A stretch of 60,981 nucleotides of DNA from an uncultured Clostridia bacterium (GTDB lineage Bacteria > Bacillota > Clostridia > Oscillospirales > Acutalibacteraceae). Below are positions 1-60,981 of this stretch, piece by piece. Under the pieces are notes generated by a model. The model saw only the letters and a program-made list of their open reading frames with translations, did no database searches and was not told where the DNA came from. The stretch covers positions 1-60,981 of the forward strand of contig CAMAZY010000016.1 of NCBI GenBank assembly GCA_945863885.1, given 5' to 3'. Made by a program: the position numbers and the translations under genes. Position 1 is the first letter of the stretch; the number at the start of each line of letters is the position of its first letter.

Positions 1-3000
1 CTGTGTCACAGGTCGCTGCTTCTGCCTCGTGATGTACTGCATTCTTATGGTTGAGTGCTTCTACCGTAACGTCTGTTACTTCTGTTGTAAATGCTGCATC
101 ACTGAAGTTCTTTCCGCAATCCGGACATGCCCAATACTCAATTGTTCCGGCTGTGTCACAGGTCGCTGCTTCTGCCTCGTGATGTACTGCATTCTTATGG
201 TTGAGCATAGTAACATAATCATCATTTTTCGTTGCGCCGCAAACAGTACAAGTGTAAGTTGTATATCCCTCTGCTGTGCAGGTCGGAGGTGTAACAGTGC
301 CGCTGTCCCATGTATGTTCACCTGTTGCCGGGATTGTGTCGGTTACACCGTTCTTATATCCGCAGGTCGTGCATTCCTGATGCTTGGTTCCGCCCTTGCC
401 GCAGGTTGCGTCTTTGTCTACTACCCATGTGTAGGTACAGTCGGCAGTATATGTATAAACCGGGCGGTTTGCGTCTCTACATACGGAACAAATCTGTGAA
501 TGTGTGCCGTCGTTATTCGAAGTGGTTTTTTCAAACGTATGAGCTGTCATATTAAGGATCGTATATCCTACTGCCGTTTTACAGCCATCACAAATCTGAT
601 AATCAGACCAGCCTGTCTGATAGCAGGTTGCAGGCTGACCGGCAACATCACGGAGCGGTCCGGTATGGTTGGAAGCGTCCTTGCCGCCGTTGAAGAAGTA
701 TTTGTCGGTTGACTTCACGTCACATCTTGAGCAGTCATACCAATAGGTCGCTGCATACTGGCAGTTTGCCGCTGATCTCAGATGATCGGCATCAACGAGC
801 TGCTCGGTGAAATCGTGACCGAGTGCATTGATCGTCTGATCCTTTGTTTCGTTACAAAGTGAGCAGGAATAAGCCTGTACGCCTGTTGTTGTGCAGGTGG
901 CCGGGGTCTTCACCTCACCGGCAACCCATGCATGAGCCTCCGTCTGTGTTGCCAAGCAAACAGAGCAGGTCTTGGTGTGGTCGGCTTCGTCGTTGGTTGT
1001 GTAAACCCAAGTATGTGCGCCTGTTGCGGCAATCGCAAGATCGGCGTCTGTTGCGGCGGTGTTGCCGTCAGCGTCCATGAATTTTGCGCCGCAAAGCGTA
1101 CAAGCGTAGTGAGCCATTACGCCGGCTTTTCCGCAGGTAGCCGGAACTTCTGAAACTGCTTTAAGGCTGTGTGCGCCAAGCTCGCCGTATTCCTGACCGC
1201 AGACTTCGCAGACAGCTTTCTTCAGGCAGGTAGCTGTTCCGCCGGTGTGTGCGCCTGTTGCCGGGATTGTTACGTTAGCAAGTGTTGTTTCGGTGGTAGC
1301 GGCTGCGTCGGAGAACAGCTTGCTGCAGACCGAGCAAGTCCAATACTCGCTGTTACCGGCAACGGTGCAGGTTGCGGCCTTAGCTTCGTGATGCGTAAGG
1401 GTATGAGCGGCGACCGGGGTCGATTCATACTTGTAACCATTACATACATCGCAGTGATAGGTAATCTGACCGCCGTTGATACAATCGGCATCTGTTTCAT
1501 TCACTTTAGTCCATGTATGTGCTTCGGATTTTGTATAGCCACAAACCGAGCAGGTTGCTGTATGGTTGGTAGCGTTTGTGTTTGCATAAGTAAATGCACA
1601 GTTTTCAGTCGTGTCTTTGCCGGCGGTTGTACCGTAAGTACCGCAGCCGTTTACGCAAATCCAGTTGTGCGTACCGTCATTCAGGCTGTGAATCGTGCCG
1701 GTGTAGTTGTGATCGGAAGCGGTGAGAACGTCGGTCTTGACCGTACCGCAAACCGTACAGGTGTACTTGTTATATCCGTCCTCTTCACACGTTGCAGCCT
1801 TTGTGCTGTTGGGAGTAGTCGGATATACATGGCAGGAAGCCGCAGGATCGGTGTTGACCGTAAGGAAAGACTGAGAATCCGTCAGATCCATAGCGAGAAC
1901 CGATACTTCATTATAGTTTGTGCTATACTGATTGTTTGTTCCGCTGGGCGAAAGAGCCGCCATGTGTGCTTTTGCAGCGTTATACTTCGTAACAAAAAGA
2001 TTCCACGAAGCATCGGTGTAGCACTTCTGTCCGGCAGCGATAACCGGCTCGGCAGCCGTGATAGCGGCTTCAAGGTCAACATAGGAAGACGCAATCTTTG
2101 TTGAAGAATTTGCGTTTGTCTTCGCTGTGCTTAATGCGGTTGCCGCGTTCTGAATGTTGTCTGCCCATGCATCAACAGCACTGGAAATCTGTCCTGTCGG
2201 TGAGAAACCGGAGGTTGAAAGAGAATATCCGGCGGCTGTATCCAGAGCAGCCGTTGCGCTTTGAGAATTAGTATTGTACTGATAACCGCTGTAGGTTTTA
2301 TAAGTAAGATTCGGAATGATGGATTTCCAGTTCTGATAGTTAGCGTTGTAGTCGGTCATGTATACATAGTATGCATAACCGGAGCCATGCTCACTTGCAG
2401 AATGCGTATAACCACTCTTACCGTTCTTTTTGAACTGAATCTGTAAATCCAGATAGCCGGAATTGTTCGATGAAGTCAGACCCATTTCGGAGTTGACCGA
2501 TTCAATATAGGCAGAAGCCTGATTGATGATATTTGAGCTACTGTTCTGCCACATGGACGAATTACCGTAGTTTGTGGTGTTACCGGCAAAGGTCTTTGAC
2601 GTTGAGGGACTTTCATAACCCCATGTTCCGAAAGCGTTGAGAGAAGAAGTATTACTTCCGTTTGAAATCGTTGCCGAACCGACTTTAAAGTCCGTCAGTG
2701 CAAACTTTTTCATTGTTGCATTGTCATGATTGATCTTAACCGATTCAACATAAGGAGAATATCCGGTCTTAAAGAAATATACATGATACGGAACTCTTGC
2801 CACTTCGTTGCCGTCAATACCGACAACAAAGTTCGGAAGAGAATACTTGAATACAACGGTATCAGCGGTATATCCGCCCCAGTTGCCCTGATCGGTATAA
2901 GCTGCTTTAAAGTCAAGTGCCCACGGGAAATAAATCAGGTTATTCGAACCGGGAACGGTCTGTCCCGTCGTTCTGTTTGCCGTAACGGTGACATTACTGC

Positions 3001-3907
3001 AATAGTCGATGAACTCTTTTTCTTCGACCATCTTGTTGACCTGCGTCTGCAATTCACTTGCATAATATAATGATGAGCTGCCGTCAACGCCGCCGTACTT
3101 TACAGCATCATAATAGCGCTTCGCAATATTATAAGCACTGAAAGCCTGCGCAAGATTTGTGTAATACTTACCTTCGGCGATTTTCGCTTCGTAATTGTTG
3201 ATGGCTTCTTCAAGCGTAACATCAACAGAGGCTTCCGGTAAAGTCGCTTCGAGAATGATCGAAGTACCGTCGATATAAACGTCAGACCATGACGAACCGC
3301 CGCTCTTAGCCGTCGGAATCAGCATGACAAAGTAAGCGCCTGTTCCTGCGCTTGCCGCCGCCTGAACAGCGGAAGTAACATCAATCGTCACGTTGTTTGT
3401 TCCGGTCGAGGCGGTAACTGTCGGCTGAGAGAAAGAGCCGCAGGAGCTCGTCGCTCCGAAGTAATTCTTAATGCTTGTTGCGGCCGCAGTACCCGAATAA
3501 GTTGAACCCATAATGGAATTACTGTCGGAAATACGGACATTCGCACCTGTCGCATTACTTCTGATGTAATTCGTGTTAGAATTTGCGGCATACACCTCAA
3601 CACTTGAGCCGTTTCTTGCGCTGCACGAATAAGAATAAAACTTCATCGTGACATTCGTTGCGCCCGCCAATGAGCTGACATCATTGAACGCAACCGCCGC
3701 AAACGAGGTGTTGCCGGAGCCGCCGTCGCTTGTGATTTCAAGCTTTCCGTTTCCTCGGGAGCCGCCGTTACTGACGGTCATAGAACCCGAAACCGAAACA
3801 GTCGCACTTGCCGCATTGACAACCATCATCGGCAAAGCCGTGACAATCATCATCAGCGACAAAACAAGCGCCAACAGCTTTTTGGCCGTTCTGGTTTTGT
3901 TTTTCAT
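1..3907 (-). CDS. Secreted cell-surface repeat protein (3' end outside window)
   Basis: An open frame runs from ATG at 3907 (preceded by AGGAGG) off the left edge, at least 1,302 codons. The first ~32 residues are a signal peptide: basic start, hydrophobic core LLALVLSLMMIVTALPMMVV, then NAAS. A Thr/Ser/Gly-rich region follows, then a helical FIVAR-like stretch (INNYEAKIAEGKYY...). The remaining half consists of Cys-rich ~50-residue repeats of the type ATCDTAGTIEYWACPDCGK...HHEAEA, with paired Cys and His residues that may bind metal or form disulfides. Such repeats are common in clostridial secreted proteins of unknown role. Two adjacent repeats have 55 identical bases at 1-55 and 151-205. 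Exported, probably an adhesin or envelope protein; the function is not known and the anchor is not visible. Confidence 0.8.
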   Translation of the reverse strand, partial: MKNKTRTAKKLLALVLSLMMIVTALPMMVVNAASATVSVSGSMTVSNGGSRGNGKLEITSDGGSGNTSFAAVAFNDVSSLAGATNVTMKFYSYSCSARNGSSVEVYAANSNTNYIRSNATGANVRISDSNSIMGSTYSGTAAATSIKNYFGATSSCGSFSQPTVTASTGTNNVTIDVTSAVQAAASAGTGAYFVMLIPTAKSGGSSWSDVYIDGTSIILEATLPEASVDVTLEEAINNYEAKIAEGKYYTNLAQAFSAYNIAKRYYDAVKYGGVDGSSSLYYASELQTQVNKMVEEKEFIDYCSNVTVTANRTTGQTVPGSNNLIYFPWALDFKAAYTDQGNWGGYTADTVVFKYSLPNFVVGIDGNEVARVPYHVYFFKTGYSPYVESVKINHDNATMKKFALTDFKVGSATISNGSNTSSLNAFGTWGYESPSTSKTFAGNTTNYGNSSMWQNSSSNIINQASAYIESVNSEMGLTSSNNSGYLDLQIQFKKNGKSGYTHSASEHGSGYAYYVYMTDYNANYQNWKSIIPNLTYKTYSGYQYNTNSQSATAALDTAAGYSLSTSGFSPTGQISSAVDAWADNIQNAATALSTAKTNANSSTKIASSYVDLEAAITAAEPVIAAGQKCYTDASWNLFVTKYNAAKAHMAALSPSGTNNQYSTNYNEVSVLAMDLTDSQSFLTVNTDPAASCHVYPTTPNSTKAATCEEDGYNKYTCTVCGTVKTDVLTASDHNYTGTIHSLNDGTHNWICVNGCGTYGTTAGKDTTENCAFTYANTNATNHTATCSVCGYTKSEAHTWTKVNETDADCINGGQITYHCDVCNGYKYESTPVAAHTLTHHEAKAATCTVAGNSEYWTCSVCSKLFSDAAATTETTLANVTIPATGAHTGGTATCLKKAVCEVCGQEYGELGAHSLKAVSEVPATCGKAGVMAHYACTLCGAKFMDADGNTAATDADLAIAATGAHTWVYTTNDEADHTKTCSVCLATQTEAHAWVAGEVKTPATCTTTGVQAYSCSLCNETKDQTINALGHDFTEQLVDADHLRSAANCQYAATYWYDCSRCDVKSTDKYFFNGGKDASNHTGPLRDVAGQPATCYQTGWSDYQICDGCKTAVGYTILNMTAHTFEKTTSNNDGTHSQICSVCRDANRPVYTYTADCTYTWVVDKDATCGKGGTKHQECTTCGYKNGVTDTIPATGEHTWDSGTVTPPTCTAEGYTTYTCTVCGATKNDDYVTMLNHKNAVHHEAEAATCDTAGTIEYWACPDCGKNFSDAAFTTEVTDVTVEALNHKNAVHHEAEAATCDT

Positions 3908-3988
3908 GTTGAAAAAATCCTCCTTTTTTTTGTCCCGGTGTCCCTGCGAACAGACCGAGCATAATTTTGTATAGTAATATACAGTATC

Positions 3989-4017
3989 ATTTTACAAAAA
4001 GTGTCGTATTTTTGCAA
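3989..4017 (-). promoter_or_regulatory. Candidate sigma-A promoter of the secreted repeat protein
   Basis: On the minus strand TTGCAA (4012-4017) and TAAAAT (3989-3994) are separated by 17 bp, about 80 bp before the start codon at 3907. A TTGACA lies a few bases further upstream (4019-4024) but is badly spaced. Confidence 0.5.
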
Positions 4018-4180
4018 TTGTCAATTTTGATGAAATTTGTATCAATAAATTGTTAACATTGTTAGATATGTAGTATTCCTCTGACAGCAGCGCCGCTTAT
4101 AATCTACGAGGCTTCCTTTACAAGACAAACGACTCTGCGGAAAACGGCTTTCCTCCGGTACAAAGTCAGCCTGCGCCCTT

Positions 4181-4215
4181 TTCTGACATCTAATCTCTAT
4201 CATCTAACATCTGTT
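4181..4215. repeat. Heptamer repeat, ATCTAAC type, first locus
   Basis: Five consecutive 7-bp units related to ATCTAAY (TTCTGAC, ATCTAAT, CTCTATC, ATCTAAC, ATCTGTT) lie in the gap between the secreted-protein promoter and the dnaJ terminator. The same motif recurs at 5601-5649. I see no gene in 4018-4275. Confidence 0.6.
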
Positions 4216-4275
4216 GTGCCCTGCCCCCCGATAGGGTGATGTTTTGTCCCAAACGGTACACTTTTCTCCAGCCAC

Positions 4276-4309
4276 ACAAAAAAACGAACCGCAAAAATGC
4301 AGTCCGTTT
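4276..4309 (-). terminator. Rho-independent terminator after dnaJ
   Basis: On the minus strand an 11-bp stem (arms 4299-4309 and 4282-4292, with two G-U pairs) is followed by a run of T. It lies 49 bp beyond the dnaJ stop codon. Confidence 0.8.
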
Positions 4310-4357
4310 CTCTATACTATTATATATAGGATTTTTTGCCGATTTCTTCCGCCGGGT

Positions 4358-5524
4358 TTACAGCTTGAACTTGTCGAAAAAGCTCTTCTTTTCTTCGCCG
4401 ACCGTCGTGCCGTCGTCAACATTGTTCTTCGGCTTGTTCGTCAGCGAATCGTCAAACTCCTTGAGCAAATGCTTTTGCTTTGCCGTCAGGTTCTTCGGCA
4501 CGTCAACCACGATTCGGACAAACTGATTGCCTCTGCCTCTGCCGCCGAGCTGTTGAATACCCCGGTTCTTGAAGCGGAAAACCGCACCGGGCTGAGTACC
4601 TGCCGGAAGCTCATATTTCACCTTGCCGTCAAGCGTCGGAATGTAAACTGTATCACCTAAGACAGCTTGTGCAAAGGTTACCGTAAAATCACACCAGACA
4701 TCAAAGCCGTCACGTTCAAAGAACGGGTGCGGACGAACATTGATAAGCACTCTCAGATCACCTGTCGGACCGCCGTTTTCGCCCTTGTTGCCGGCGCCTC
4801 TGACGTTGAGCGCCTGACGGTCGTCGATGCCCGCCGGAATATCCACCTCAACCGTTGCCGGCTTCGGCACAAAGCCCGTACCCCGGCACTTTGTGCACGG
4901 ATTCTTGATAATCTTACCCTTGCCGCCACAATTCGGGCAGGCCTTCGTTGTGCTTATCACACCGAACGGCGTTCTCTGCTGTTGATTGACCTGTCCTCTG
5001 CCGCCGCAGTTCGGGCAGGTTTCGGGGCTTGTGCCTTTCTGACAGCCCGTACCGCCGCACTCACTGCAATGCTCGATTCTCGTTATGTTCAGCTTCTTCT
5101 TACAGCCCTTTGCCGCCTCTTCGAAAGAAATCGTGACCGAAGCCTGAACGGTTGAGCCCTTTCGAGGAGCGTTCGGATTCTGCTGTCGTCCGCCGCCGAA
5201 GCCGCCGAAGCCGCCGCCGAAAAAGCTTCCGAATATGTCACCGAGGTCGATGTCGCCGAAGTCAAAGCCCCCTGCCCCGCCGGCACCGGAGTTCGGGTCA
5301 ACGCCTGCGTGACCGTACCGGTCATAACGTGCCTTTTTCTGCTCGTCGGAAAGCACTTCGTAAGCCTCGTTCGCCTCTTTGAACTTCGCCTCGGCTTCCT
5401 TGTCGCCGGGGTTCAGGTCCGGGTGGTATTTTTTGGCACATTGACGATATGCTTTTTTGATTTCGTCCTGCGAAGCGTTCTTACTGACGCCGAGGACTTC
5501 GTAGTAATCTCTCTTATCTGCCAT
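4358..5524 (-). CDS. dnaJ: Chaperone DnaJ (Hsp40)
   Basis: Cytoplasmic co-chaperone that delivers unfolded clients to DnaK and stimulates its ATPase. The 388-residue product has the full type I layout: J domain with HPD at residues 34-36, a Gly/Phe-rich linker (about 80-112), four CxxCxGxG-type zinc-finger repeats ([32 protein letters not shown]), then the beta-sandwich client-binding and dimerisation domains. The open frame extends 11 codons further upstream, but the start at 5524 ([12 protein letters not shown]) follows AAAGGTGAT and matches the family. It is the last gene of the hrcA-grpE-dnaK-dnaJ set, but a hairpin and heptamer repeats separate it from dnaK. Confidence 0.97.
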
Positions 5525-5600
5525 GGTAATCACCTTTGGATTTTGGATTTTAGACATTAGATGTCTGAATTTTTCCCTGATACGTTATTCAACATTTGAC

Positions 5601-5649
5601 GTCTAATATCTAACATCTAATATCTAACGTCTGAATTCTAACGTCCGAA
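5601..5649. repeat. Heptamer repeat, RTCTAAY type, second locus
   Basis: Seven perfect-register 7-bp units (GTCTAAT, ATCTAAC, ATCTAAT, ATCTAAC, GTCTGAA, TTCTAAC, GTCCGAA) fill the dnaK-dnaJ gap and run into the adjoining hairpin. An inverted copy, AGACATTAGATGTCT, lies just upstream near 5552-5566. Confidence 0.75.
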
Positions 5650-5676
5650 AAGGGCTGTATGCTTTACAGCCCTTTT
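5648..5676. terminator. Hairpin between dnaK and dnaJ, bidirectional terminator-like
   Basis: A perfect 12-bp stem (5648-5659 with 5665-5676, core AGGGCTGTA) and 5-nt loop lie 16 bp after the dnaK stop. The stem ends in TTTT on either strand. It would reduce or stop dnaK transcription into dnaJ. Confidence 0.75.
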
Positions 5677-5691
5677 CATTATATATATGCT

Positions 5692-7578
5692 TTAGTTCGC
5701 ATCCGTAAAGTTTGCGTCGGTGTAGCCGGCATCGGTGTAACCGTCGTTCGGCTGACCTGCGTCACCGCCGAAGCCGCCCTGTGCGCCGCCTTGGAAGTTG
5801 TTCGGGTCAAAGCCCTGAGCACCGGGTGCGCCCTGCTGCTGTGCCGCAGTCTGCTGATAAAGCTTTTCGCTGATTTTATAGAAGGTCTGCTGAAGCGCTT
5901 CTTTTTCGTGCTTGATCATGTTCAGATCCTGACCGGTGAGAGCACTTCTGAGTGCGTCAATCTTCGACTGAAGCTCGCTCTTGTCGGCGGCGTCAAACTT
6001 GTCGCCGTTTTCGGAGAGAATCTTCTCACACTGATAAACGAGCTGGTCGGCTTCGTTTCTCGTGTCAACCTCGTCACGGCGCTTCTTGTCCTCTTCTGCG
6101 AACTGCTCAGCATCATGAACAGCCTTTTCGATGTCCTCTTTGGACATGTTGGTCGAAGAAGTAATGGAAATGGACTGCTCCTTGCCGGTGCCGAGATCCT
6201 TTGCGGAAACGTGAACGATGCCGTTGGCGTCGATGTCGAAGGTAACCTCGATCTGCGGAACGCCTCTTCTTGCCGGCATGATTCCGTCAAGGCTGAATAC
6301 GCCGAGGGTCTTGTTGTCTCTTGCAAATTCACGCTCACCCTGAAGAACGTGTACTTCAACGGACGGCTGGTTATCCGAAGCCGTCGAGAAAATCTGGCTC
6401 TTCTTGGTCGGGATTGTGGTGTTTCTTTCGATGATCTTGGTGTTGATGCCGCCCATGGTCTCGATGCCGAGTGAAAGCGGAGTGACGTCAAGAAGAAGCA
6501 TACCCTTGACTTCGCCGCCGAGAACGCCCGCCTGGATAGCGGCGCCGATGGCTACACATTCGTCGGGGTTGATGCCCTTGAACGGCTCTTTACCCATGAA
6601 GCTCTTGACAGCGTCGGAAACGGCAGGAATTCTGGAAGAGCCGCCGACCATGAGCACCTTGTCGATGTCGCTCGGCTGGAGGCCCGAGTCAGCCATAGCC
6701 TGACGAACCGGTCCCATCGTTGCGTCAACAAGGTCAGCGGTCAGCTCATTGAACTTCGCTCTTGTCAGCGTTGTTTCAAGGTGCTTCGGGCCTGTTGCGT
6801 CTGCGGTGATGAACGGAAGGCTGATATTTGAGGTCGTTACGCCTGACAGCTCAATCTTCGCCTTTTCAGCCGCTTCCTTGAGTCTCTGCATCGCCATCTT
6901 GTCGCCGCGAAGATCAATGCCGTTTTCTCTCTTGAAGCCGTCTGCGAGCCAGTCCATGACTCTCTGGTCGAAGTCGTCGCCGCCTAAGTGGTTGTTACCG
7001 GCGGTTGCGAGAACCTCCTGAACACCGTCGCCCATTTCGATGATGGAAACATCGAACGTACCGCCGCCGAGGTCGTATACCATAACCTTCTGGTCGGATT
7101 CCTTATCGATGCCGTAAGCAAGTGCTGCGGCTGTCGGCTCGTTGATGATTCTCTTGACGTCAAGGCCGGCAATCTTGCCTGCGTCCTTGGTAGCCTGACG
7201 CTGAGAGTCGGTGAAGTAAGCGGGAACGGTGATAACCGCTTCGGTTACCTGCGTGCCGAGATAGGCTTCTGCGTCCGCCTTGAGCTTTTGCAGAATCATA
7301 GCGGAAATTTCCTGCGGCGTGAACGCCTTGCCGTCGATGTTGACTTTATAAGCCGAGCCCATCTGACGCTTGATAGAAGAAATCGTTCTGTCGGGGTTGG
7401 TAATCGCCTGACGCTTTGCGACCTGACCGACCATTCTTTCGCCGTCCTTTGAGAAAGCGACAACAGACGGGGTCGTTCTTGCGCCCTCGGCGTTAGCGAT
7501 AACAACGGGCTCGCCGCCCTCGATAACTGCTACACATGAGTTTGTTGTACCTAAGTCGATACCGATTGTCTTTGACAT
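5692..7578 (-). CDS. dnaK: Chaperone DnaK (Hsp70)
   Basis: ATP-driven cytoplasmic chaperone that binds exposed hydrophobic peptides, cycling with DnaJ and GrpE. The 628-residue product starts with the Hsp70 phosphate-binding signature GIDLGTTNS (residues 6-14). It carries the second signature [12 protein letters not shown] and the third [13 protein letters not shown], then the substrate domain with [12 protein letters not shown] and a helical lid. The tail is Gly/Gln-rich and ends in repeated GYTDA-type units instead of the usual EEVD-like or VVDAE ending. It starts 22 bp after grpE, in the HrcA-controlled cluster. Length is slightly above the usual ~610 residues because of the tail. Confidence 0.98.
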
Positions 7579-7600
7579 AATTGTATACCTCCAATTAACT

Positions 7601-8188
7601 TTAGTTTGCTACTTTGACCATTGCGGGTCGTAAAATTCTGTCGCCGAGCTTATATCCCTTGCTGAAAACCTCTGCGACCGAGTTTTCCGGGAGTTCTTCG
7701 TCCTCAACGTGCATAACACCGTTATGAATGTTGGGGTCGAATTTTTCGCCTTTTTCGCCGAACGCTTCGACTCCAAGCTTGGAAAGAACGTCGCCGAAAT
7801 TCTTGAAGATCATTTCAACGCCCTTTTTGAAGCCTTCAACGTCTGTTGCTTCTGCTGAGATGGCTCTTTCGAAGTTATCCATCATCGGCAAAAGCTCCTT
7901 TATGCAATCAGCCTTGGCGTCACCGTAAGCCGCCTGCTTTTCTTTTGTGGAACGCTTTCTGTAATTATCATATTCCGCAAGCGTTCTGATATGTGCCTCT
8001 TTTGAGGCGGCAAGCTCTTTTTGCAGTTTTTCGGTTTCGCTTTCAGCCGTATTTTTTTCGGTCTTTTTGCTGTCTTTTTTCTCTTTCTTTTCGGCTTGCT
8101 TACTTTCGGCAGTGCTTTCTTTCGTTTGCTCTTCGGAAAGCTTCTGCTCCTCTTTTTCGCAAGCATTCTCTTTCTTTTGCTTTGCCAT
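7601..8188 (-). CDS. grpE: Nucleotide exchange factor GrpE
   Basis: Dimeric cytoplasmic factor that releases ADP from DnaK. The 195-residue product has a highly charged Lys/Glu-rich N-terminal ~65 residues, a long coiled coil carrying the family segment [12 protein letters not shown], the segment [13 protein letters not shown], and a C-terminal beta domain ending [14 protein letters not shown]. The start at 8188 follows AAGGAGG. It lies 10 bp after hrcA and 22 bp before dnaK, so it is co-transcribed under CIRCE control. Confidence 0.96.
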
Positions 8189-8198
8189 GGGTTCCTCC

Positions 8199-9224
8199 TT
8201 ATTCTTCGAATGTATCGGTTAAATATTTGCTGACCAAATCCGTCAGATACTGTACGCTCGGAATGAGTCTTGCATAATCGAGCCTTGTCGGACCGATGAT
8301 TCCGATGGCGCCGCCGTCGTGGTCGGAGATTTTATACCTTGCAATAATCAAACTCGAGTTTTCAAGCTGACGGAACATATTTTCCTTACCGATGCGAACA
8401 CTCAGGCTGTCTTTTGAATCGGAGACCGCACGTCCGAGCTTGCTACCCTCGTCAAGGAAATCGAGCATTTCATAAATATTGTCGGAAAGTTCCCGGTGAT
8501 GAAGAAGATTCTGTTCTCCCTCAAGCCGTATTTCCGCCTGAACCGCCTGTGCGGCTATATCGGCAAGTGCCACAAACAACGGGCTCATGGAGAGAGCATA
8601 AACACCGAGAGAAGCGACAAGCGTCTGAATCATTGCGGTACCGATATCGCTGACGGGCTTTCCTATAAAACAGTCTTGCACGATCCGGTGAAAATTATCA
8701 ATCATTTCCGGCGTAATTTCGGTATCCGTCCGGCAAATGCCGTTTTTGATAATGCCCGTTGAGGTCATCATGACAATCATCGCAAGCCTTGTTCCGACGG
8801 GAACGATCTCAATTCTTCTGACGGTTGCACCCTGATCGGTCGGCGTTGTGGCAACCGCCGCACAGCCCGTCAGCTTGGCAAGCATTTCGCCCGCCTTTCC
8901 TAAAAGTCTGTCAGGATCGCCGGCGGCCTTTTGAAGTCCGGCCTGCATAAGCTCCTTGACCTCTGCACTCGGCTCAGCCTTGTTCATCAGATGGTCGACG
9001 TAATAGCGGTAGCCCTCCTGAGAGGGGATTCTGCCTGCCGAAGTGTGCGGCTGTTCAAGCAGTCCCATTTCCGCAAGCTCACTCATCTCGTTTCGTATGG
9101 TGGCGGACGACACGGAAATCGGAAGCGCCGCCATAAGCGACTTCGAGCCGATCGGTTCACCGGTTTTTACATACTGTTCCACGATTGCGGCAAGTATCAA
9201 TTCTTTTCTTTTCCCGAGTTCCAT
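8199..9224 (-). CDS. hrcA: Heat-inducible transcription repressor HrcA
   Basis: Repressor that binds CIRCE and needs GroEL to stay active, coupling heat-shock transcription to unfolded-protein load. The 341-residue product has the N-terminal winged helix (SSATIRNEMSELAEMGLLEQPHTSAGRIPSQEGYRYY-type region, about residues 35-75) and the GAF-like core, ending with the typical IGIIGPTRLDY segment. The start at 9224 follows AGAGGTG. It is the first gene of the operon, directly downstream of a sigma-A promoter and a perfect CIRCE, so it represses itself with grpE, dnaK and possibly dnaJ. Confidence 0.97.
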   Translation of the reverse strand: MELGKRKELILAAIVEQYVKTGEPIGSKSLMAALPISVSSATIRNEMSELAEMGLLEQPHTSAGRIPSQEGYRYYVDHLMNKAEPSAEVKELMQAGLQKAAGDPDRLLGKAGEMLAKLTGCAAVATTPTDQGATVRRIEIVPVGTRLAMIVMMTSTGIIKNGICRTDTEITPEMIDNFHRIVQDCFIGKPVSDIGTAMIQTLVASLGVYALSMSPLFVALADIAAQAVQAEIRLEGEQNLLHHRELSDNIYEMLDFLDEGSKLGRAVSDSKDSLSVRIGKENMFRQLENSSLIIARYKISDHDGGAIGIIGPTRLDYARLIPSVQYLTDLVSKYLTDTFEE

Positions 9225-9249
9225 GTTTTCACCTCTTTCTTTGGCAATG

Positions 9250-9276
9250 TTAGCACTCTATTTGTTCGAGTGCTAA
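9250..9276. promoter_or_regulatory. CIRCE operator
   Basis: The perfect inverted repeat TTAGCACTC-N9-GAGTGCTAA, the HrcA binding site, lies between the promoter and hrcA. Confidence 0.98.
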
Positions 9277-9287
9277 TCACTGTCATA

Positions 9288-9316
9288 AATATACCCCGAT
9301 TGCTAAGAAATGTCAA
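9288..9316 (-). promoter_or_regulatory. Sigma-A promoter of the hrcA operon
   Basis: On the minus strand TTGACA (9311-9316), a 17-bp spacer and TATATT (9288-9293) lie just upstream of CIRCE, so HrcA would block early elongation or promoter clearance. Confidence 0.9.
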
Positions 9317-9477
9317 GTCTTTTTCAAAAATTTTCAAAAAATTTTCGTCAAACTATTTTCCTATGTTGTAAAATTATGATACAATTTCGACAAAAAAATT
9401 CCACTGCAAATACAGTGGAGATTCCGGTAATAAAACCAATTCTTCTGTTTTGAAACTGCGTGAATATCCGCCGTCTC

Positions 9478-9723
9478 TTATTCCTTACCGACAAGCCAGT
9501 TAATAGAAACGCCGAGAACGTCCGAAATCGCAACGAGTTCGTAGTCGCAGACGCTTCTGATCTGTCCTTCAAGCTTTGAAAGTCCTGAAGCGGTAAGTTC
9601 AACGCCTCTGATCTGAAGCTGAGTAAGAAGATCGATTTGCTTCATGCCAAGTTCCTTTCTCTTGGCTTCCACTTTTGCACCGACAATATTTCTTGTGCCG
9701 AGCGGTTGTTTTCTGATTCTCAT
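9478..9723 (-). CDS. Small XRE-family HTH regulator
   Basis: An 81-residue protein that is almost entirely one Cro/C1-type HTH: RKELGMKQIDLLTQLQIRG is the first part, then GLSKLEGQIRSV and a helix ending LGVSINWLVGKE. ATG at 9723 is chosen because GGGGTG lies 8 nt upstream; a GTG three codons earlier is possible but poorly placed. A monocistronic gene with a strong promoter containing a palindrome, suggesting autoregulation. Its targets are unknown. The reading frame is host-like and no phage genes are adjacent. Confidence 0.85.
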   Translation of the reverse strand: MRIRKQPLGTRNIVGAKVEAKRKELGMKQIDLLTQLQIRGVELTASGLSKLEGQIRSVCDYELVAISDVLGVSINWLVGKE

Positions 9724-9755
9724 GTTTTTCACACCCCATAAAAAAATTGAAAAAA

Positions 9756-9774
9756 TTCATCATACAATGATGAA
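9756..9774 (-). promoter_or_regulatory. Leader hairpin upstream of the XRE gene
   Basis: The perfect inverted repeat TTCATCAT-ACA-ATGATGAA lies in the leader of the XRE gene and is followed on the minus strand by two T-rich runs just before the ribosome binding site. It could be a weak attenuator or an operator; the stem is AT-rich. Confidence 0.4.
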
Positions 9775-9791
9775 GTCTTTCATTTAAACAA

Positions 9792-9821
9792 ATATTATCA
9801 CAAGTACTTGTTTTTTGTCAA
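9792..9821 (-). promoter_or_regulatory. Promoter with internal palindrome, XRE gene
   Basis: On the minus strand TTGACA (9816-9821) and TAATAT (9792-9797) are 18 bp apart. The perfect 12-bp palindrome ACAAGTACTTGT (9800-9811) sits between them, a likely operator for the encoded HTH protein. Confidence 0.7.
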
Positions 9822-9989
9822 TATCAAATCATTTAAAATTGTTGAAATTTTTCGTATATTTTGTTAATTATCCATTATGAATTGTTACGGAGTTTTGTCA
9901 GTTCTGTTTTCGAATTAGGAAAAAGTAAATCAGCCATCACAAACAGTAAAAATTTAAATCGCATTTCTTTCTTATATTTCCGAATTCAA

Positions 9990-10018
9990 TTTTTAAGCGG
10001 TTTCTTTCATACTATAAT
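9990..10018 (+). promoter_or_regulatory. Possible promoter of pncB
   Basis: TATAAT at 10013-10018 lies 32 bp before the pncB start. The -35 region is poor (TTTTTA at 9990-9995). The rest of the 9822-10049 gap is AT-rich with nothing else recognised. Confidence 0.4.
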
Positions 10019-10049
10019 ATACTATAAAAAACAAAGGGAGTGATCCTGT

Positions 10050-11507
10050 ATGGGTAACACACTTGAATCAAGAAATCTCACCATGCTCATGGACTTTTAT
10101 GAGCTTACCATGGCGAACGGATATTTTCAAAACGGCATGAAAGATAAGATTGCCTGGTTTGATATGTTTTTCCGTCAGGTGCCCGATAACGGCGGCTTTG
10201 CTATCATGGCAGGCGTCAGACAGCTTCTTGACTATCTTCAGAATCTCCGCTTCACCGAAAAAGACCTTGCTCTTTTAAAGAAAAAAGGCTTCGGCGACGA
10301 ATTTCTCGATTATCTTCGCAATTTCAAGTTTTCCTGCGATATCTGGGCCGTTCCCGAGGGCACGCCGATTTTTCCGGGGGAGCCGATTGTGACCGTAAGA
10401 GGTCCCGTGATTCAGGCTCAGCTTATCGAAACGATGGTGCTTCTGACCATCAACCACCAAAGCCTTATCGCAACGAAAGCCAACCGTATCAAGCGTGCCG
10501 CCGGCAATCGCACAGTCATGGAGTTCGGCTCTCGTCGTGCGCAGGGCTTTGACGCCGCCATTTACGGAGCAAGAGCAGCCTATATCGGCGGCTGTGATGC
10601 AACGGCGTGTGCACTCGACGAAAGAGATTACGGCGTTCCGGCGGTCGGCACCATGGCGCACAGCTGGGTACAGCTTTTTGACAGCGAGCTGGACGCTTTT
10701 CTTGCCTACGCAAGACAGTATCCGGACAACTGCATTTTGCTTGTCGATACCTACAATGTTTTAAAGTCGGGCATTCCCAACGCAATCGAAGCGTTCAACC
10801 GTGAGGTTCTTCCGAGAGGCTTTCGTCCCAAGGGAATCCGTATCGACAGCGGCGACATCACCTACCTTTCGAAGAAGGCGAGAAAAATGCTTGACGACGC
10901 CGGCTTCCCCGACTGTCAGATTTGCGTCAGCAACTCGCTTGACGAGGAGCTTATCCGTGATATGCTCGCTCAGGGCGCTAAGGTTGACTCGTTCGGTGTC
11001 GGTGAAAGACTGATTACCGCCGCTTCGGCTCCCGTTTTCGGCGGCGTTTATAAAATCAGTGCCGTTGAAAACGCCGACGGCAGTAAGAACCCGAAAATCA
11101 AAATCAGCGAAAACGTCAGCAAAATCACAAATCCCTGTGCCAAAACCGTTTACCGTCTGTTCGACCGGGACACCGGCAAAGCGATTGCCGACGTCGTAAC
11201 GCTCCACGATGAAACGATCAACGATACCAAGCCGTACGAGCTGTTCGACCCGGTTTATACATGGAAAAGAAAAACCGTCACGAACTTTATCGCAAAGCCG
11301 CTTCTTGTCAAGATGTTTGAAAACGGCAAAAAGATTTACGACTGTCCCGAAATCGAGGACAGCAGAGTCTATTGCCGCAAGCAGGTTGAAGAAACACTTT
11401 GGGACGAAATCAAGCGATTTGAAAACCCGCACAAATACTACGTTGACCTTTCACAAAAGCTTTGGGACGAAAAAGATAAGCTCTTAAAGGCACACGCCGG
11501 CAAATAA
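10050..11507 (+). CDS. pncB: Nicotinate phosphoribosyltransferase
   Basis: Converts nicotinate, PRPP and ATP to nicotinate mononucleotide, the first step of NAD salvage from nicotinic acid; cytoplasmic. The 485-residue product opens with the family segment DFYELTMANGYF and carries EFGSRRAQG (158-166), the histidine segment GTMAHSW (His204, the expected phosphohistidine region), and RIDSGD plus the DSFGVGERL phosphate-binding region. Length is normal for the family. GGGAGTGAT precedes the start. Its stop overlaps the ATG of the following pseudouridine synthase by one base (TAATG), so the two are translationally coupled although functionally unrelated. Confidence 0.95.
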   Translation: MGNTLESRNLTMLMDFYELTMANGYFQNGMKDKIAWFDMFFRQVPDNGGFAIMAGVRQLLDYLQNLRFTEKDLALLKKKGFGDEFLDYLRNFKFSCDIWAVPEGTPIFPGEPIVTVRGPVIQAQLIETMVLLTINHQSLIATKANRIKRAAGNRTVMEFGSRRAQGFDAAIYGARAAYIGGCDATACALDERDYGVPAVGTMAHSWVQLFDSELDAFLAYARQYPDNCILLVDTYNVLKSGIPNAIEAFNREVLPRGFRPKGIRIDSGDITYLSKKARKMLDDAGFPDCQICVSNSLDEELIRDMLAQGAKVDSFGVGERLITAASAPVFGGVYKISAVENADGSKNPKIKISENVSKITNPCAKTVYRLFDRDTGKAIADVVTLHDETINDTKPYELFDPVYTWKRKTVTNFIAKPLLVKMFENGKKIYDCPEIEDSRVYCRKQVEETLWDEIKRFENPHKYYVDLSQKLWDEKDKLLKAHAGK

Positions 11508-12373
11508 TGAGAACGATTGATTTTACGGTCGGCGAAGCATGCCACGGCAAAAAGCTGCTTTCCTTTTTAAGGGGAGAAGCGCAGCTGTCGCTGAAGCTGA
11601 TCCGATCCTTAAAGCGGGTCGACAACGGCATTTTAATAAACGGTGCGCACGCAAGAACAATCGACATCATAAAAAAAGGCGACACCGTCACCGTCAACAT
11701 ACCCGATGACGGCGCTGCCGGTATTCCGTGCGAGCTGATGCCCGAGGTCGTTTATGAGGACAATGACCTGCTTATCGTCAACAAGCCCGCCATGCTTCCG
11801 ATTCACGAGTCGCATAATCATCAGGGCGACACGCTTGCCAACAGCGTCGCCGGCTATCTGCAAAAGAAAGGACTGTTCTGCTCTTTCCGGGCGGTCGGTC
11901 GGCTTGACAAGGGAACGAGCGGACTTGTAGTCTGCGCCCTCAATCCGCATGCCGCCGCAAAGCTGAGCGGAAACGTCAAGAAGCGTTATCTTGCCGTAGC
12001 GTGCGGCGAATTCAAGGGAAGCGGAACAATTGACGCTCCGATTTACCGTCCCGATCCGGTCAAGACGCTGAGAACCGTCGACGAGCGTGGCGACAAGGCG
12101 GTCACGCATTGGGAAAGTCTTAAAACCGACGGAAAGCTTTCTTTGCTGAGCATTACGCTTGAGACTGGCAGAACGCATCAGATCCGGGTTCATTTTGCGT
12201 CGCTCGGCGCTCCTCTTATCGGCGACACGATGTACGGAAAACCCGACGAAAGAATCTCCCATCAGGCGCTTCATTGCTGTGCGCTGACGCTGACCCACCC
12301 GGTAACGGGCGAAGTGATTTCCTGTACGGCTGAGATGCCGCAGGAGATGCAAAAAATCGCCGATTCCATTTAA
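11507..12373 (+). CDS. RluA-family pseudouridine synthase
   Basis: Isomerises uridine to pseudouridine in rRNA or tRNA. The 288-residue protein has an N-terminal S4-like RNA-binding domain (about residues 12-65), the NKPAMLPIHES motif (92-102), the catalytic loop GRLDKGTSG (131-139, catalytic Asp134) and the conserved ETGRTHQIRVHF segment. This layout is that of RluA/RluC/RluD proteins, but the specific target cannot be assigned from sequence. ATG overlaps the pncB stop. A strong terminator follows. Confidence 0.92.
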   Translation: MRTIDFTVGEACHGKKLLSFLRGEAQLSLKLIRSLKRVDNGILINGAHARTIDIIKKGDTVTVNIPDDGAAGIPCELMPEVVYEDNDLLIVNKPAMLPIHESHNHQGDTLANSVAGYLQKKGLFCSFRAVGRLDKGTSGLVVCALNPHAAAKLSGNVKKRYLAVACGEFKGSGTIDAPIYRPDPVKTLRTVDERGDKAVTHWESLKTDGKLSLLSITLETGRTHQIRVHFASLGAPLIGDTMYGKPDERISHQALHCCALTLTHPVTGEVISCTAEMPQEMQKIADSI

Positions 12374-12397
12374 ATAATGGCAATCTCTAAAAAACTC

Positions 12398-12424
12398 AAG
12401 GCACTGCTTTTCGGGCAGTGCCTT
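12398..12424. terminator. Bidirectional terminator between convergent genes
   Basis: A 10-bp stem (AAGGCACTGC at 12398-12407 with 12415-12424) lies between the convergent pseudouridine synthase and Ig-repeat genes. A T-rich run follows on both strands (TTTCATTT on plus, GAGTTTTTT on minus). Confidence 0.85.
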
Positions 12425-12439
12425 TCATTTGTCTGTATG

Positions 12440-15400
12440 TTATTCGTCCGCTTGCTGAACCATCACGAAGCAAACGTCAACAAAGCCTCCGTCCTCGGTT
12501 GTGACGATGATCAGTGCGGTACCCTCTCCAACCGCTTTTACAAGGCCGTTTTCGTCAACAACGGCGACGGATTCATCGCTTGTTGACCAGGTGACGGCTT
12601 GGTTGCTCGCTCCGTCCGGCCCGACAACAGCCGTAAGGGTATCCTCCTGACCGATTGTGAGCGTCAATTCGTTTTTGTCAAGAGAAACGCTTCCTGCGCT
12701 TCTTAAGACATTGACTTCGCAACGGGCAAATACGCTGTTATCCTTTGTGCTTCTTGCCGTGACAGTCGTCCGGCCAAGTGACACGGCGGTAATCACGCCG
12801 TCTTTCACGGTGGCAATCTTCTCGTCCGATGTCTCCCAGATAAGCTCTTTTTCCGTCGTTGTCAGCGGCAGGAACGATGCGGTCAGTTCCGCTGTCTCGC
12901 CCTCCGTCAGCGTCACGCTCTGTTCGCTGAGTGTAATCGACTTCGGCTTTTGCGTAACCGTCACGGTGCAAACCGCCTTGTTGCCGCCCTCGTCGGTTGT
13001 CGCTGTAATCACGGCGGTGCCGGCTCCTTTCGCGGTTACGGTTCCGCTTTCGTCAACAGCCGCAACGTCTATATCGCTCGTTGTCCAGCTGAGCGTTTTA
13101 TAGGTAGCATCCTCAGGAAGAACCGTCGCCGTAAGGGAGAATGACTCCCCGTTTTCGATCGTGATTTCCGTCTGCTCAATGATGACTTTTTCCGTCTTAC
13201 GACTGACTGTCACGACGCACTTCGCTGTATTTCCGCTGTCGTTCGCCGTGGCGGTAATGACGGCAGCTCCGACAGCAATTGCCGTGATCTTTCCGTTTTC
13301 AACCGTAGCAACCTTCGGGTTATTACAGCTCCATGTGACGGAGGTGTCGGTGACATCTTCAGGAGAGAGCGTCGCCGAAACGATGACCGTCTCGTTTTCC
13401 CAAAGCTCAATCTGAGAAATATCCAGTGCAATCGATGTGCTTGTCACTTCGACGGTAACGGCACACTCGGCAAACACGCCCTCTTCGGACGACTGCGCCG
13501 TAATCACAGCCCTTCCGCCCTTGAGTGCCGTTACAGTTCCGTCTTCACTGACCTGACAAACCTCGGGATCACTGCTTAACCAGGTAATCGCCGTATCGCT
13601 TGCGTCAACGGGATAAGCGGCGGCGGTCAGTTTAAATGTATCGCCCTTTTCAAGGCTGATCTGCTTGTTGCTGATATTGACCGACGTTACGGGTCTTATG
13701 ACGGTCACGTCGCATTGTGCCGTGGCAAATCCGTCGGCAGAAGCCGCCTTGATCTGACACTCGCCTTTTCCGACAGCCGTAATTTTACCGGTTTCATCAA
13801 CCTTGGCAATCGTTTCATCGGTGCTCGACCAGACAATGTTCTTATTGTATGCGTTTTCCGGAAGAACAGTCGCTTCTAACGTGATTTCGCCGTTTTCGTT
13901 CAGCGTTACACTTTCGGTGTCAAGCCGAATTCCGGTCACCTGCTGTTTCACGGTAAGCGTGAACTCACCCGAAACCTTTTTGTCGAACGAATAAGCCGTA
14001 ATGGTAACGGTACCGGCCGCTTTGGCGGTGACGACGCCGTTTTCAACCGTTGCGGTCTGTTCGTTTTCTGACTCCCAGACAACGTCTTTGTTCGTTGCAT
14101 TCTCAGGGCTGACAACGGCCGTCAGGGTCAGGGTTTGTCCGACCCAAAGCTCCGTGCTGTCGCCTTTCACTTCGATTGCGCTGACAGGCTCGTAAACCTC
14201 AACCTCAATCTCGGATTGTGCATCACCGATAACGGCTTTGCAAACGATGGTTGTCTTGCCGGCCTTGTTTGCCGTAATAATGCCTTTTTCATCGACTGAA
14301 GCGATTTCTTCGTCTTCGCTTGTCCACGTCACCTTTTTGTTATAGGTATTTTCAGGTTGAACCGTCGGGACAGCCGTGGCTTTTTCACCTCTCGCAAGAG
14401 AAAGCTTATCGAAATTCAGTTCGATTTTTTCGGCTGTGACATTCACCGTCACATGGCAAACAGCCATATAATTTCCGTCTGCTGTTTCGGCGGAAATCAA
14501 AGCGGTTCCGCCGCCGATACCTTTGATGTTTCCGTTTTCGTCAACCTCGGCAACACTTTCATCGCTGCTTTTGAAGATGACACGCTGATCCGAAGCATTT
14601 TCCGGCAGGACGGTCGCTTTCAACGAAACACTTTCGCCGGTATAAACCGAAAGCTCTGTTGAAGAAAGGCTTATGCCGGTGACGGGCTGTGTAACCGCCA
14701 CCTTACAGCTTGCAGTAAAGCCGCCGTCAACACTTGTCGCCGTAATCACGGTCTCGCCTCTTGCAATCGCCTCAACGACACCGTCGCTGACCGTTGCGAC
14801 TTGCTCGTTTTCGCTCGTCCAGACAATGCTCTTATCGAAGGAATCAAGCGGCGTCACAAGAGCAGTCAGCTGTTTTGTCTCTCCCCTTTTCAGGGTAATA
14901 TCGCTTTCGTCAAGGCTTATTGCCGAGACGTGTGCTCTGACGGTTATTTCACACGTATCGGTAAATCCGCCGTCAGCGGTGGTAACGGTAACGGTGGCAG
15001 TACCGACCTTTAAGGCGGTAATCGTTCCGTCGTTGCTGACACTTGCGACTGTCTCATCACTGCTTGTAAAGCTTACGTCCTTGTTGCTTGCGTCGGACGG
15101 TGAAACAGTGGCCTTGACCGACGCGCTTTCATCGACATACAAAATCTTTTCCGAAAGATCGAGCGCAACGCCCGTTACGCTTTCGTATACGGTAACGGTG
15201 CAGGAGGCTTTCTTTTCTCCGTCAGCGGTAATAACGGTAACGGTCGCTTCACCGAGAGCCTTCGCTTCAATTTCGCCGGACTGAGAAACGGATACGATAT
15301 CCTCATCGGAGCTTTCCCAGCTTACCGTCTTGTCAAAAGCGTCCGACGGAAGAACGGTTGCCTCAAGCTGATGCGTTTTTCCTCTGCCCACCATGATTTC

Positions 15401-18400
15401 GGTTTCGCTGAGCGTGACATCCGAAACATGAGCACGGACAGTGATCTGACAAGTATCCGTAAAGCCGCCGTCGGCCGTCTTCGCAGTAATCGTCGCCGTG
15501 CCGACCTTTAAGGCCGTGATTGTTCCGTCGGAACCGACATTGGCAACGGAAGCGTCATCGGTTGAAAAGCTTACGTTCTGATTGCTTGCGTCGGACGGCG
15601 AAACAATGGGCTTAACCGTTACACTTTCGCCGATATACAAAATCTTTTCGGTAACATCAAGCGCAACGCCCGTTACGCTTTCATATACATTGATAACGCA
15701 GGAGGCTTTCTTTTCTCCGTCCGCCGTAACAGCCGTAACGGTGGCCGAGCCGATCGCCTTGGCAACGATTTCACCGGATACCGAAACGGAAACAACGTCC
15801 GGATCGGAGCTTTCCCAGCTTACGGTCTTATCCGAAGCGTCGGACGGAAGAACCGTAGCAACAAGCTTATCCTCGGCGCCTCTTGAAACAACAAGGCTCG
15901 TTTTGTTGAGCGTAACCGAAGTGACGTGCTGAAGAACGGTCACTTTGCAGGTGTCCTTGAAGCCGCCGTCAGCCGTTGTGACCGTAATCACGGCGGTACC
16001 GGCCTTAAGAGCCTTGACATTACCCGCCTCGTCAACTGTTGCAACACTCTTGTTGCCCGAAGACCAGGTTACGTTTTTATTGGACGCATCGGACGGAACA
16101 ACCGAAGCGGACAGCTTGACGGTCGAGCCGGTATAAACCGACACTTCATTTTTATTAAGGTTGACCGAAGAAACGGATTTGAGAACCGTAACCGTACAAG
16201 TCCGGGTCAGGCCGTTCGAGGTCTTGGCCGTGATCGTCGCCTTGCCGCCGCCGACAGCGGTAATCTTACCGGAAGCACTGACAGTCGCAACCTTTTCGTT
16301 GGAGGAGGTCCATTTAATGGTTTTGTTGGTTGTATTGCTCGGCGAAATCGATGACGTGAGGGTGTAGGTTTTGCCCGAGTAAAGCGTCAGGCTCGATTTG
16401 CTGATTTTCAGCGAGGTTGCCGGAACTTCAACACTGACCGTACAGCTTGCTTTCAGGCCGCCGTCAACGGTCGTTGCCGTAATAACGGCTTTACCCGGCT
16501 TAACAGGAGTCAGAAGTCCCTTGTCGCTGACACGAAGAACCGCCGTGTTGCTTGAAGACCATTTGACGGTTTTCACGGTGGCGTCGGACGGAGTAATATA
16601 CGCTTTGAGCGTTGCGGTCTTATTCAGATAAAGAACGACGTCCGATTTATTCAACGTAATACTCTTGACTTTTCTTACAACATGGATTTTACAGCTTGCA
16701 ACCTTTGCGCCGGAAACAGTCTTGACGGTAATGGTTGCCGTACCCACTTTCACGCCGGTTACTTTACCGTTCGAATCCACCTTGACAACGGATTTGTCGC
16801 TCGACGACCAGATAACGGACTTATCCGTAGCATTCGACGGCTTCACCGTTGCTTTAATCGTGCCTGAGCTTCCGACTTCGATATATGCCTCTTTGACATT
16901 CAGGGAAACCGAGGTTACCGGCTGAACAACAAGCACCTGACACACCGCCTTATAGCCGCCGTCCTTGGTTTTGACGGTAATTTCGGCATAGCCGGGCATT
17001 TTGGCGGTAATTGTTCCTTCGGCTGAAACATCGACAACATCATAGTTGCTCGACTTCCATGTCACTTGCTGATAGTATGCGTCGGACGGCTTCAGAATTG
17101 CTCTGAGCGTCAGCTTCTTTCCGGCGTTCAGTGTCACCGAGCCGTAGCTGAGACTGACTCCCGTCACCGGCTTGATAACGGTAAGCTTACAGCTTGCTTT
17201 GACCTGACCGTTTGCGGAATAGGCCGTAATCGTAGTCGTTCCGGCGGCGATACCCTTGACGGTTCCGTCGGCGCCGACCTTTGCTATCTTGGTGTTGCCG
17301 GATTTCCAGGTAATCCTCTTGTCCGTTGCCGTTTTCGGCAAAACAGTCGCCGTCAGTTTTCCCGTTGCACCGACCTTTAAAAGTCCCTGTGTTTTATTGA
17401 GCTTGATCTGCGTCGGATTCTGAATAACGGTAACCGTACAGGTTGAAGCGGTATTCTTGTCGCCGGAGGTTGCCTTAATCGTGGCCGTTCCGCCTGCGAC
17501 AGCGGTGATCTGACCTTTTGAGTTAACGGTTGCAACCGATTTATCCGAGGAAGTCCAGATGATTTTTTTATTTGTGGTTGTGGACGGCTTGAGCGTTGCG
17601 CCGAGCGTCTTGGTTTTTCCGGCGTACAGCGTCAGCGCCGCATAATCGAGCACAATCTTATCCGCAAGCTGAACCACGGTAACGATGCAGTTATCACTGT
17701 AATTGCCCTGTGTTGTCGAAACGGTGATGACGGCGGTGCCGACCTTTTTACCGGTAATCTGTCCGGCAGTGTTGACGGTCACAACGGAGCTGTCGCTCGA
17801 AGACCATCTGACGGCGTTATTCGAAGCGTTACTCGGAACGACCTTCGCTGTCAGAAGAATTGTATTTCCCTTCGGGACAGTCGCTTCGGTGCTGCTGAGG
17901 CTGACGCCCGTCACGGGGATATATACGGTAATGTCGCACGAAGCGCTGTATCCGCCGTCAACGGTTGTTGCCGTAACGGTCGCCTTACCCGATTTCAGTC
18001 CGGTAGCGACGCCCTTGGAGTTGACCGAAACCACCTTCGGATCGGAGGAAGTCCATTTGACGCTCCGGTTGGACGCATCGGTCGGGAACACATTGACAAT
18101 CAGCGTTTTTGACTGTCCTTTGGCAAGATCAAACTCGGTGGGGCTGACACGAATGCCCGTAACAAGCGAGCTTACGTTTACCGTACACTTTGCGGTGAAG
18201 CCGCCGTCCTTCGTCTTGGCCGTAATCACGGCGGCGCCGTTTCCGACAGCTTTTACAAGACCGCTTGAGCTGACCGTAGCGACCTTGGTGTTGCTTGAGG
18301 TCCAGGTAATGCCCTTTTCGCTTGCGTTCGAGGGCGAAATGGTTGTAACAAGAAGATACTGTCCGCCCTTATTGAGGCTGAGCGATTTTTTATTCAATTT

Positions 18401-20788
18401 TACACCGGTAACGTCAACTTTTTTAGTGACGGTGACGGTACATTTCGCGATAAAGCCGCCGTCCTCGGTCGCCGCAATAATTACGGCCGAACCGGGAGCA
18501 ACGCCCGTGACAACGCCGCTTGTGCTTACAGAAGCGATCTTGCTGTTGCTCGAAGACCAGCTGACGGTCTTATTGGTCGCCGTGTCAGGCAAAACCGTCG
18601 GCTTTAAGGTATACGCTTTTCCGGTATAAAGCGAAATACTGCTTCGGCTCAGGGTGATTCCCGTAACCTTCTGAACAACGGTGACCTTACAGAAGGCCGA
18701 TTGGCCGCCGCTGTTTTTACAAGTGATCGTACAAGTGCCGCCCTTTATGCCGGTCACAACACCGGAAGAAGAAACCTTAGCGACCGAAGTGTCGCTCGAG
18801 GACCATTTGAGCGTCTTATTCGTTGCATTCGACGGTGAAACGGTACCGGTCAGCGTAAAGCTTTTTCCGACATTGACCGAAGCCCTTGTTTTGTTGAGGG
18901 ACACGGAGGTTGTCGCAATAATAATCGTATAGGTACATTTGGCGGTGTATCCGCCGTCAACGGATTTACAGGTAATGACAGCCGTTCCGACTTTTTTGCC
19001 GGTAACGGTACCCGACGAGGATACCGTCGCAACGGAGGTATCGCTCGAAGACCATTTCAAGCTCTTATTTGTTGCATAAGACGGTGTAAAGCCGACCTTA
19101 TGGGTATAGGATTGTCCGACACCGAGCGTTTTCTTTTCGGCGATGGCTATGCCCTGAACCGGCTGATTGACCGTCACGGCACAAACAACGCTTCTTTCCG
19201 TTCCGTCAATTGTTCTGGCTCTGATGATCGTCTTACCGGGATAGTGACCCGTGACCTTACCGTTCGAGTCAACGGTGGCGATTTTCGGGTTTTCGCTTGT
19301 CCAGGCAACGAGGTCGGTATACTTTGAGCCGTCGTTTGTCGTAACCGTCGCTTTCAGTGTAACACTTTGTGTCGTATTCATGGTGTATGTACTCTTATTG
19401 ATGGAAATAGCAGTCGCAAGAGACGCTACTCGTACCTTACACTCTCCGGAAAGATTGCTTCCGTCCGTTGTTTTGACGTAAATGGTGCAAACACCGAGAC
19501 TTTTCGGTATCAGACGTCCGCTGTAATCGACGTCGCAGATATCCGGGTTGCCTGACGACCAGGAAAGAACCTGATTTCCTGCGTCTTTCGGAAGAATCGT
19601 CACCTTGACGATCTCCGTTTTATTGGTCAGGGAAATAACCTTGCTGCTTTCTAACGAAATCGAAGAAACACGGGGCTGAACCGTAACCTTGACATAGCCG
19701 TATACGCCGCTTCCGTCCTTTGCGGTATATTTGAGCGTAACGGTTCCGGCTTTTTTGGCGGTAATAGCGGCAATGGCGGTCGAGCCCGAATATCCTTTAT
19801 CCGTTACCGTCAGAATCGAAGTATCCGAACAGCTCCACTTAAGGTTTTTGATGCTTGCGTTGGTCGGATTGATGCTGACCTTGAAGTCAAGGGACTGCCC
19901 GATATTCATGATAACCTTACCGCTTGTGGTAACGGTCGTCGCCTTAAGAGAAGTGATTTCAATAATATCGTCAACCCGAAGGGTGCTTTTTGCCGTAAAG
20001 GTGCCGTTGATACTTTCGGCGGTAACGGTGATAACGGTCGTGCCCTGCTTTTTCGCCGTAACAACACCGGAGTCGGAAACATCGGCGACGGACGGATCCG
20101 TGCTGTCCCAGGTGAGCATATAGTCATCGGTTGTTGAGGCGGTACTGTCCTTACCGGTAACGTTGACTTTAAAGGTGCTTGTCTGTCCCTCGTAAAGACT
20201 CGAAGGGGCGGTAAGACTGACGCTGCCAATCGGATTTAAAACATAGATTTTACAGGTATCGGACTGACCGTTTGACGAAGCGGTAACGGTAACGGGATTT
20301 GCGGAATACTTCTTGGCCGTCACTTCACCGGCGGGCGTAACGGAAACGATTGTGCTGTCGCTTGACGACCAGGTGACGCTGTCAGCGGCGTTTTCCGGTT
20401 CGAGCGACGCTTTCAGCGCATAGGATGAGCCGACATTCAGTTTCACGGAAGCGTCGGTAATCGCAATTTTCTGTGTATGATACTCGATGCTGTCATATGC
20501 CTTCCTCAGGGCAAGCTCAACATTATTGACATAGGCCTGCGTATAGTCGTCCGGCGAAGCTAAAACTGCCGCCGCCATATCATACCAGCCTTCGAGCGAT
20601 TCCGAGTCAAGATAAAGAGACTCCCATTTTGCTTTTGCAGGGATACTGTCATAAAGCTCCTGCAGAGAATCGACGACAACGCCCTCAGCCGAAGCCGTAA
20701 CGGCGAAAGACGGCGACAACGGCGTCACGGGAAGTCCTGTCATCAGCATGACGGCACAAAGCAAAAGCGCCAAAACTCGTTTTTTCAT
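12440..20788 (-). CDS. Giant secreted protein of 32 tandem BIG2 Ig-like domains
   Basis: ATG at 20788 (AGAGGTAG 8 nt upstream) gives 2,782 residues; the open frame extends nine codons further without a better ribosome site. The signal peptide KKRVLALLLCAVMLMTGLPV is followed by a short helical region (residues ~40-100). By hand I count 32 consecutive ~82-residue BIG2 domains with the pattern L.P..A..K.V.W.SSD..VA.V...G.V.A...G...IT..T.DGG. The protein stops a few residues after the last domain (...MVQQADE). There is no LPxTG, SLH, dockerin or C-terminal membrane segment. Domains 19-20 and 21-22 are a recent two-domain duplication. Likely a long extracellular stalk or matrix/adhesion protein; partner and anchor unknown. 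Confidence 0.9.
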   Translation of the reverse strand: MKKRVLALLLCAVMLMTGLPVTPLSPSFAVTASAEGVVVDSLQELYDSIPAKAKWESLYLDSESLEGWYDMAAAVLASPDDYTQAYVNNVELALRKAYDSIEYHTQKIAITDASVKLNVGSSYALKASLEPENAADSVTWSSSDSTIVSVTPAGEVTAKKYSANPVTVTASSNGQSDTCKIYVLNPIGSVSLTAPSSLYEGQTSTFKVNVTGKDSTASTTDDYMLTWDSTDPSVADVSDSGVVTAKKQGTTVITVTAESINGTFTAKSTLRVDDIIEITSLKATTVTTSGKVIMNIGQSLDFKVSINPTNASIKNLKWSCSDTSILTVTDKGYSGSTAIAAITAKKAGTVTLKYTAKDGSGVYGYVKVTVQPRVSSISLESSKVISLTNKTEIVKVTILPKDAGNQVLSWSSGNPDICDVDYSGRLIPKSLGVCTIYVKTTDGSNLSGECKVRVASLATAISINKSTYTMNTTQSVTLKATVTTNDGSKYTDLVAWTSENPKIATVDSNGKVTGHYPGKTIIRARTIDGTERSVVCAVTVNQPVQGIAIAEKKTLGVGQSYTHKVGFTPSYATNKSLKWSSSDTSVATVSSSGTVTGKKVGTAVITCKSVDGGYTAKCTYTIIIATTSVSLNKTRASVNVGKSFTLTGTVSPSNATNKTLKWSSSDTSVAKVSSSGVVTGIKGGTCTITCKNSGGQSAFCKVTVVQKVTGITLSRSSISLYTGKAYTLKPTVLPDTATNKTVSWSSSNSKIASVSTSGVVTGVAPGSAVIIAATEDGGFIAKCTVTVTKKVDVTGVKLNKKSLSLNKGGQYLLVTTISPSNASEKGITWTSSNTKVATVSSSGLVKAVGNGAAVITAKTKDGGFTAKCTVNVSSLVTGIRVSPTEFDLAKGQSKTLIVNVFPTDASNRSVKWTSSDPKVVSVNSKGVATGLKSGKATVTATTVDGGYSASCDITVYIPVTGVSLSSTEATVPKGNTILLTAKVVPSNASNNAVRWSSSDSSVVTVNTAGQITGKKVGTAVITVSTTQGNYSDNCIVTVVQLADKIVLDYAALTLYAGKTKTLGATLKPSTTTNKKIIWTSSDKSVATVNSKGQITAVAGGTATIKATSGDKNTASTCTVTVIQNPTQIKLNKTQGLLKVGATGKLTATVLPKTATDKRITWKSGNTKIAKVGADGTVKGIAAGTTTITAYSANGQVKASCKLTVIKPVTGVSLSYGSVTLNAGKKLTLRAILKPSDAYYQQVTWKSSNYDVVDVSAEGTITAKMPGYAEITVKTKDGGYKAVCQVLVVQPVTSVSLNVKEAYIEVGSSGTIKATVKPSNATDKSVIWSSSDKSVVKVDSNGKVTGVKVGTATITVKTVSGAKVASCKIHVVRKVKSITLNKSDVVLYLNKTATLKAYITPSDATVKTVKWSSSNTAVLRVSDKGLLTPVKPGKAVITATTVDGGLKASCTVSVEVPATSLKISKSSLTLYSGKTYTLTSSISPSNTTNKTIKWTSSNEKVATVSASGKITAVGGGKATITAKTSNGLTRTCTVTVLKSVSSVNLNKNEVSVYTGSTVKLSASVVPSDASNKNVTWSSGNKSVATVDEAGNVKALKAGTAVITVTTADGGFKDTCKVTVLQHVTSVTLNKTSLVVSRGAEDKLVATVLPSDASDKTVSWESSDPDVVSVSVSGEIVAKAIGSATVTAVTADGEKKASCVINVYESVTGVALDVTEKILYIGESVTVKPIVSPSDASNQNVSFSTDDASVANVGSDGTITALKVGTATITAKTADGGFTDTCQITVRAHVSDVTLSETEIMVGRGKTHQLEATVLPSDAFDKTVSWESSDEDIVSVSQSGEIEAKALGEATVTVITADGEKKASCTVTVYESVTGVALDLSEKILYVDESASVKATVSPSDASNKDVSFTSSDETVASVSNDGTITALKVGTATVTVTTADGGFTDTCEITVRAHVSAISLDESDITLKRGETKQLTALVTPLDSFDKSIVWTSENEQVATVSDGVVEAIARGETVITATSVDGGFTASCKVAVTQPVTGISLSSTELSVYTGESVSLKATVLPENASDQRVIFKSSDESVAEVDENGNIKGIGGGTALISAETADGNYMAVCHVTVNVTAEKIELNFDKLSLARGEKATAVPTVQPENTYNKKVTWTSEDEEIASVDEKGIITANKAGKTTIVCKAVIGDAQSEIEVEVYEPVSAIEVKGDSTELWVGQTLTLTAVVSPENATNKDVVWESENEQTATVENGVVTAKAAGTVTITAYSFDKKVSGEFTLTVKQQVTGIRLDTESVTLNENGEITLEATVLPENAYNKNIVWSSTDETIAKVDETGKITAVGKGECQIKAASADGFATAQCDVTVIRPVTSVNISNKQISLEKGDTFKLTAAAYPVDASDTAITWLSSDPEVCQVSEDGTVTALKGGRAVITAQSSEEGVFAECAVTVEVTSTSIALDISQIELWENETVIVSATLSPEDVTDTSVTWSCNNPKVATVENGKITAIAVGAAVITATANDSGNTAKCVVTVSRKTEKVIIEQTEITIENGESFSLTATVLPEDATYKTLSWTTSDIDVAAVDESGTVTAKGAGTAVITATTDEGGNKAVCTVTVTQKPKSITLSEQSVTLTEGETAELTASFLPLTTTEKELIWETSDEKIATVKDGVITAVSLGRTTVTARSTKDNSVFARCEVNVLRSAGSVSLDKNELTLTIGQEDTLTAVVGPDGASNQAVTWSTSDESVAVVDENGLVKAVGEGTALIIVTTEDGGFVDVCFVMVQQADE

Positions 20789-20868
20789 AGTCACACTACC
20801 TCTTTTCAAGCACACAAAAATATCAAAAATCCGATTTATGGGTATAGAATCACATTATAATTGTCTAT

Positions 20869-20897
20869 ATTATAATAAAATCCGCTTTTTATGTCAA
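20869..20897 (-). promoter_or_regulatory. Consensus sigma-A promoter of the Ig-repeat gene
   Basis: On the minus strand TTGACA (20892-20897), a 17-bp spacer and TATAAT (20869-20874) form a perfect consensus 81 bp before the start. The promoter is back-to-back with that of exodeoxyribonuclease III. Confidence 0.9.
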
Positions 20898-20913
20898 CCG
20901 AATCGACTTGTTA

Positions 20914-20942
20914 TTGAAAAAGTTTACAATTTGTGTTAAGAT
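20914..20942 (+). promoter_or_regulatory. Promoter of exodeoxyribonuclease III
   Basis: TTGAAA (20914-20919) and TAAGAT (20937-20942) are separated by 17 bp, 36 bp before the start codon. Confidence 0.75.
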
Positions 20943-20977
20943 GTTTCATAAATATTAAAGGACAAGGAAGTACCGAT

Positions 20978-21736
20978 ATGAAAAAAATGATCTCATGGAA
21001 TGTAAACGGAATCAGAGCCTGTGTTCAGAAAGGCTTTCTTGATTCTTTCAAGGAGCTTGACGCCGATATTTTCTGTCTTCAGGAAACAAAGCTTCAGGAG
21101 GGTCAGATCGACCTTGCACTCGACGGTTATTATCAATACTGGAACTATGCCGAAAAAAAGGGCTACTCGGGAACGGCGATTTTCACAAAGGAAAAGCCCC
21201 TTGCCGTCTTTAACGGCATGGACATTCCGATGCACGACACCGAGGGTCGTCTGATTACACTTGAATTTGAAACGTTTTATTTCATCACCTGCTACACACC
21301 GAATGCGCAGGACGGACTAAGAAGGCTTGACTACCGTATGCAGTGGGAGGATGACTTCCGGGCGTATCTTCTCTCCCTTGACAAGACGAAGCCCGTGATT
21401 TTCTGCGGAGACCTGAATGTCGCCCATGAAGAAATCGACCTGAAGAACCCGAAAACCAACCGCGGAAATCCCGGCTTTTCGGACGAAGAAAGAGAAAAGT
21501 TTTCGGTTCTTCTTGAAAGCGGCTTTACCGATTCATTCCGTTATCTTTATCCCGACCTGACCGATGCCTACTCATGGTGGAGCTACCGCTTCAAGGCAAG
21601 AGAAAAGAACGTCGGTTGGAGAATCGACTATTTTGTCGTCTCGAACCGTATCGCCGACAATATAAAGGAAGCAAAGATTCATACCGAAATTTTCGGCTCG
21701 GATCATTGCCCGGTTGAACTTGATATTGAAATTTAA
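20978..21736 (+). CDS. exoA: Exodeoxyribonuclease III (AP endonuclease)
   Basis: Base-excision-repair enzyme that incises DNA 5' to abasic sites and removes 3'-blocking groups. The 252-residue product shows the Xth/ExoA family residues in order: WNVNGIRA (7-14), LQETKLQ with catalytic Glu36, the GDLNVAH loop carrying the Asp-Asn pair, WWSYR, and GSDHCPVELDI near the C terminus with the catalytic His. The open frame begins 15 codons earlier, but ATG 20978 follows GGAAG and matches the family start. A monocistronic gene with its own promoter and terminator. Confidence 0.96.
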   Translation: MKKMISWNVNGIRACVQKGFLDSFKELDADIFCLQETKLQEGQIDLALDGYYQYWNYAEKKGYSGTAIFTKEKPLAVFNGMDIPMHDTEGRLITLEFETFYFITCYTPNAQDGLRRLDYRMQWEDDFRAYLLSLDKTKPVIFCGDLNVAHEEIDLKNPKTNRGNPGFSDEEREKFSVLLESGFTDSFRYLYPDLTDAYSWWSYRFKAREKNVGWRIDYFVVSNRIADNIKEAKIHTEIFGSDHCPVELDIEI

Positions 21737-21762
21737 CGGCGCTTTATTCCGATTAAGACAGA

Positions 21763-21829
21763 AGCCGCCCGAAAGCCGGTGAATTCTCAGCTTCTGAGAG
21801 TCATTCTCCGTCTTTTGGGTGGCTTTTTA
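21763..21829 (+). terminator. Terminator after exodeoxyribonuclease III
   Basis: A 13-bp stem (21763-21775 with 21812-21824, including two G-U pairs) encloses a second small hairpin (CTCAG...CTGAG) and ends in TTTTT. Confidence 0.85.
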
Positions 21830-21887
21830 TCTCTATGAATGATAGAATAAAGGCACACAGATGAGCTGCACAAGGAGTTGACATACC

Positions 21888-22404
21888 ATGGAACAAAAGA
21901 CAATCGGCAAATTCATCGCCGTTTTACGCAAAAGTCAGGGCATGACACAAAAGGAGCTTGCCGAAAGGCTCGGCGTTTCCGATAAGACCGTCAGCCATTG
22001 GGAACGGGACGAAAGCGCACCCGATATATCATTGATTCCCGTAATCGCCGAAATTTTCTCGGTCACCTGTGATGAGCTTTTACGGGGCGAAAAGTCATCG
22101 TCACAAACAGCACCGTCCGACTTATATAATGAAAAGATTCTCAGCGAAAAAGGCGAAAAGCAGATAAAGTATCTTTTTGAAAAAGCACTCGGCCGCCTGA
22201 AGATGAAAAGCATCATCTGTATCGGGATTTCCGCCGTCGGCCTCGTTGTCAGCATCATTGTCACCTATCTTGTCGGAATGAGACTCGGCTCGGACATCGA
22301 ATATACGGGTCTTCTTTTCGCAGTGGTGTTTTACATTGTATCGTTGGCCCTGACAGGTGTTTTCCGCTTTCAGTTCGGCGTATCCGTCAAAAGCAATGAT
22401 TTCG
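21888..22404 (+). repeat. Tandem near-identical segment, left copy
   Basis: About 515 bp encoding the HTH and first membrane segments is repeated at offset 1,031 bp (22919-23435). Only a handful of base differences are visible by eye. The upstream CTATGAATGATAGAATA is also repeated (near 21834 and 22847). Confidence 0.85.
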
Positions 22405-22832
22405 AGCTTTCGGAATCCTACACAAAAAAAGCAAATTTTATTACTTTCCTTACAGCAGGATTTACGGCGATTGTGTTTTGCTGTACCCTACCCGTATGTA
22501 CACAGAATACTTGGATCATAAAGCGGCTCGCCTGCGGCTCTCTTTATGTCGCAATCTGTGTTGCAATACTCGTAATCATTTTTGTTCTCCTTGAAGCGAA
22601 AGGATTTGTCTCCACAGCGCAACACACAAAAAAGCAGAAAAAGCTGTGGCTACTGCGTGTGATTATCGCTGATATTACGGTCTTTTTGCTCGCCGGTGTA
22701 GAGGTTTGTACAAATATCAGCATTCACATCAACGAACCTTTCTTTAACTTGGCAGTGATTCTTCTTGCTGTTTTGGTTTATGCATTAGTCAGCCGGAAAA
22801 TCCGCAAGGGTGAATCAAAAGACTCCTGTTGA
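21888..22832 (+). CDS. XRE-type regulator with membrane domain, copy 1
   Basis: A 314-residue protein with an N-terminal Cro/C1 HTH (about residues 7-62: LRKSQGMTQKELAERLGVSDKTVSHWERD). About six hydrophobic segments begin near residue 105 (IICIGISAVGLVVSIIVTYL). Membrane-anchored HTH proteins of this kind are common in Firmicutes and are thought to sense envelope or nutritional signals; the ligand is unknown. The start follows AAGGAGT. It is a tandem paralogue of the next gene: residues 1-~170 are nearly identical, and the C-terminal parts then diverge sharply. It lacks the ~100-residue extracellular-type loop of copy 2. Confidence 0.85.
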   Translation: MEQKTIGKFIAVLRKSQGMTQKELAERLGVSDKTVSHWERDESAPDISLIPVIAEIFSVTCDELLRGEKSSSQTAPSDLYNEKILSEKGEKQIKYLFEKALGRLKMKSIICIGISAVGLVVSIIVTYLVGMRLGSDIEYTGLLFAVVFYIVSLALTGVFRFQFGVSVKSNDFELSESYTKKANFITFLTAGFTAIVFCCTLPVCTQNTWIIKRLACGSLYVAICVAILVIIFVLLEAKGFVSTAQHTKKQKKLWLLRVIIADITVFLLAGVEVCTNISIHINEPFFNLAVILLAVLVYALVSRKIRKGESKDSC

Positions 22833-22918
22833 ATTAACGACTTTATCTATGAATGATAGAATATAACAAAACAATATTTGGCTTCGCCATGATAAACCCG
22901 CAAAGGAGAGAACATTCT

Positions 22919-23435
22919 ATGGAACAAAAGACAATCGGCAAATTCATCGCCGTTTTGCGCAAAAGTCAGGGCATGACACAAAAGGAGCTTGCCGAAAGGC
23001 TCGGCGTTTCCGATAAGACCGTCAGCCATTGGGAACGGGACGAAAGCGCACCCGATATATCATTGATTCCCGTAATCGCCGAAATTTTCTCGGTCACCTG
23101 TGATGAGCTTTTACGGGGCGAAAAGTCATCGTCACAAACAGCACCGTCCGACTTATATAATGAAAAGATTCTCAGCGAAAAAGGCGAAAAGCAGATAAAG
23201 TATCTTTTTGAAAAAGCACTCGGCCGTCTGAAGATGAAAAGCATCATCTGTATCGGCATTTCCGCCGTCGGCCTCGTTGTCAGCATCATTGTCACCTATC
23301 TTGTCGGAATGCGGCTCGGCTCGGACATCGAATACACGGGACTTCTTTTTGCAGTGGTGTTTTACATTGTATCGTTAGCCCTGACAGGTGTTTTCCGTTT
23401 TCAGTTCGGCGTATCGGTCAAAAGCGACGATTTTG
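22919..23435 (+). repeat. Tandem near-identical segment, right copy
   Basis: Right copy of the ~515-bp duplicated segment at 21888-22404. The near-identity followed by abrupt divergence indicates a recent duplication or gene conversion limited to the HTH half. Confidence 0.85.
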
Positions 23436-24163
23436 CACTTGCGGACTCGTTTTGCCAAAAAGCGAACTTCGTCACTTTTCTCACCGCCGGGCTGACGGCG
23501 ATTGTGTTTTGCTACACCCTTCCCGTGTGCGAAAGATATTTTCCGGCCGGCGAGCAGTTTGTTCACGGTTCGGTATATGCCGCCGTTTGTCTTGCCGTTC
23601 TTCTGATTCTTCTTGCCGTTTTCAAGCAGAAAGGTCTTATTGCATCAAAAGAGAGAACAAAGAAACAGCAGAAGTTGTTCCGATGCAGAATACTGACGCT
23701 TATTATCACAGCGGCAGTTATCGTCGGTTCGGCGGCACTTGAAATATCTTTTCTCAACTATGATATTCCCGAAAGCTACAACAACAAACGATTTGATAAT
23801 GTTCAGGAATTCCTTGATGAGATCAGTACGTCCTGCCCCATCCCCGACTATGCCGCCGATGAAACAAGATGGGACTTACAAGAAAAAATCAGCCTTGGGA
23901 GCACGCACAGCGTCGAGTTCAACGGCAAGGAATACACTTTTGAATGGAAGAACGGGAATATCGCCCATTATGATTCAACCGTGGAAGAAGACGGCAAGAC
24001 GTATATCGACGCATATTATATCTCTGAAACCCAGAAAAGAGACAGGCTCGGGCCAATGCAGGACAGAGTATTCATGGCAGGCTACGTCTATTATCCGGCG
24101 GTGGTTCTGATTGCGGTTTTGGTTTATGTTTTGCTGAAAAGAAGAATCGATCGGCTCGAATAA
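22919..24163 (+). CDS. XRE-type regulator with membrane domain, copy 2
   Basis: A 414-residue paralogue of the preceding gene with the same HTH and first membrane segments. A divergent second half follows: further hydrophobic helices, then a ~100-residue soluble loop (about residues 285-380) and a final membrane helix (VFMAGYVYYPAVVLIAVLVYVLL). ATG 22919 is chosen because AAAGGAGAG precedes it and it aligns with copy 1; the frame is open for 22 further codons. The soluble loop, absent from copy 1, may be a sensor domain. Function unknown beyond DNA binding at the membrane. Confidence 0.85.
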   Translation: MEQKTIGKFIAVLRKSQGMTQKELAERLGVSDKTVSHWERDESAPDISLIPVIAEIFSVTCDELLRGEKSSSQTAPSDLYNEKILSEKGEKQIKYLFEKALGRLKMKSIICIGISAVGLVVSIIVTYLVGMRLGSDIEYTGLLFAVVFYIVSLALTGVFRFQFGVSVKSDDFALADSFCQKANFVTFLTAGLTAIVFCYTLPVCERYFPAGEQFVHGSVYAAVCLAVLLILLAVFKQKGLIASKERTKKQQKLFRCRILTLIITAAVIVGSAALEISFLNYDIPESYNNKRFDNVQEFLDEISTSCPIPDYAADETRWDLQEKISLGSTHSVEFNGKEYTFEWKNGNIAHYDSTVEEDGKTYIDAYYISETQKRDRLGPMQDRVFMAGYVYYPAVVLIAVLVYVLLKRRIDRLE

Positions 24164-24249
24164 AAAGCTTCCATTTCGCTTTCCAAAGCAAACTTCCCGG
24201 AAAATCTCTTCGGAAGTCCGCACTTTTCCGACTTTTCACGCTTAAAAGG

Positions 24250-24278
24250 TTGACAAAGCGTGCGGAATCTGTTAAAAT
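24250..24278 (+). promoter_or_regulatory. Strong promoter reading into the tRNA-Ser array
   Basis: TTGACA (24250-24255), a 17-bp spacer and TAAAAT (24273-24278) lie 38 bp before the first truncated tRNA-Ser copy. No coding gene is seen in 24164-24881. Confidence 0.85.
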
Positions 24279-24315
24279 CTATCGGTGGATTGAGCAATAG
24301 CTCTTTCCCTCAAAC

Positions 24316-24355
24316 GGAGAGTTGTCCGAGTGGTCGAAGGTGCAGCACTCGAAAT
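24316..24355 (+). pseudogene. Truncated tRNA-Ser 5' half, copy 1
   Basis: The sequence matches a tRNA-Ser from the acceptor 5' strand through the D arm to the anticodon loop (ending CTCGAAAT). It then departs completely, with no variable arm, T arm or 3' acceptor strand. A terminator-like AAAACCC...GGGTTTT hairpin follows near 24388-24411. Confidence 0.75.
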
Positions 24356-24498
24356 TTTACGGCGACTTGGTCGTTTCGTCCGCCGGAAAACCCCCATTTA
24401 TAAGGGTTTTCAAAATTAAAAATCGAATATTTTTCAGTGTTCTCTCCTGCTTTTCTCTCCAAAAATTTTTTGAGTAAAAAGCAGATTGAAATATACAC

Positions 24499-24539
24499 GG
24501 AGGGTTATCGAAGTGGTCATAACGGGGCTGACTCGAAAT
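24499..24539 (+). pseudogene. Truncated tRNA-Ser 5' half, copy 2
   Basis: The second unit begins GGAGGGTTATCGAAGTGG and ends CTCGAAAT, like the intact gene at 24882 up to the anticodon loop, with a few base changes. No tRNA 3' half follows. Confidence 0.75.
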
Positions 24540-24678
24540 TTTTTGAAGAGTTGGTTGTTTGCTCCGCTTAAAAAGCCCGTAAAATCAGGTTTTTTTCGGT
24601 TCGAAAATTGAATATTTTGTTGTTCTTTCCGTCAGTTCTTTCCAAAAGTTTTTGGAAGAAATGCGGAATCACATACAC

Positions 24679-24718
24679 GGAGAGTTGTCCGAGTGGTCGA
24701 AGGTGCAGCACTCGAAAT
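24679..24718 (+). pseudogene. Truncated tRNA-Ser 5' half, copy 3
   Basis: Identical over 40 bases to copy 1 (24316-24355), again ending at CTCGAAAT. It is followed by unrelated sequence with a CCCTT...AAGGG hairpin. Confidence 0.75.
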
Positions 24719-24881
24719 TCTCTGTAGTTTAGGCTCTTTCGTCCACCCGTTTTCCCTTATTATCAAGGGTCTTTGCGGGTTCAAAAAACTAAATAATTTG
24801 TTGTTCTAACACGCCGTTCTAACATTTTGGTTTTTCCTCGTTTTTGAGGTTCAGAGTGTTTCAACCGTGTTTGACATACAT

Positions 24882-24970
24882 GGAGACGTATCGAAGTGGT
24901 CATAACGGGACTGACTCGAAATCAGTTGTACCTCACGGTACCGTGGGTTCGAATCCCACCGTCTCCGCCA
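24882..24970 (+). tRNA. tRNA-Ser (anticodon CGA), intact
   Basis: Acceptor strands GGAGACG (24882-24888) and CGTCTCC (24960-24966) pair perfectly. The anticodon stem ACTGA/TCAGT holds the loop CTCGAAA. A long class II variable arm (GTACC/GGTAC) is followed by the T arm GTGGG-TTCGAAT-CCCAC, discriminator G and encoded CCA. It decodes UCG. The recombinase gene ends about 110 bp downstream, making this the likely attachment gene of the element. Confidence 0.95.
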
Positions 24971-24974
24971 CAAG

Positions 24975-25014
24975 GTCCAGTAAACTCAAGGGTTTGCTGG
25001 ACTTTTCTTTTTTT
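24975..25014 (+). terminator. Terminator after tRNA-Ser
   Basis: An 11-bp stem (24975-24985 with 24992-25002; GTCCAGTAAAC/GTTTGCTGGAC, one G-U) is followed by TTTTCTTTTTTT. Confidence 0.9.
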
Positions 25015-25081
25015 GCATACACCTGACGAAACCATTTTTTCGTGTTAGAACTGGCTGATTTTTTGTTAGAACAACATTATC

Positions 25082-26323
25082 TTAATCCGAATCCGGGTTC
25101 ATATCTGGTTCTTTGTTCTCGCCTTGATCGGTCATATTTTCCCATCGGCTTCCGAAGTCATCTGAACCCGGAAGAAGGATTCCTTTTTCCATCGCTTGTG
25201 CAGAGGAAATTTTGGATCTGTAGTCGAGATGGGCGTAAATATTTGCGGTTGTGCTGAAGTCCGAGTGACCAAGCCATTCTTGAATCTGCTTAAGTGGTAC
25301 GCCATTTGCAAGCAGCAGGCTGGCACAACTATGTCGGAGATCATGAAAACGCATTTTGGGCATCCCGTGCTTTTGGATAAACTTCGGAAAATACTCGGTT
25401 AAATAGTTTGGTCGCATCCGCTCTCCCAGTTCGTTCACAAAGACATAACCATCGTAATCGTAGTTATAGCAGTTTCCACAGACCTTTTTATTTAGCTCCT
25501 GCGCTTCTTTTACCTTCATGAAATATTCCCGAAAGCTCCCCACTAAAGGAAGAGTTCTGAGACTGGATTTCGTTTTTGCGGAATCCTGTTCGATGATCTG
25601 ATTCGTGCCGTCGATTGTTGCCTCCGTAACCGTTCGTTTAATGGTAAGTGTTCCACGATTAAAATCGATTGCATCCCATTTCAGCCCGATCACCTCACCA
25701 CGCCGCAGCCCATAGAAAGCTGCCACTAAGACAGGAAGCTCCAACCGTGTCCCTTTTACGATTTCAAACAGCCTTTGCATTTGTTCTGCATCAAGGAAAG
25801 TCGGCTGGAAGGTATTCTTTCTCGGTCGGTCAACCTTCATTGCCACATTTTGCGGAACCATATCCGTTTTCATTGCATACTTCAATGCCTGATATATTAC
25901 CGCATGATAGTGAATCACCGAGTTTGGCTTTACGGTTTTTAGTTTTTCCGTATAGAACTGCTGAATGTGTCGAGCTTCAAGTTCTTTCAGCAGTATTCCT
26001 TTCTTGCGAAAATACGGAGCAATCGTACTTTTGACCATTCCCTGATACGAGCCAAAAGTTGCGGGCTTGATTCTTGCTCTGACAATTTCAAGCCATTGCT
26101 CTAAGTAGTCGGCAAAAAGCATATCCGAGCTGAGACCACCGGAAACTGTCGGTACCTCAAAGGTGCTTCGGATACGGACAAGTTCTTCCTCTGCCCGCCG
26201 CTTGTTGCCCTTTTGGGGCAAACCTGTTGACACCCATTTTTGATGACGCTTTCCTGTGGCGTCTTTATAACTGAGAACAGCGTAATAATAGCCATTCTTT
26301 ACTGTAAGAGTTCCTGATACCAT
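25082..26323 (-). CDS. int: Tyrosine recombinase / integrase of the element
   Basis: A 413-residue phage-type integrase that would insert and excise the element at tRNA-Ser. In order: an N-terminal arm-binding region (GYYYAVLSYKDATGKRHQKW), the SAM-like core-binding domain (residues ~65-155), and the catalytic domain with Arg in YGLRRGEVIGLKW, the HDLRHSCASLL box (His-x-x-Arg), HSDFSTTANIY (third His and the Tyr nucleophile in IYAHLDY). ATG 26323 (MVSGTLTV) is used because GGAGG lies 8 nt before it; the frame extends 11 codons further. It is transcribed toward the tRNA. Confidence 0.93.
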   Translation of the reverse strand: MVSGTLTVKNGYYYAVLSYKDATGKRHQKWVSTGLPQKGNKRRAEEELVRIRSTFEVPTVSGGLSSDMLFADYLEQWLEIVRARIKPATFGSYQGMVKSTIAPYFRKKGILLKELEARHIQQFYTEKLKTVKPNSVIHYHAVIYQALKYAMKTDMVPQNVAMKVDRPRKNTFQPTFLDAEQMQRLFEIVKGTRLELPVLVAAFYGLRRGEVIGLKWDAIDFNRGTLTIKRTVTEATIDGTNQIIEQDSAKTKSSLRTLPLVGSFREYFMKVKEAQELNKKVCGNCYNYDYDGYVFVNELGERMRPNYLTEYFPKFIQKHGMPKMRFHDLRHSCASLLLANGVPLKQIQEWLGHSDFSTTANIYAHLDYRSKISSAQAMEKGILLPGSDDFGSRWENMTDQGENKEPDMNPDSD

Positions 26324-26431
26324 TTTTATTACCTCCGGAATAATAGATTTGTACACAGGCCTCTCCCACCGATGAGTCTATTTTACTCTGTCGGTGGGAG
26401 ATACTCAATTATGCGATTATGCAGAAATAGT

Positions 26432-26656
26432 TCAAATCGCAGTCGTGCCCTGATCCATGACATATTCGATTACATTGACCTTGGGAATCCTAAAGGAATT
26501 TCCTATTTTCAGTCCTTTTATGTAACCATCATTTATTAAGTCGTACGCAAGATGCCGACTGATTCCAAGCATAGATTGAAGCTGGGCGATATTCACGATG
26601 TCTGGATATTCCGGAAACATCATCTGATACAGCTCTCTCAATTCGGATTTCTTCAT
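26432..26656 (-). CDS. Excisionase-like HTH protein
   Basis: A 74-residue protein with a MerR/excisionase-type helix-turn-helix: IAQLQSMLGISRHLAYDLINDGYIKGLKIGNSFRIPK-type segment (residues 22-60). Such proteins sit beside the integrase in integrative elements and bias recombination toward excision by bending DNA. It overlaps the upstream Cys-rich gene by one base (TAATG), indicating co-translation, and precedes int by ~110 bp. Role inferred from family and position. Confidence 0.75.
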   Translation of the reverse strand: MKKSELRELYQMMFPEYPDIVNIAQLQSMLGISRHLAYDLINDGYIKGLKIGNSFRIPKVNVIEYVMDQGTTAI

Positions 26657-26886
26657 TATTGTTCACTCGCTTCTCTCATATGTTTTTGTCCAGCCCCTTT
26701 TGTCTGAATGATATAGTCATATCCATATCGATGATTGCAAAAGTCACAACAATCCTTGCTTTGAACATGCCTGTCCCGTGAAATAATATAATCATGGGTG
26801 TCAAAAAACTGACCGAGGCATACAGGACAAAGGCACATATACATCACATCGCTTGAGATATTTTTCATGTTTGTTCGGAGGGTCAT
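26656..26886 (-). CDS. Small Cys-rich element protein
   Basis: Up to 76 residues with two cysteine pairs, CLCPVC and CCDFC, probably one zinc-binding knuckle pair around a 25-residue spacer. A second Met at residue 7 (26868) is an equally possible start. No function recognised. Small Cys-rich proteins of this type are found next to excisionase genes in clostridial conjugative elements (general knowledge). Its stop overlaps the excisionase start. Confidence 0.6.
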   Translation of the reverse strand: MTLRTNMKNISSDVMYMCLCPVCLGQFFDTHDYIISRDRHVQSKDCCDFCNHRYGYDYIIQTKGAGQKHMREASEQ

Positions 26887-26951
26887 TTCTGTGTCTCCTT
26901 TCCTTCTGAATTAATACCCTTCACTTGGTAGGCAACTAAAACAGGCAAAAA

Positions 26952-27437
26952 TTAACCTTCAAATAGAATTTTTTTAAGCTTCTTTATTTTTTTGCAAATA
27001 GCCGCTGGGGCGACCTTCCGAATTTCTGCAACTTCCCGTTGTGTGAATCCCTCAAAAGCAATCATTGTGAGTAGTTCCTTGTCTTTTTCCGGCAAAGCGA
27101 GTACCTTCATATAGAGTTCATCGTTCTCAATTTCATCTATCCACGAAAAGCGTGGATTTGTCTGAAAGTTGTGTGTGTCAATAACAGATAACTCAGATTG
27201 AAACTTTTGAAGAAGAGTGGACATTGATTCTCCTTGAGCATTTCCTTCTGCACAATCATCATCCGTAAATGGTTGTGTATGATTGATCTCAGTTCTGTTC
27301 TTCCTGAACACATTCAAATCGAACTCATATATTTCCTGAATACTTTTTTCACTCATTCCTGCTTCTTCATATTCCTTTTGGAGTTTTTTCCATTCTTCAT
27401 TGAATTTCTTTTTTTCAATTCCATAATTAAATCCCAT
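26952..27437 (-). CDS. Sigma-70 region 4-like regulator
   Basis: The 161-residue product has a Lys/Glu-rich helical N-terminal half and a C-terminal sigma region 4-type HTH (residues ~115-158): LPEKDKELLTMIAFEGFTQREVAEIRK, where the FTQREVAEI helix pair would contact -35 DNA. No region 2 is present, so it is a regulator rather than a complete sigma factor, similar to small activators of Tn916/Tn1549-type elements. ATG 27437 follows AAGGAG; the frame is open 16 codons further. It heads the left recombination module. Confidence 0.75.
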   Translation of the reverse strand: MGFNYGIEKKKFNEEWKKLQKEYEEAGMSEKSIQEIYEFDLNVFRKNRTEINHTQPFTDDDCAEGNAQGESMSTLLQKFQSELSVIDTHNFQTNPRFSWIDEIENDELYMKVLALPEKDKELLTMIAFEGFTQREVAEIRKVAPAAICKKIKKLKKILFEG

Positions 27438-27595
27438 TGTTGTAATCTCCTTAAAAATTGATTTTTGAAAGTGTGTAATTATCAAAAATCGGAGATTACG
27501 GGTATTTAGCCAAATAACATTCCCACACGGTCATTCCTCCCTTACGGGTGAAACCGTCTGAAAATCCAAAAATAGTCCCTTTTTTCAAAGAAAAA

Positions 27596-27624
27596 TGCTC
27601 CCTTCAGTTTTTCTGCCGGGAGCA
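27596..27624 (-). terminator. Terminator, left end of cargo (1)
   Basis: On the minus strand a 7-bp TGCTCCC/GGGAGCA stem with inner CAG/CTG pairing is followed by TTTTTCTTT. With the next hairpin it forms a double terminator. The gap 27438-27838 holds nothing else that I recognise. Confidence 0.75.
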
Positions 27625-27658
27625 AACTGTTTTTCTCGTGTTCTTACCGAAAACAAAA

Positions 27659-27710
27659 AGCCACCGGCAAGATAAGAAACGTTAAAGTTTCAAATCTTGA
27701 CCGGTGGCCT
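27659..27710 (-). terminator. Terminator, left end of cargo (2)
   Basis: A long stem, CCACCGG...CAAGAT paired with ATCTTG.CCGGTGG with one bulge, is followed on the minus strand by TTTTTG. It isolates the cargo transcripts from the integrase module. Confidence 0.8.
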
Positions 27711-27838
27711 CTCATGTAATATGTTTGGTATAACCAACCGTCGTATTTGAGATATATGACCTGAAGATGGATTTACGCAGCCTATTTCATCTCAACCATT
27801 TCGTCGTTATATCTTTAATTTTTAAATTAGGCAACCTG

Positions 27839-28042
27839 CTAGTAAGCAAGTCTTTCTTGCCCTTTTGGGGCATACAAGTCTATCGTATCGTGACGACGTC
27901 CTTTCATTTTTCTGACCATAACAACATGACATCTTGTACATTCCACCTTAATATCGCCTTGGGCGTTTTTATAGCCTGTTACGATGGTTCCGCAGTTAGA
28001 ACAATGCCATGAGAATGGTGCCCACTCATCGTGCTTCACCAT
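27839..28042 (-). CDS. Small zinc-ribbon protein
   Basis: A 67-residue protein with CSNCG and CTRCH knuckles 20 residues apart, a classical zinc ribbon, and a basic middle (VRKMKGRRHD). A GGAGAA lies about 12 nt before the ATG. It follows the LexA-type gene by ~40 bp on the same strand, so the two are probably co-transcribed and end at the double terminator. Role unknown; it could bind DNA or RNA. Confidence 0.65.
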   Translation of the reverse strand: MVKHDEWAPFSWHCSNCGTIVTGYKNAQGDIKVECTRCHVVMVRKMKGRRHDTIDLYAPKGQERLAY

Positions 28043-28083
28043 AATTATTACAGTTCTCCTTATCTGAATCTCAATGTGTGGTA

Positions 28084-28698
28084 TTACAAAGATTTAATGA
28101 CATTCTTTGCAACGCCTTGGACAACAAGCTCCTTAACTAAAATCTCTTTGTTGCAATATTTCTTTTTGTTTTGATATTTCAGTATCGCACAATGAGATTC
28201 TTCATCAATACCCGCAAACATTTTGAGGGTATTTTCATTGTTTTCATCTAGAGCTACGACAATATCTCCAACGCAAGCCGTTTCTTGTTTACGAATTACA
28301 ATGAGGTCGCCGTCGTTAATTCCTGCATCTATCATAGAATCACCGGTAGCACGGAGGATATAGAATTCACCTTTGCCGAAAATAGATTCGGGCAAGCTAA
28401 CATACTCCTCTACGTGTTCTTCCTCGGCTTCGGGGTCGCCGCATCGAATACTACCTACTATAGGTGCAGAGAAATATCCGGTGGAACACTTGTCAATCTT
28501 GGTGGACTCGATTGTGCGTCCGTCGTAAGAGATAAGGCCTCGCTCATTCATTTCGACTAGGTAGCGATAGACGGTGGTTTTTGCGACGTTAACGCCATTA
28601 GCTATTTCACTAAGGGAAGGAGAAAAGTGATTAGCACGATAAAAGGCATCAACATAAGCACTTATTTCTTTCATTAGTTCCGGATTTTTACTTCTCAT
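28084..28698 (-). CDS. lexA: LexA-type SOS repressor
   Basis: A 204-residue repressor with an N-terminal winged HTH (SLSEIANGVNVAKTTVYRYL, residues ~28-47) and a C-terminal S24 autoprotease domain. The Cys-Gly cleavage site is at 86-87 (RCGD), the catalytic Ser at 121 (ATGDSMIDAGI) and the general-base Lys at 159 (ENTLKM). RecA-stimulated self-cleavage would derepress its targets after DNA damage. GAGGG precedes the start. The promoter contains a LexA-box match, so autoregulation is likely. Carried on a mobile element, it may control transfer or the cargo rather than, or in addition to, the host SOS regulon. Confidence 0.88.
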   Translation of the reverse strand: MRSKNPELMKEISAYVDAFYRANHFSPSLSEIANGVNVAKTTVYRYLVEMNERGLISYDGRTIESTKIDKCSTGYFSAPIVGSIRCGDPEAEEEHVEEYVSLPESIFGKGEFYILRATGDSMIDAGINDGDLIVIRKQETACVGDIVVALDENNENTLKMFAGIDEESHCAILKYQNKKKYCNKEILVKELVVQGVAKNVIKSL

Positions 28699-28745
28699 AT
28701 AGGTCCCTCGCCTTCTATGTGGAACGGTTCGTTCTCGATAGCTTA

Positions 28746-28774
28746 ATTATATCAGAACATATGTTTGTTTGCAA
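28746..28774 (-). promoter_or_regulatory. lexA promoter overlapped by a LexA/DinR box
   Basis: On the minus strand TTGCAA (28769-28774) and TATAAT (28746-28751) are 17 bp apart. Between them, 28754-28767 reads AGAACATATGTTTG on the plus strand, matching CGAAC-RNRY-GTTYG at all but the first position. Confidence 0.8.
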
Positions 28775-28794
28775 GAGGCTTCTTGAAACAAAAA

Positions 28795-28824
28795 AGTAGG
28801 TGTCGCTTGTAAGCGTCACCTACT
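28795..28824 (-). terminator. Terminator after the 66-aa gene
   Basis: A 12-bp stem AGTAGGTG.CGC/GCG.CACCTACT is followed on the minus strand by TTTTTTG. Confidence 0.85.
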
Positions 28825-28834
28825 ATAATTGCGT

Positions 28835-29035
28835 TTATTTGAATATATCCCAAATACTAAAGGAGGTTTTATTATAGACCTTGTTATACGCCGCTTTTTT
28901 GGGGTTCTTAATCCATCCCATACCTTTCTTGCCATAACCGGGTATAAGTGCTTTTTTAACGGCACGTTTAGCTCTGCCGGTAGTTCTTGCTTTAAAAGAC
29001 CTTTTTAGACTTGGGGTTCTTAATCCAAATTTCAT
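28835..29035 (-). CDS. Small basic protein
   Basis: A 66-residue, strongly basic protein (Arg/Lys about one third) with the segments LKRSFKARTTGRAKRAVKKA and KGMGWIKNPKKAAYNKVYN, ending in a hydrophobic aromatic tail SIWDIFK. GAGGTGAT precedes the ATG. The composition suggests nucleic-acid or membrane binding; no family is recognised. A proper terminator follows. It is preceded by one or two further micropeptide genes on the same strand. Confidence 0.6.
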   Translation of the reverse strand: MKFGLRTPSLKRSFKARTTGRAKRAVKKALIPGYGKKGMGWIKNPKKAAYNKVYNKTSFSIWDIFK

Positions 29036-29048
29036 TTTATCACCTCAT

Positions 29049-29153
29049 TTAATCTTCCAAAAACATTAGAAATTCTGCGGCTCTGCCTGCTAATCTTTTT
29101 TTATTTTTTCCTTGCTCATTTTTAGTAAAACTCTTTCGCTTGTTTTGTAGCAC
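29049..29153 (-). CDS. Possible 34-aa basic micropeptide
   Basis: A GTG-initiated frame of 34 codons (reads LQNKRKSFTKNEQG... then KKRLAGRAAEFLMFLED) ends 13 bp before the next gene's ATG. It has no clear ribosome site, and the A-rich tracts make a frameshifted remnant of a longer gene equally possible. Confidence 0.3.
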   Translation of the reverse strand: MLQNKRKSFTKNEQGKNKKRLAGRAAEFLMFLED

Positions 29154-29202
29154 AGATTATCAAAATATTCTTGAGGATAGTATTTATACAAGTATTAAAT
29201 TC

Positions 29203-29352
29203 CTAACCGGCTATTTTCCCAATAATATATAAAATAGCGATAATAACAACAATCGTAATAGCGGTAGGACTTAAGCATCCGCCTGAATCGCCGCCACCTG
29301 ATCCGCCTCCTGTTGTGCTTTGAAAAACGTGAAAATCATCCATATTGGGCAT
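29203..29352 (-). CDS. Gly-rich single-span membrane micropeptide
   Basis: A 49-codon frame with a good AAGGAG 9 nt before the ATG. The peptide has a polar N terminus (MPNMDDFHVFQSTT), a Gly/Ser linker (GGGSGGGDSGG), one Cys, and a C-terminal ~17-residue hydrophobic helix (ITIVVIIAILYIIGKIAG). It is therefore a predicted single-pass membrane peptide with its N terminus in a Gly-rich tether. Function unknown; membrane micropeptides beside defence or toxin genes sometimes act as toxins, but nothing here proves that. Confidence 0.65.
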   Translation of the reverse strand: MPNMDDFHVFQSTTGGGSGGGDSGGCLSPTAITIVVIIAILYIIGKIAG

Positions 29353-29477
29353 AGGATTTTCTCCTTACTTTTAGTGTACAACTGTATAATAACAGTTTAT
29401 GTGTACCATAAAACGGACTTTGTCGATTATTATAGCATATTTTCGCTTGAAAAGTATTTTTTTTAAAATGGTTAGTT

Positions 29478-30521
29478 TTAGTCCTTGTTGAGCTCGTCTT
29501 TCCACCTTTCATTAGGTTCTTCGCAGTTTCTCATTGATGTTACTGCACTGTCAACTGCATCATAAAGGTTTCTTGTTCCTTTTTTAGAGTAGTTATAATT
29601 GGCGGCTCTTTCGCTGCGAATACCAATACTGCTTGCAGTTTCAACCGCATCAATGTTCGCGGCAACAAAAAGGAATTCCCAACCGTAACGTTCTTCTTGA
29701 CGACGAATCATTTTCTTCACGTGGTCGATAGTATAATTGTGGCTTGCATTTTCTTGACCATCAGTAGTGATGATGAACATTGTGTGCTCAGGTACATCTT
29801 CAGGTCTCGCGTATTTATGAATGTTTCCAATATGATGAATTGCACCGCCAATAGCATCTAAAAGTGCAGTACAACCTCTTACATTGTATTGTTCATCAGT
29901 CATAGGTTCGATGTTTTGAATATCAATTCTATCGTGAAGAACTTCTGTATCATTATCAAACAGGACAGTAGAAACCATAACTTTACCATCGAGTTTCTTT
30001 TGTTTATCAATCATAGAATTGAAGCCGCCGATAGTATCAGCTTCAAGACCGGCCATAGAACCACTACGATCCAAAATAAATACGAGTTCAGTTACGTTGT
30101 TTTTCATTTTTATATCTCCTTTGGAGTTTATAATATAGTCTGCATGGTTGATCCAGCTTTGATAGATTTCGCCTGCAGATTTGCACTTGCTAATGAGTTT
30201 TTTAAATGGTGGATATACCTCAGACTTAACAATCAAATAATTACCCATTCCAAGATTCACATAGTTCCAACCTTTAGGAACTTTACTATCCATTCCAAAC
30301 AAGCCAAAATCACATTCACCCAATGTGGGGAACACCGCAAGGATTTCTTCAATTTTGAAATCGCCAAACACGTAGTTCAAGTGATATAAATTGCCGTCTG
30401 TCTTTACAAACTTGATATCACCGGGCTCACCCATAGCACCACCTTCAGCAATCATAAAGAATAGGATGTTTTCAAAAAAATCCTTATTAAGATTTTCTCT
30501 GTCTAATTCGATGATTTTCAT
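29478..30521 (-). CDS. vWA-domain protein with an extra N-terminal domain
   Basis: ATG 30521 (GGAGG 7 nt upstream) gives 347 residues. Residues 1-~137 are an unrecognised domain (MKIIELDRENLNKDFFENIL...). Residues ~139-347 form a von Willebrand A domain with the MIDAS motif DRSGS, a conserved Thr (RGCTALLDAI) and Asp (ITTDGQENAS), like the TerY family, which typically begins exactly at the internal Met (30107). That internal ATG has its own AAAGGAGAT 7 nt upstream, so a separate 209-residue vWA protein could also be made. The vWA domain would mediate metal-dependent protein contacts. It follows the macro-domain gene beyond a hairpin. Confidence 0.85.
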   Translation of the reverse strand: MKIIELDRENLNKDFFENILFFMIAEGGAMGEPGDIKFVKTDGNLYHLNYVFGDFKIEEILAVFPTLGECDFGLFGMDSKVPKGWNYVNLGMGNYLIVKSEVYPPFKKLISKCKSAGEIYQSWINHADYIINSKGDIKMKNNVTELVFILDRSGSMAGLEADTIGGFNSMIDKQKKLDGKVMVSTVLFDNDTEVLHDRIDIQNIEPMTDEQYNVRGCTALLDAIGGAIHHIGNIHKYARPEDVPEHTMFIITTDGQENASHNYTIDHVKKMIRRQEERYGWEFLFVAANIDAVETASSIGIRSERAANYNYSKKGTRNLYDAVDSAVTSMRNCEEPNERWKDELNKD

Positions 30522-30541
30522 TTCATTACCTCCGCAAAACA

Positions 30542-30580
30542 AATATGACCACAAGGCGTTTATCACCTTATGGTCATATT
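30542..30580. terminator. Hairpin between macro-domain and vWA genes
   Basis: A nested stem ATATGACCA...TGGTCATAT with inner AAGG/CCTT is followed on the minus strand by TGTTTTG. A second, weaker hairpin (GGTCGCTTG/CAAGTGACC) lies near 30605-30623. Together they probably end the dnd transcript partly or fully. Confidence 0.55.
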
Positions 30581-30652
30581 ATAAATTATTCAATATTAGT
30601 TTTGGTCGCTTGACAAGTGACCTTTAAATCATTTTTATAAATGGTAATTTGT

Positions 30653-31690
30653 TTAACATCCTAACAACACTTGGTCAAATTCAAACAAAGCTTCATTGAT
30701 TTCAAAAATATCATAGATTTCTTTTTGAATAAAATACCGGATTATTTTATCAAAGGTGAAACTACGAGATAAAGTAAGCCCTGCCGAAGCAAGTAAGTCT
30801 TGAGTTTCTTCAAGATTTAGTTTAAGCGCTATTGCAAATGCTACTGCAGTTTGTTTTGAAGGTTTATATGTTTTAGGGTTACACTTGATTTTAGAAAAGG
30901 TTTTCTTGTCGATGTTGGCTTTTTTATAACACTCAACGTCAGTCATTCCGCGCTCGTCAATCAAATCAAACAGTTTATATGCGAATGGCTTATCCATTGA
31001 CTTCATATATTCATACAACGATTTTCCTCCTACACTACTATATTGTTCCTCACAAGGAGCAGACATATCTGAGCAGACATCAATACTTTTTTTACTTGCA
31101 ATTTTATTTGGAAAGAACGAGTCAAGCGTTTCTATTTCAGCAATGCAGTCTTCGTCATTTTCCTCAACATATTTGTCATCAATTACTTCGCTTATTTCAG
31201 TAAATAGTTTCTTACTAAACTCATACGATTTGCGGTCAAAAACACAGAGGTAGACCATTATTTCGTGTTCAAATAAAAACTCGGTTATGACCTGAATTGC
31301 AAATTTGAGCACTTGGTCTTTAGGATAACCATAAACCCCCGATGAAATAAGTGGAAATGCAACCGAGTTGCAGTTGTTTTCAACGGCTAATTTTAATGAT
31401 TCTATATAGCAAGACTTTAAGATTATACTTTCACCATTAAGTCCGCCGTGCCATACTGGCCCCGATGTATGTATGATATGTTTTGCAGCAAGATTATATC
31501 CCTTGGTAATTTTAGCAGAGCCTAATCCAAGGGGCGCGATTTTTGAGCACTCTAAATCAAGCTCAGGTCCCGCGCCTTCATGCACAGCAAGGTCAACACC
31601 ACTATAACCAACCATTTCTTCGTTGGTCGTGTTCACAATGGCATCAACCTTCATCTTGGTAATATCTTGCCGGATAATCTGTAATGGCAA
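30653..31690 (-). CDS. Macro-domain protein with C-terminal HTH-like domain
   Basis: A 345-residue protein. Residues 1-~165 form a macro domain: DAIVNTTNEEMVGYSGVD (ADP-ribose-binding loop), LAAKHIIHTSGPVW, and AFPLISSGVYGYP (phosphate-binding loop). Residues ~225-345 form a helical domain with an HTH-like part (YKKANIDKKTFSKIK) and conserved tail YDIFEINEALFEFDQVLLG. Macro domains bind or remove ADP-ribose. Translation starts at TTG with GAAGGTG upstream. It lies 16 bp after dndA on the same strand, so it is the last gene of the dnd operon; a role in NAD or ADP-ribose signalling tied to phosphorothioation is an inference. Confidence 0.85.
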   Translation of the reverse strand: MPLQIIRQDITKMKVDAIVNTTNEEMVGYSGVDLAVHEGAGPELDLECSKIAPLGLGSAKITKGYNLAAKHIIHTSGPVWHGGLNGESIILKSCYIESLKLAVENNCNSVAFPLISSGVYGYPKDQVLKFAIQVITEFLFEHEIMVYLCVFDRKSYEFSKKLFTEISEVIDDKYVEENDEDCIAEIETLDSFFPNKIASKKSIDVCSDMSAPCEEQYSSVGGKSLYEYMKSMDKPFAYKLFDLIDERGMTDVECYKKANIDKKTFSKIKCNPKTYKPSKQTAVAFAIALKLNLEETQDLLASAGLTLSRSFTFDKIIRYFIQKEIYDIFEINEALFEFDQVLLGC

Positions 31691-31706
31691 TTTTGCACCT
31701 TCTTTT

Positions 31707-32846
31707 TTAGTTACTGTCGGTCATTGATTTTACATAATCTACCAACTCAAAAAAATCAACTTTTGTGTTGTAGTTCCAAGAGATACGAATAGCTTCACTC
31801 ACTCGCACCTCATCGAGTCCCATTGATGTCAAAACATAACTTGGAGAGTGGCTCCCGGAATTGCAAGCCGAGCCATTAGAAAAGGCATAGTTTTCTTTCA
31901 TTGCAAGGAAGATACCTTCTGCATCAACACCGTGAAAACTCACATTTACAGTTGTCGGCAAACAATATTCTTGTGCCCCATTGAAAGAGTAGTTTAATCC
32001 TTTAATGCTCTCGATAAAATCAGCTTTTATCTCAGCACATTTCTTCATATGCTTTTCGCACTCATCATTACACAATTGAGCCGCTAACGCAAAACCTGCA
32101 ACTAAAGCGACGGGAGTAGTGCCGGGTCTGAATCCTCGTTCTTGTTGACCACCATACATCAATGGCTTTACGGGTGGGCGCTTATAGCTTTTATCCCTTT
32201 TAAGAACGATTGCTCCAACACCTTGAGGACCGCCCAATTTATGAGCAGTGACACTTAACATATCATACTTGGTATTTCTCAATTCATCGTTGAGTTTTCC
32301 AAAGCCTTGTGTAGCATCAATATGAAAATATGTAGGTGTCTTTTCAAGAGCTTCACCAACTTCTTTGATAGGTTGGATTATTCCGGTTTCACTATTAACG
32401 TGCATAAGAGAAACAAGCAAAGTTTTATCTGTCACCAACTCCAAGATTTGTTGGGGTTTGATTCTGCCTGTTTCATCGGGAGCAACAAAGTCCACAACAC
32501 AACCGTGCTTTTCAAGATGTTTCATAGCTTCAAGAACCGATTTGTGTTCGATGGTAGTAGTTATGAAATGATTCCTACCGGTTTCATTAGCATATTCAAG
32601 CAAACCAAGAATAGCCATATTATTGCTTTCGGTAGATCCACTTGTAAAAAGCACGTCAGTTGTATCAACGCTCAAGATCTCCGCGATTGTTTTTCGTGAT
32701 GCAGAAACAATCTCTTTTGCTTCCGTTCCAAAAATATGTGTTCTACTATCGGCATTGCCATAGTGAGAACGATATATCTCAATCATTCTTTCTAATACTC
32801 TTTCATCAACCGGTGATGAAGCATTAAAATCAAGATATACAGCCAT
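31707..32846 (-). CDS. dndA: Cysteine desulfurase DndA
   Basis: PLP enzyme that takes sulfur from cysteine and passes the persulfide to DndC for phosphorothioate synthesis. The 379-residue protein is of the NifS/IscS type: Ser/Thr PLP-phosphate contacts in FTSGSTESNN, HIDATQ (Asp-Gln pair), the PLP lysine K203 in SVTAHKLGGPQG, and the persulfide Cys328 in SNGSACNSGSH. Its ATG overlaps the dndE stop (TAATG) with AAGGAGG inside dndE. Many Dnd clusters lack dndA and borrow IscS, so this one is complete. IscS-like function in Fe-S assembly is possible in addition. Confidence 0.92.
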   Translation of the reverse strand: MAVYLDFNASSPVDERVLERMIEIYRSHYGNADSRTHIFGTEAKEIVSASRKTIAEILSVDTTDVLFTSGSTESNNMAILGLLEYANETGRNHFITTTIEHKSVLEAMKHLEKHGCVVDFVAPDETGRIKPQQILELVTDKTLLVSLMHVNSETGIIQPIKEVGEALEKTPTYFHIDATQGFGKLNDELRNTKYDMLSVTAHKLGGPQGVGAIVLKRDKSYKRPPVKPLMYGGQQERGFRPGTTPVALVAGFALAAQLCNDECEKHMKKCAEIKADFIESIKGLNYSFNGAQEYCLPTTVNVSFHGVDAEGIFLAMKENYAFSNGSACNSGSHSPSYVLTSMGLDEVRVSEAIRISWNYNTKVDFFELVDYVKSMTDSN

Positions 32847-33238
32847 TATTCAACTTCCTCCTTCGGAAGGGCAGATTTGAGTAAATCTGAGCAATTCTTC
32901 AGCACATCTCTTGTGCTGTAATGAGCGATGCCGCGATTAAGGTGTAATCTGAAATACTTTGCGAGAGTCTTTTCATCATCACCAAGACCATCGTTCAAGC
33001 ATCTTTGACGAATGATAGCTTCATAGATTTCGGAATATTCGCCTGCAAATGTTGACCAATCCATTTCAACATTACTATCAGATAACGGGTCAACACCGCC
33101 GGGCACCGTGGGTTCAGCAAGTGACCAACATAATGCCCAACGACAAAGAACATTCCAATTTTGAATCCCAGTTTTTGCTTTAATACGAATAAGCCTGTCT
33201 TTTTCAGGCTGTGAAAGTTTAAAATGCTTAACTATCAT
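32846..33238 (-). CDS. dndE: DNA phosphorothioation protein DndE
   Basis: Small DNA-binding member of the phosphorothioation complex, reported to bind nicked double-stranded DNA as a tetramer. The 130-residue protein shows the family signature at the N terminus: KLSQPEKDRLIRIKAKTGI then NWNVLCRWALCWSL. GGAGGTG precedes the ATG, which lies 3 bp after the dndD stop. Length fits the family (~110-130). The order dndB-C-D-E is the canonical one. Confidence 0.95.
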   Translation of the reverse strand: MIVKHFKLSQPEKDRLIRIKAKTGIQNWNVLCRWALCWSLAEPTVPGGVDPLSDSNVEMDWSTFAGEYSEIYEAIIRQRCLNDGLGDDEKTLAKYFRLHLNRGIAHYSTRDVLKNCSDLLKSALPKEEVE

Positions 33239-33241
33239 CTA

Positions 33242-35227
33242 TTACACCTCCCCAAAATATCCGTGTACGATTGAAGTGCATTGTTCTTCTTCGCGATAGT
33301 AGAGAGTGTAATAATCTGCAATATTATCACGAATAAGGTCAAGGTATCGTCCATAAACTTCTTCGTCCGTAGAAAGAACCACAACCTGAGAACTAGCTGC
33401 AGGTAAATACTTGGTAACAAAGTTTGCTCTATGTGACGAGTCAAGACGAGCCATAGGAGTATCAATAATAACGGGAGCTTTATATCCGGAAGTGAGTGCC
33501 AATGCCCAAACAATAGAGATTGCAAACATCTGTTGTTCGCCTGCAGAAAGCTGATGCTTAAGCAGTTCATTACCATCGAGATCAAGTATTGTTACATCTA
33601 GTGTTGTAGGATCTATATTTATGGCACTAACAAGGGAATCTTTTTGCACCAATTCTTTGAAACATTTGGTTGCAGTTACAGAAAGCTTTGCAACCTTTTC
33701 TTTTTGCAAACGAATCTTAAATTCAGTAAGAACCTCCATAGACATAGCCGCGTATTTAACAATACGAGCATTGTCATCGTTTGCATTTTCTTTTTCCGCA
33801 ATCTGTTTGATTAACTGTACTCGACGATTAACCAAAATCTCACGTTGTCTTTTAAGACTTTCTATGCTTTCCAATTGGCGTTGGTATTCATTATCAGCTA
33901 TCGCTTTTTCGCGTTCTACGGCCTTTAAAGCATCAAATAGTTGCATAGCCAATGTCTTCTCATCTGCAGCGCCAAGATGGGCATCCAAATTCATCCATTC
34001 GCTTTCTTGTGCTTCCACATGATTTACAAGCGAATCAATGCGCTGAGAAATTGTTCGGAAGACATCAGAAATAATCTTTTCGTACAACATCATACTTGTT
34101 GCTGACATATTTTGATTATTGGCTTCAGATGCATCTGAGGGAATATGACTAACAAGAATTTCATTAACGATACTCTTAACCAAATCCAATGAAGCTTTAT
34201 CGAGATTTGCAGAATTAAGTCTTTCCATTATCTGGCTATGCAAGTCAACAATAACTCTTTCAGAATATCTTTTTGCTTCACTTCTCTGCAAATCAATTTC
34301 CGTATTATAAGATTGAACAACTAAATCTCTGCACATAAACAAAGGAGTAGAAGCATCTATTGCAAGTTGCAGAATTTCCTCTTGTATGCTTTCAACTTCT
34401 GCAGAAATTTTCTGCATTTCGCTTTTGATAGCATCACGATTACGACTTAAGTCACCTCCTGAAGACCAAAACTCTTTTTCTTTTGCTTCAAGAGTTGCGG
34501 CAATAGTTTCGCAACGCAACTCTAATTCATTTGCATTCTTTGTTGCTTCAGCCAACTTGTTATCAATATCAGCAATTTGGCTTTCTACTTCTTGGTATCC
34601 GACATTTATTTCACTACGCTCAAAGGCTTGCAATGCGGATTTTTTTCTTCTAATAACTTCATCTGTATGTTCGATGGCTTTTTCAATAGCAGATACACCA
34701 ATAGCAGATTTAATCGAACTTTTTATCTGCTCAAATGATGTATCATCAGCTAATTGAGTAATTTTCTCATTATTAAAGAAGAAGAAGCGAGCAATACCAA
34801 ACGGGAGGATTTCTTCGATATAATAACTCCAGCTCTCTCCGAGATATTTATCTAAAACACCATTCTTTTCAACAGTTGTTTCTTGATTGAGTTTTTTACC
34901 AACCAACCACCAAGAACGTTTAATTCTCAATTCTGTACCATCGTCAAGACAAAGACTAACTGCAATATATGTGGTTTCTTCTTTTGCGTGTTTGTTAATA
35001 TGGTCAGCCAATAGTTTATCATAAGAACGAGCTTTTTCATTGATATATTTCAAAGCCTGTTTGCCATAAAGAGCCAACAAAATAGCATCGTGAAATGTGG
35101 TTTTACCACGACCATTCAAGCCACCGACAAGAATAATGTTACGGTCGCCGACTTTATTGGTAAGAGCCATTTCGTGAGTGCCCTTGTATATACCGTAATT
35201 ATGAAGTTCAACTTTTGTAAAATACAT
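33242..35227 (-). CDS. dndD: DNA phosphorothioation ATPase DndD
   Basis: SMC/Rad50-like ATPase of the phosphorothioation complex, thought to couple ATP hydrolysis to DNA structure changes or nicking. The 661-residue protein has an N-terminal Walker A (GLNGRGKTT, residues 36-44), a long coiled-coil middle (~200-520), an ABC signature LSAGEQQ followed by Walker B VIIDTPMARLD and a switch His/Thr region near the C terminus. GAGGTGAG precedes the start. It lies between dndC (11-bp gap) and dndE (3-bp gap). Confidence 0.95.
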   Translation of the reverse strand: MYFTKVELHNYGIYKGTHEMALTNKVGDRNIILVGGLNGRGKTTFHDAILLALYGKQALKYINEKARSYDKLLADHINKHAKEETTYIAVSLCLDDGTELRIKRSWWLVGKKLNQETTVEKNGVLDKYLGESWSYYIEEILPFGIARFFFFNNEKITQLADDTSFEQIKSSIKSAIGVSAIEKAIEHTDEVIRRKKSALQAFERSEINVGYQEVESQIADIDNKLAEATKNANELELRCETIAATLEAKEKEFWSSGGDLSRNRDAIKSEMQKISAEVESIQEEILQLAIDASTPLFMCRDLVVQSYNTEIDLQRSEAKRYSERVIVDLHSQIMERLNSANLDKASLDLVKSIVNEILVSHIPSDASEANNQNMSATSMMLYEKIISDVFRTISQRIDSLVNHVEAQESEWMNLDAHLGAADEKTLAMQLFDALKAVEREKAIADNEYQRQLESIESLKRQREILVNRRVQLIKQIAEKENANDDNARIVKYAAMSMEVLTEFKIRLQKEKVAKLSVTATKCFKELVQKDSLVSAINIDPTTLDVTILDLDGNELLKHQLSAGEQQMFAISIVWALALTSGYKAPVIIDTPMARLDSSHRANFVTKYLPAASSQVVVLSTDEEVYGRYLDLIRDNIADYYTLYYREEEQCTSIVHGYFGEV

Positions 35228-35238
35228 AGACTCTCACC

Positions 35239-36705
35239 TCATTCCACAAAATCATCAGCATCTATTTCTTCAAGAGGGCCGGCAATCCTCTTGGCGCGTT
35301 GCTCAGCAATTATTTCTGCCTCAGCTTCATCGCGATAAAATGCTTTTTTAATTTCTTTCTCAAAATTTACTATTACATTGTGCTTATTAGAGATTGCCGC
35401 TGCCTTTGCTTCAGTATCTAATAACGCTTGTTGCATTTCTGCTAATAACTGTTCATCGGGATACAGTTCAGCACAAACAGTTTTCAAAAGTTCTGCTTCT
35501 GCTGCACCAAAATACTTGTTTTTGCTTATGGTTCCGTCATCGTATTTTTTCCCCGTTACTTCTTCGTAAATACGAGGAAGTGAGTCATCAAATTCGTGCT
35601 TTTCATCAAGCCAAATTTGTCTGATAAACTTAAGTTCTTCCATAGTAATTAAAGGAATTTCCTTAATCTCTTCGGGACCGATTTCGTGAATAAGTTTTTC
35701 TACCTCAAGTAATCTGCGTAAGAAAAATTCTCTTGCTTCTTTGGTATAAGGACCGTGAACAAGACGATTATTGTGCCAAGTAAGTCTTCCATCTTTTCTG
35801 CGGAAGTCACGTCTATTCCTATCGGTTTCCCGATCTGCGGCGATTTCATTTCTGAACTCCAACATTGGGAGCATCCAAGCCTTTTCTTCATCGTTCTGAA
35901 TCATAGCCGCCATTGACTTATCTTCGCTAACCATAGTACAAACCCAACAACCAAAACGGCTATTACCGCAACTTGGAGTTGTACTATCAATTACCAACGG
36001 GCACTCACCATCGGCAGAAGCGCCACTATACATTGCCAAAAGATCTTTATTGCTATGACCCCAAGGATTGGGCATCTGAACTAGATACTGCCATACATTA
36101 TCATTTGACCAATTTTCAATAGGGGTAAAAACATATGAGTTAGGGAAAGAACCGTTAGGACTAAGATGAGCTCTGTATCTCTTTTTTTCATATCCTTCAA
36201 GGACAGCTTTACGAACCGTACTCTCTGCCTTTCTTGAGCCGAGAACCATAATTGCTTCACTTTCAGCATCAAGAATACTCTTGATAAATCTATTTGAAGC
36301 ATCAATCTTCATTCTGTCTGTACACCAACGGAAATCACGGCGAGGATAAGGGTATCCACGACCGATTAAGTTTACCCAATATGTATTTGTTATAGCCGGT
36401 GTTAATCTATGAGGGATGATTGGTAGATCATCTTCTTTAGCTTTGTCCTTCATCTTTTTCAAAGATTCAGAGGCCCAAATTGCAACAACGGGAGATTCAA
36501 CCAATGTATCGGTACTGATAACATGGACTGTCTTTTTAAGCTTGTCCTTTGGCAACTCTTGAAGTGCATACCATACCAACTGTGTTACGGCGGTTGAGTC
36601 TTTACCACCGCTATAACCAATTATCCAAGGAATCATATCTTCCAAATACAATTCCTTTATTGTTTCTATTACTTGACGAATATCGTCTTTAGTTAAATTA
36701 GCCAT
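35239..36705 (-). CDS. dndC: Phosphorothioation sulfurtransferase DndC
   Basis: PAPS-reductase-like ATP pyrophosphatase with an Fe-S cluster; activates the DNA phosphate and transfers sulfur from DndA. The 488-residue protein has the PP-loop SGGKDS (32-37) and four cysteines in the expected arrangement for an Fe-S site (C235, C246, C253, C256; CGNSRFGCWVC). ATG 36705 is chosen because GGATGG lies 8 nt upstream and it overlaps the dndB stop by 8 bp; upstream in-frame Mets exist. The C-terminal ~120 residues are helical and charged. Confidence 0.95.
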   Translation of the reverse strand: MANLTKDDIRQVIETIKELYLEDMIPWIIGYSGGKDSTAVTQLVWYALQELPKDKLKKTVHVISTDTLVESPVVAIWASESLKKMKDKAKEDDLPIIPHRLTPAITNTYWVNLIGRGYPYPRRDFRWCTDRMKIDASNRFIKSILDAESEAIMVLGSRKAESTVRKAVLEGYEKKRYRAHLSPNGSFPNSYVFTPIENWSNDNVWQYLVQMPNPWGHSNKDLLAMYSGASADGECPLVIDSTTPSCGNSRFGCWVCTMVSEDKSMAAMIQNDEEKAWMLPMLEFRNEIAADRETDRNRRDFRRKDGRLTWHNNRLVHGPYTKEAREFFLRRLLEVEKLIHEIGPEEIKEIPLITMEELKFIRQIWLDEKHEFDDSLPRIYEEVTGKKYDDGTISKNKYFGAAEAELLKTVCAELYPDEQLLAEMQQALLDTEAKAAAISNKHNVIVNFEKEIKKAFYRDEAEAEIIAEQRAKRIAGPLEEIDADDFVE

Positions 36706-37741
36706 TGCCATTACCATCCAATCCAAGTAAAATGCTCCTCATATAAGAAGACATCGCACGTTGCGTTGACCTATTCGCCGCAACCTTTCCATTTACAAAC
36801 ACAAGGTTTTCCCAAATGGGATTTGATTTTTTCCAATCAATACTTGCAAGAGCATTAAGACGCTCTTTCCAATCATTAGGATATGCTTTTATCAAAGCAT
36901 TGCCGGCAAATCCCAACGAAACCAAAGTAATACTCAGCGAGCAAATATAATCTCGTCTAACATCTGAGGATTTCATATCGCCACCTGCAACCATAGTCCA
37001 CTCTTTGATGTGATAAGACACCATCTTCCAAAACGATATTGCAAGCTCAGTCTTTTCGGTAATATTCAAGTCCAAACCATTTAGAAGTTCATCGGTTGCA
37101 GTACAAATCGCACTTAATGTAAACAACGCCTTAGAACGATTTGAAATCGTTGTTTTTTCCTTCTCTACCAAGCCATTAAATGACGGGACTTTTTCAATAA
37201 CAGACTTAGCCACTATAGCAGATTCTTCACGTGAATTATAAAGAATGTTAATTGACTTTGTTGGCTTGATTGCATAACGGTTAAGGTCAGAAAACATCTG
37301 TTGTGACCTTGCCAAGCCTTCATCCTTATAAAATACGACTGAGATGTGTTCATTCTTCAGTTCGGGATTCATTTTTATAGCTTCGGCAATAGCGGCTCTA
37401 CGATGTTGGCCGTCGTTAATAAGAAAACGAGAAGTCATAGAAATACTAACCGTTCCAATTTGAGGTGTGGCTTCAGAAATCGAATTAAACTCAATTTCGC
37501 CATCAACAGAAACAGTTAGCGAAGAAAAAACATAGTTATCAAGATTAGAAAGTATGTAATCTCTAATTTCGGGAATTCTCGATTTATTTAATATTCTTTG
37601 CGCTCTGATTTCGGGGGGCATTTCTTCATCGGCAAATTGAAACAGTTTCGATATTACATCCAACGGAACCATTGAAGTATAATACTCACGTTTTGCTTGA
37701 ATGCCTTTGACCGCCGGAAAAACAAAAGATGCACTACTCAT
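36698..37741 (-). CDS. dndB: DndB, regulator of DNA phosphorothioation
   Basis: DGQHR-domain protein that represses dnd transcription in characterised systems and limits modification density. The 347-residue product carries DGQHRR (110-115) within a ParB/Srx-like fold, plus FSDLNRYAIKPTKS, another family hallmark. It is the first gene of the dnd operon with a consensus promoter and an inverted repeat upstream. It overlaps dndC by 8 bp. In Dpd clusters the related DpdB is part of the modification machinery, but here the neighbours are dndCDE. Confidence 0.93.
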   Translation of the reverse strand: MSSASFVFPAVKGIQAKREYYTSMVPLDVISKLFQFADEEMPPEIRAQRILNKSRIPEIRDYILSNLDNYVFSSLTVSVDGEIEFNSISEATPQIGTVSISMTSRFLINDGQHRRAAIAEAIKMNPELKNEHISVVFYKDEGLARSQQMFSDLNRYAIKPTKSINILYNSREESAIVAKSVIEKVPSFNGLVEKEKTTISNRSKALFTLSAICTATDELLNGLDLNITEKTELAISFWKMVSYHIKEWTMVAGGDMKSSDVRRDYICSLSITLVSLGFAGNALIKAYPNDWKERLNALASIDWKKSNPIWENLVFVNGKVAANRSTQRAMSSYMRSILLGLDGNGNG

Positions 37742-37783
37742 ATTTCGTCCTTTCCTTCTCTTATAAATACTTGAACAAGATAT

Positions 37784-37812
37784 ATTATACTACTAAAAGG
37801 AAGTCTTGTAAA
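37784..37812 (-). promoter_or_regulatory. dnd operon promoter
   Basis: On the minus strand TTTACA (37807-37812), a 17-bp spacer and TATAAT (37784-37789) lie 43 bp before dndB. Confidence 0.85.
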
Positions 37813-37828
37813 GAGTTTTTGGAATTCT

Positions 37829-37855
37829 TTTGTTTGTTTCTTAAAGACAAACAAA
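37829..37855. promoter_or_regulatory. Inverted repeat upstream of the dnd promoter
   Basis: TTTGTTTGTTTC (37829-37840) and AAGACAAACAAA (37844-37855) form a near-perfect inverted repeat (10 of 12 positions). The right arm motif AGACAAACAA is repeated directly 11 bp further on. It is a candidate operator for DndB or the XRE/WYL proteins. Confidence 0.5.
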
Positions 37856-37874
37856 GACAAACAATATTTAAGAC

Positions 37875-37906
37875 AAAAAATATGCACCCATAGGGTGGGT
37901 GCATAT
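37875..37906 (-). terminator. Terminator of the long Dpd-like operon
   Basis: An 11-bp stem ATATGCACCCA/TGGGTGCATAT is followed on the minus strand by TTTTTTG, 6 bp after the last gene's stop codon and before the dnd promoter. Confidence 0.9.
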
Positions 37907-37911
37907 TTCGA

Positions 37912-38583
37912 TTATAACGTGAATCTAAGTCTTAACTTTGAAAGCAATTGCTTTTCTTTCAGCCACTTCATTACATCATCGTTCAAATCGGCAACGGTTG
38001 CTTGTTGTGCCGAAACCTTTTTAAGGAAGGCTTCGATTGCGGGATTTAATGAGAAAGAATCAGTAATATCTTTAGCTTCTTTCACATCAGCAACAAGCTT
38101 GTTAATTGCTCCAATGGATAGTGCGCCTTCGACCGTTCTTGTGATATTATCTCCAAGTTCTCTTGCCTTTCGGGGGTCTTGGGTCAATCCACTAATCATT
38201 GATAGATAACCTTTGGTTCCCTCTGCATACTTTGTGGCGGCGTCCTTCCAAACAAGTTTAAGTTGGCTTGCGTAGGTTTCACCCTTTGTCTGCAATACTT
38301 TAACAGCATCAAGTGTCAAATTGCCTTCGGCAATCGCAGAACCGCAATCACCAACCGAAGTAAGCAAGTCATCACGAACAGATTTTGGCAATACAGATTT
38401 CTCAACTATACCTTTTGCTTTCATTTCTGCCGCACAATCGAGTATGCTTTTTATAGCATCATGTTGTTGAGCTAACTGAAGCAATGCTTTGGTATAAAGT
38501 TCTGCGTTTTGTTTGTTCTCAAGAGTTGCACGACGAGTCTTAATGGCTGTTGTGCTATTTTTAATTGTTTCAGTTAGTAGCAT
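37912..38583 (-). CDS. DpdI-like helical protein
   Basis: A 223-residue, largely alpha-helical protein with no catalytic motif that I recognise (Lys/Ala/Leu-rich; LTETIKNSTTAIKTRRATLENKQ at the start, VMKWLKEKQLLSKLRLRFTL at the end). ATG 38583 has GGAGG 9 nt upstream and overlaps the ATPase gene by 14 bp. It is the last gene of the operon. Its position directly after the large ATPase, its size and its helical nature match DpdI of 7-deazaguanine restriction clusters. This rests on synteny and memory, so it is tentative. It probably forms a subunit with the ATPase. Confidence 0.5.
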   Translation of the reverse strand: MLLTETIKNSTTAIKTRRATLENKQNAELYTKALLQLAQQHDAIKSILDCAAEMKAKGIVEKSVLPKSVRDDLLTSVGDCGSAIAEGNLTLDAVKVLQTKGETYASQLKLVWKDAATKYAEGTKGYLSMISGLTQDPRKARELGDNITRTVEGALSIGAINKLVADVKEAKDITDSFSLNPAIEAFLKKVSAQQATVADLNDDVMKWLKEKQLLSKLRLRFTL

Positions 38584-41500
38584 CGTCATACACCTCCGCA
38601 TTTTTCAAAAGACCATGAAGTTCTTTCATTGATTCTTTGGCAGCATCAGATAATTCAGCCATATTACTAACACCGCTAATGTTAGCAATAGCATTTGTTG
38701 CTTTTGTGCCTTCGGTTTCCGCTTTTTGAGCTATTACTTGCAAATCACGTAAGAAGTCTGATACTTTGTTCAGCGAATTGTCAGAGTAAATTTTCAACTG
38801 CATTACAGCAGACGCATTTTTAGCAGAAATCAATTTTTCTGTATGCTCCAAAATCTCGGTTGCCACTTCGACTGGTGCTTTTTCATATTTAGTTCTCAAG
38901 TCATTTGCGCCTAAAATTCCATTTTGAGCAAATACCGAGAAAAGGTCTTGTATTGCCGACAAGGTAGAAATAAGGTTGTCCTTATTTATATCTCCAACAT
39001 AACCCTCTACTTTTTTCAAAACTTCATCTACTTGTGTAATTTCTGCAGCCATCGCCTTTTTAACGCTTGTGTAAAGAGATTTTAACAATGTCGCAGGATT
39101 ATAAAGTAAATGTTTTGCTGGAATAGCTTCGGGCAATGCCTTTTCAATGTCCCACTCAGATTCCATCAAATGTTCAACGGCAGAAATCAGTTCATTAGTT
39201 CTGTAGCACGATTTGATAGTTCCTTCCGCCGAGAAATGAATGGCACCCATTGTTGTTGCGGCAGAACGCTTTAGCATATTGAAAGCATTAAAGAAATCCG
39301 CTTCTTTATTCTGAGTAAACTGAATCAAGTCGTTCCATTCGCGAGTTTCACGGTTGATTTTATCGTTCCTCTTGATGTCCTTCATCAAAGATTCAAGAAT
39401 CGTGACGGGAGAACTCATATCAATCTTATGACCAAGGATACAAGCCTTAAGATATTGAAGTGCAATGCACCATTCCAATACGGGAAGTTGATTATCTATC
39501 TTGCTTGCTATAACCTTTTCAATTACTTCATCTTTTCTTCGTTCAAGCCAAGTAATCAAGCGCTGTTGATAATAAGCTGCTCCTTCAAAATCCCAACCTT
39601 TTGCATATCGAAGTTCATTGAGCGCAAACAAAGCATCTCTACTTTCTGCAGAACGGTCCATAAATACAATAGCTTTTTCTGCATTGGCAGGTTGGCTTTG
39701 GTCATCAATATAATATGCCGCCAAGTCTGCTAAACGTTCATCGGCAATATAAGCAGGAACGCCTATATCTTGCCAATTCACAGCGCCACATTGTTTCGCA
39801 TCACCTCTAAACAATGTTCTCAACCAATTTCGGTAATCCGCGTCATATTTCAATGATTCGTTTTTAACGAACCACGCGGTAATATCCTCTTTATATTTAA
39901 GATAATCCTTAGTTGCACCATCGACGGGTTTGGGCTTGTTATCGGGTTCTTTATCCACAGGCTTTTGTTCGGGTTTCTTTTCGGGTACTTTAGCACCGGA
40001 GCCGATACCGGCAAACTCAGATAAAGCAATATCGTTCAAAAATTCTTTGCTCAATCCACCGATAGTTTCAACACCATCGTCAGCTTTAGCGTAGGTAGCT
40101 GAACCATCACCCCAAATAGCCAAAACAGATTTAAGGCGATTTCTTTCTGCTACAGAAAAACTCTCCAATCTGTCGATGGTAGAACTGTGCGGGTCGTTAG
40201 ACATTTGAATATTGGCTTGATTCAATGGGAAATGCCAATCATCACCATATTCTTTTCCATCAAAGAATTCTTTTAACTGAGCTCGAATAACATCCTTTAA
40301 GAATCTACGCGGACTTTTTACCGGAAGATGCTCATACAAGGACATAATCGCATTTTTGTTAAAAGGATAAAGCGTAACCTCTTTGCCCTCTATGGTGGTA
40401 GTTTCCCATTTGCAGGGCGGTGCAAATTTACTTATCGGCAAGTCCTCTAATACTGCGCCATTCTTGTTCCAATCTCTGAGTGTATCGGGGTCACAATAAA
40501 TCGCATTGAGGTATCTTGCAGACATTTGAACCAAAAATTCTTCTGTACTGAAGGAATTATAGGTAACACTGATCTGATGTGTAACTCTATCAGTAAAGTT
40601 ATCTCTAAATTGGTCATAGTAGTCATTTGTAATACCAATAATAGCAGTAACTCTACATAAGTCGGCATAATCTCCACCATGCTCAGTCGAAAGAACTGTA
40701 ATCAGCTCTGAATCAATTCCGGTGAATCCAGTAAAGTCTTCAATGAACAATGTGAGATTCTTGCCTTGCCTTTTTAAGTCTTTTCTTAATTCAACAAAGA
40801 CGCTTTTTGTGCTTTCGCTTGATATATCAGCACATCTCTGAACAACATCACGTGTAAACTTGTTAAGATAGTTTACGAGCTTTGCAACTTCGTCATCATC
40901 ACCAAGCAATGTATCAGCACAATCTTGTGCACGTGGGTCACCTTGACGATGCACCTCTTTAAGAAGTTTTCTTACATTAAAATCATCAGCGGAAAAAATA
41001 GTGTTGTCCTTTAACACTTGGTCGCTTGGTGCAGTGATAACCGTGTAGCATCTTGATATAGCGCCACCTTCACGCATCATATGCTCTTTAACTCGGCTAT
41101 CTGACAAAAAACTTGCAATATTTAAATGAAATGCACGCTTATACACTTCTTCAGACTCATCGTTTTCAACTGCAGCAGCATATGAATGCAATATTTCAAT
41201 CTTAAAAGCAGATTCGCTTTTGGCATCGGATGATTCTACGAATTTCTTTAATTTTTCTGCAACATCGTTATCTTTTATAACTTTTTGTTCCAATAATTGT
41301 GAAAACACACCTCGAACAGAGTTGTTCAAACGTCTTAAGAAAATCAACTGTTCATTTGCTGGATTATAGACCGTAGCTGGACTATGTTCCAACTTGGCTT
41401 TCAAGTATCTGATAAGGTGCGATTTACCCGTACCGTTATCACCACGAACAATAATCAGTCTATGCTCATTATCCGGGTTGTAAACAAGATTATCAAACAC

Positions 41501-41668
41501 CTCTGCTTCACTCATTACTTTAGGAGTAGCCGTAGTTTTACCACCACGATATACTTCAAGTTGAGCAAATGGCATATGTGTAGCCATAAAATACGCATCT
41601 TCTGTAGCCATATCATCGGTTTTAATGGCATATCGTTCCATTGCAGAAGAATATTGTTTCCAACTCAT
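38570..41668 (-). CDS. dpdH: DpdH-like large P-loop ATPase
   Basis: A 1,032-residue protein with an N-terminal AAA/STAND-like ATPase: Walker A GDNGTGKSH (residues 76-84) and a Walker B-like acidic stretch LTLFIEDFTGFTG (about 313-325). A Pro/Lys-rich linker (about 575-600) leads to a long helical C-terminal half. GGAGG precedes the start. It sits between the 262-aa and 223-aa genes in the E-F-G-H-I order of dpd clusters, where DpdH is the large ATPase needed for restriction. The alternative is a generic defence ATPase related to BREX or DndFGH components. Substrate unknown; DNA is inferred. Confidence 0.6.
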   Translation of the reverse strand: MSWKQYSSAMERYAIKTDDMATEDAYFMATHMPFAQLEVYRGGKTTATPKVMSEAEVFDNLVYNPDNEHRLIIVRGDNGTGKSHLIRYLKAKLEHSPATVYNPANEQLIFLRRLNNSVRGVFSQLLEQKVIKDNDVAEKLKKFVESSDAKSESAFKIEILHSYAAAVENDESEEVYKRAFHLNIASFLSDSRVKEHMMREGGAISRCYTVITAPSDQVLKDNTIFSADDFNVRKLLKEVHRQGDPRAQDCADTLLGDDDEVAKLVNYLNKFTRDVVQRCADISSESTKSVFVELRKDLKRQGKNLTLFIEDFTGFTGIDSELITVLSTEHGGDYADLCRVTAIIGITNDYYDQFRDNFTDRVTHQISVTYNSFSTEEFLVQMSARYLNAIYCDPDTLRDWNKNGAVLEDLPISKFAPPCKWETTTIEGKEVTLYPFNKNAIMSLYEHLPVKSPRRFLKDVIRAQLKEFFDGKEYGDDWHFPLNQANIQMSNDPHSSTIDRLESFSVAERNRLKSVLAIWGDGSATYAKADDGVETIGGLSKEFLNDIALSEFAGIGSGAKVPEKKPEQKPVDKEPDNKPKPVDGATKDYLKYKEDITAWFVKNESLKYDADYRNWLRTLFRGDAKQCGAVNWQDIGVPAYIADERLADLAAYYIDDQSQPANAEKAIVFMDRSAESRDALFALNELRYAKGWDFEGAAYYQQRLITWLERRKDEVIEKVIASKIDNQLPVLEWCIALQYLKACILGHKIDMSSPVTILESLMKDIKRNDKINRETREWNDLIQFTQNKEADFFNAFNMLKRSAATTMGAIHFSAEGTIKSCYRTNELISAVEHLMESEWDIEKALPEAIPAKHLLYNPATLLKSLYTSVKKAMAAEITQVDEVLKKVEGYVGDINKDNLISTLSAIQDLFSVFAQNGILGANDLRTKYEKAPVEVATEILEHTEKLISAKNASAVMQLKIYSDNSLNKVSDFLRDLQVIAQKAETEGTKATNAIANISGVSNMAELSDAAKESMKELHGLLKNAEVYDDATN

Positions 41669-41671
41669 AGT

Positions 41672-42460
41672 TTACGCCTCCTTTACTGTAATGTGTGTAA
41701 AGTCGTTTATAGGCTCACCATCAACGAAGTAAAGCATAATTTTTTCACCGTCTTGCCAAGTCGCAAGCTCAATGATATGTAACTCATGTAAAGTTCTTAA
41801 TGCAGCAGATAAAGCAAGAGGAAGCTTACCAGTCATATCTACTTCGGGAAGTTTTCCACTTAGCCAAGCGATAAAGTCGGTCGCACGGATTGCTTCGTTG
41901 CACTTGAACTTTTTAGCAAATTCCGTTTTAATAACGTCCTCAAGACGCAATTTCATATTAGGAATAATCATTGTTCCACTTAAATATCCCAACCCTAAAA
42001 ATGCTGCCCAAAAACGCCAACCCAATACAGCGTTTTCGTTAAGAGCTTTTAATTCTGCTTGTTCTTGCGCGCAGGTTTTCGCCATACTTTCCCAATTAGT
42101 CAATGAAAATAATCTTTCATTTTGAGCGATAATCCATCGGGTAAACAAATAGAACGTCGTGTCTTTCTTTTGAAACACTCTTGCACTTACATATCTTCTA
42201 AATTCCGTCGGCGAAGAAATAATGCTTTCATCAACCGCAAGAGTCAATAATCCATTTTGGTTTTTTATTAAGTCCAATTCTGAAAGTGCGACATTGACAG
42301 ACTCAGTAATGGGTTGAATATCAACATCTGCGTTTAATAAAGACATTGCATCGCGCAAGTCCGTTTCAGAAATAGGTTTTTGTGCCACTAAGCGACATAC
42401 TGCCAACACTCTTTCGGGGGTTGGTGCCATTCGCATAAAATCGGGATTTGATTTAAACAT
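41672..42460 (-). CDS. DpdG-like protein
   Basis: A 262-residue soluble protein beginning MFKSNPDFMRMAPTPERVLAVCRLV. The N-terminal third looks like a winged-helix fold (PISETDLRDAMSLL...LDLIKNQNGLLTLA) and the C-terminal part is helical. No catalytic motif is visible. AAGGAGG precedes the start; gaps to both neighbours are 3-11 bp, so it is translated with them. It lies between the RecQ-like helicase and the large ATPase, as DpdG does. Likely a DNA-binding or adaptor subunit; this is inferred from synteny. Confidence 0.5.
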   Translation of the reverse strand: MFKSNPDFMRMAPTPERVLAVCRLVAQKPISETDLRDAMSLLNADVDIQPITESVNVALSELDLIKNQNGLLTLAVDESIISSPTEFRRYVSARVFQKKDTTFYLFTRWIIAQNERLFSLTNWESMAKTCAQEQAELKALNENAVLGWRFWAAFLGLGYLSGTMIIPNMKLRLEDVIKTEFAKKFKCNEAIRATDFIAWLSGKLPEVDMTGKLPLALSAALRTLHELHIIELATWQDGEKIMLYFVDGEPINDFTHITVKEA

Positions 42461-42471
42461 ACGAACCCTCC

Positions 42472-44988
42472 TTAAAGTCTTTCAACATCAATCATATTGC
42501 AGTCTAAACATTCACTCAAAGGCTTGCCAACATTAGTGACCACAATATTGTCATTACAGTACAGAACTCGATAATAACCAAACTCTGCAAGCTTCTCTAA
42601 ACTCTTGTATAATGTAATGTTTTCGATAGCATCGCCATCAAATACACACATAACACCTTTTGCAAACAAATAAGGGCAATTTGCAACCGCAAAATAGAAT
42701 TCATCGTAATTAAGAACCAATCCGTTCACGTTAAGTTTATCAGCAAATTTTTGCGGTACTATTACGGTGCCTATTCCATTATTGGTCACTTTCTCTACAA
42801 TCTCTTGAACCTCTTTTAAAGTGCAAGAGCCGTTACTACTCCTTTTTACGACAAGCTGTTCAAAGGTGCCCATATATCGTTCTAATCTCTTGCTAATATT
42901 TCCTATAGGAAGTTGAATGTTTGGCTTATTACGAAGTTTGTATTTTTCATCCAAAGTGATTCTTCCATCAATGTCAGTAGGACATCCATTACACACCTCA
43001 TTTGCAAGTGGAAAAAGGTGCTTAAAAGTTTTGCCCCAACATTTTGATTTTGGCGAAGAAACTAACTTACTTATTATGTAATAGCCTTCCATTTGTGACT
43101 TGTATTCTTCAGCACGTGGCTCTGTTAGAGCTTTAGTCAGTTCATTTTCGTCACCAAGAATATCGGGTTCTAACAGTTTGGCTGTTATACTGTAATACTT
43201 TTGAATCGGAGTTGCATCTTGATTGATAATATAACTCGCATCAACCAACTCAATAAAACCAATTCTATGCAAAAAGAGCAAGAGGTTTATGTTCCAAGAA
43301 ACGTTCTGGTTTCCTGCAAATTCTGCTTCTTCATCGCTCATTGTTGAAGGTGTTGTAGAGGTGTTAATAACACACTCATCACCATCAATAAGGGTTGTAG
43401 GATTGTGCAACATACTATTCCATCGGATAACGGCACGTTCAACAGTAAGAACTCTCTTATTAACCAAACCGAGTGCTCTGCGCACGTCTCCTTCGCTGTC
43501 ATATCTACTTTGATAAGGCAACAGCAGACTTAACGAAGGCAATCTATCACGACCGCCACGACCCACTTCTTGATAAAATCTACTCAAGTTTTCAGGACAA
43601 CAAGCGTGAATTACGGTTCTAACGTCGGGCTTATCAACACCAATACCAAAAGCAGAAGTCGCAACAACTACATCAAATTCGTGGTTTTTCCACCCCGTCA
43701 AAACCTTATCGCGTTCCGATTCTTTAGTTTCTCCCGTAAAGGTAGGAATATTCAAATAACCTGCTTTGCGAAGTTGTTTTTGCAAATCCTTTGCTTCTCT
43801 TGGCTCCAAGACATAAACAACCATCGGTTTAGGGAGTAACTTAATAGCTTCAATCGTTTTTTCATCTTGTTCTTCATGTGATTTAGTAGAATGAAAATAA
43901 AATCGCGGTTCTTGTCGAAGTGCGTCGCATCGAACCTGTGCATTACAACCTTCTTTACCAAACAATGTAAACAATGTATCAACTACATCATCAGACAAGG
44001 TTGCAGATAACAAGTATGTTCTCAAATAATCTTTCGATTCCGTTCTCCATTTACGAAGAACAATAGAAAAGATTTGGAAATCGGGTCTAAAGAATACACC
44101 CCAATCCGGAACAATATGTGCTTCATCGACAACAACATTACATAGATACTTGTCTTCTGCGGCTTTGTTCAATATTTTATGCAATACAGGATTTTTTAAT
44201 ATTGCTTCGGGTGATGTAAATAATACTTTTGCTTTTCTACCATTAAGTGCTTTGATTATCTCTGAACGTTCTTTTTCGCTTTGTTCGCCACGATAACAAA
44301 ATATACCGTCGTGGTTAATTAAGTTGTGTTTTGCCGCTTGATATTGGTCAAGTGCCAAAGCAACAGTAGGCACAATTACAATAGTCAAGCCTTTCGATAT
44401 GCTAGAGAGGATCTGTGTTACAAGGCTCTTACCACCACCGGTAGGTTGAGAAATCAAGAGAGTATGCCCTTGAGGTAAATTTATCGCAGAGTGAACAGCG
44501 ATTTTTTGCTCAAAACTTTTATATGTCTTGAATTTAGTGTGAGTAGAAAGAATCAAGTCCCCTGCAGAACCTTCCTCAAGCGCTATAAATTCTCCGTGCT
44601 TGAGCGCATAAACATCCTCGATGTATTTCTTTGGTTCAAGCCATTCGGGAATCTGATGCAAACACGAAACTTGGTTACCGCTTTCACAAACGAGATTGAA
44701 TTCCGCACCGCAGTCTTTTACTACGCTATAGAGCTTATCGGTTAATTTGATTCTTCCAAGATAAAGAACCACATCGCGAATCTTTAAGCAAATATCTTTT
44801 TTGGATGCTTCATCACATTTATATTGAATGATTCTTTTAATGAATCCAATTACACACCTTGCACGTGCTGCTTCTTGCATTGCATTTAAGCTCGCAGGGT
44901 TATCCAAGAGTTTTTCCAATTCGCTTATAGCACTTTTGGAATTCATTGAACCAACAATATATTGATTTAATACTTCTTTACTATCCAT
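42472..44988 (-). CDS. dpdF: DpdF-like RecQ-family helicase
   Basis: An 838-residue superfamily 2 DNA helicase. The first ~165 residues are a non-helicase extension. Then Walker A QPTGGGKS (181-188), DEAH (288-291) in VVDEAHIVPDWGVFFRPDF as in RecQ, LLSATL (motif III), ATSAFGIGVDKPDVRTVIH (motif V) and QEVGRGGRDR (motif VI). A later Cys pair in VCNGCP may bind zinc. It overlaps the SNF2-type gene by 8 bp. RecQ-like helicase directly after an SNF2 helicase is the DpdE-DpdF arrangement; it would unwind or translocate on invading DNA. Confidence 0.75.
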   Translation of the reverse strand: MDSKEVLNQYIVGSMNSKSAISELEKLLDNPASLNAMQEAARARCVIGFIKRIIQYKCDEASKKDICLKIRDVVLYLGRIKLTDKLYSVVKDCGAEFNLVCESGNQVSCLHQIPEWLEPKKYIEDVYALKHGEFIALEEGSAGDLILSTHTKFKTYKSFEQKIAVHSAINLPQGHTLLISQPTGGGKSLVTQILSSISKGLTIVIVPTVALALDQYQAAKHNLINHDGIFCYRGEQSEKERSEIIKALNGRKAKVLFTSPEAILKNPVLHKILNKAAEDKYLCNVVVDEAHIVPDWGVFFRPDFQIFSIVLRKWRTESKDYLRTYLLSATLSDDVVDTLFTLFGKEGCNAQVRCDALRQEPRFYFHSTKSHEEQDEKTIEAIKLLPKPMVVYVLEPREAKDLQKQLRKAGYLNIPTFTGETKESERDKVLTGWKNHEFDVVVATSAFGIGVDKPDVRTVIHACCPENLSRFYQEVGRGGRDRLPSLSLLLPYQSRYDSEGDVRRALGLVNKRVLTVERAVIRWNSMLHNPTTLIDGDECVINTSTTPSTMSDEEAEFAGNQNVSWNINLLLFLHRIGFIELVDASYIINQDATPIQKYYSITAKLLEPDILGDENELTKALTEPRAEEYKSQMEGYYIISKLVSSPKSKCWGKTFKHLFPLANEVCNGCPTDIDGRITLDEKYKLRNKPNIQLPIGNISKRLERYMGTFEQLVVKRSSNGSCTLKEVQEIVEKVTNNGIGTVIVPQKFADKLNVNGLVLNYDEFYFAVANCPYLFAKGVMCVFDGDAIENITLYKSLEKLAEFGYYRVLYCNDNIVVTNVGKPLSECLDCNMIDVERL

Positions 44989-47900
44989 TCTTTCTCACCC
45001 TTAAGAAACAAACCGCATCTAAAACGGGTTTTGCGTTCTTTAATGCTCTCAATGTAACATCAAATACGTGCTTTCTCTTTTCCACTTCTGATAAATCACG
45101 TTCAAAATAAATACATTCGGCTCTGCAACCGTCTAAAACACGTTGCATTTCTGCTTCTGCAGCTTCTAAATTAGAACGCTTTTCAAGGCGCAAACAAGCT
45201 CTTTCATATGCTTTAGCCGAACATCTTTCAATTAAAGGTTCCCAAGTGGTCGCAGGGGTTGCCGCAATAAAACGTTCCAACGGAGAATAACCCATTTTTC
45301 CGCTACTGCGCTTACCCAAGTGAATTGCATTACGGCTTGGCATATTGAAAAGCAGTTTTACAACTTCTTTTTCGGGGATTTCTGTACTTGCTTTGTTCAA
45401 AGGTACTGTCACAACGATTTGTCGCAAAGGTAAATACATTCTATATTGAGCCAATGCTTGCAGAGTAATACCTTCTTCTAAAAGTTCATCAAGTGTAGGT
45501 TCAACATTGTAGATATATACAAGACCCGCATAATTGAAATCGCCCATTGTTTCAATACCGGTACATCTACCTCTATTGCAACCAACGGCATTAGAAATTA
45601 TCGCATCATAAACCGCATCACCGGGAGCAAAGAACAAGACATCTTCTCGAATAGCCGCAGTTTTACGATTAAATGAGCCCAATATTTTTCCTTCACGAAG
45701 CATAATAGAAGAATTTGTGTAACGGTCCCAATCCGGCGGAATAAAGAGAGATTGCTTTGCGGCATTTACGCTAAACGCACTTTCTCTAAACTCAATCAAA
45801 CCGGTTTTTGTAGGTTTTTCGGGGTGCAAGCCTGCTTGTCCTCCCCAACCCATCATAGCTGTTGCGAACAAATTATCGTCCTCAGAATTGTACAATTCAA
45901 GAACATTATCAATGCCTTGTGATAACGGTCGATAAAGTGTTGCTCCAAGGTCAAAATCTTGCTCATCTTCAACGCTTTCTCTCATTTCGTCTGCTTGGTC
46001 TAAAATATCATCAAAAGCATTCAACAAGCCCGTATAATAGTCATCTAACAAAGCATCTACAATAAGCTCATTTAATTCACCCGTGATTATTTCAAGACCA
46101 CTCAAAGACTGCTCGAACAGTTTCATTCCGTCTTTCCAAACTTTAAACAACTGTTCTTCTATTGTTCCTTTCGCGTATAAGACTACGGATTTTACATCCA
46201 TTTCGGGGTCACGACCAAGTCTATCTAAACGACCAATGCGTTGTTCCAAAGCATTTGCATTCCAAGGTAAATCAAGATGAATTACTTGCTCTGCATTTTG
46301 GAAGTTACGACCTTCACCACCGGTTTCATCGCACACGATTACACGGCAAGTAGGGTCGTTTTGGAAATCATAAACGCTATCTTCAAGGTCAGCTCTTGAC
46401 ATATGCTTTCCAAACGGAACGGCACGAATACCCATAGGCTCATAACGCGAATTAAATAACTTTAAGAAAGCATTTAAAGTAGCATTGTGTGCTGTGAAAA
46501 CCACAAATTTGCATTGTTCATTATCAAGAATATCTGTTTCTTGGTCAATATAGTTCATCGTTACCATTAAACGTCCCTTGATTAAGTCGGGGTCCTCATC
46601 CAAAGCAACATCTACAAGTCTGTGCTCGTTGTCGGCTTGCAATCTCCAAGCCTTTGCACTATCTAATAATATATCATCAGTAATATTGAGTTTATCTAAC
46701 ATTTCTTCAAAAGCCCAAGCACTACTAAATAACGAAGATAGTAATGGTATAGCAACTTCTTTTACATAATCCTCATCATCTTCTCCATTGTTGGAAAGGT
46801 ATGACAATGTGTTTTGAATAGCACCAATTTCATTATAGTTTTCATTAAGAGAAAGAGGTGTATAAGGAAGTTCACAAAGGGTTCGTTGCGCCATCTTTTC
46901 AGAAATAAGTTGACGTCGATTTCTAATAACTTTGCGCTCCACTCTATAATTCTCGCAGATATACGCCAAAGCCTGCTTAACCAAAGCTAAACCTTTATCT
47001 TCGGAGTTAATGTCAATTTCTCCGACAATTTTTGTAAGCGCAGAATCCTCAAGAATTTCAGCGATATTATTCAGTTCATCAACAACGATTTCTGCAAACT
47101 CATCATACTTTCTAAGACGATTAAGTTGTTGATTCACTTTCTTTTGAATATTCTTCTGCTTTTTTACAAGCCATGCAAACTTTTCGGCAGACATATTCTC
47201 ATACTGTTCGGGATTTAACAATGCCAAAAGTCTTCTGTATTCTTCATTTCTATCTTGGATAGGTGTTGCAGAAAGCAGAAGGATATGTTCGACCTTGCGG
47301 CTAACGGATTGAATGTTCTTATACCACGCATCATTACCTAAAAGTCTGTGTGTTTCATCAACAATAGCAAGATCCCAATCGGCACCCAATATCATTTGAG
47401 ATTTCGCCAAGTCTTCCATAGGAAGTAAGCAAATTCTATCTTTAGGAGAAGAAATAGCAGCTTCAAGGCTGTATTTGTAATGTAACTCATTTTTCCATTG
47501 GCTTATCAATGCACTTGGCACTACAATCAAAACACGAAGTTTTTTGTTTTCACTTGCCAAAATGCTAAGTATTGAGCAGGCTTCAACAGTCTTACCCAAG
47601 CCAACTTCATCAGCCAACATATAGCGAACCGGGGTGGTTTCAAAGCAACGTGCAACCGTACTAATTTGGTGCGGTAATAAATATGCTCTGCAACCTGCAA
47701 GGACCTTAAATCCGTATGTAGCGTTGTTTACCAAATGGAGATTTCTGCTTACCTTCAAATGATTTATAAACCACGTGGGATGTTGGAATTCATATGCCAA
47801 CAGTTGCTTATCGGGCGCATAATTCATCTGAGAGTAATCTATTTTTAGGTCTGTTTCACAAGCCTTAACACATCTTCCGTTAGGTAGTTTCACCCAATAC

Positions 47901-48205
47901 CAATATGGTTCATCTTCAGAGCAGGGTTCAGCAGTTCGAGAAATAATTGTTCCACGGCCCCAAACACCTTCAACTATTCCACCGGGACTTGCTTCACATC
48001 TTGTTACTGAAGCAGCAGGAAAAACATTATGATCAAATAACTCACTATAATACTGTCCACTTCCTAATAAGTCGTGCATTGCAACCCTTATTCCATCTGC
48101 GACCTCATTGTACTCGACCACTTGAGCAAGTACAAAAAAGCGTGGATAGTCCCTATCGCCGGGTTCCACAACTATAGGGCATCTATAATAGCATCCTAAT
48201 AACAT
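44981..48205 (-). CDS. dpdE: DpdE-like SNF2-family helicase/translocase
   Basis: A 1,074-residue SNF2/RapA-type DNA translocase. An N-terminal ~170-residue domain of unknown type precedes Walker A DEVGLGKT (199-206). It also has DETH (Walker B), LLSATPIQDR (motif III), ETGGEGRNFQNAEQVIHLDLPWN (motif V) and QRIGRLDRLGR (motif VI), then a ~380-residue C-terminal domain similar in position to that of RapA. AGGAGA precedes the ATG. Its size, motifs and neighbouring RecQ-like gene match DpdE; DISARM DrmD and BREX-type SNF2 proteins are alternatives. It probably scans DNA for the modification. Confidence 0.75.
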   Translation of the reverse strand: MLLGCYYRCPIVVEPGDRDYPRFFVLAQVVEYNEVADGIRVAMHDLLGSGQYYSELFDHNVFPAASVTRCEASPGGIVEGVWGRGTIISRTAEPCSEDEPYWYWVKLPNGRCVKACETDLKIDYSQMNYAPDKQLLAYEFQHPTWFINHLKVSRNLHLVNNATYGFKVLAGCRAYLLPHQISTVARCFETTPVRYMLADEVGLGKTVEACSILSILASENKKLRVLIVVPSALISQWKNELHYKYSLEAAISSPKDRICLLPMEDLAKSQMILGADWDLAIVDETHRLLGNDAWYKNIQSVSRKVEHILLLSATPIQDRNEEYRRLLALLNPEQYENMSAEKFAWLVKKQKNIQKKVNQQLNRLRKYDEFAEIVVDELNNIAEILEDSALTKIVGEIDINSEDKGLALVKQALAYICENYRVERKVIRNRRQLISEKMAQRTLCELPYTPLSLNENYNEIGAIQNTLSYLSNNGEDDEDYVKEVAIPLLSSLFSSAWAFEEMLDKLNITDDILLDSAKAWRLQADNEHRLVDVALDEDPDLIKGRLMVTMNYIDQETDILDNEQCKFVVFTAHNATLNAFLKLFNSRYEPMGIRAVPFGKHMSRADLEDSVYDFQNDPTCRVIVCDETGGEGRNFQNAEQVIHLDLPWNANALEQRIGRLDRLGRDPEMDVKSVVLYAKGTIEEQLFKVWKDGMKLFEQSLSGLEIITGELNELIVDALLDDYYTGLLNAFDDILDQADEMRESVEDEQDFDLGATLYRPLSQGIDNVLELYNSEDDNLFATAMMGWGGQAGLHPEKPTKTGLIEFRESAFSVNAAKQSLFIPPDWDRYTNSSIMLREGKILGSFNRKTAAIREDVLFFAPGDAVYDAIISNAVGCNRGRCTGIETMGDFNYAGLVYIYNVEPTLDELLEEGITLQALAQYRMYLPLRQIVVTVPLNKASTEIPEKEVVKLLFNMPSRNAIHLGKRSSGKMGYSPLERFIAATPATTWEPLIERCSAKAYERACLRLEKRSNLEAAEAEMQRVLDGCRAECIYFERDLSEVEKRKHVFDVTLRALKNAKPVLDAVCFLRVRKNG

Positions 48206-48252
48206 AAGCTTCTCCTAATTTAATGAATCTTTTGAGCGGCCAAATCACGCGA

Positions 48253-51200
48253 TTAAAAACTCTCAAGTTTTCTTCTCAAAGATTCTTGTGTCTTTAAGTA
48301 TTTTGCAGTAAACGGCATACCTTTTTTAGATTTCATCATCGAAAAGGTTTGTTCAGTTTGATTCAGAAAATCTCCTATGGTTTTCACACCGTTGTTTTGC
48401 AAAAATGAAATTTGATTCTGTTCTAATTTGAGGTTTTTCGTACTGATTTTTTCAGCCAAAAATTCCTCTTGGCGTTTTCTGCGTGCTTCTTCCAAAGCCG
48501 CCAAAGCTTCGGGGTCATTTTCAACGATGACGGGTTCAGCATCTTCTTCAAAAGATGCTTCCGGAGGAGTAAGGAAGTCCTTGGCCGTCCAAACTTCAAT
48601 ATCTTCACCGGATGCTTTGTTAGAAAGGCTTCTGTCATCAGTTATGAAAACAACAGGAACTTTCGCATATTGTCTGTAACGAATGGCAACAGCTAAAATC
48701 TTGTTGTCATTTTCTTCTTTTTCGCCTTCCTCCGCACGATATACTTCGGGAACTAAATCGAGGTATGCTTCTGCATAAGAAAGCGGGTACCTTCTCTTGT
48801 AGTTAAAAATCGCAGTAATAGCTCGTTGTGCTTTGAATTTTCTATCATCAAAGAAATGATTAACTTTGTGATTTTCCAATTCATTATTTACAACTTTAGG
48901 AACTACAACTAATTCACCATCGTTTACTCCGTCCAAGAGATTCGGGAAATTCATAATCGAACAAGTATCAAATACGATAACTGCCTTATACTTTTGAATC
49001 TCCGCAAGTTCTTCTTCAGTAAACTCAAGAGCCTTTTTCTGTTCCAACAAAGCACCTTGATTTTTAACCGTTCTTGAAAGCGAAACATTCTTTGCTTCTG
49101 TGCTAGCAAGTCTGTCTTCAGTTTCCGCAAGTTTTTCTAACAACTCTTTGCTTTTCTTTTCCTCATCGGCAAGTCGTGCTTCAATTCTTGTGGTATCTTC
49201 ACGACGACTGCGCCTTGAGGAAAGCTCCCTCTTAAGCTGTTGAATTTCTTGACGGTTTCCTGCAACCATTTCTTGAATAGAGCGAAGTAGTTGCTCAAAA
49301 GCACTAAACTCTACAGATTGCTTTTCCGTTTTAGATGTATCGTCAACTTCCGCAGACGTTTCAGCTTTCACAGAATCGGTTTCTTCCACTTTATCGATTA
49401 CTTCAACTACCGTTTCAACAATCTCATCGCTTTCATAAGCTGCAATAAAGCTTTGGCTATCGTCTTCTGTAATTGTCGGTGCTACTGCAACAACCGGAGG
49501 AACTTTGGTAACTGCAACACGCTTTGCCTTATTCGGTGTTGGTTTAGAACTCGAAGCGTTGAAATCACCACACAAGAATGATTCCATACAATTTCCTCTA
49601 TGGACACAATAAACACACCAATCAGAAGCTATTGCAGTCTTGTCCTTGCTAATACTTTGATTTATATATTGCAAAGTATCTTTACTCAATTCTTCAGCAG
49701 GGATAGCCGCAGTTTCGGGCTTAGGTAAACTGTGCAGCGAATATATCTTATCTTGCTTTTCCCAACGTGTTAGAGCTTCAAATTTCTCATATGGATTTTT
49801 TCTTTCAACCTCAGAGGAGTCAACTGCAAATACAGCCTTACCAAATAATTTGCGTATTTTTATGTGCGAAGGATCATAAGGTTTCACTAAATCGCCGTTA
49901 CTCTTTTCGATTATTTCATAGATGATATAATTCTTCGTTCTGAGTTTGAGATCGTAAATTTCCGTAGGTTTCCAAAATGTGAAATATGGTTCTAATTTTT
50001 TCGATTCTTGGTCAACAATCCGTGTGAGATAATTTTTCGCATCACTACATTTTTGTCCCTTGATTCTTTGCCATACCGCTTCAATCAAAAGATTTTCAAA
50101 GTATTTTTGATATAAAAAATTGCCTTGAATTACAGGTTCCTTGCCCATAACATAGTCCAAGAAATATCTATACGGGCACAAGAACATATCCATCATTTGA
50201 TAGCGATCATAAGGAATTTTTTTGGTTACATCTTGACCTATAGAAATCGAAAACGGGACCGGCTTTTCAACACTTTCTATTAAAGCAGCTTTGGGCTTAA
50301 TTCCTAAAATAGACAATAAAGCATAAGGTTCAGTAGTTTCATCACCATATTGCTTTACAAAACTCAATCTCGCGTCGCAACGATTGTAGCATAATCCATA
50401 GAACAATGCATATCTAAGAAAATTACTTCTTTCACCAAGTGCGGTGTAATATACTTGGAATTGCAAATCAACGGGAGAGTAAGCAACACGAATAAACTCG
50501 TCCGTCAAAGGCCAAGGTAATTGGTCGTTTACCGACATATTCATATCGCGGTCTGAAACACACGCAAAGTGATATACTTTATGTATTTCTTGTTCAAACT
50601 GCTTTTTGCTTTGCAAAATATCGCCGTCAATTTGTTCGTAGTTCTTTACAATCCAATCAACACCTTGGTCGTCATCATTTTTTTGCTTCAAATAATAGTG
50701 CAAACCTTCTTTAAGGTCTCTAAATGTACCGGAGAATGTTGATTGTTCAGGTTTGATTTTATCCAAACGCAATTGAAGCGCCATTATCAAAGCTCGTTCC
50801 TGCTCGTTTGCAAGGGCGAGTTCTCTTTGCTTAAGGAATTCCTCAAGATTCTGGAAGTGTTTACCAAAGTTAATATAGTCTTCGTGAGAATCATCCAAAG
50901 CAAACAGATTAGTAGCAATTTCATTGATTTCTTCAATGGCTTTTATAAGTGCGACAATATCCTTTTTGGCAACCTTATATTTATTGTAAACGGATAGACT
51001 CTTAAGTTCGGAAAGTCTGCTCGTTCCGGGAGCACCCGAAACTTGTTTATAGTTTTCCATATACTTTTCTACTATCTCAGTTTTAAACTCATCAAAGGTA
51101 GTGATGTTTTCAAATAAAACTTCAGTATTACAGAAAGTTCTCAACAACACTTCGCCGGGAGCAGTACTCAAAATGTTAGAAGATAGACATTCTTTAATTG

Positions 51201-52434
51201 CAGAAATATCAAAAGCAATTTTGCCTTTTTCATAATCCCATAGACGATAAATAGCAGAAAAGAATTGTCCGATAGGATATGAAAGGAAATGACGGTCTTT
51301 AGCATATTCGGGGTAATATATTTTCAAGAGTGTATGCACATCTCTGTTTGCGGTATAAACCTGTTCAGATAAATGTTTTAATACACCGGCATTACTCCAA
51401 ACATTATTACCTCTTTCCATAACACTACGCGATTCAGAATACTTCTTAATTGCATTGTCAAAATGACTTGAAACAAAATGAGCATATTCCGTAATATTTG
51501 CAAACTCTTTAAGTTCGATACTTTTATAGAGCTGTTGCCATTGGCGTAATATAGAACTACCAACAGATTGTTTTTCTTCGCACAATTCCCCAATAGCACA
51601 AGCTAAGGCATTACTTGGGTTTTGCATTGTGGGCAGTTGGTATTCAGATACAACCGTATCGTGGTGAATTGGAACTTCAAAACAACTATAAATATCGTGC
51701 CACGAAGAATAAATCTTAGAATACTTCTTTTGATAGTTAAAAAGAAATATGATAGTAACTCCCATTTTTTCCAGAGCAAGTAAAAGGCGCAGTTGAACAG
51801 GCGTAAACTGATGTACGCCGTGAACAACAATACTATCTAACGGCTGTTGGGCAGTAATATTAACAGCTCTTTCACAACGGTTCCTTTCGCGTTCAGGTCC
51901 TCGACAATCTTCGACTTCCTTACTTGCAAGAGAAACCATTACTTCTTTAATCATATCAAGCGACGGTGTTTTGGGGAAACTAAACAAAGAAGTTGTTTGA
52001 ATCCTTTTAAGCATATAAACAAATAATTTTTGCTCAGTATTGCCTTTGCTACCGTCAATAGCCGAAGCCGGAATATCTAATTCAACGAAAAGTCGCAGAG
52101 CTTCAAGAAAATGGTTTTGGTTTTGAGACAAAGCCATATGGAGTGATTTACTAATCTTTCTTTTATCTAAAAGTTGCTTAAAAGCAGAAGAAAGAGCACT
52201 ATATTGTTGAACGCGAAGGCTAATATTATCCGTCCATTGTTTATAAACTTTTTCGTGTTGAACCAACTCATCAAGAGGACAAATTAAACCTTTAATATTA
52301 TCCTCTAAAACATCTTTAAGACCATTAACGAGTGTTCGAGCACCACAGAAATGCGGCACGGAGGCAATTTCATCCCAGAAATCTGCTTGGTCTAATTTGT
52401 AAGGATCTTCGTAAGTATAAATCTTAAACGCCAT
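48253..52434 (-). CDS. AddB-like iron-sulfur protein fused to a PIN nuclease
   Basis: A 1,393-residue protein. Residues 1-~700 resemble the inactive helicase half of AddB (e.g. VHGVHQFTPVQLRLLLALEKMG). A RecB/AddB-type nuclease region follows with the AddB iron-sulfur pattern: CPYRYF, then ~220 residues later CVYCVHRGNC (C-x2-C-x5-C). The usual PD-(D/E)XK acidic/Lys residues are not apparent, so that site may be dead. A long coiled coil (~1060-1140) leads to a PIN domain (~1148-1280) with intact acids: VFDTCS, NELENHK, ENDNK and FITDDRS. A C-terminal tail follows. The PIN domain is the clearest candidate nuclease of the system. GGAGG precedes the start, 4 bp after the UvrD-like gene. Confidence 0.75.
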   Translation of the reverse strand: MAFKIYTYEDPYKLDQADFWDEIASVPHFCGARTLVNGLKDVLEDNIKGLICPLDELVQHEKVYKQWTDNISLRVQQYSALSSAFKQLLDKRKISKSLHMALSQNQNHFLEALRLFVELDIPASAIDGSKGNTEQKLFVYMLKRIQTTSLFSFPKTPSLDMIKEVMVSLASKEVEDCRGPERERNRCERAVNITAQQPLDSIVVHGVHQFTPVQLRLLLALEKMGVTIIFLFNYQKKYSKIYSSWHDIYSCFEVPIHHDTVVSEYQLPTMQNPSNALACAIGELCEEKQSVGSSILRQWQQLYKSIELKEFANITEYAHFVSSHFDNAIKKYSESRSVMERGNNVWSNAGVLKHLSEQVYTANRDVHTLLKIYYPEYAKDRHFLSYPIGQFFSAIYRLWDYEKGKIAFDISAIKECLSSNILSTAPGEVLLRTFCNTEVLFENITTFDEFKTEIVEKYMENYKQVSGAPGTSRLSELKSLSVYNKYKVAKKDIVALIKAIEEINEIATNLFALDDSHEDYINFGKHFQNLEEFLKQRELALANEQERALIMALQLRLDKIKPEQSTFSGTFRDLKEGLHYYLKQKNDDDQGVDWIVKNYEQIDGDILQSKKQFEQEIHKVYHFACVSDRDMNMSVNDQLPWPLTDEFIRVAYSPVDLQFQVYYTALGERSNFLRYALFYGLCYNRCDARLSFVKQYGDETTEPYALLSILGIKPKAALIESVEKPVPFSISIGQDVTKKIPYDRYQMMDMFLCPYRYFLDYVMGKEPVIQGNFLYQKYFENLLIEAVWQRIKGQKCSDAKNYLTRIVDQESKKLEPYFTFWKPTEIYDLKLRTKNYIIYEIIEKSNGDLVKPYDPSHIKIRKLFGKAVFAVDSSEVERKNPYEKFEALTRWEKQDKIYSLHSLPKPETAAIPAEELSKDTLQYINQSISKDKTAIASDWCVYCVHRGNCMESFLCGDFNASSSKPTPNKAKRVAVTKVPPVVAVAPTITEDDSQSFIAAYESDEIVETVVEVIDKVEETDSVKAETSAEVDDTSKTEKQSVEFSAFEQLLRSIQEMVAGNRQEIQQLKRELSSRRSRREDTTRIEARLADEEKKSKELLEKLAETEDRLASTEAKNVSLSRTVKNQGALLEQKKALEFTEEELAEIQKYKAVIVFDTCSIMNFPNLLDGVNDGELVVVPKVVNNELENHKVNHFFDDRKFKAQRAITAIFNYKRRYPLSYAEAYLDLVPEVYRAEEGEKEENDNKILAVAIRYRQYAKVPVVFITDDRSLSNKASGEDIEVWTAKDFLTPPEASFEEDAEPVIVENDPEALAALEEARRKRQEEFLAEKISTKNLKLEQNQISFLQNNGVKTIGDFLNQTEQTFSMMKSKKGMPFTAKYLKTQESLRRKLESF

Positions 52435-52438
52435 TTCC

Positions 52439-55400
52439 TTAAACCTCCGTTTCTATGAGATTTTGCCAAGACAAGTTTTGTTTTCCTTCAATCTCAATCC
52501 AAGAGAAAGAGCGAATTGCTCTTGTCATAGCAACATACAATACACGGGTTTCCTCGCGGCTTTTTTCAGATTTTTCAATTTCTTCATCATAATAATCGTT
52601 TTTAATTGTTTCACCCGAACCACGCACGTGCAAACTATAACCGATTTTATAGCGTTCTTTATCTTTTTGGGTGCTCACATGTAACTGCGTACTCTTGATG
52701 TAATCTATTGATGCAGAACAAAACGGCATAATTACATGACCATACTCAAGGCCTTTAGACTTGTGAACGGTAATACATTGAATCGGTATATCATCATTTT
52801 CGTTTGTTGGGGGCGTTCTGCTGTCAACGGAAACTTGAGATACAATACTGTTATACAAAAACTCTTGAAGCGTATTTATAGTTAGCCTATCAATGTTACA
52901 AGCATTGATAATTTGCTCAAATAGCAAGTCCACATTAAGTTGATAGTAATGTTGTTTCCAAGCATCAGAGCTGTATTGTTTCCAAGGTTCCAAGATGCTA
53001 TATATCTTTCTAAGAACTTGAAGAACAGGTTGTGTTCGCAAGATAGAAATTATGTGCTCCCAATCGCGATTCTCGTTTCTTTTATCAACGAGAATCTTAT
53101 TCATAAATTCTATCAAATAGTTGATTTGGTCTTTTTCATCTGCTTCGCCTAACCAAGAATTTTTCTTGATTTTAGAACGAATTTCAAAAAAATTCGATTT
53201 AGGAATATCGAGAGAGAAAAAGTTGGAGGAAACAAGTGTATAGAGATAGTCTGCTTCATCAAAATGAACCAAGGCATTAACCAACGTCATCATATCCAAA
53301 GCAGGCTGTGACATATACAAATCACCGCCGGTATTTGTCTGAACGCTTATTCCAAATTTGGCGCACTCAGTCCTTACCATATCGGCTTGCCAATTTTCGC
53401 GCACCAATATAGCGATACTCTTTTCCTTGGGAGAAAATTTCTTACCCTTTTTATTTTCTTCCCAATCAATACGTTTTTGGATTCTTCTGATTTCTTCGAC
53501 AAGTTTCGGGATTCTTTGACTTTCATTTGTTGCAGTTAAACACTTGAAAAAACGTGTTTTATCTGCAAGATATTCGCCATTGTAATCTTTGGTTCCAATA
53601 AGTCGATCTTCATCGACATCGTATGTTAATAATTCATCTTCACGCTTGCCCCATATAGAGAAGGATTTGTCAAATATTTCAAGAAGATGTACATCGGTCC
53701 TATAGTTTCTTTGAAGCGAATATTCTTTCCAAACATCTTTGTTTTCGCTGATTTTTAATTGGTCAAATGCTTTTTCTTTTGCACCGCGGAAACGATAAAT
53801 ACATTGTTTAATATCGCCGACAACGAACAAACGATAGTCAAGCAATTCCGATATACGTAGTAACGATTCAATCTGTGAATCATCAGTGTCTTGAAATTCA
53901 TCAACAAACATGAATTGTTGTGCTTTCCTATCTTTTTTGAGTTCACGAATTCTATTAGCACTTTCAGGGTCGCTTATAAAACGATTTAAAAGCGACATCA
54001 TAGAACTCAAATGAATTTTATTATCATTAAGCAACTCTTCAAAATACTCGCGTTCTACCGCAGGGATAACACTTGCCAAAAGTTCGTGTAACTCTTTGTG
54101 TGAATTGTCGTCTAATAAATTGCCAAAGTCTTGTGCTTCAATAGAGCCTACATCAACACTCTTACTATGCAACTTGCTTATAAAATCGAGTATGCTATCT
54201 CTTATGGCATATATAGGCATACCCAATTTAGCGACATAGTCTTTTCCGTATTCACGGCTTAATTTTTTAACGTGAGCATCAAGCAAGTCTGAAATCTTTT
54301 TTCTTCTATAAAACTCGCTTGAAGTGATACTTAAATCTATTCCATAGCCAAAAGAGGTTCCAAGTTGTGCGATTAGCTCTTTTGCGTATGAATGAATGGT
54401 GCTGATTTGCATATCATCAACACGTGAAATCATATGGAGATACTCTGATTTGGATGTAATCAAATAGCAGTTGCGAAAATAGGTTTTGATTTTTTCTTCC
54501 ATTTGGTCTGCCGCTTCGTTAGTAAATGTAATCATAACTATACGGTCAGCCATCTTTTGTAAAGGAACATTTTGAGAATAGCAAATATAACCTATACGAG
54601 AAATCATAGTATGGGTTTTTCCCGTACCGGCACCGGCACGAATGACTATATTCTTTTCGGGCGATGTATGTTCAACTAAATACTGCTCTCTATTAAATTG
54701 ACTTACTTTCTCTAAGATTTTCAACCACTTTTCTTGTTGAGAATTCAGTTCGCCATTCACAACACAAAATGAGGATAATTTTGTGTCGATTGTTGTCGCA
54801 ACACTCAAGGAACAGTTAAAGCCCATAAAGCCATTGGATATATCCGCCATATCGGGAATATGTGTAACATCATCTTCAAAAGATAATTCAATATTATCTC
54901 TGTTACGTTTTAAACCGCGCAAATTCAATCCATTGTCAATAGATTTAATAACAGACTTCATTTGTTGCTGAGTTGAAAAAACGCCAAAGATTTTACAGCC
55001 GGAAAAATACTGCTCGGTGATTTCTTTTAATACTGCTGAGGACACGGTTGTTTCAGCATCAAAATAATAAAAACGAGAATAATCGTATTGATGATATTTA
55101 AACGACTTTGTATTGGCGGTTTCTGTTTCTTGCTTTTCTTCTTCATCTAAGTCAATATCGGTTTCAAATAAATTCCGCACTTCAAGCATAGTTCTATGGT
55201 CGAAATCGTCACGATTCCAATTACTTACTTCGCGGAGAGCTTGGTCTAATTTGTTATATAAAGCAACCTTGCTTTCAAGGTCTTCTTTCAGTATAGTAAA
55301 CTTTTCTTCCATAACCACGTCCAAACGAAGGTGGTTATAATAATTCTTTGATACTTGAGGAAGGCAAACCATTTGATAAACGAGGGGAAATTTATTTATA

Positions 55401-55720
55401 TTCTGCTTTATGTATCTGTCTAAAGAGAAACGATAACCTCTTGCTTGCTTTTGAGGGTTGGCACAGATTTCACCATCTTCGGTTTGAACTACAACATACT
55501 CGTTGTTTTCAACACGTAAAATATTTTCCTCGCGCCATCCTTTAAGCTCGACAACAAGAATGCCCTTATTAGGCATAAGGATACATATATCAAATTCGCG
55601 ACCGAAAATTTGACGATTCCAATAAATGATATTAGTGTCATCTAAATACTCAGTCACTTTGGAAATAAAATAGTTTTCGCCAAAGTTTTCAGTATTGCCA
55701 CTCCCAATTAGTCTTGCCAT
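52439..55720 (-). CDS. NERD-domain UvrD/AddA-like helicase
   Basis: A 1,093-residue superfamily 1A helicase. The N-terminal NERD nuclease-related domain shows Asp44, Glu58 and Lys60 (REFDICIL...VVELKGW). The helicase follows with Walker A AGAGTGKTH (about 362-370), TFTNEAADQM, FVDEFQDTDDSQ (motif II), VGDIKQCIYRFRGA (III), QRNYRTD (IV), HKSKGLEYGHVI (V) and YVAMTRA (VI). GAGGAGAG precedes the ATG. Directly followed by the AddB-like/PIN gene, it forms an AddAB-like pair in which NERD and PIN replace the standard nuclease domains. Its likely role is processing of DNA ends in defence. Confidence 0.85.
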   Translation of the reverse strand: MARLIGSGNTENFGENYFISKVTEYLDDTNIIYWNRQIFGREFDICILMPNKGILVVELKGWREENILRVENNEYVVVQTEDGEICANPQKQARGYRFSLDRYIKQNINKFPLVYQMVCLPQVSKNYYNHLRLDVVMEEKFTILKEDLESKVALYNKLDQALREVSNWNRDDFDHRTMLEVRNLFETDIDLDEEEKQETETANTKSFKYHQYDYSRFYYFDAETTVSSAVLKEITEQYFSGCKIFGVFSTQQQMKSVIKSIDNGLNLRGLKRNRDNIELSFEDDVTHIPDMADISNGFMGFNCSLSVATTIDTKLSSFCVVNGELNSQQEKWLKILEKVSQFNREQYLVEHTSPEKNIVIRAGAGTGKTHTMISRIGYICYSQNVPLQKMADRIVMITFTNEAADQMEEKIKTYFRNCYLITSKSEYLHMISRVDDMQISTIHSYAKELIAQLGTSFGYGIDLSITSSEFYRRKKISDLLDAHVKKLSREYGKDYVAKLGMPIYAIRDSILDFISKLHSKSVDVGSIEAQDFGNLLDDNSHKELHELLASVIPAVEREYFEELLNDNKIHLSSMMSLLNRFISDPESANRIRELKKDRKAQQFMFVDEFQDTDDSQIESLLRISELLDYRLFVVGDIKQCIYRFRGAKEKAFDQLKISENKDVWKEYSLQRNYRTDVHLLEIFDKSFSIWGKREDELLTYDVDEDRLIGTKDYNGEYLADKTRFFKCLTATNESQRIPKLVEEIRRIQKRIDWEENKKGKKFSPKEKSIAILVRENWQADMVRTECAKFGISVQTNTGGDLYMSQPALDMMTLVNALVHFDEADYLYTLVSSNFFSLDIPKSNFFEIRSKIKKNSWLGEADEKDQINYLIEFMNKILVDKRNENRDWEHIISILRTQPVLQVLRKIYSILEPWKQYSSDAWKQHYYQLNVDLLFEQIINACNIDRLTINTLQEFLYNSIVSQVSVDSRTPPTNENDDIPIQCITVHKSKGLEYGHVIMPFCSASIDYIKSTQLHVSTQKDKERYKIGYSLHVRGSGETIKNDYYDEEIEKSEKSREETRVLYVAMTRAIRSFSWIEIEGKQNLSWQNLIETEV

Positions 55721-55752
55721 AATGCTCTCCTCGTTTTAAAAGATACGGTCTT

Positions 55753-56733
55753 TTAGTTTAGATTTTCAAGTGATACTTTTAGCATTTCTTCGTACTTGTC
55801 TTTTACTTCTTGTGGGGCCTTAATTTTTACAAGTCCCCCAAAGCCAAAAACCCAACTATAAAAAACATGACTTGTCGCTACATTTACAACTACTCTAAAT
55901 GAAGTCATATCGTTAGCGTATGTTGTAACATCTTTTCCGAAACGGTCAATGATTGAATCCATAACGCTATTATCGCAGATGAGTTCAACGTCACAGTGCT
56001 CACTATTATACATACGGAACGTTGTATTAAGATAGTTGTTGATGTCAAATCCCTTTGGCGGTTCAACCGCAGGTTCATCAAGGATTTTAGGACAACAAGC
56101 AATTCTATCCACTCTAAAACTGCCGATACGTTGCTGATAATCAAAAACACCAATCACATAATAATAATCGCCATTCCACACCAAATGCAACGGGGTGAAA
56201 ATAAACGGTTCTCCATTTCTTTTGAGTTGTTGTTCTTTCCGCACGTTGTATTGGAAATATTGAAATGATATTTTCTTCTTTTGATTTATTGCATCGTTAA
56301 TCGTATCAACGATAATATATATTTTTTCGTTACCGGGTTTAATCTTGCCTTCGGCAGTTAAGTTTCGGCGTAATTCTGCCGACTTGTTCTCACCTGCAAG
56401 AGAAGATAATTTCTCCACAAGCTCCGCACTTTTCTTGGCCGTGATAAATTTAGAGGATTCAACCGCATCGATAAGTAATTTAATCTCTGCCACATCAAAT
56501 TGTCGGCTTATCAAATTATAACGGTTTTGCGTGGACTTGATTTCTTGAATATCCATACCAAAACGCTGTAATAACTCAATGTCCGCCTTTATGGTTTGGC
56601 GATGCGATTTGATACCATATTGTTCTTCCAATATTTTCATTATCTGTGCAGTCGTCAGATAATGCTCCTCATCGGTCAACTCAGTCAATATCTTACCGAT
56701 ATAAAGCGGTCTAATTTTTGCATCGTTATCCAA
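55753..56733 (-). CDS. WYL-domain transcriptional regulator
   Basis: A 326-residue regulator with an N-terminal winged HTH (LTTAQIMKILEEQYGIKSHRQTIKADIELL, ~25-55) and a WYL domain in the middle (~135-225; FTPLHLVWNGDYYYVIGVF), then a WCX-like C-terminal domain. WYL proteins often control phage-defence operons, as BrxR and CapW do, sensing a nucleic-acid or nucleotide ligand. GGAGG precedes the ATG; the UvrD-like gene starts 32 bp downstream. It probably controls the island. No obvious terminator separates it from the upstream genes. Confidence 0.88.
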   Translation of the reverse strand: MDNDAKIRPLYIGKILTELTDEEHYLTTAQIMKILEEQYGIKSHRQTIKADIELLQRFGMDIQEIKSTQNRYNLISRQFDVAEIKLLIDAVESSKFITAKKSAELVEKLSSLAGENKSAELRRNLTAEGKIKPGNEKIYIIVDTINDAINQKKKISFQYFQYNVRKEQQLKRNGEPFIFTPLHLVWNGDYYYVIGVFDYQQRIGSFRVDRIACCPKILDEPAVEPPKGFDINNYLNTTFRMYNSEHCDVELICDNSVMDSIIDRFGKDVTTYANDMTSFRVVVNVATSHVFYSWVFGFGGLVKIKAPQEVKDKYEEMLKVSLENLN

Positions 56734-56799
56734 TCCAAGTCCTCCTCTCTAAAATAAAGTTATGTAAGTTTAAATTATTTGCGTATAACATCAACCTTG

Positions 56800-56943
56800 T
56801 TAGTTGTCTTTGCGTTCGTCAATTGCTGACTTCGCGAATAAACTAGTGATAATAAACGCTATTGTCGCAAGCGGTTTTTTAGCTTTACTCGCACCCTCTA
56901 CGATTTTGAAGCCTTTTTTTATTGTCCTTTTAGGCTTTTCCAT
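56800..56943 (-). CDS. 47-aa membrane-type micropeptide
   Basis: ATG at 56943 lies one base after the stop codon of the 345-aa gene (TGA-A-ATG), with GGAGG 8 nt upstream inside that gene, so translation is strongly supported. The 47-residue peptide has a basic N terminus (EKPKRTIKKGFKIVEGASKAKK), a short hydrophobic helix (PLATIAFIITSLFAKSAI) and a charged tail ERKDN. Possibly membrane-associated. No family recognised; it could act with the 345-aa protein. Confidence 0.7.
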   Translation of the reverse strand: MEKPKRTIKKGFKIVEGASKAKKPLATIAFIITSLFAKSAIDERKDN

Positions 56944-56944
56944 T

Positions 56945-57982
56945 TCACAGCGCCTCCAACAGTTTTTGTCCGGATATTTCTAATTCGATTACATCATTCT
57001 CTTTGTGAGCAAAAAGCTTTTGAGAAGCATCTTTTATCTGAAGCATATATTGGTCCGGATTCTTATACCACGAATCTTCAATATCTTCTACATAAATAGC
57101 TTCTGCATTTACAAGTTTACTCAGCAGTTCGTTATCTAAGAGTTCGGGGCAAGGGCAAAAGATATCCTCGTAAGAAGATTCTTCGCCTAAAAATGCGTAT
57201 GCATATCCTAATAATTGCGTTGCTGCAAGATAGTAGCTTACAAGTTCTTCGATACGGTCATAAGCTTCTGTTACTCTTTCTAAATAAGTTTTATCTTTTG
57301 CAATTTCCCATGCAATTTTCACATCACCATGAGGAAGCATCGGCATATCTTTTAAGGCTTTGATTATGGTAGATTGAAGTTGACCTCTAACCTTGTTAAG
57401 TTCCGTAATAGCATTGATAGCTAAGCCCTTACGCACTTCATCGTTTTTGGCATCGCTCATTTGAGCCATTTGCTGATGCATACCAATAATGCTCCCAAAA
57501 AGGTCTTGGTCATGACCTTCTTGCAAGGCAATTACTCTTTCTCTCACATCGTTGATAACCTCTGTCATTTGAGCCATCTGTTGTTGAACTGCGAGAGTTG
57601 CTATATTTGATGCCATATCAACCGATTTACTCATTTGTTCGATGTTTACGTGACCTTGTATTCTGTTTTTTCCATTCACAAGAACACCTAAGTTTTCACC
57701 GGTTTTTGAATCAGTCATAAAATCCAACAGTCCGGCATCAAAAGCACCATCCAATTTTCGAGGAATTTTCGCCACATAAATTGTTTCCTTATTTATGATT
57801 GCTTCAGCTTTCTTACGTATTGCATCTCCTTCTAAAGATTGCGAAATCAAGCTCAATGCTTTTTCCTCAGTGATGTTAGCAAGGGCGTTTGTAATGGACT
57901 CTTTTAGTTTTATAGGGAGCGTTTTTTGTGCTTCATATTCAACAATAGAAGAATCTGTTTTTTTAATCAACTTTTTACTCAT
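56945..57982 (-). CDS. Unknown 345-aa protein of the defence operon
   Basis: A soluble 345-residue protein, mostly helical, that I do not recognise. It has a Lys-rich N terminus (MSKKLIKKTDSSIVEYEAQ), a Gln/Met-rich helical section with QQMAQMTEVINDVRERV and the related HQQMAQMSDAKNDEVRK about 50 residues later, and an acidic C-terminal half containing CPCPELLDNELL. No transmembrane helix, Walker or nuclease motif is seen. GAGGAT precedes the ATG, 27 bp after the XRE gene. Its place at the head of the operon, between an XRE regulator and a micropeptide, suggests a sensor or inhibitor role, but this is only positional. Confidence 0.7.
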   Translation of the reverse strand: MSKKLIKKTDSSIVEYEAQKTLPIKLKESITNALANITEEKALSLISQSLEGDAIRKKAEAIINKETIYVAKIPRKLDGAFDAGLLDFMTDSKTGENLGVLVNGKNRIQGHVNIEQMSKSVDMASNIATLAVQQQMAQMTEVINDVRERVIALQEGHDQDLFGSIIGMHQQMAQMSDAKNDEVRKGLAINAITELNKVRGQLQSTIIKALKDMPMLPHGDVKIAWEIAKDKTYLERVTEAYDRIEELVSYYLAATQLLGYAYAFLGEESSYEDIFCPCPELLDNELLSKLVNAEAIYVEDIEDSWYKNPDQYMLQIKDASQKLFAHKENDVIELEISGQKLLEAL

Positions 57983-58009
57983 AATCTATCCTCATTGAGT
58001 TATTTTCAA

Positions 58010-58213
58010 TTAGTCTTCATAAACTTCCATTAAATCGCCAATATCACAATGAAAGACTTTACATAGGCGCAACATTACTTCCATTTGTACCGGCTCATCC
58101 TTGTTAAGTTTGGTCATCGTATAAGCAGAGATTTCGGCAGCCTTTGCCAAATGACCTTTTTTCATCTTATTTTGCTTCATAAGCTTCCAAAGTTTATCGT
58201 AACTAATCGCCAT
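58010..58213 (-). CDS. Short XRE/Cro-type HTH regulator
   Basis: A 67-residue Cro/C1 protein: YDKLWKLMKQNKMKKGHLAKAAEISAYTMTKL contains the HTH, with the usual ending CKVFHCDIGDLMEVYED. GGGAGGAAA precedes the ATG. It is the first gene after a sigma-A promoter at 58276-58304 and leads the long defence operon, so it may regulate that operon together with the WYL protein. Confidence 0.88.
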   Translation of the reverse strand: MAISYDKLWKLMKQNKMKKGHLAKAAEISAYTMTKLNKDEPVQMEVMLRLCKVFHCDIGDLMEVYED

Positions 58214-58275
58214 AAGATTTCCTCCCGTTCTTGAAAGTCACGACTAATGCAACAAAGTGCAAATATACAAAATAC

Positions 58276-58304
58276 ATTATACTACAAAATCTTATCAAAT
58301 ACAA
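58276..58304 (-). promoter_or_regulatory. Promoter heading the long defence operon
   Basis: On the minus strand TTGTAT (58299-58304), a 17-bp spacer and TATAAT (58276-58281) lie 63 bp before the XRE gene. Confidence 0.8.
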
Positions 58305-58389
58305 GGACTTTCGACGAAAATCAAGCGAAAATGATATGTAGGTGATGACTATATCCATCACCACGATACATTTCCAAATAAAAATACAA

Positions 58390-58417
58390 AAATGGCACCC
58401 CAAACGGGATGCCATTT
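58390..58417 (-). terminator. Terminator after the 114-aa gene
   Basis: A stem AAATGGCA.CCC/GGG.TGCCATTT is followed on the minus strand by TTTTGTATTTTT, just after the stop codon at 58421. Confidence 0.85.
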
Positions 58418-58420
58418 TCT

Positions 58421-58765
58421 TTACCATAATATCGGTGGTGGTGTCTTTTCCTCGATTTTTCTTATAATTTCAAAGACATACAAAGAATTATCCGTCGTGA
58501 TTTTTAGTTCATTCTCAACGAACTCATATTCATCATTCGAGGAAACCATACCTTTTTCATAAATCAGTTCATTCTCATCGTTAATAGGATGCCATTGGAA
58601 AAATTGACGTTCACCGAGTTTTACTATAAAAATCCGTCCAATAAGACCAATATATTTTTTTCGCCAAGTTGTTTTATGGTCTATCATATGTTTCGATTTT
58701 GATGATTTGTAAATAACATCTGCACACTCAAATATGGATAACTCTAAATCATTAACATATAGCAT
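58421..58765 (-). CDS. Unknown 114-aa protein paired with an RHH gene
   Basis: ATG 58765 is chosen because it lies 5 bp after the upstream stop; the frame extends ten codons further. The 114-residue product is beta-rich and acidic (LGERQFFQWHPINDENELIYEKGM...ITTDNSLYVFEII) with no recognised domain. It is co-transcribed with the ribbon-helix-helix gene, the layout of a toxin-antitoxin or regulator-effector pair, but no toxin fold is identifiable. Confidence 0.6.
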   Translation of the reverse strand: MLYVNDLELSIFECADVIYKSSKSKHMIDHKTTWRKKYIGLIGRIFIVKLGERQFFQWHPINDENELIYEKGMVSSNDEYEFVENELKITTDNSLYVFEIIRKIEEKTPPPILW

Positions 58766-58770
58766 ATTTG

Positions 58771-59211
58771 TTATTTGCCTTCTCTTACAGACCAATCAAT
58801 TACATATACAGCCGCGCGATGATTAAACTTTAATGTCTTATTTCCGTTTTTGTCCAATGTATATGCGCGTGATATACCTTTGATACCAACAGTTCTTTCA
58901 AGCTCATTAAAGGCCTTACCTATTCTTGCCTTTAATGTTGACGGTTTAATTTTACCGTCACAAATTTCTGACATACCGATTGCATTATAAGTATCTAAAT
59001 CGAACAAAGAAAATTCGGTTTGTTCTCTTGGGAGTGTATCAATTTCATCAAGCAGTTTCTTTATAAATTCACTATAATCAATAGTTTCTTTTATAAACAA
59101 TTTTTCAAGAGTTTCAACCGCAACTAAGTTTACAGGTATGTTCTTTTTATTGGCTTCAGTTTGAAGCGCCGCAAACAATTCATCTGTTATCGTTAAGTTA
59201 ATTCTCGGCAT
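58771..59211 (-). CDS. Ribbon-helix-helix DNA-binding protein
   Basis: A 146-residue protein. The N terminus is a typical RHH/CopG motif: PRINLTITDELFAALQTEA then the second helix. A C-terminal ~90-residue domain of unknown type follows, ending FNHRAAVYVIDWSVREGK. AAGGAGGTG precedes the ATG. A near-consensus promoter lies 87 bp upstream. RHH proteins repress their own operons and often act as antitoxins; pairing with the 114-aa gene would fit, but is unproven. Confidence 0.75.
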   Translation of the reverse strand: MPRINLTITDELFAALQTEANKKNIPVNLVAVETLEKLFIKETIDYSEFIKKLLDEIDTLPREQTEFSLFDLDTYNAIGMSEICDGKIKPSTLKARIGKAFNELERTVGIKGISRAYTLDKNGNKTLKFNHRAAVYVIDWSVREGK

Positions 59212-59297
59212 AATGTATTCACCTCCTTATAGTTTCACAGAGAAATACTGTGCAACGACGTCTTTTTGCAACGAGTATTGTTCTACTATGTAATTCT

Positions 59298-59326
59298 ATT
59301 ATAACGAGGGTTATTCTAATAGTCAA
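59298..59326 (-). promoter_or_regulatory. Promoter of the RHH gene pair
   Basis: On the minus strand TTGACT (59321-59326), a 17-bp spacer and TATAAT (59298-59303). Confidence 0.88.
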
Positions 59327-59351
59327 GTGTTTTTTTTAAATTTTCCAAAAT

Positions 59352-59384
59352 AAAAAAGATGCCATCCCAAAACGGGGTGGCATC
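59352..59384 (-). terminator. Terminator after the CHAP hydrolase gene
   Basis: A stem GATGCCA.CCC/GGG.TGGCATC is followed on the minus strand by TTTTTTATTTT, 4 bp after the stop codon. Its stem is nearly the same as that at 58390-58417. Confidence 0.88.
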
Positions 59385-59388
59385 AATG

Positions 59389-60981
59389 TTAATAAGCCGG
59401 AACTCCGTAGCCGAGTATCTCATAGTGACCGACAGAGTATTGTTTCTGTATAACACTATCTCCTGAGTTACCTTCGACCGTATAAACGATACCGTTCTCA
59501 ACCTTCAGCACGATACCCGTATGGTCGGATAGACCGTCCTGCGGACCTGACGAACCATCGGGAGAATCCCAGTCAAAGAAGATAATCATACCGGGAACCG
59601 GCTCGGCAGAGCCATCCATCCATTGACCTCTGTCCTTAAACCATTGCACACCATTCACACAGCCTGCAAACTTCGGGATAACGCCGGTGTCAATATATCC
59701 GCACTCATTGGCACACCAAGATACAAAGCAGGCGCACCACTCCACACGGGAGCCGAAGCCGTACCAAGACCAGTAAGGCTCGCCGCCCACATTGCCGATC
59801 TGCGACAACGCAACGGTTACGATTTGGTCGTCGCTTGCGGTAATGCCGTAAAGCACAGATGACCACAAAGAATTGTTCTTGTCTTGCAGAAGCTCGGTCA
59901 GATAATCCTTTTGCTCCTGATTAAAACCGTACTGTGCTGCCATTTCGTCCACCGTCTTGTGTGATACCGTTATATATAAGTAGGTTCTCGTAACGGTGGT
60001 TTCGGTCTGCACGATATTTCCGTTTCCGTCATCGGTTTCGGTTATGACCGTTTCAGACTTGCTTTCCGTCCGTGACGATATGCTGTTCATCTCCCAAAAT
60101 ATATCTTTGAGAAGCTGCTTTTTACTATCGTCCATTGTGGCGACCTCCTGCGGGTTGTCAGGATCGGTGTTGACCTTAACGGAATACACCGAAAGCACCT
60201 CTTTCCAAACCGCACGACTGCCCGACATTTCAAGAACATCATAGGTATTGCCGTTTCGGACTTCCATCAGCTTGTTGTCATATTCGGTATTGATTTCCTG
60301 AACAGCGGTCTGCATAGACTGTCCCGTTCCTGAGTCCTCTCCTGAAAAGAAGATACCGAACACCGAGCCGATGATAGCGGCAATCAAGCAAATTACGATA
60401 ATCACAACAACCGCAACCCAACCTCCGGCAGCGATGGCGGCGACAAGCGCTTTAATTCCGGCGATAATCGCTTTGACTGCGGCAATCGTAGCCTTTACTG
60501 CCGCCTTAACCCCGGCAACTACTGCCTTTGCCGTAGCTTTTGCGGCTTGGGCGGCTTTCTGCGCCGCTTTTGCAGCCTGTTGTGAGGTCTTGATTGCTGT
60601 CTTTGCGGTTTTCTCGGCAGTCTTTACGGATTTTGCCGCCGTCTTTGCAGAGCCTTTACCAACCGTCTTTATCGTTTTCTTTCCGGCTGAACGGGCAGAC
60701 TGCTTTACGGTTTTCTCCGCTGATTTTTCCGCAGTCCTGACCGTTTTGCCGCCAGTATTCTGAGATTGCTTCTGCAAAACCTTTTCAGCCCGTTTTGCCT
60801 TAAAATTCTCAACACCGTCCTTTGCCTTGTAGATATTTTCCTTTGTGGTTTGCACACCTTTCCGTCCGGCTTTGTCAAATTGATGTGCGCCCTCGTGAAC
60901 GGCAGTGTCCATTCCACGCTCGAACTTATCCGCAGCATATTCGTCGGCAGAATTTTCGGCGGCAGATGTGCTGTGTTCGGC
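59389..60981 (-). CDS. Membrane-anchored CHAP peptidoglycan hydrolase (5' end outside window)
   Basis: The frame is open to the right edge (530 codons visible). The visible N-terminal part is highly basic and Ala/Lys-rich, with repeated KTAEK/KSAKTA-type units. One membrane span follows ([25 protein letters not shown]), then an extracellular helical region and a C-terminal CHAP amidase/peptidase domain (last ~150 residues). Catalytic Cys lies in [10 protein letters not shown], His in SDHTGIVL, and the acidic/Asn partner in VEGNSGD. Such proteins open the wall locally for conjugation in Tn916/Tn1549-type elements. Codon use is more GC-rich than the cargo to its left, matching the element backbone. 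Confidence 0.88.

Follow-up and report, generated by a model that had tools for sequence, protein, structure and literature searches.

A Dnd phosphorothioation gene set paired with a probable Dpd-derived restriction module in a Clostridia bacterium and related genomes

The stretch of DNA analysed here (the window; 60,981 nucleotides from an uncultured Clostridia bacterium) carries a Dnd phosphorothioation gene set next to a block of Dpd-type genes. We consider it probable, at roughly 75%, that these genes form a restriction-modification system based on phosphorothioation, with a restriction arm derived from a Dpd (7-deazaguanine) system. A preliminary description had placed ten genes, five of Dpd type and dndBCDEA, at 31707–48205. 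This position was confirmed, on the minus strand, and the five DpdE-I genes stand as part of the restriction module; two further module genes upstream (48253–55720) had been overlooked. In the scheme proposed, DndA, DndC, DndD and DndE would add phosphorothioate (PT) to host DNA, and DndB, where present, would be a regulator. A separate unit, made up of a NERD-UvrD helicase, a core protein of approximately 900 aa and DpdE-F-G-H-I, would scan DNA by means of its ATPase and helicases and destroy DNA lacking the host mark. The likely nuclease is the NERD domain, in the window perhaps together with a PIN domain.

By profile comparison, the five proteins preceding dndBCDEA are DpdE-F-G-H-I in canonical order. 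They comprise DpdE, an SNF2-family helicase (1074 aa; 44981–48205), DpdF, a RecQ-like helicase (838 aa; 42472–44988), DpdG (262 aa; 41672–42460), DpdH, a P-loop ATPase (1032 aa; 38570–41668), and DpdI (37912–38601), which counts 229 aa from the first ATG and not the 223 aa given earlier. Four of them had the corresponding NCBIfam model as top match: NF041062 for DpdE (361 bits, cut-off 500, E 1e-107), NF041063 for DpdF (526 bits, cut-off 550, E 2e-157), NF041064 for DpdG (30.8 bits, cut-off 80, E 2e-7), and NF041065 for DpdH (289 bits, cut-off 450, E 1e-85). For DpdI, NF041066 was the fourth of four insignificant matches (E 0.12). All five thus score under the curated equivalog cut-offs. PADLOC gave DpdE, DpdF, DpdG and DpdH as the best families of the first four and no family match for the fifth. 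Profile-profile alignment with hhalign matched all five to canonical Dpd proteins at 99–100%, with DpdE at 100%. This comparison settles the weakly scoring DpdG (99.7–99.9%, best E 1e-37) and DpdI (99.2–99.4%, E 6e-20 to 1e-21); five mismatched control pairs reached at most 0.3%. The motif G[ST]GKSHLIR is conserved in DpdH, and DpdI shares the C-terminal pattern FL..AT..L...V..WL with canonical DpdI.

The block might instead belong to DISARM or BREX, or be a generic set of helicases, as DpdE also matches the DrmD, RapA and BrxHI models and DpdF also matches RecQ. The Dpd models score higher and cover most of each protein, and the gene order and the profile matches of 99–100% are those of Dpd, which makes such a reading very hard to credit; DISARM, BREX, RecQ and DrmD identities were rejected for DpdE and DpdF on their lower scores. 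For none of the window's module proteins is a Drm model (DrmA, DrmB or DrmD) the best family. The original Dpd assignment was right by profile search, and checks for best matches to another family and for dpdA elsewhere turned up neither.

The first gene of the restriction module (52439–55720, minus strand) encodes a 1093-aa protein with a NERD nuclease domain (Pfam, E 2e-8) and a UvrD/RecB-type helicase (UvrD, E 1e-39); Walker A, DEFQD and the NERD residues D...VELK can be seen in it. The second (48253–52434, minus strand) encodes a module-specific protein of 1393 aa, with a conserved core of approximately 950 aa and a C-terminal PIN domain (PIN_4, E 1e-15, residues 1153–1283) that shorter homologues lack. 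The core has a C-terminal CxxCx5C motif. In all 13 upstream stretches that were fetched, a homologue of the NERD-UvrD protein immediately precedes the ~900-aa protein; in one of these (L114) it occupies two frames. Likewise, in the Paenibacillus dpd locus a UvrD helicase adjoins a 947-aa protein that is related to the core (97.1%, E 5e-11, hhalign). This Paenibacillus protein matches AddB at 85% (E 6e-6), and the core itself appears distantly AddB-like. We do not regard it as a proven AddB nuclease, as the direct match is weak (12.5%, E 0.002) and the aligned C-terminus has no recognisable PD-(D/E)XK catalytic residues. A search of PDB sequences with the core gave no significant match (best E 0.05). 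Kinship with DpdD, DpdJ, a DUF2325 protein, a P-loop protein, or the 763-aa and 2100-aa proteins of other dpd loci was rejected at 0.1–0.2% in hhalign. Upstream of the module, a WYL-domain protein (Pfam WYL/WCX; 55753–56733, minus strand) is a possible regulator; its homologue is close to the module in one of the 13 upstream stretches (L108).

The dnd genes are also on the minus strand. DndB (36698–37741; TIGR03233, 416 bits, cut-off 328), the sulfurtransferase DndC (35239–36726; TIGR03183, 624 bits, cut-off 290), the ATPase DndD (33242–35227; TIGR03185, 430 bits, cut-off 246) and DndE (32846–33238; TIGR03184, 117 bits, cut-off 72) all exceed their NCBIfam cut-offs, in agreement with the first assignment. 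DndC contains SGGKDS and CWVC. The cysteine desulfurase DndA (31707–32846) scores 418 bits with TIGR03235 (cut-off 480) and has the active-site segments HKLGGP and NGSACNSGS; PADLOC ranks SspA (400 bits) before DndA (384 bits). For DndD, PADLOC places the PbeC model first (719 bits versus 486 for DndD). PbeC has a CxC motif according to the part of PMC10853773 consulted, and a scan of the window DndD for CxC/CxxC found none. The missing motif argues for the DndD type, and with the NCBIfam score over cut-off we set aside a PbeC identity as the less likely one, against the PADLOC ranking.

The reported lack of DpdA in the window extends to the whole genome, in which DpdA (NF041059) is missing and one ordinary Tgt (PF01702) is present; DndH (TIGR03237) was not found there either, in line with the DndF-G-H partners not having been seen. 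That DndB and DpdB are related is supported, as both match the DGQHR domain (window DndB 238 bits, Caulobacter DpdB 197 bits). That this kinship explains the swap is weakened by seven loci in which DndB was not found beside dndC (L013, L026, L035, L040, L022, L034 and L016).

At the junction of the two units (37742–37911, minus strand), consensus matching alone gave a 14-bp terminator-like stem (37909–37877) and a promoter-like 11/12 site (37812–37784; one found, 1.3 expected). An integrase adjoining a tRNA gene also lies within the window, which was searched with the tRNA 3′ end without finding a second attachment site.

A scan with DpdH gave 28 further loci in which the DpdE-I block likewise has the ~900-aa protein upstream, so that the proposed check of related genomes showed the dnd-dpd adjacency to recur in a conserved arrangement. 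The sample consists of the best 80 of 121 loci found with one peptide pattern and therefore leans towards kin of the window. Carriers are Bacillota, among them the cultured Faecalicoccus acidiformans DSM 26963 and Brevibacillus dissolubilis CHY01, and two MAGs labelled actinobacterial. Counting the window's own, 29 genomes carry the block; DndC exceeds its cut-off in 28 of them, and none has an intact DpdA; canonical Dpd Bacillota have DpdA in 5/5 and DndC in 0/5. Dnd and the module share a contig in 24/29; in a 25th case (L029) Dnd is on a contig starting with dpdI. The remainder include a MAG whose genome lacks DndC (L012) and a genome with Dnd in a different contig (L015). Of 28 fetched module loci, 20 have DndC next to the module, versus 0 of 56 fetched loci with other DpdH (Fisher p 3e-13, relatedness ignored). 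Four contig-cut relatives (L024, L033, L036, L038) are excluded from both counts; they have no DndC over cut-off, and L033 has DndB at the contig end. A broken DpdA fragment was seen in one genome (G424, locus L043). When 398 genomes of the same phylum were searched with DpdH as the sole query protein, the window's own genome alone matched. Viral contigs scanned with DpdF and DpdH gave no relatives, and a phage collection gave one distant DpdH.

The DpdH proteins of the loci with this block form one clade (support 100/99). The pairing may therefore go back to a single event; with one origin of this clade, many independent events are not indicated. Within it, dnd placement changed at least four times (21 rows with a state) with the pairing kept, and a switch of dnd lineage (AU p 6e-47) also left the linkage in place. 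The divergence of DpdH and DndC is correlated (r 0.957, 18 genomes, 0/2000 permutations; host phylogeny not removed).

These data bear on whether Dnd and the Dpd-derived block are independent defence systems sharing one mobile element, the block sensing, for example, replication or recombination intermediates and not a mark. The terminator- and promoter-like signals between the units, the integrase, a dnd orientation that varies relative to the block between loci, the member with Dnd on another contig and the one without Dnd would fit this. So would Brevibacillus (L019), where DndFGH and the Dpd-type module are both beside one dnd set and the module is therefore no plain substitute. Independence is nevertheless unlikely given DndC in 28/29 genomes with intact DpdA in 0/29, a linkage that outlasted the rearrangements and the lineage change, and the 0/56 at other DpdH loci in the fetched stretch. 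Even less probable is that PT-bearing DNA is the block's target, or that a disturbance of PT makes it kill the cell (abortive/type IV-like). Suicide effectors around Dnd are proposed in the portion of PMC10853773 seen, and NERD and PIN domains are present in the module, but with the Dnd writer in the same genome, simply attacking PT would mean self-destruction. In the passage available, the review PMC12707154 treats dpd as an RM cluster in which the presumptive restriction genes reduce transformation.

The preferred reading, PT-based restriction with a Dpd-derived arm, can be set beside known systems. The canonical Dpd loci of Nostoc sp. C057 (p057_I) and Paenibacillus sp. 37 (pART37) have the same DpdE-F-G-H-I order and nearly full-length homology. 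In contrast to them, the window genome has Dnd modification genes in place of DpdA, and the block is flanked by the NERD-UvrD helicase and the ~900-aa protein. DpdJ, DpdK, DpdD and deazaguanine genes are not seen beside it; queries for the first three from Paenibacillus and Nostoc matched nothing above 40 bits in the sequence fetched for the 29 loci and for the four contig-cut relatives. DndBCDE over their family cut-offs recall DndABCDE-DndFGH. The difference is a restriction arm of other families, DndH being missing in 28/29 module carriers (33/34 genomes searched); one relative whose dnd genes belong to the same lineage carries DndFGH, and its fetched stretches contain no Dpd block. Ssp and PbeABCD are likewise alternative partners for a PT writer, but the best families of the window E–H proteins are Dpd, and the window DndD lacks the CxC of PbeC, although a PbeC model is its highest-scoring one in PADLOC. 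PbeA, an HKD nuclease with SF2 helicase, is the best family of no module protein; DpdF touches PbeA models (E 6e-13) through its helicase part. Dpd parts mixed with other systems appear in the passages seen of PMC12458937 (BRIGADE and other Dpd hybrids) and PMC12839542 (a BREX-HerA-Dpd composite). As described there, BRIGADE differs in keeping the deazaguanine cluster and YprA helicases, and the composite in having TGT in a subset of loci. The open-access literature, as far as its text was accessible, yielded no description of Dnd with DpdE-I.

From co-inheritance we infer that the same effectors may read both backbone sulfur and a modified base; since numerous related bacteria show this pairing, a single attack machine may serve two chemically unrelated marks. 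More tentatively, and at somewhat less than even odds, DpdE-F-G-H-I could be a mark-independent restriction chassis served by interchangeable modification modules, each supplying the self-signal: 7-deazaguanine for canonical Dpd, phosphorothioate for this clade (two dnd lineages), and in two Selenomonadaceae loci perhaps a DISARM-type mark. In those two, DpdH is paired with DISARM DrmA/DrmB. The Dpd-type module is a concrete candidate partner for solitary dndBCDE clusters, which the part of PMC8569181 seen mentions, in Bacillota and the two MAGs labelled actinobacterial. It thereby becomes testable how a restriction machine can come to respect a mark of different chemistry, and a comparison of the two DpdE-I versions should help to narrow down which part reads the mark. 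The literature passages found, from papers other than the founding Dpd ones, name no such reader for Dpd, and the divergence profile along DpdE-I shows no clear one. The drops in identity from canonical-canonical to hybrid-canonical pairs are largest in DpdG 1–60 (51 to 26%), DpdH 101–200 (45 to 25%) and DpdE 701–800 (51 to 31%). In DpdG and DpdH, however, the two hybrid subclades differ just as much from each other.

The locus in the window lies entirely on the minus strand and reads, in gene order, NERD-UvrD (52439-55720), a 1393-aa protein (48253-52434; called the core protein here), DpdE, DpdF, DpdG, DpdH, DpdI, DndB, DndC, DndD, DndE and DndA. Intergenic gaps within each unit measure -32 to 47 bases. 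The dpdI-dndB gap is 170 bases and holds a terminator-like 14-bp stem together with a promoter-like site (11/12 in a consensus scan). The restriction genes and the modification genes look like separate transcription units, as far as consensus scans can suggest it. Directly downstream of dndA (29478-31690) are genes for a macro-domain protein and for a protein with weak VWA similarity. The surroundings include a tyrosine integrase beside tRNA-Ser(CGA), a sigma-r4 protein and a LexA-like S24 peptidase (24882-28698), with a CHAP-domain protein at the right end (59389-60912). The defence system looks like the cargo of an integrative element; the tRNA 3' end was not found a second time within the window.

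The Dpd assignment of the preliminary description was borne out by profile searches. The top NCBIfam matches were DpdE (E 1e-107), DpdF (2e-157), DpdH (1e-85) and DpdG (2e-7); for the fifth protein, the DpdI model (E 0.12) ranked only fourth among four insignificant matches. All five proteins score below the NCBIfam curated cut-offs. PADLOC concurs on DpdE, DpdF, DpdG and DpdH and has no family for DpdI. When profiles from two sets of nine window-type loci were compared with profiles from 13 canonical loci, DpdE, DpdF and DpdH gave 100%, DpdG 99.7-99.9% and DpdI 99.2-99.4%, against 0.0-0.3% for five mismatched controls. Plasmid records of canonical loci show the same gene order and sizes, some of the genes carrying no Dpd name. 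On the Dnd side, DndB, DndC, DndD and DndE score above their cut-offs and DndA reaches 418 of 480 bits. DndC carries SGGKDS and CWVC, DndA carries HKLGGP and NGSACNSGS, and DndD has a P-loop. We regard the gene identities of this locus as practically certain.

Relatives were collected by a DpdH-alignment scan of genome contigs with a single peptide pattern, and the best 80 of 121 were used, so the sample leans to the kin of the window. Those with the same core protein (approximately 900 aa) before DpdE in the fetched DNA (28 loci, called the set together with the window) share the block: DpdE, DpdF and DpdG are on the DpdH strand in 29/29, and DpdI was seen in 27/29, L016 and L029 ending inside dpdH at a contig end. 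DndC was present in the fetched stretch of 20 of the 28 loci versus none of 56 other DpdH loci; four contig-cut relatives (L024, L033, L036 and L038) belong to neither group. Canonical Dpd partners occur in 38 of the 56, and one of them (L089) has a weak DndB match (60 bits). Further stretches placed Dnd on the contig of the module in L022, L034 and L016, bringing the total with the window to 24/29. In L029, Dnd comes after a dpdI that opens another contig. In L011 and L014 it lies near a contig end, as expected were the assembly broken between Dnd and module, and in L015 it is inside another contig, apart from the module. DndB is not constant across the set, with no match beside dndC in L013, L016, L022, L026, L034, L035 and L040. 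In the fetched stretches of the set and the four contig-cut relatives, DpdA, DpdJ, DpdK, DpdD and Que gave no match above 40 bits, the Que and DpdA queries being alphaproteobacterial, such that distant homologues could be missed. The copy in Eubacterium plexicaudatum ASF492 (L044 with L114) has dndD and NERD-UvrD each in two frames and a short core protein, and may be decayed or misassembled.

The genome of the window is 98% complete (2.6 Mb in 67 contigs). It encodes a single Tgt and a single DndC, and a search of it found neither DpdA nor DndH. Forty whole genomes, picked by their DpdH locus, were searched for DpdA and DndC. DndC scored over the cut-off in 28/29 genomes of the set, the exception being L012, where the whole-genome search did not find it. 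Canonical Bacillota genomes (L021, L023, L028, L031 and L037) had DpdA over the cut-off in 5/5 and DndC in 0/5, and those of L024, L033, L036, L038, L045 and L051 had neither over the cut-off. The sole DpdA match within the set is a broken fragment, a 191-aa frame with a stop (G424, the L043 genome, C9:1951-2526). That genome carries the Dnd-linked version today, and the fragment may be left over from an earlier Dpd locus.

We put the probability that Dnd is functionally coupled to the Dpd-derived module at about three in four. In the simplest account, DndACDE would mark host DNA with phosphorothioate (PT), and the module would destroy unmarked DNA. No description of Dnd together with DpdE-I was found among the papers listed in searches of open PMC full text. 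These sources catalogue nucleases around Dnd (PMC10853773), describe other Dpd hybrids (PMC12839542, PMC12458937) and survey dpd islands anchored on dpdAB (PMC11888242). The terms 'dpd' and 'deazaguanine' are absent throughout the main text of PMC10853773.

A quick DpdH tree of 87 proteins, with long-branch warnings outside the clade concerned, joined the 29 set rows with L024, L033 and L036 in one clade of 32 (SH-aLRT 99). The set label needs 4 changes on this tree because those three fall inside the clade. A careful tree of 41 of these rows, leaving out the near-copies L020, L032 and L046, recovered the 29 PT-side rows (26 of the set plus the same three) as one clade (100/99) that adjoins DpdA-bearing Bacillota. 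The position of dnd with respect to the block (in the same direction, convergent or upstream) requires at least 4 changes over 21 rows, counted without L016 (upstream) and L029 (convergent). DndC of L022 and L034 comes from a different dnd lineage, and a single group of all hybrid DndC was rejected at p 6e-47 in a test of 36 rows, from which five fragments or long rows and two near-copies had been dropped. Nor do the remaining 20 form a single clade (p 0.014), since G124 is placed within them. G124 carries DndBCDEA as well as DndFGH, and its two fetched stretches showed no Dpd gene. In Brevibacillus dissolubilis (L019 with L135), a Dpd-type module and DndFGH flank a single dndBCDEA set. The lineage switch, G124 and Brevibacillus together indicate that restriction and modification modules have been exchanged, with PT still paired with this DpdE-I clade. 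Loci with the other dnd lineage (L109:5188-8327; L022:13732-14928) encode a GmrSD-type restriction protein and, likewise next to dnd, a PAPS-reductase-like protein; dpdI is followed by an HNH protein. Near-identical DpdH and DndC occur in L025/L046 and L032/L050, in genomes of different families per NCBI, which hints that the entire locus was transferred recently.

In all 13 fetched upstream stretches, dpdE is preceded by the core protein and by NERD-UvrD, which is about 1040-1140 aa long and split in L114. The core frame is mostly 813-990 aa, and about 1400 aa in the window and L113, whose proteins align over their full length, the PIN region among it. By hhalign, the core protein matches (97.1%, E 5e-11) a 947-aa protein encoded next to a UvrD helicase in the dpd locus of Paenibacillus sp. 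37; this protein in turn matches AddB (85%, E 6e-6); the direct match of core to AddB is only 12.5% (E 0.002), around HGVHQFTP. A relative of the Paenibacillus protein, annotated as a NERD protein, is encoded on a Deinococcus plasmid that also carries dpd and Que genes. The CxxCx5C pattern at the core C-terminus is reminiscent of the AddB iron-sulfur staple. Descent of an AddAB-like helicase-nuclease from Dpd ancestors is a plausible reading with weak support. Since no PD-(D/E)XK active site was seen in the core protein, the NERD domain (D...VELK) is, on its motif, taken as the likeliest nuclease of the module.

A divergence profile singled out no clear mark reader: the steepest identity loss between canonical and hybrid proteins falls in DpdG 1-60 and DpdH 101-200, but the two hybrid subclades diverge from each other as much in these same regions. 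That DpdE-F-G-H-I is a mark-independent chassis is a tentative proposal, at somewhat under even odds. No DpdE-H block was found in six plasmid stretches with DndC, or in seven stretches with a DndC or DndC-like match that came from four genomes of the same phylum, the nearest being an 81-bit DpdF match (L177). Eight viral-contig loci also gave no block (81 bits to DpdF in L168, 39 to DpdE in L172). The Dpd block also has a third kind of partner: in two Selenomonadaceae MAGs (L051:3260-21632; L045:445-9888), DpdH is paired with DISARM DrmA and DrmB. The L045 contig begins at dpdH. L051 has DpdE-F-G-H, with DpdE in two frames, and a NERD helicase; upstream of it (L187) are a C5-cytosine methylase and a MutH-type protein.
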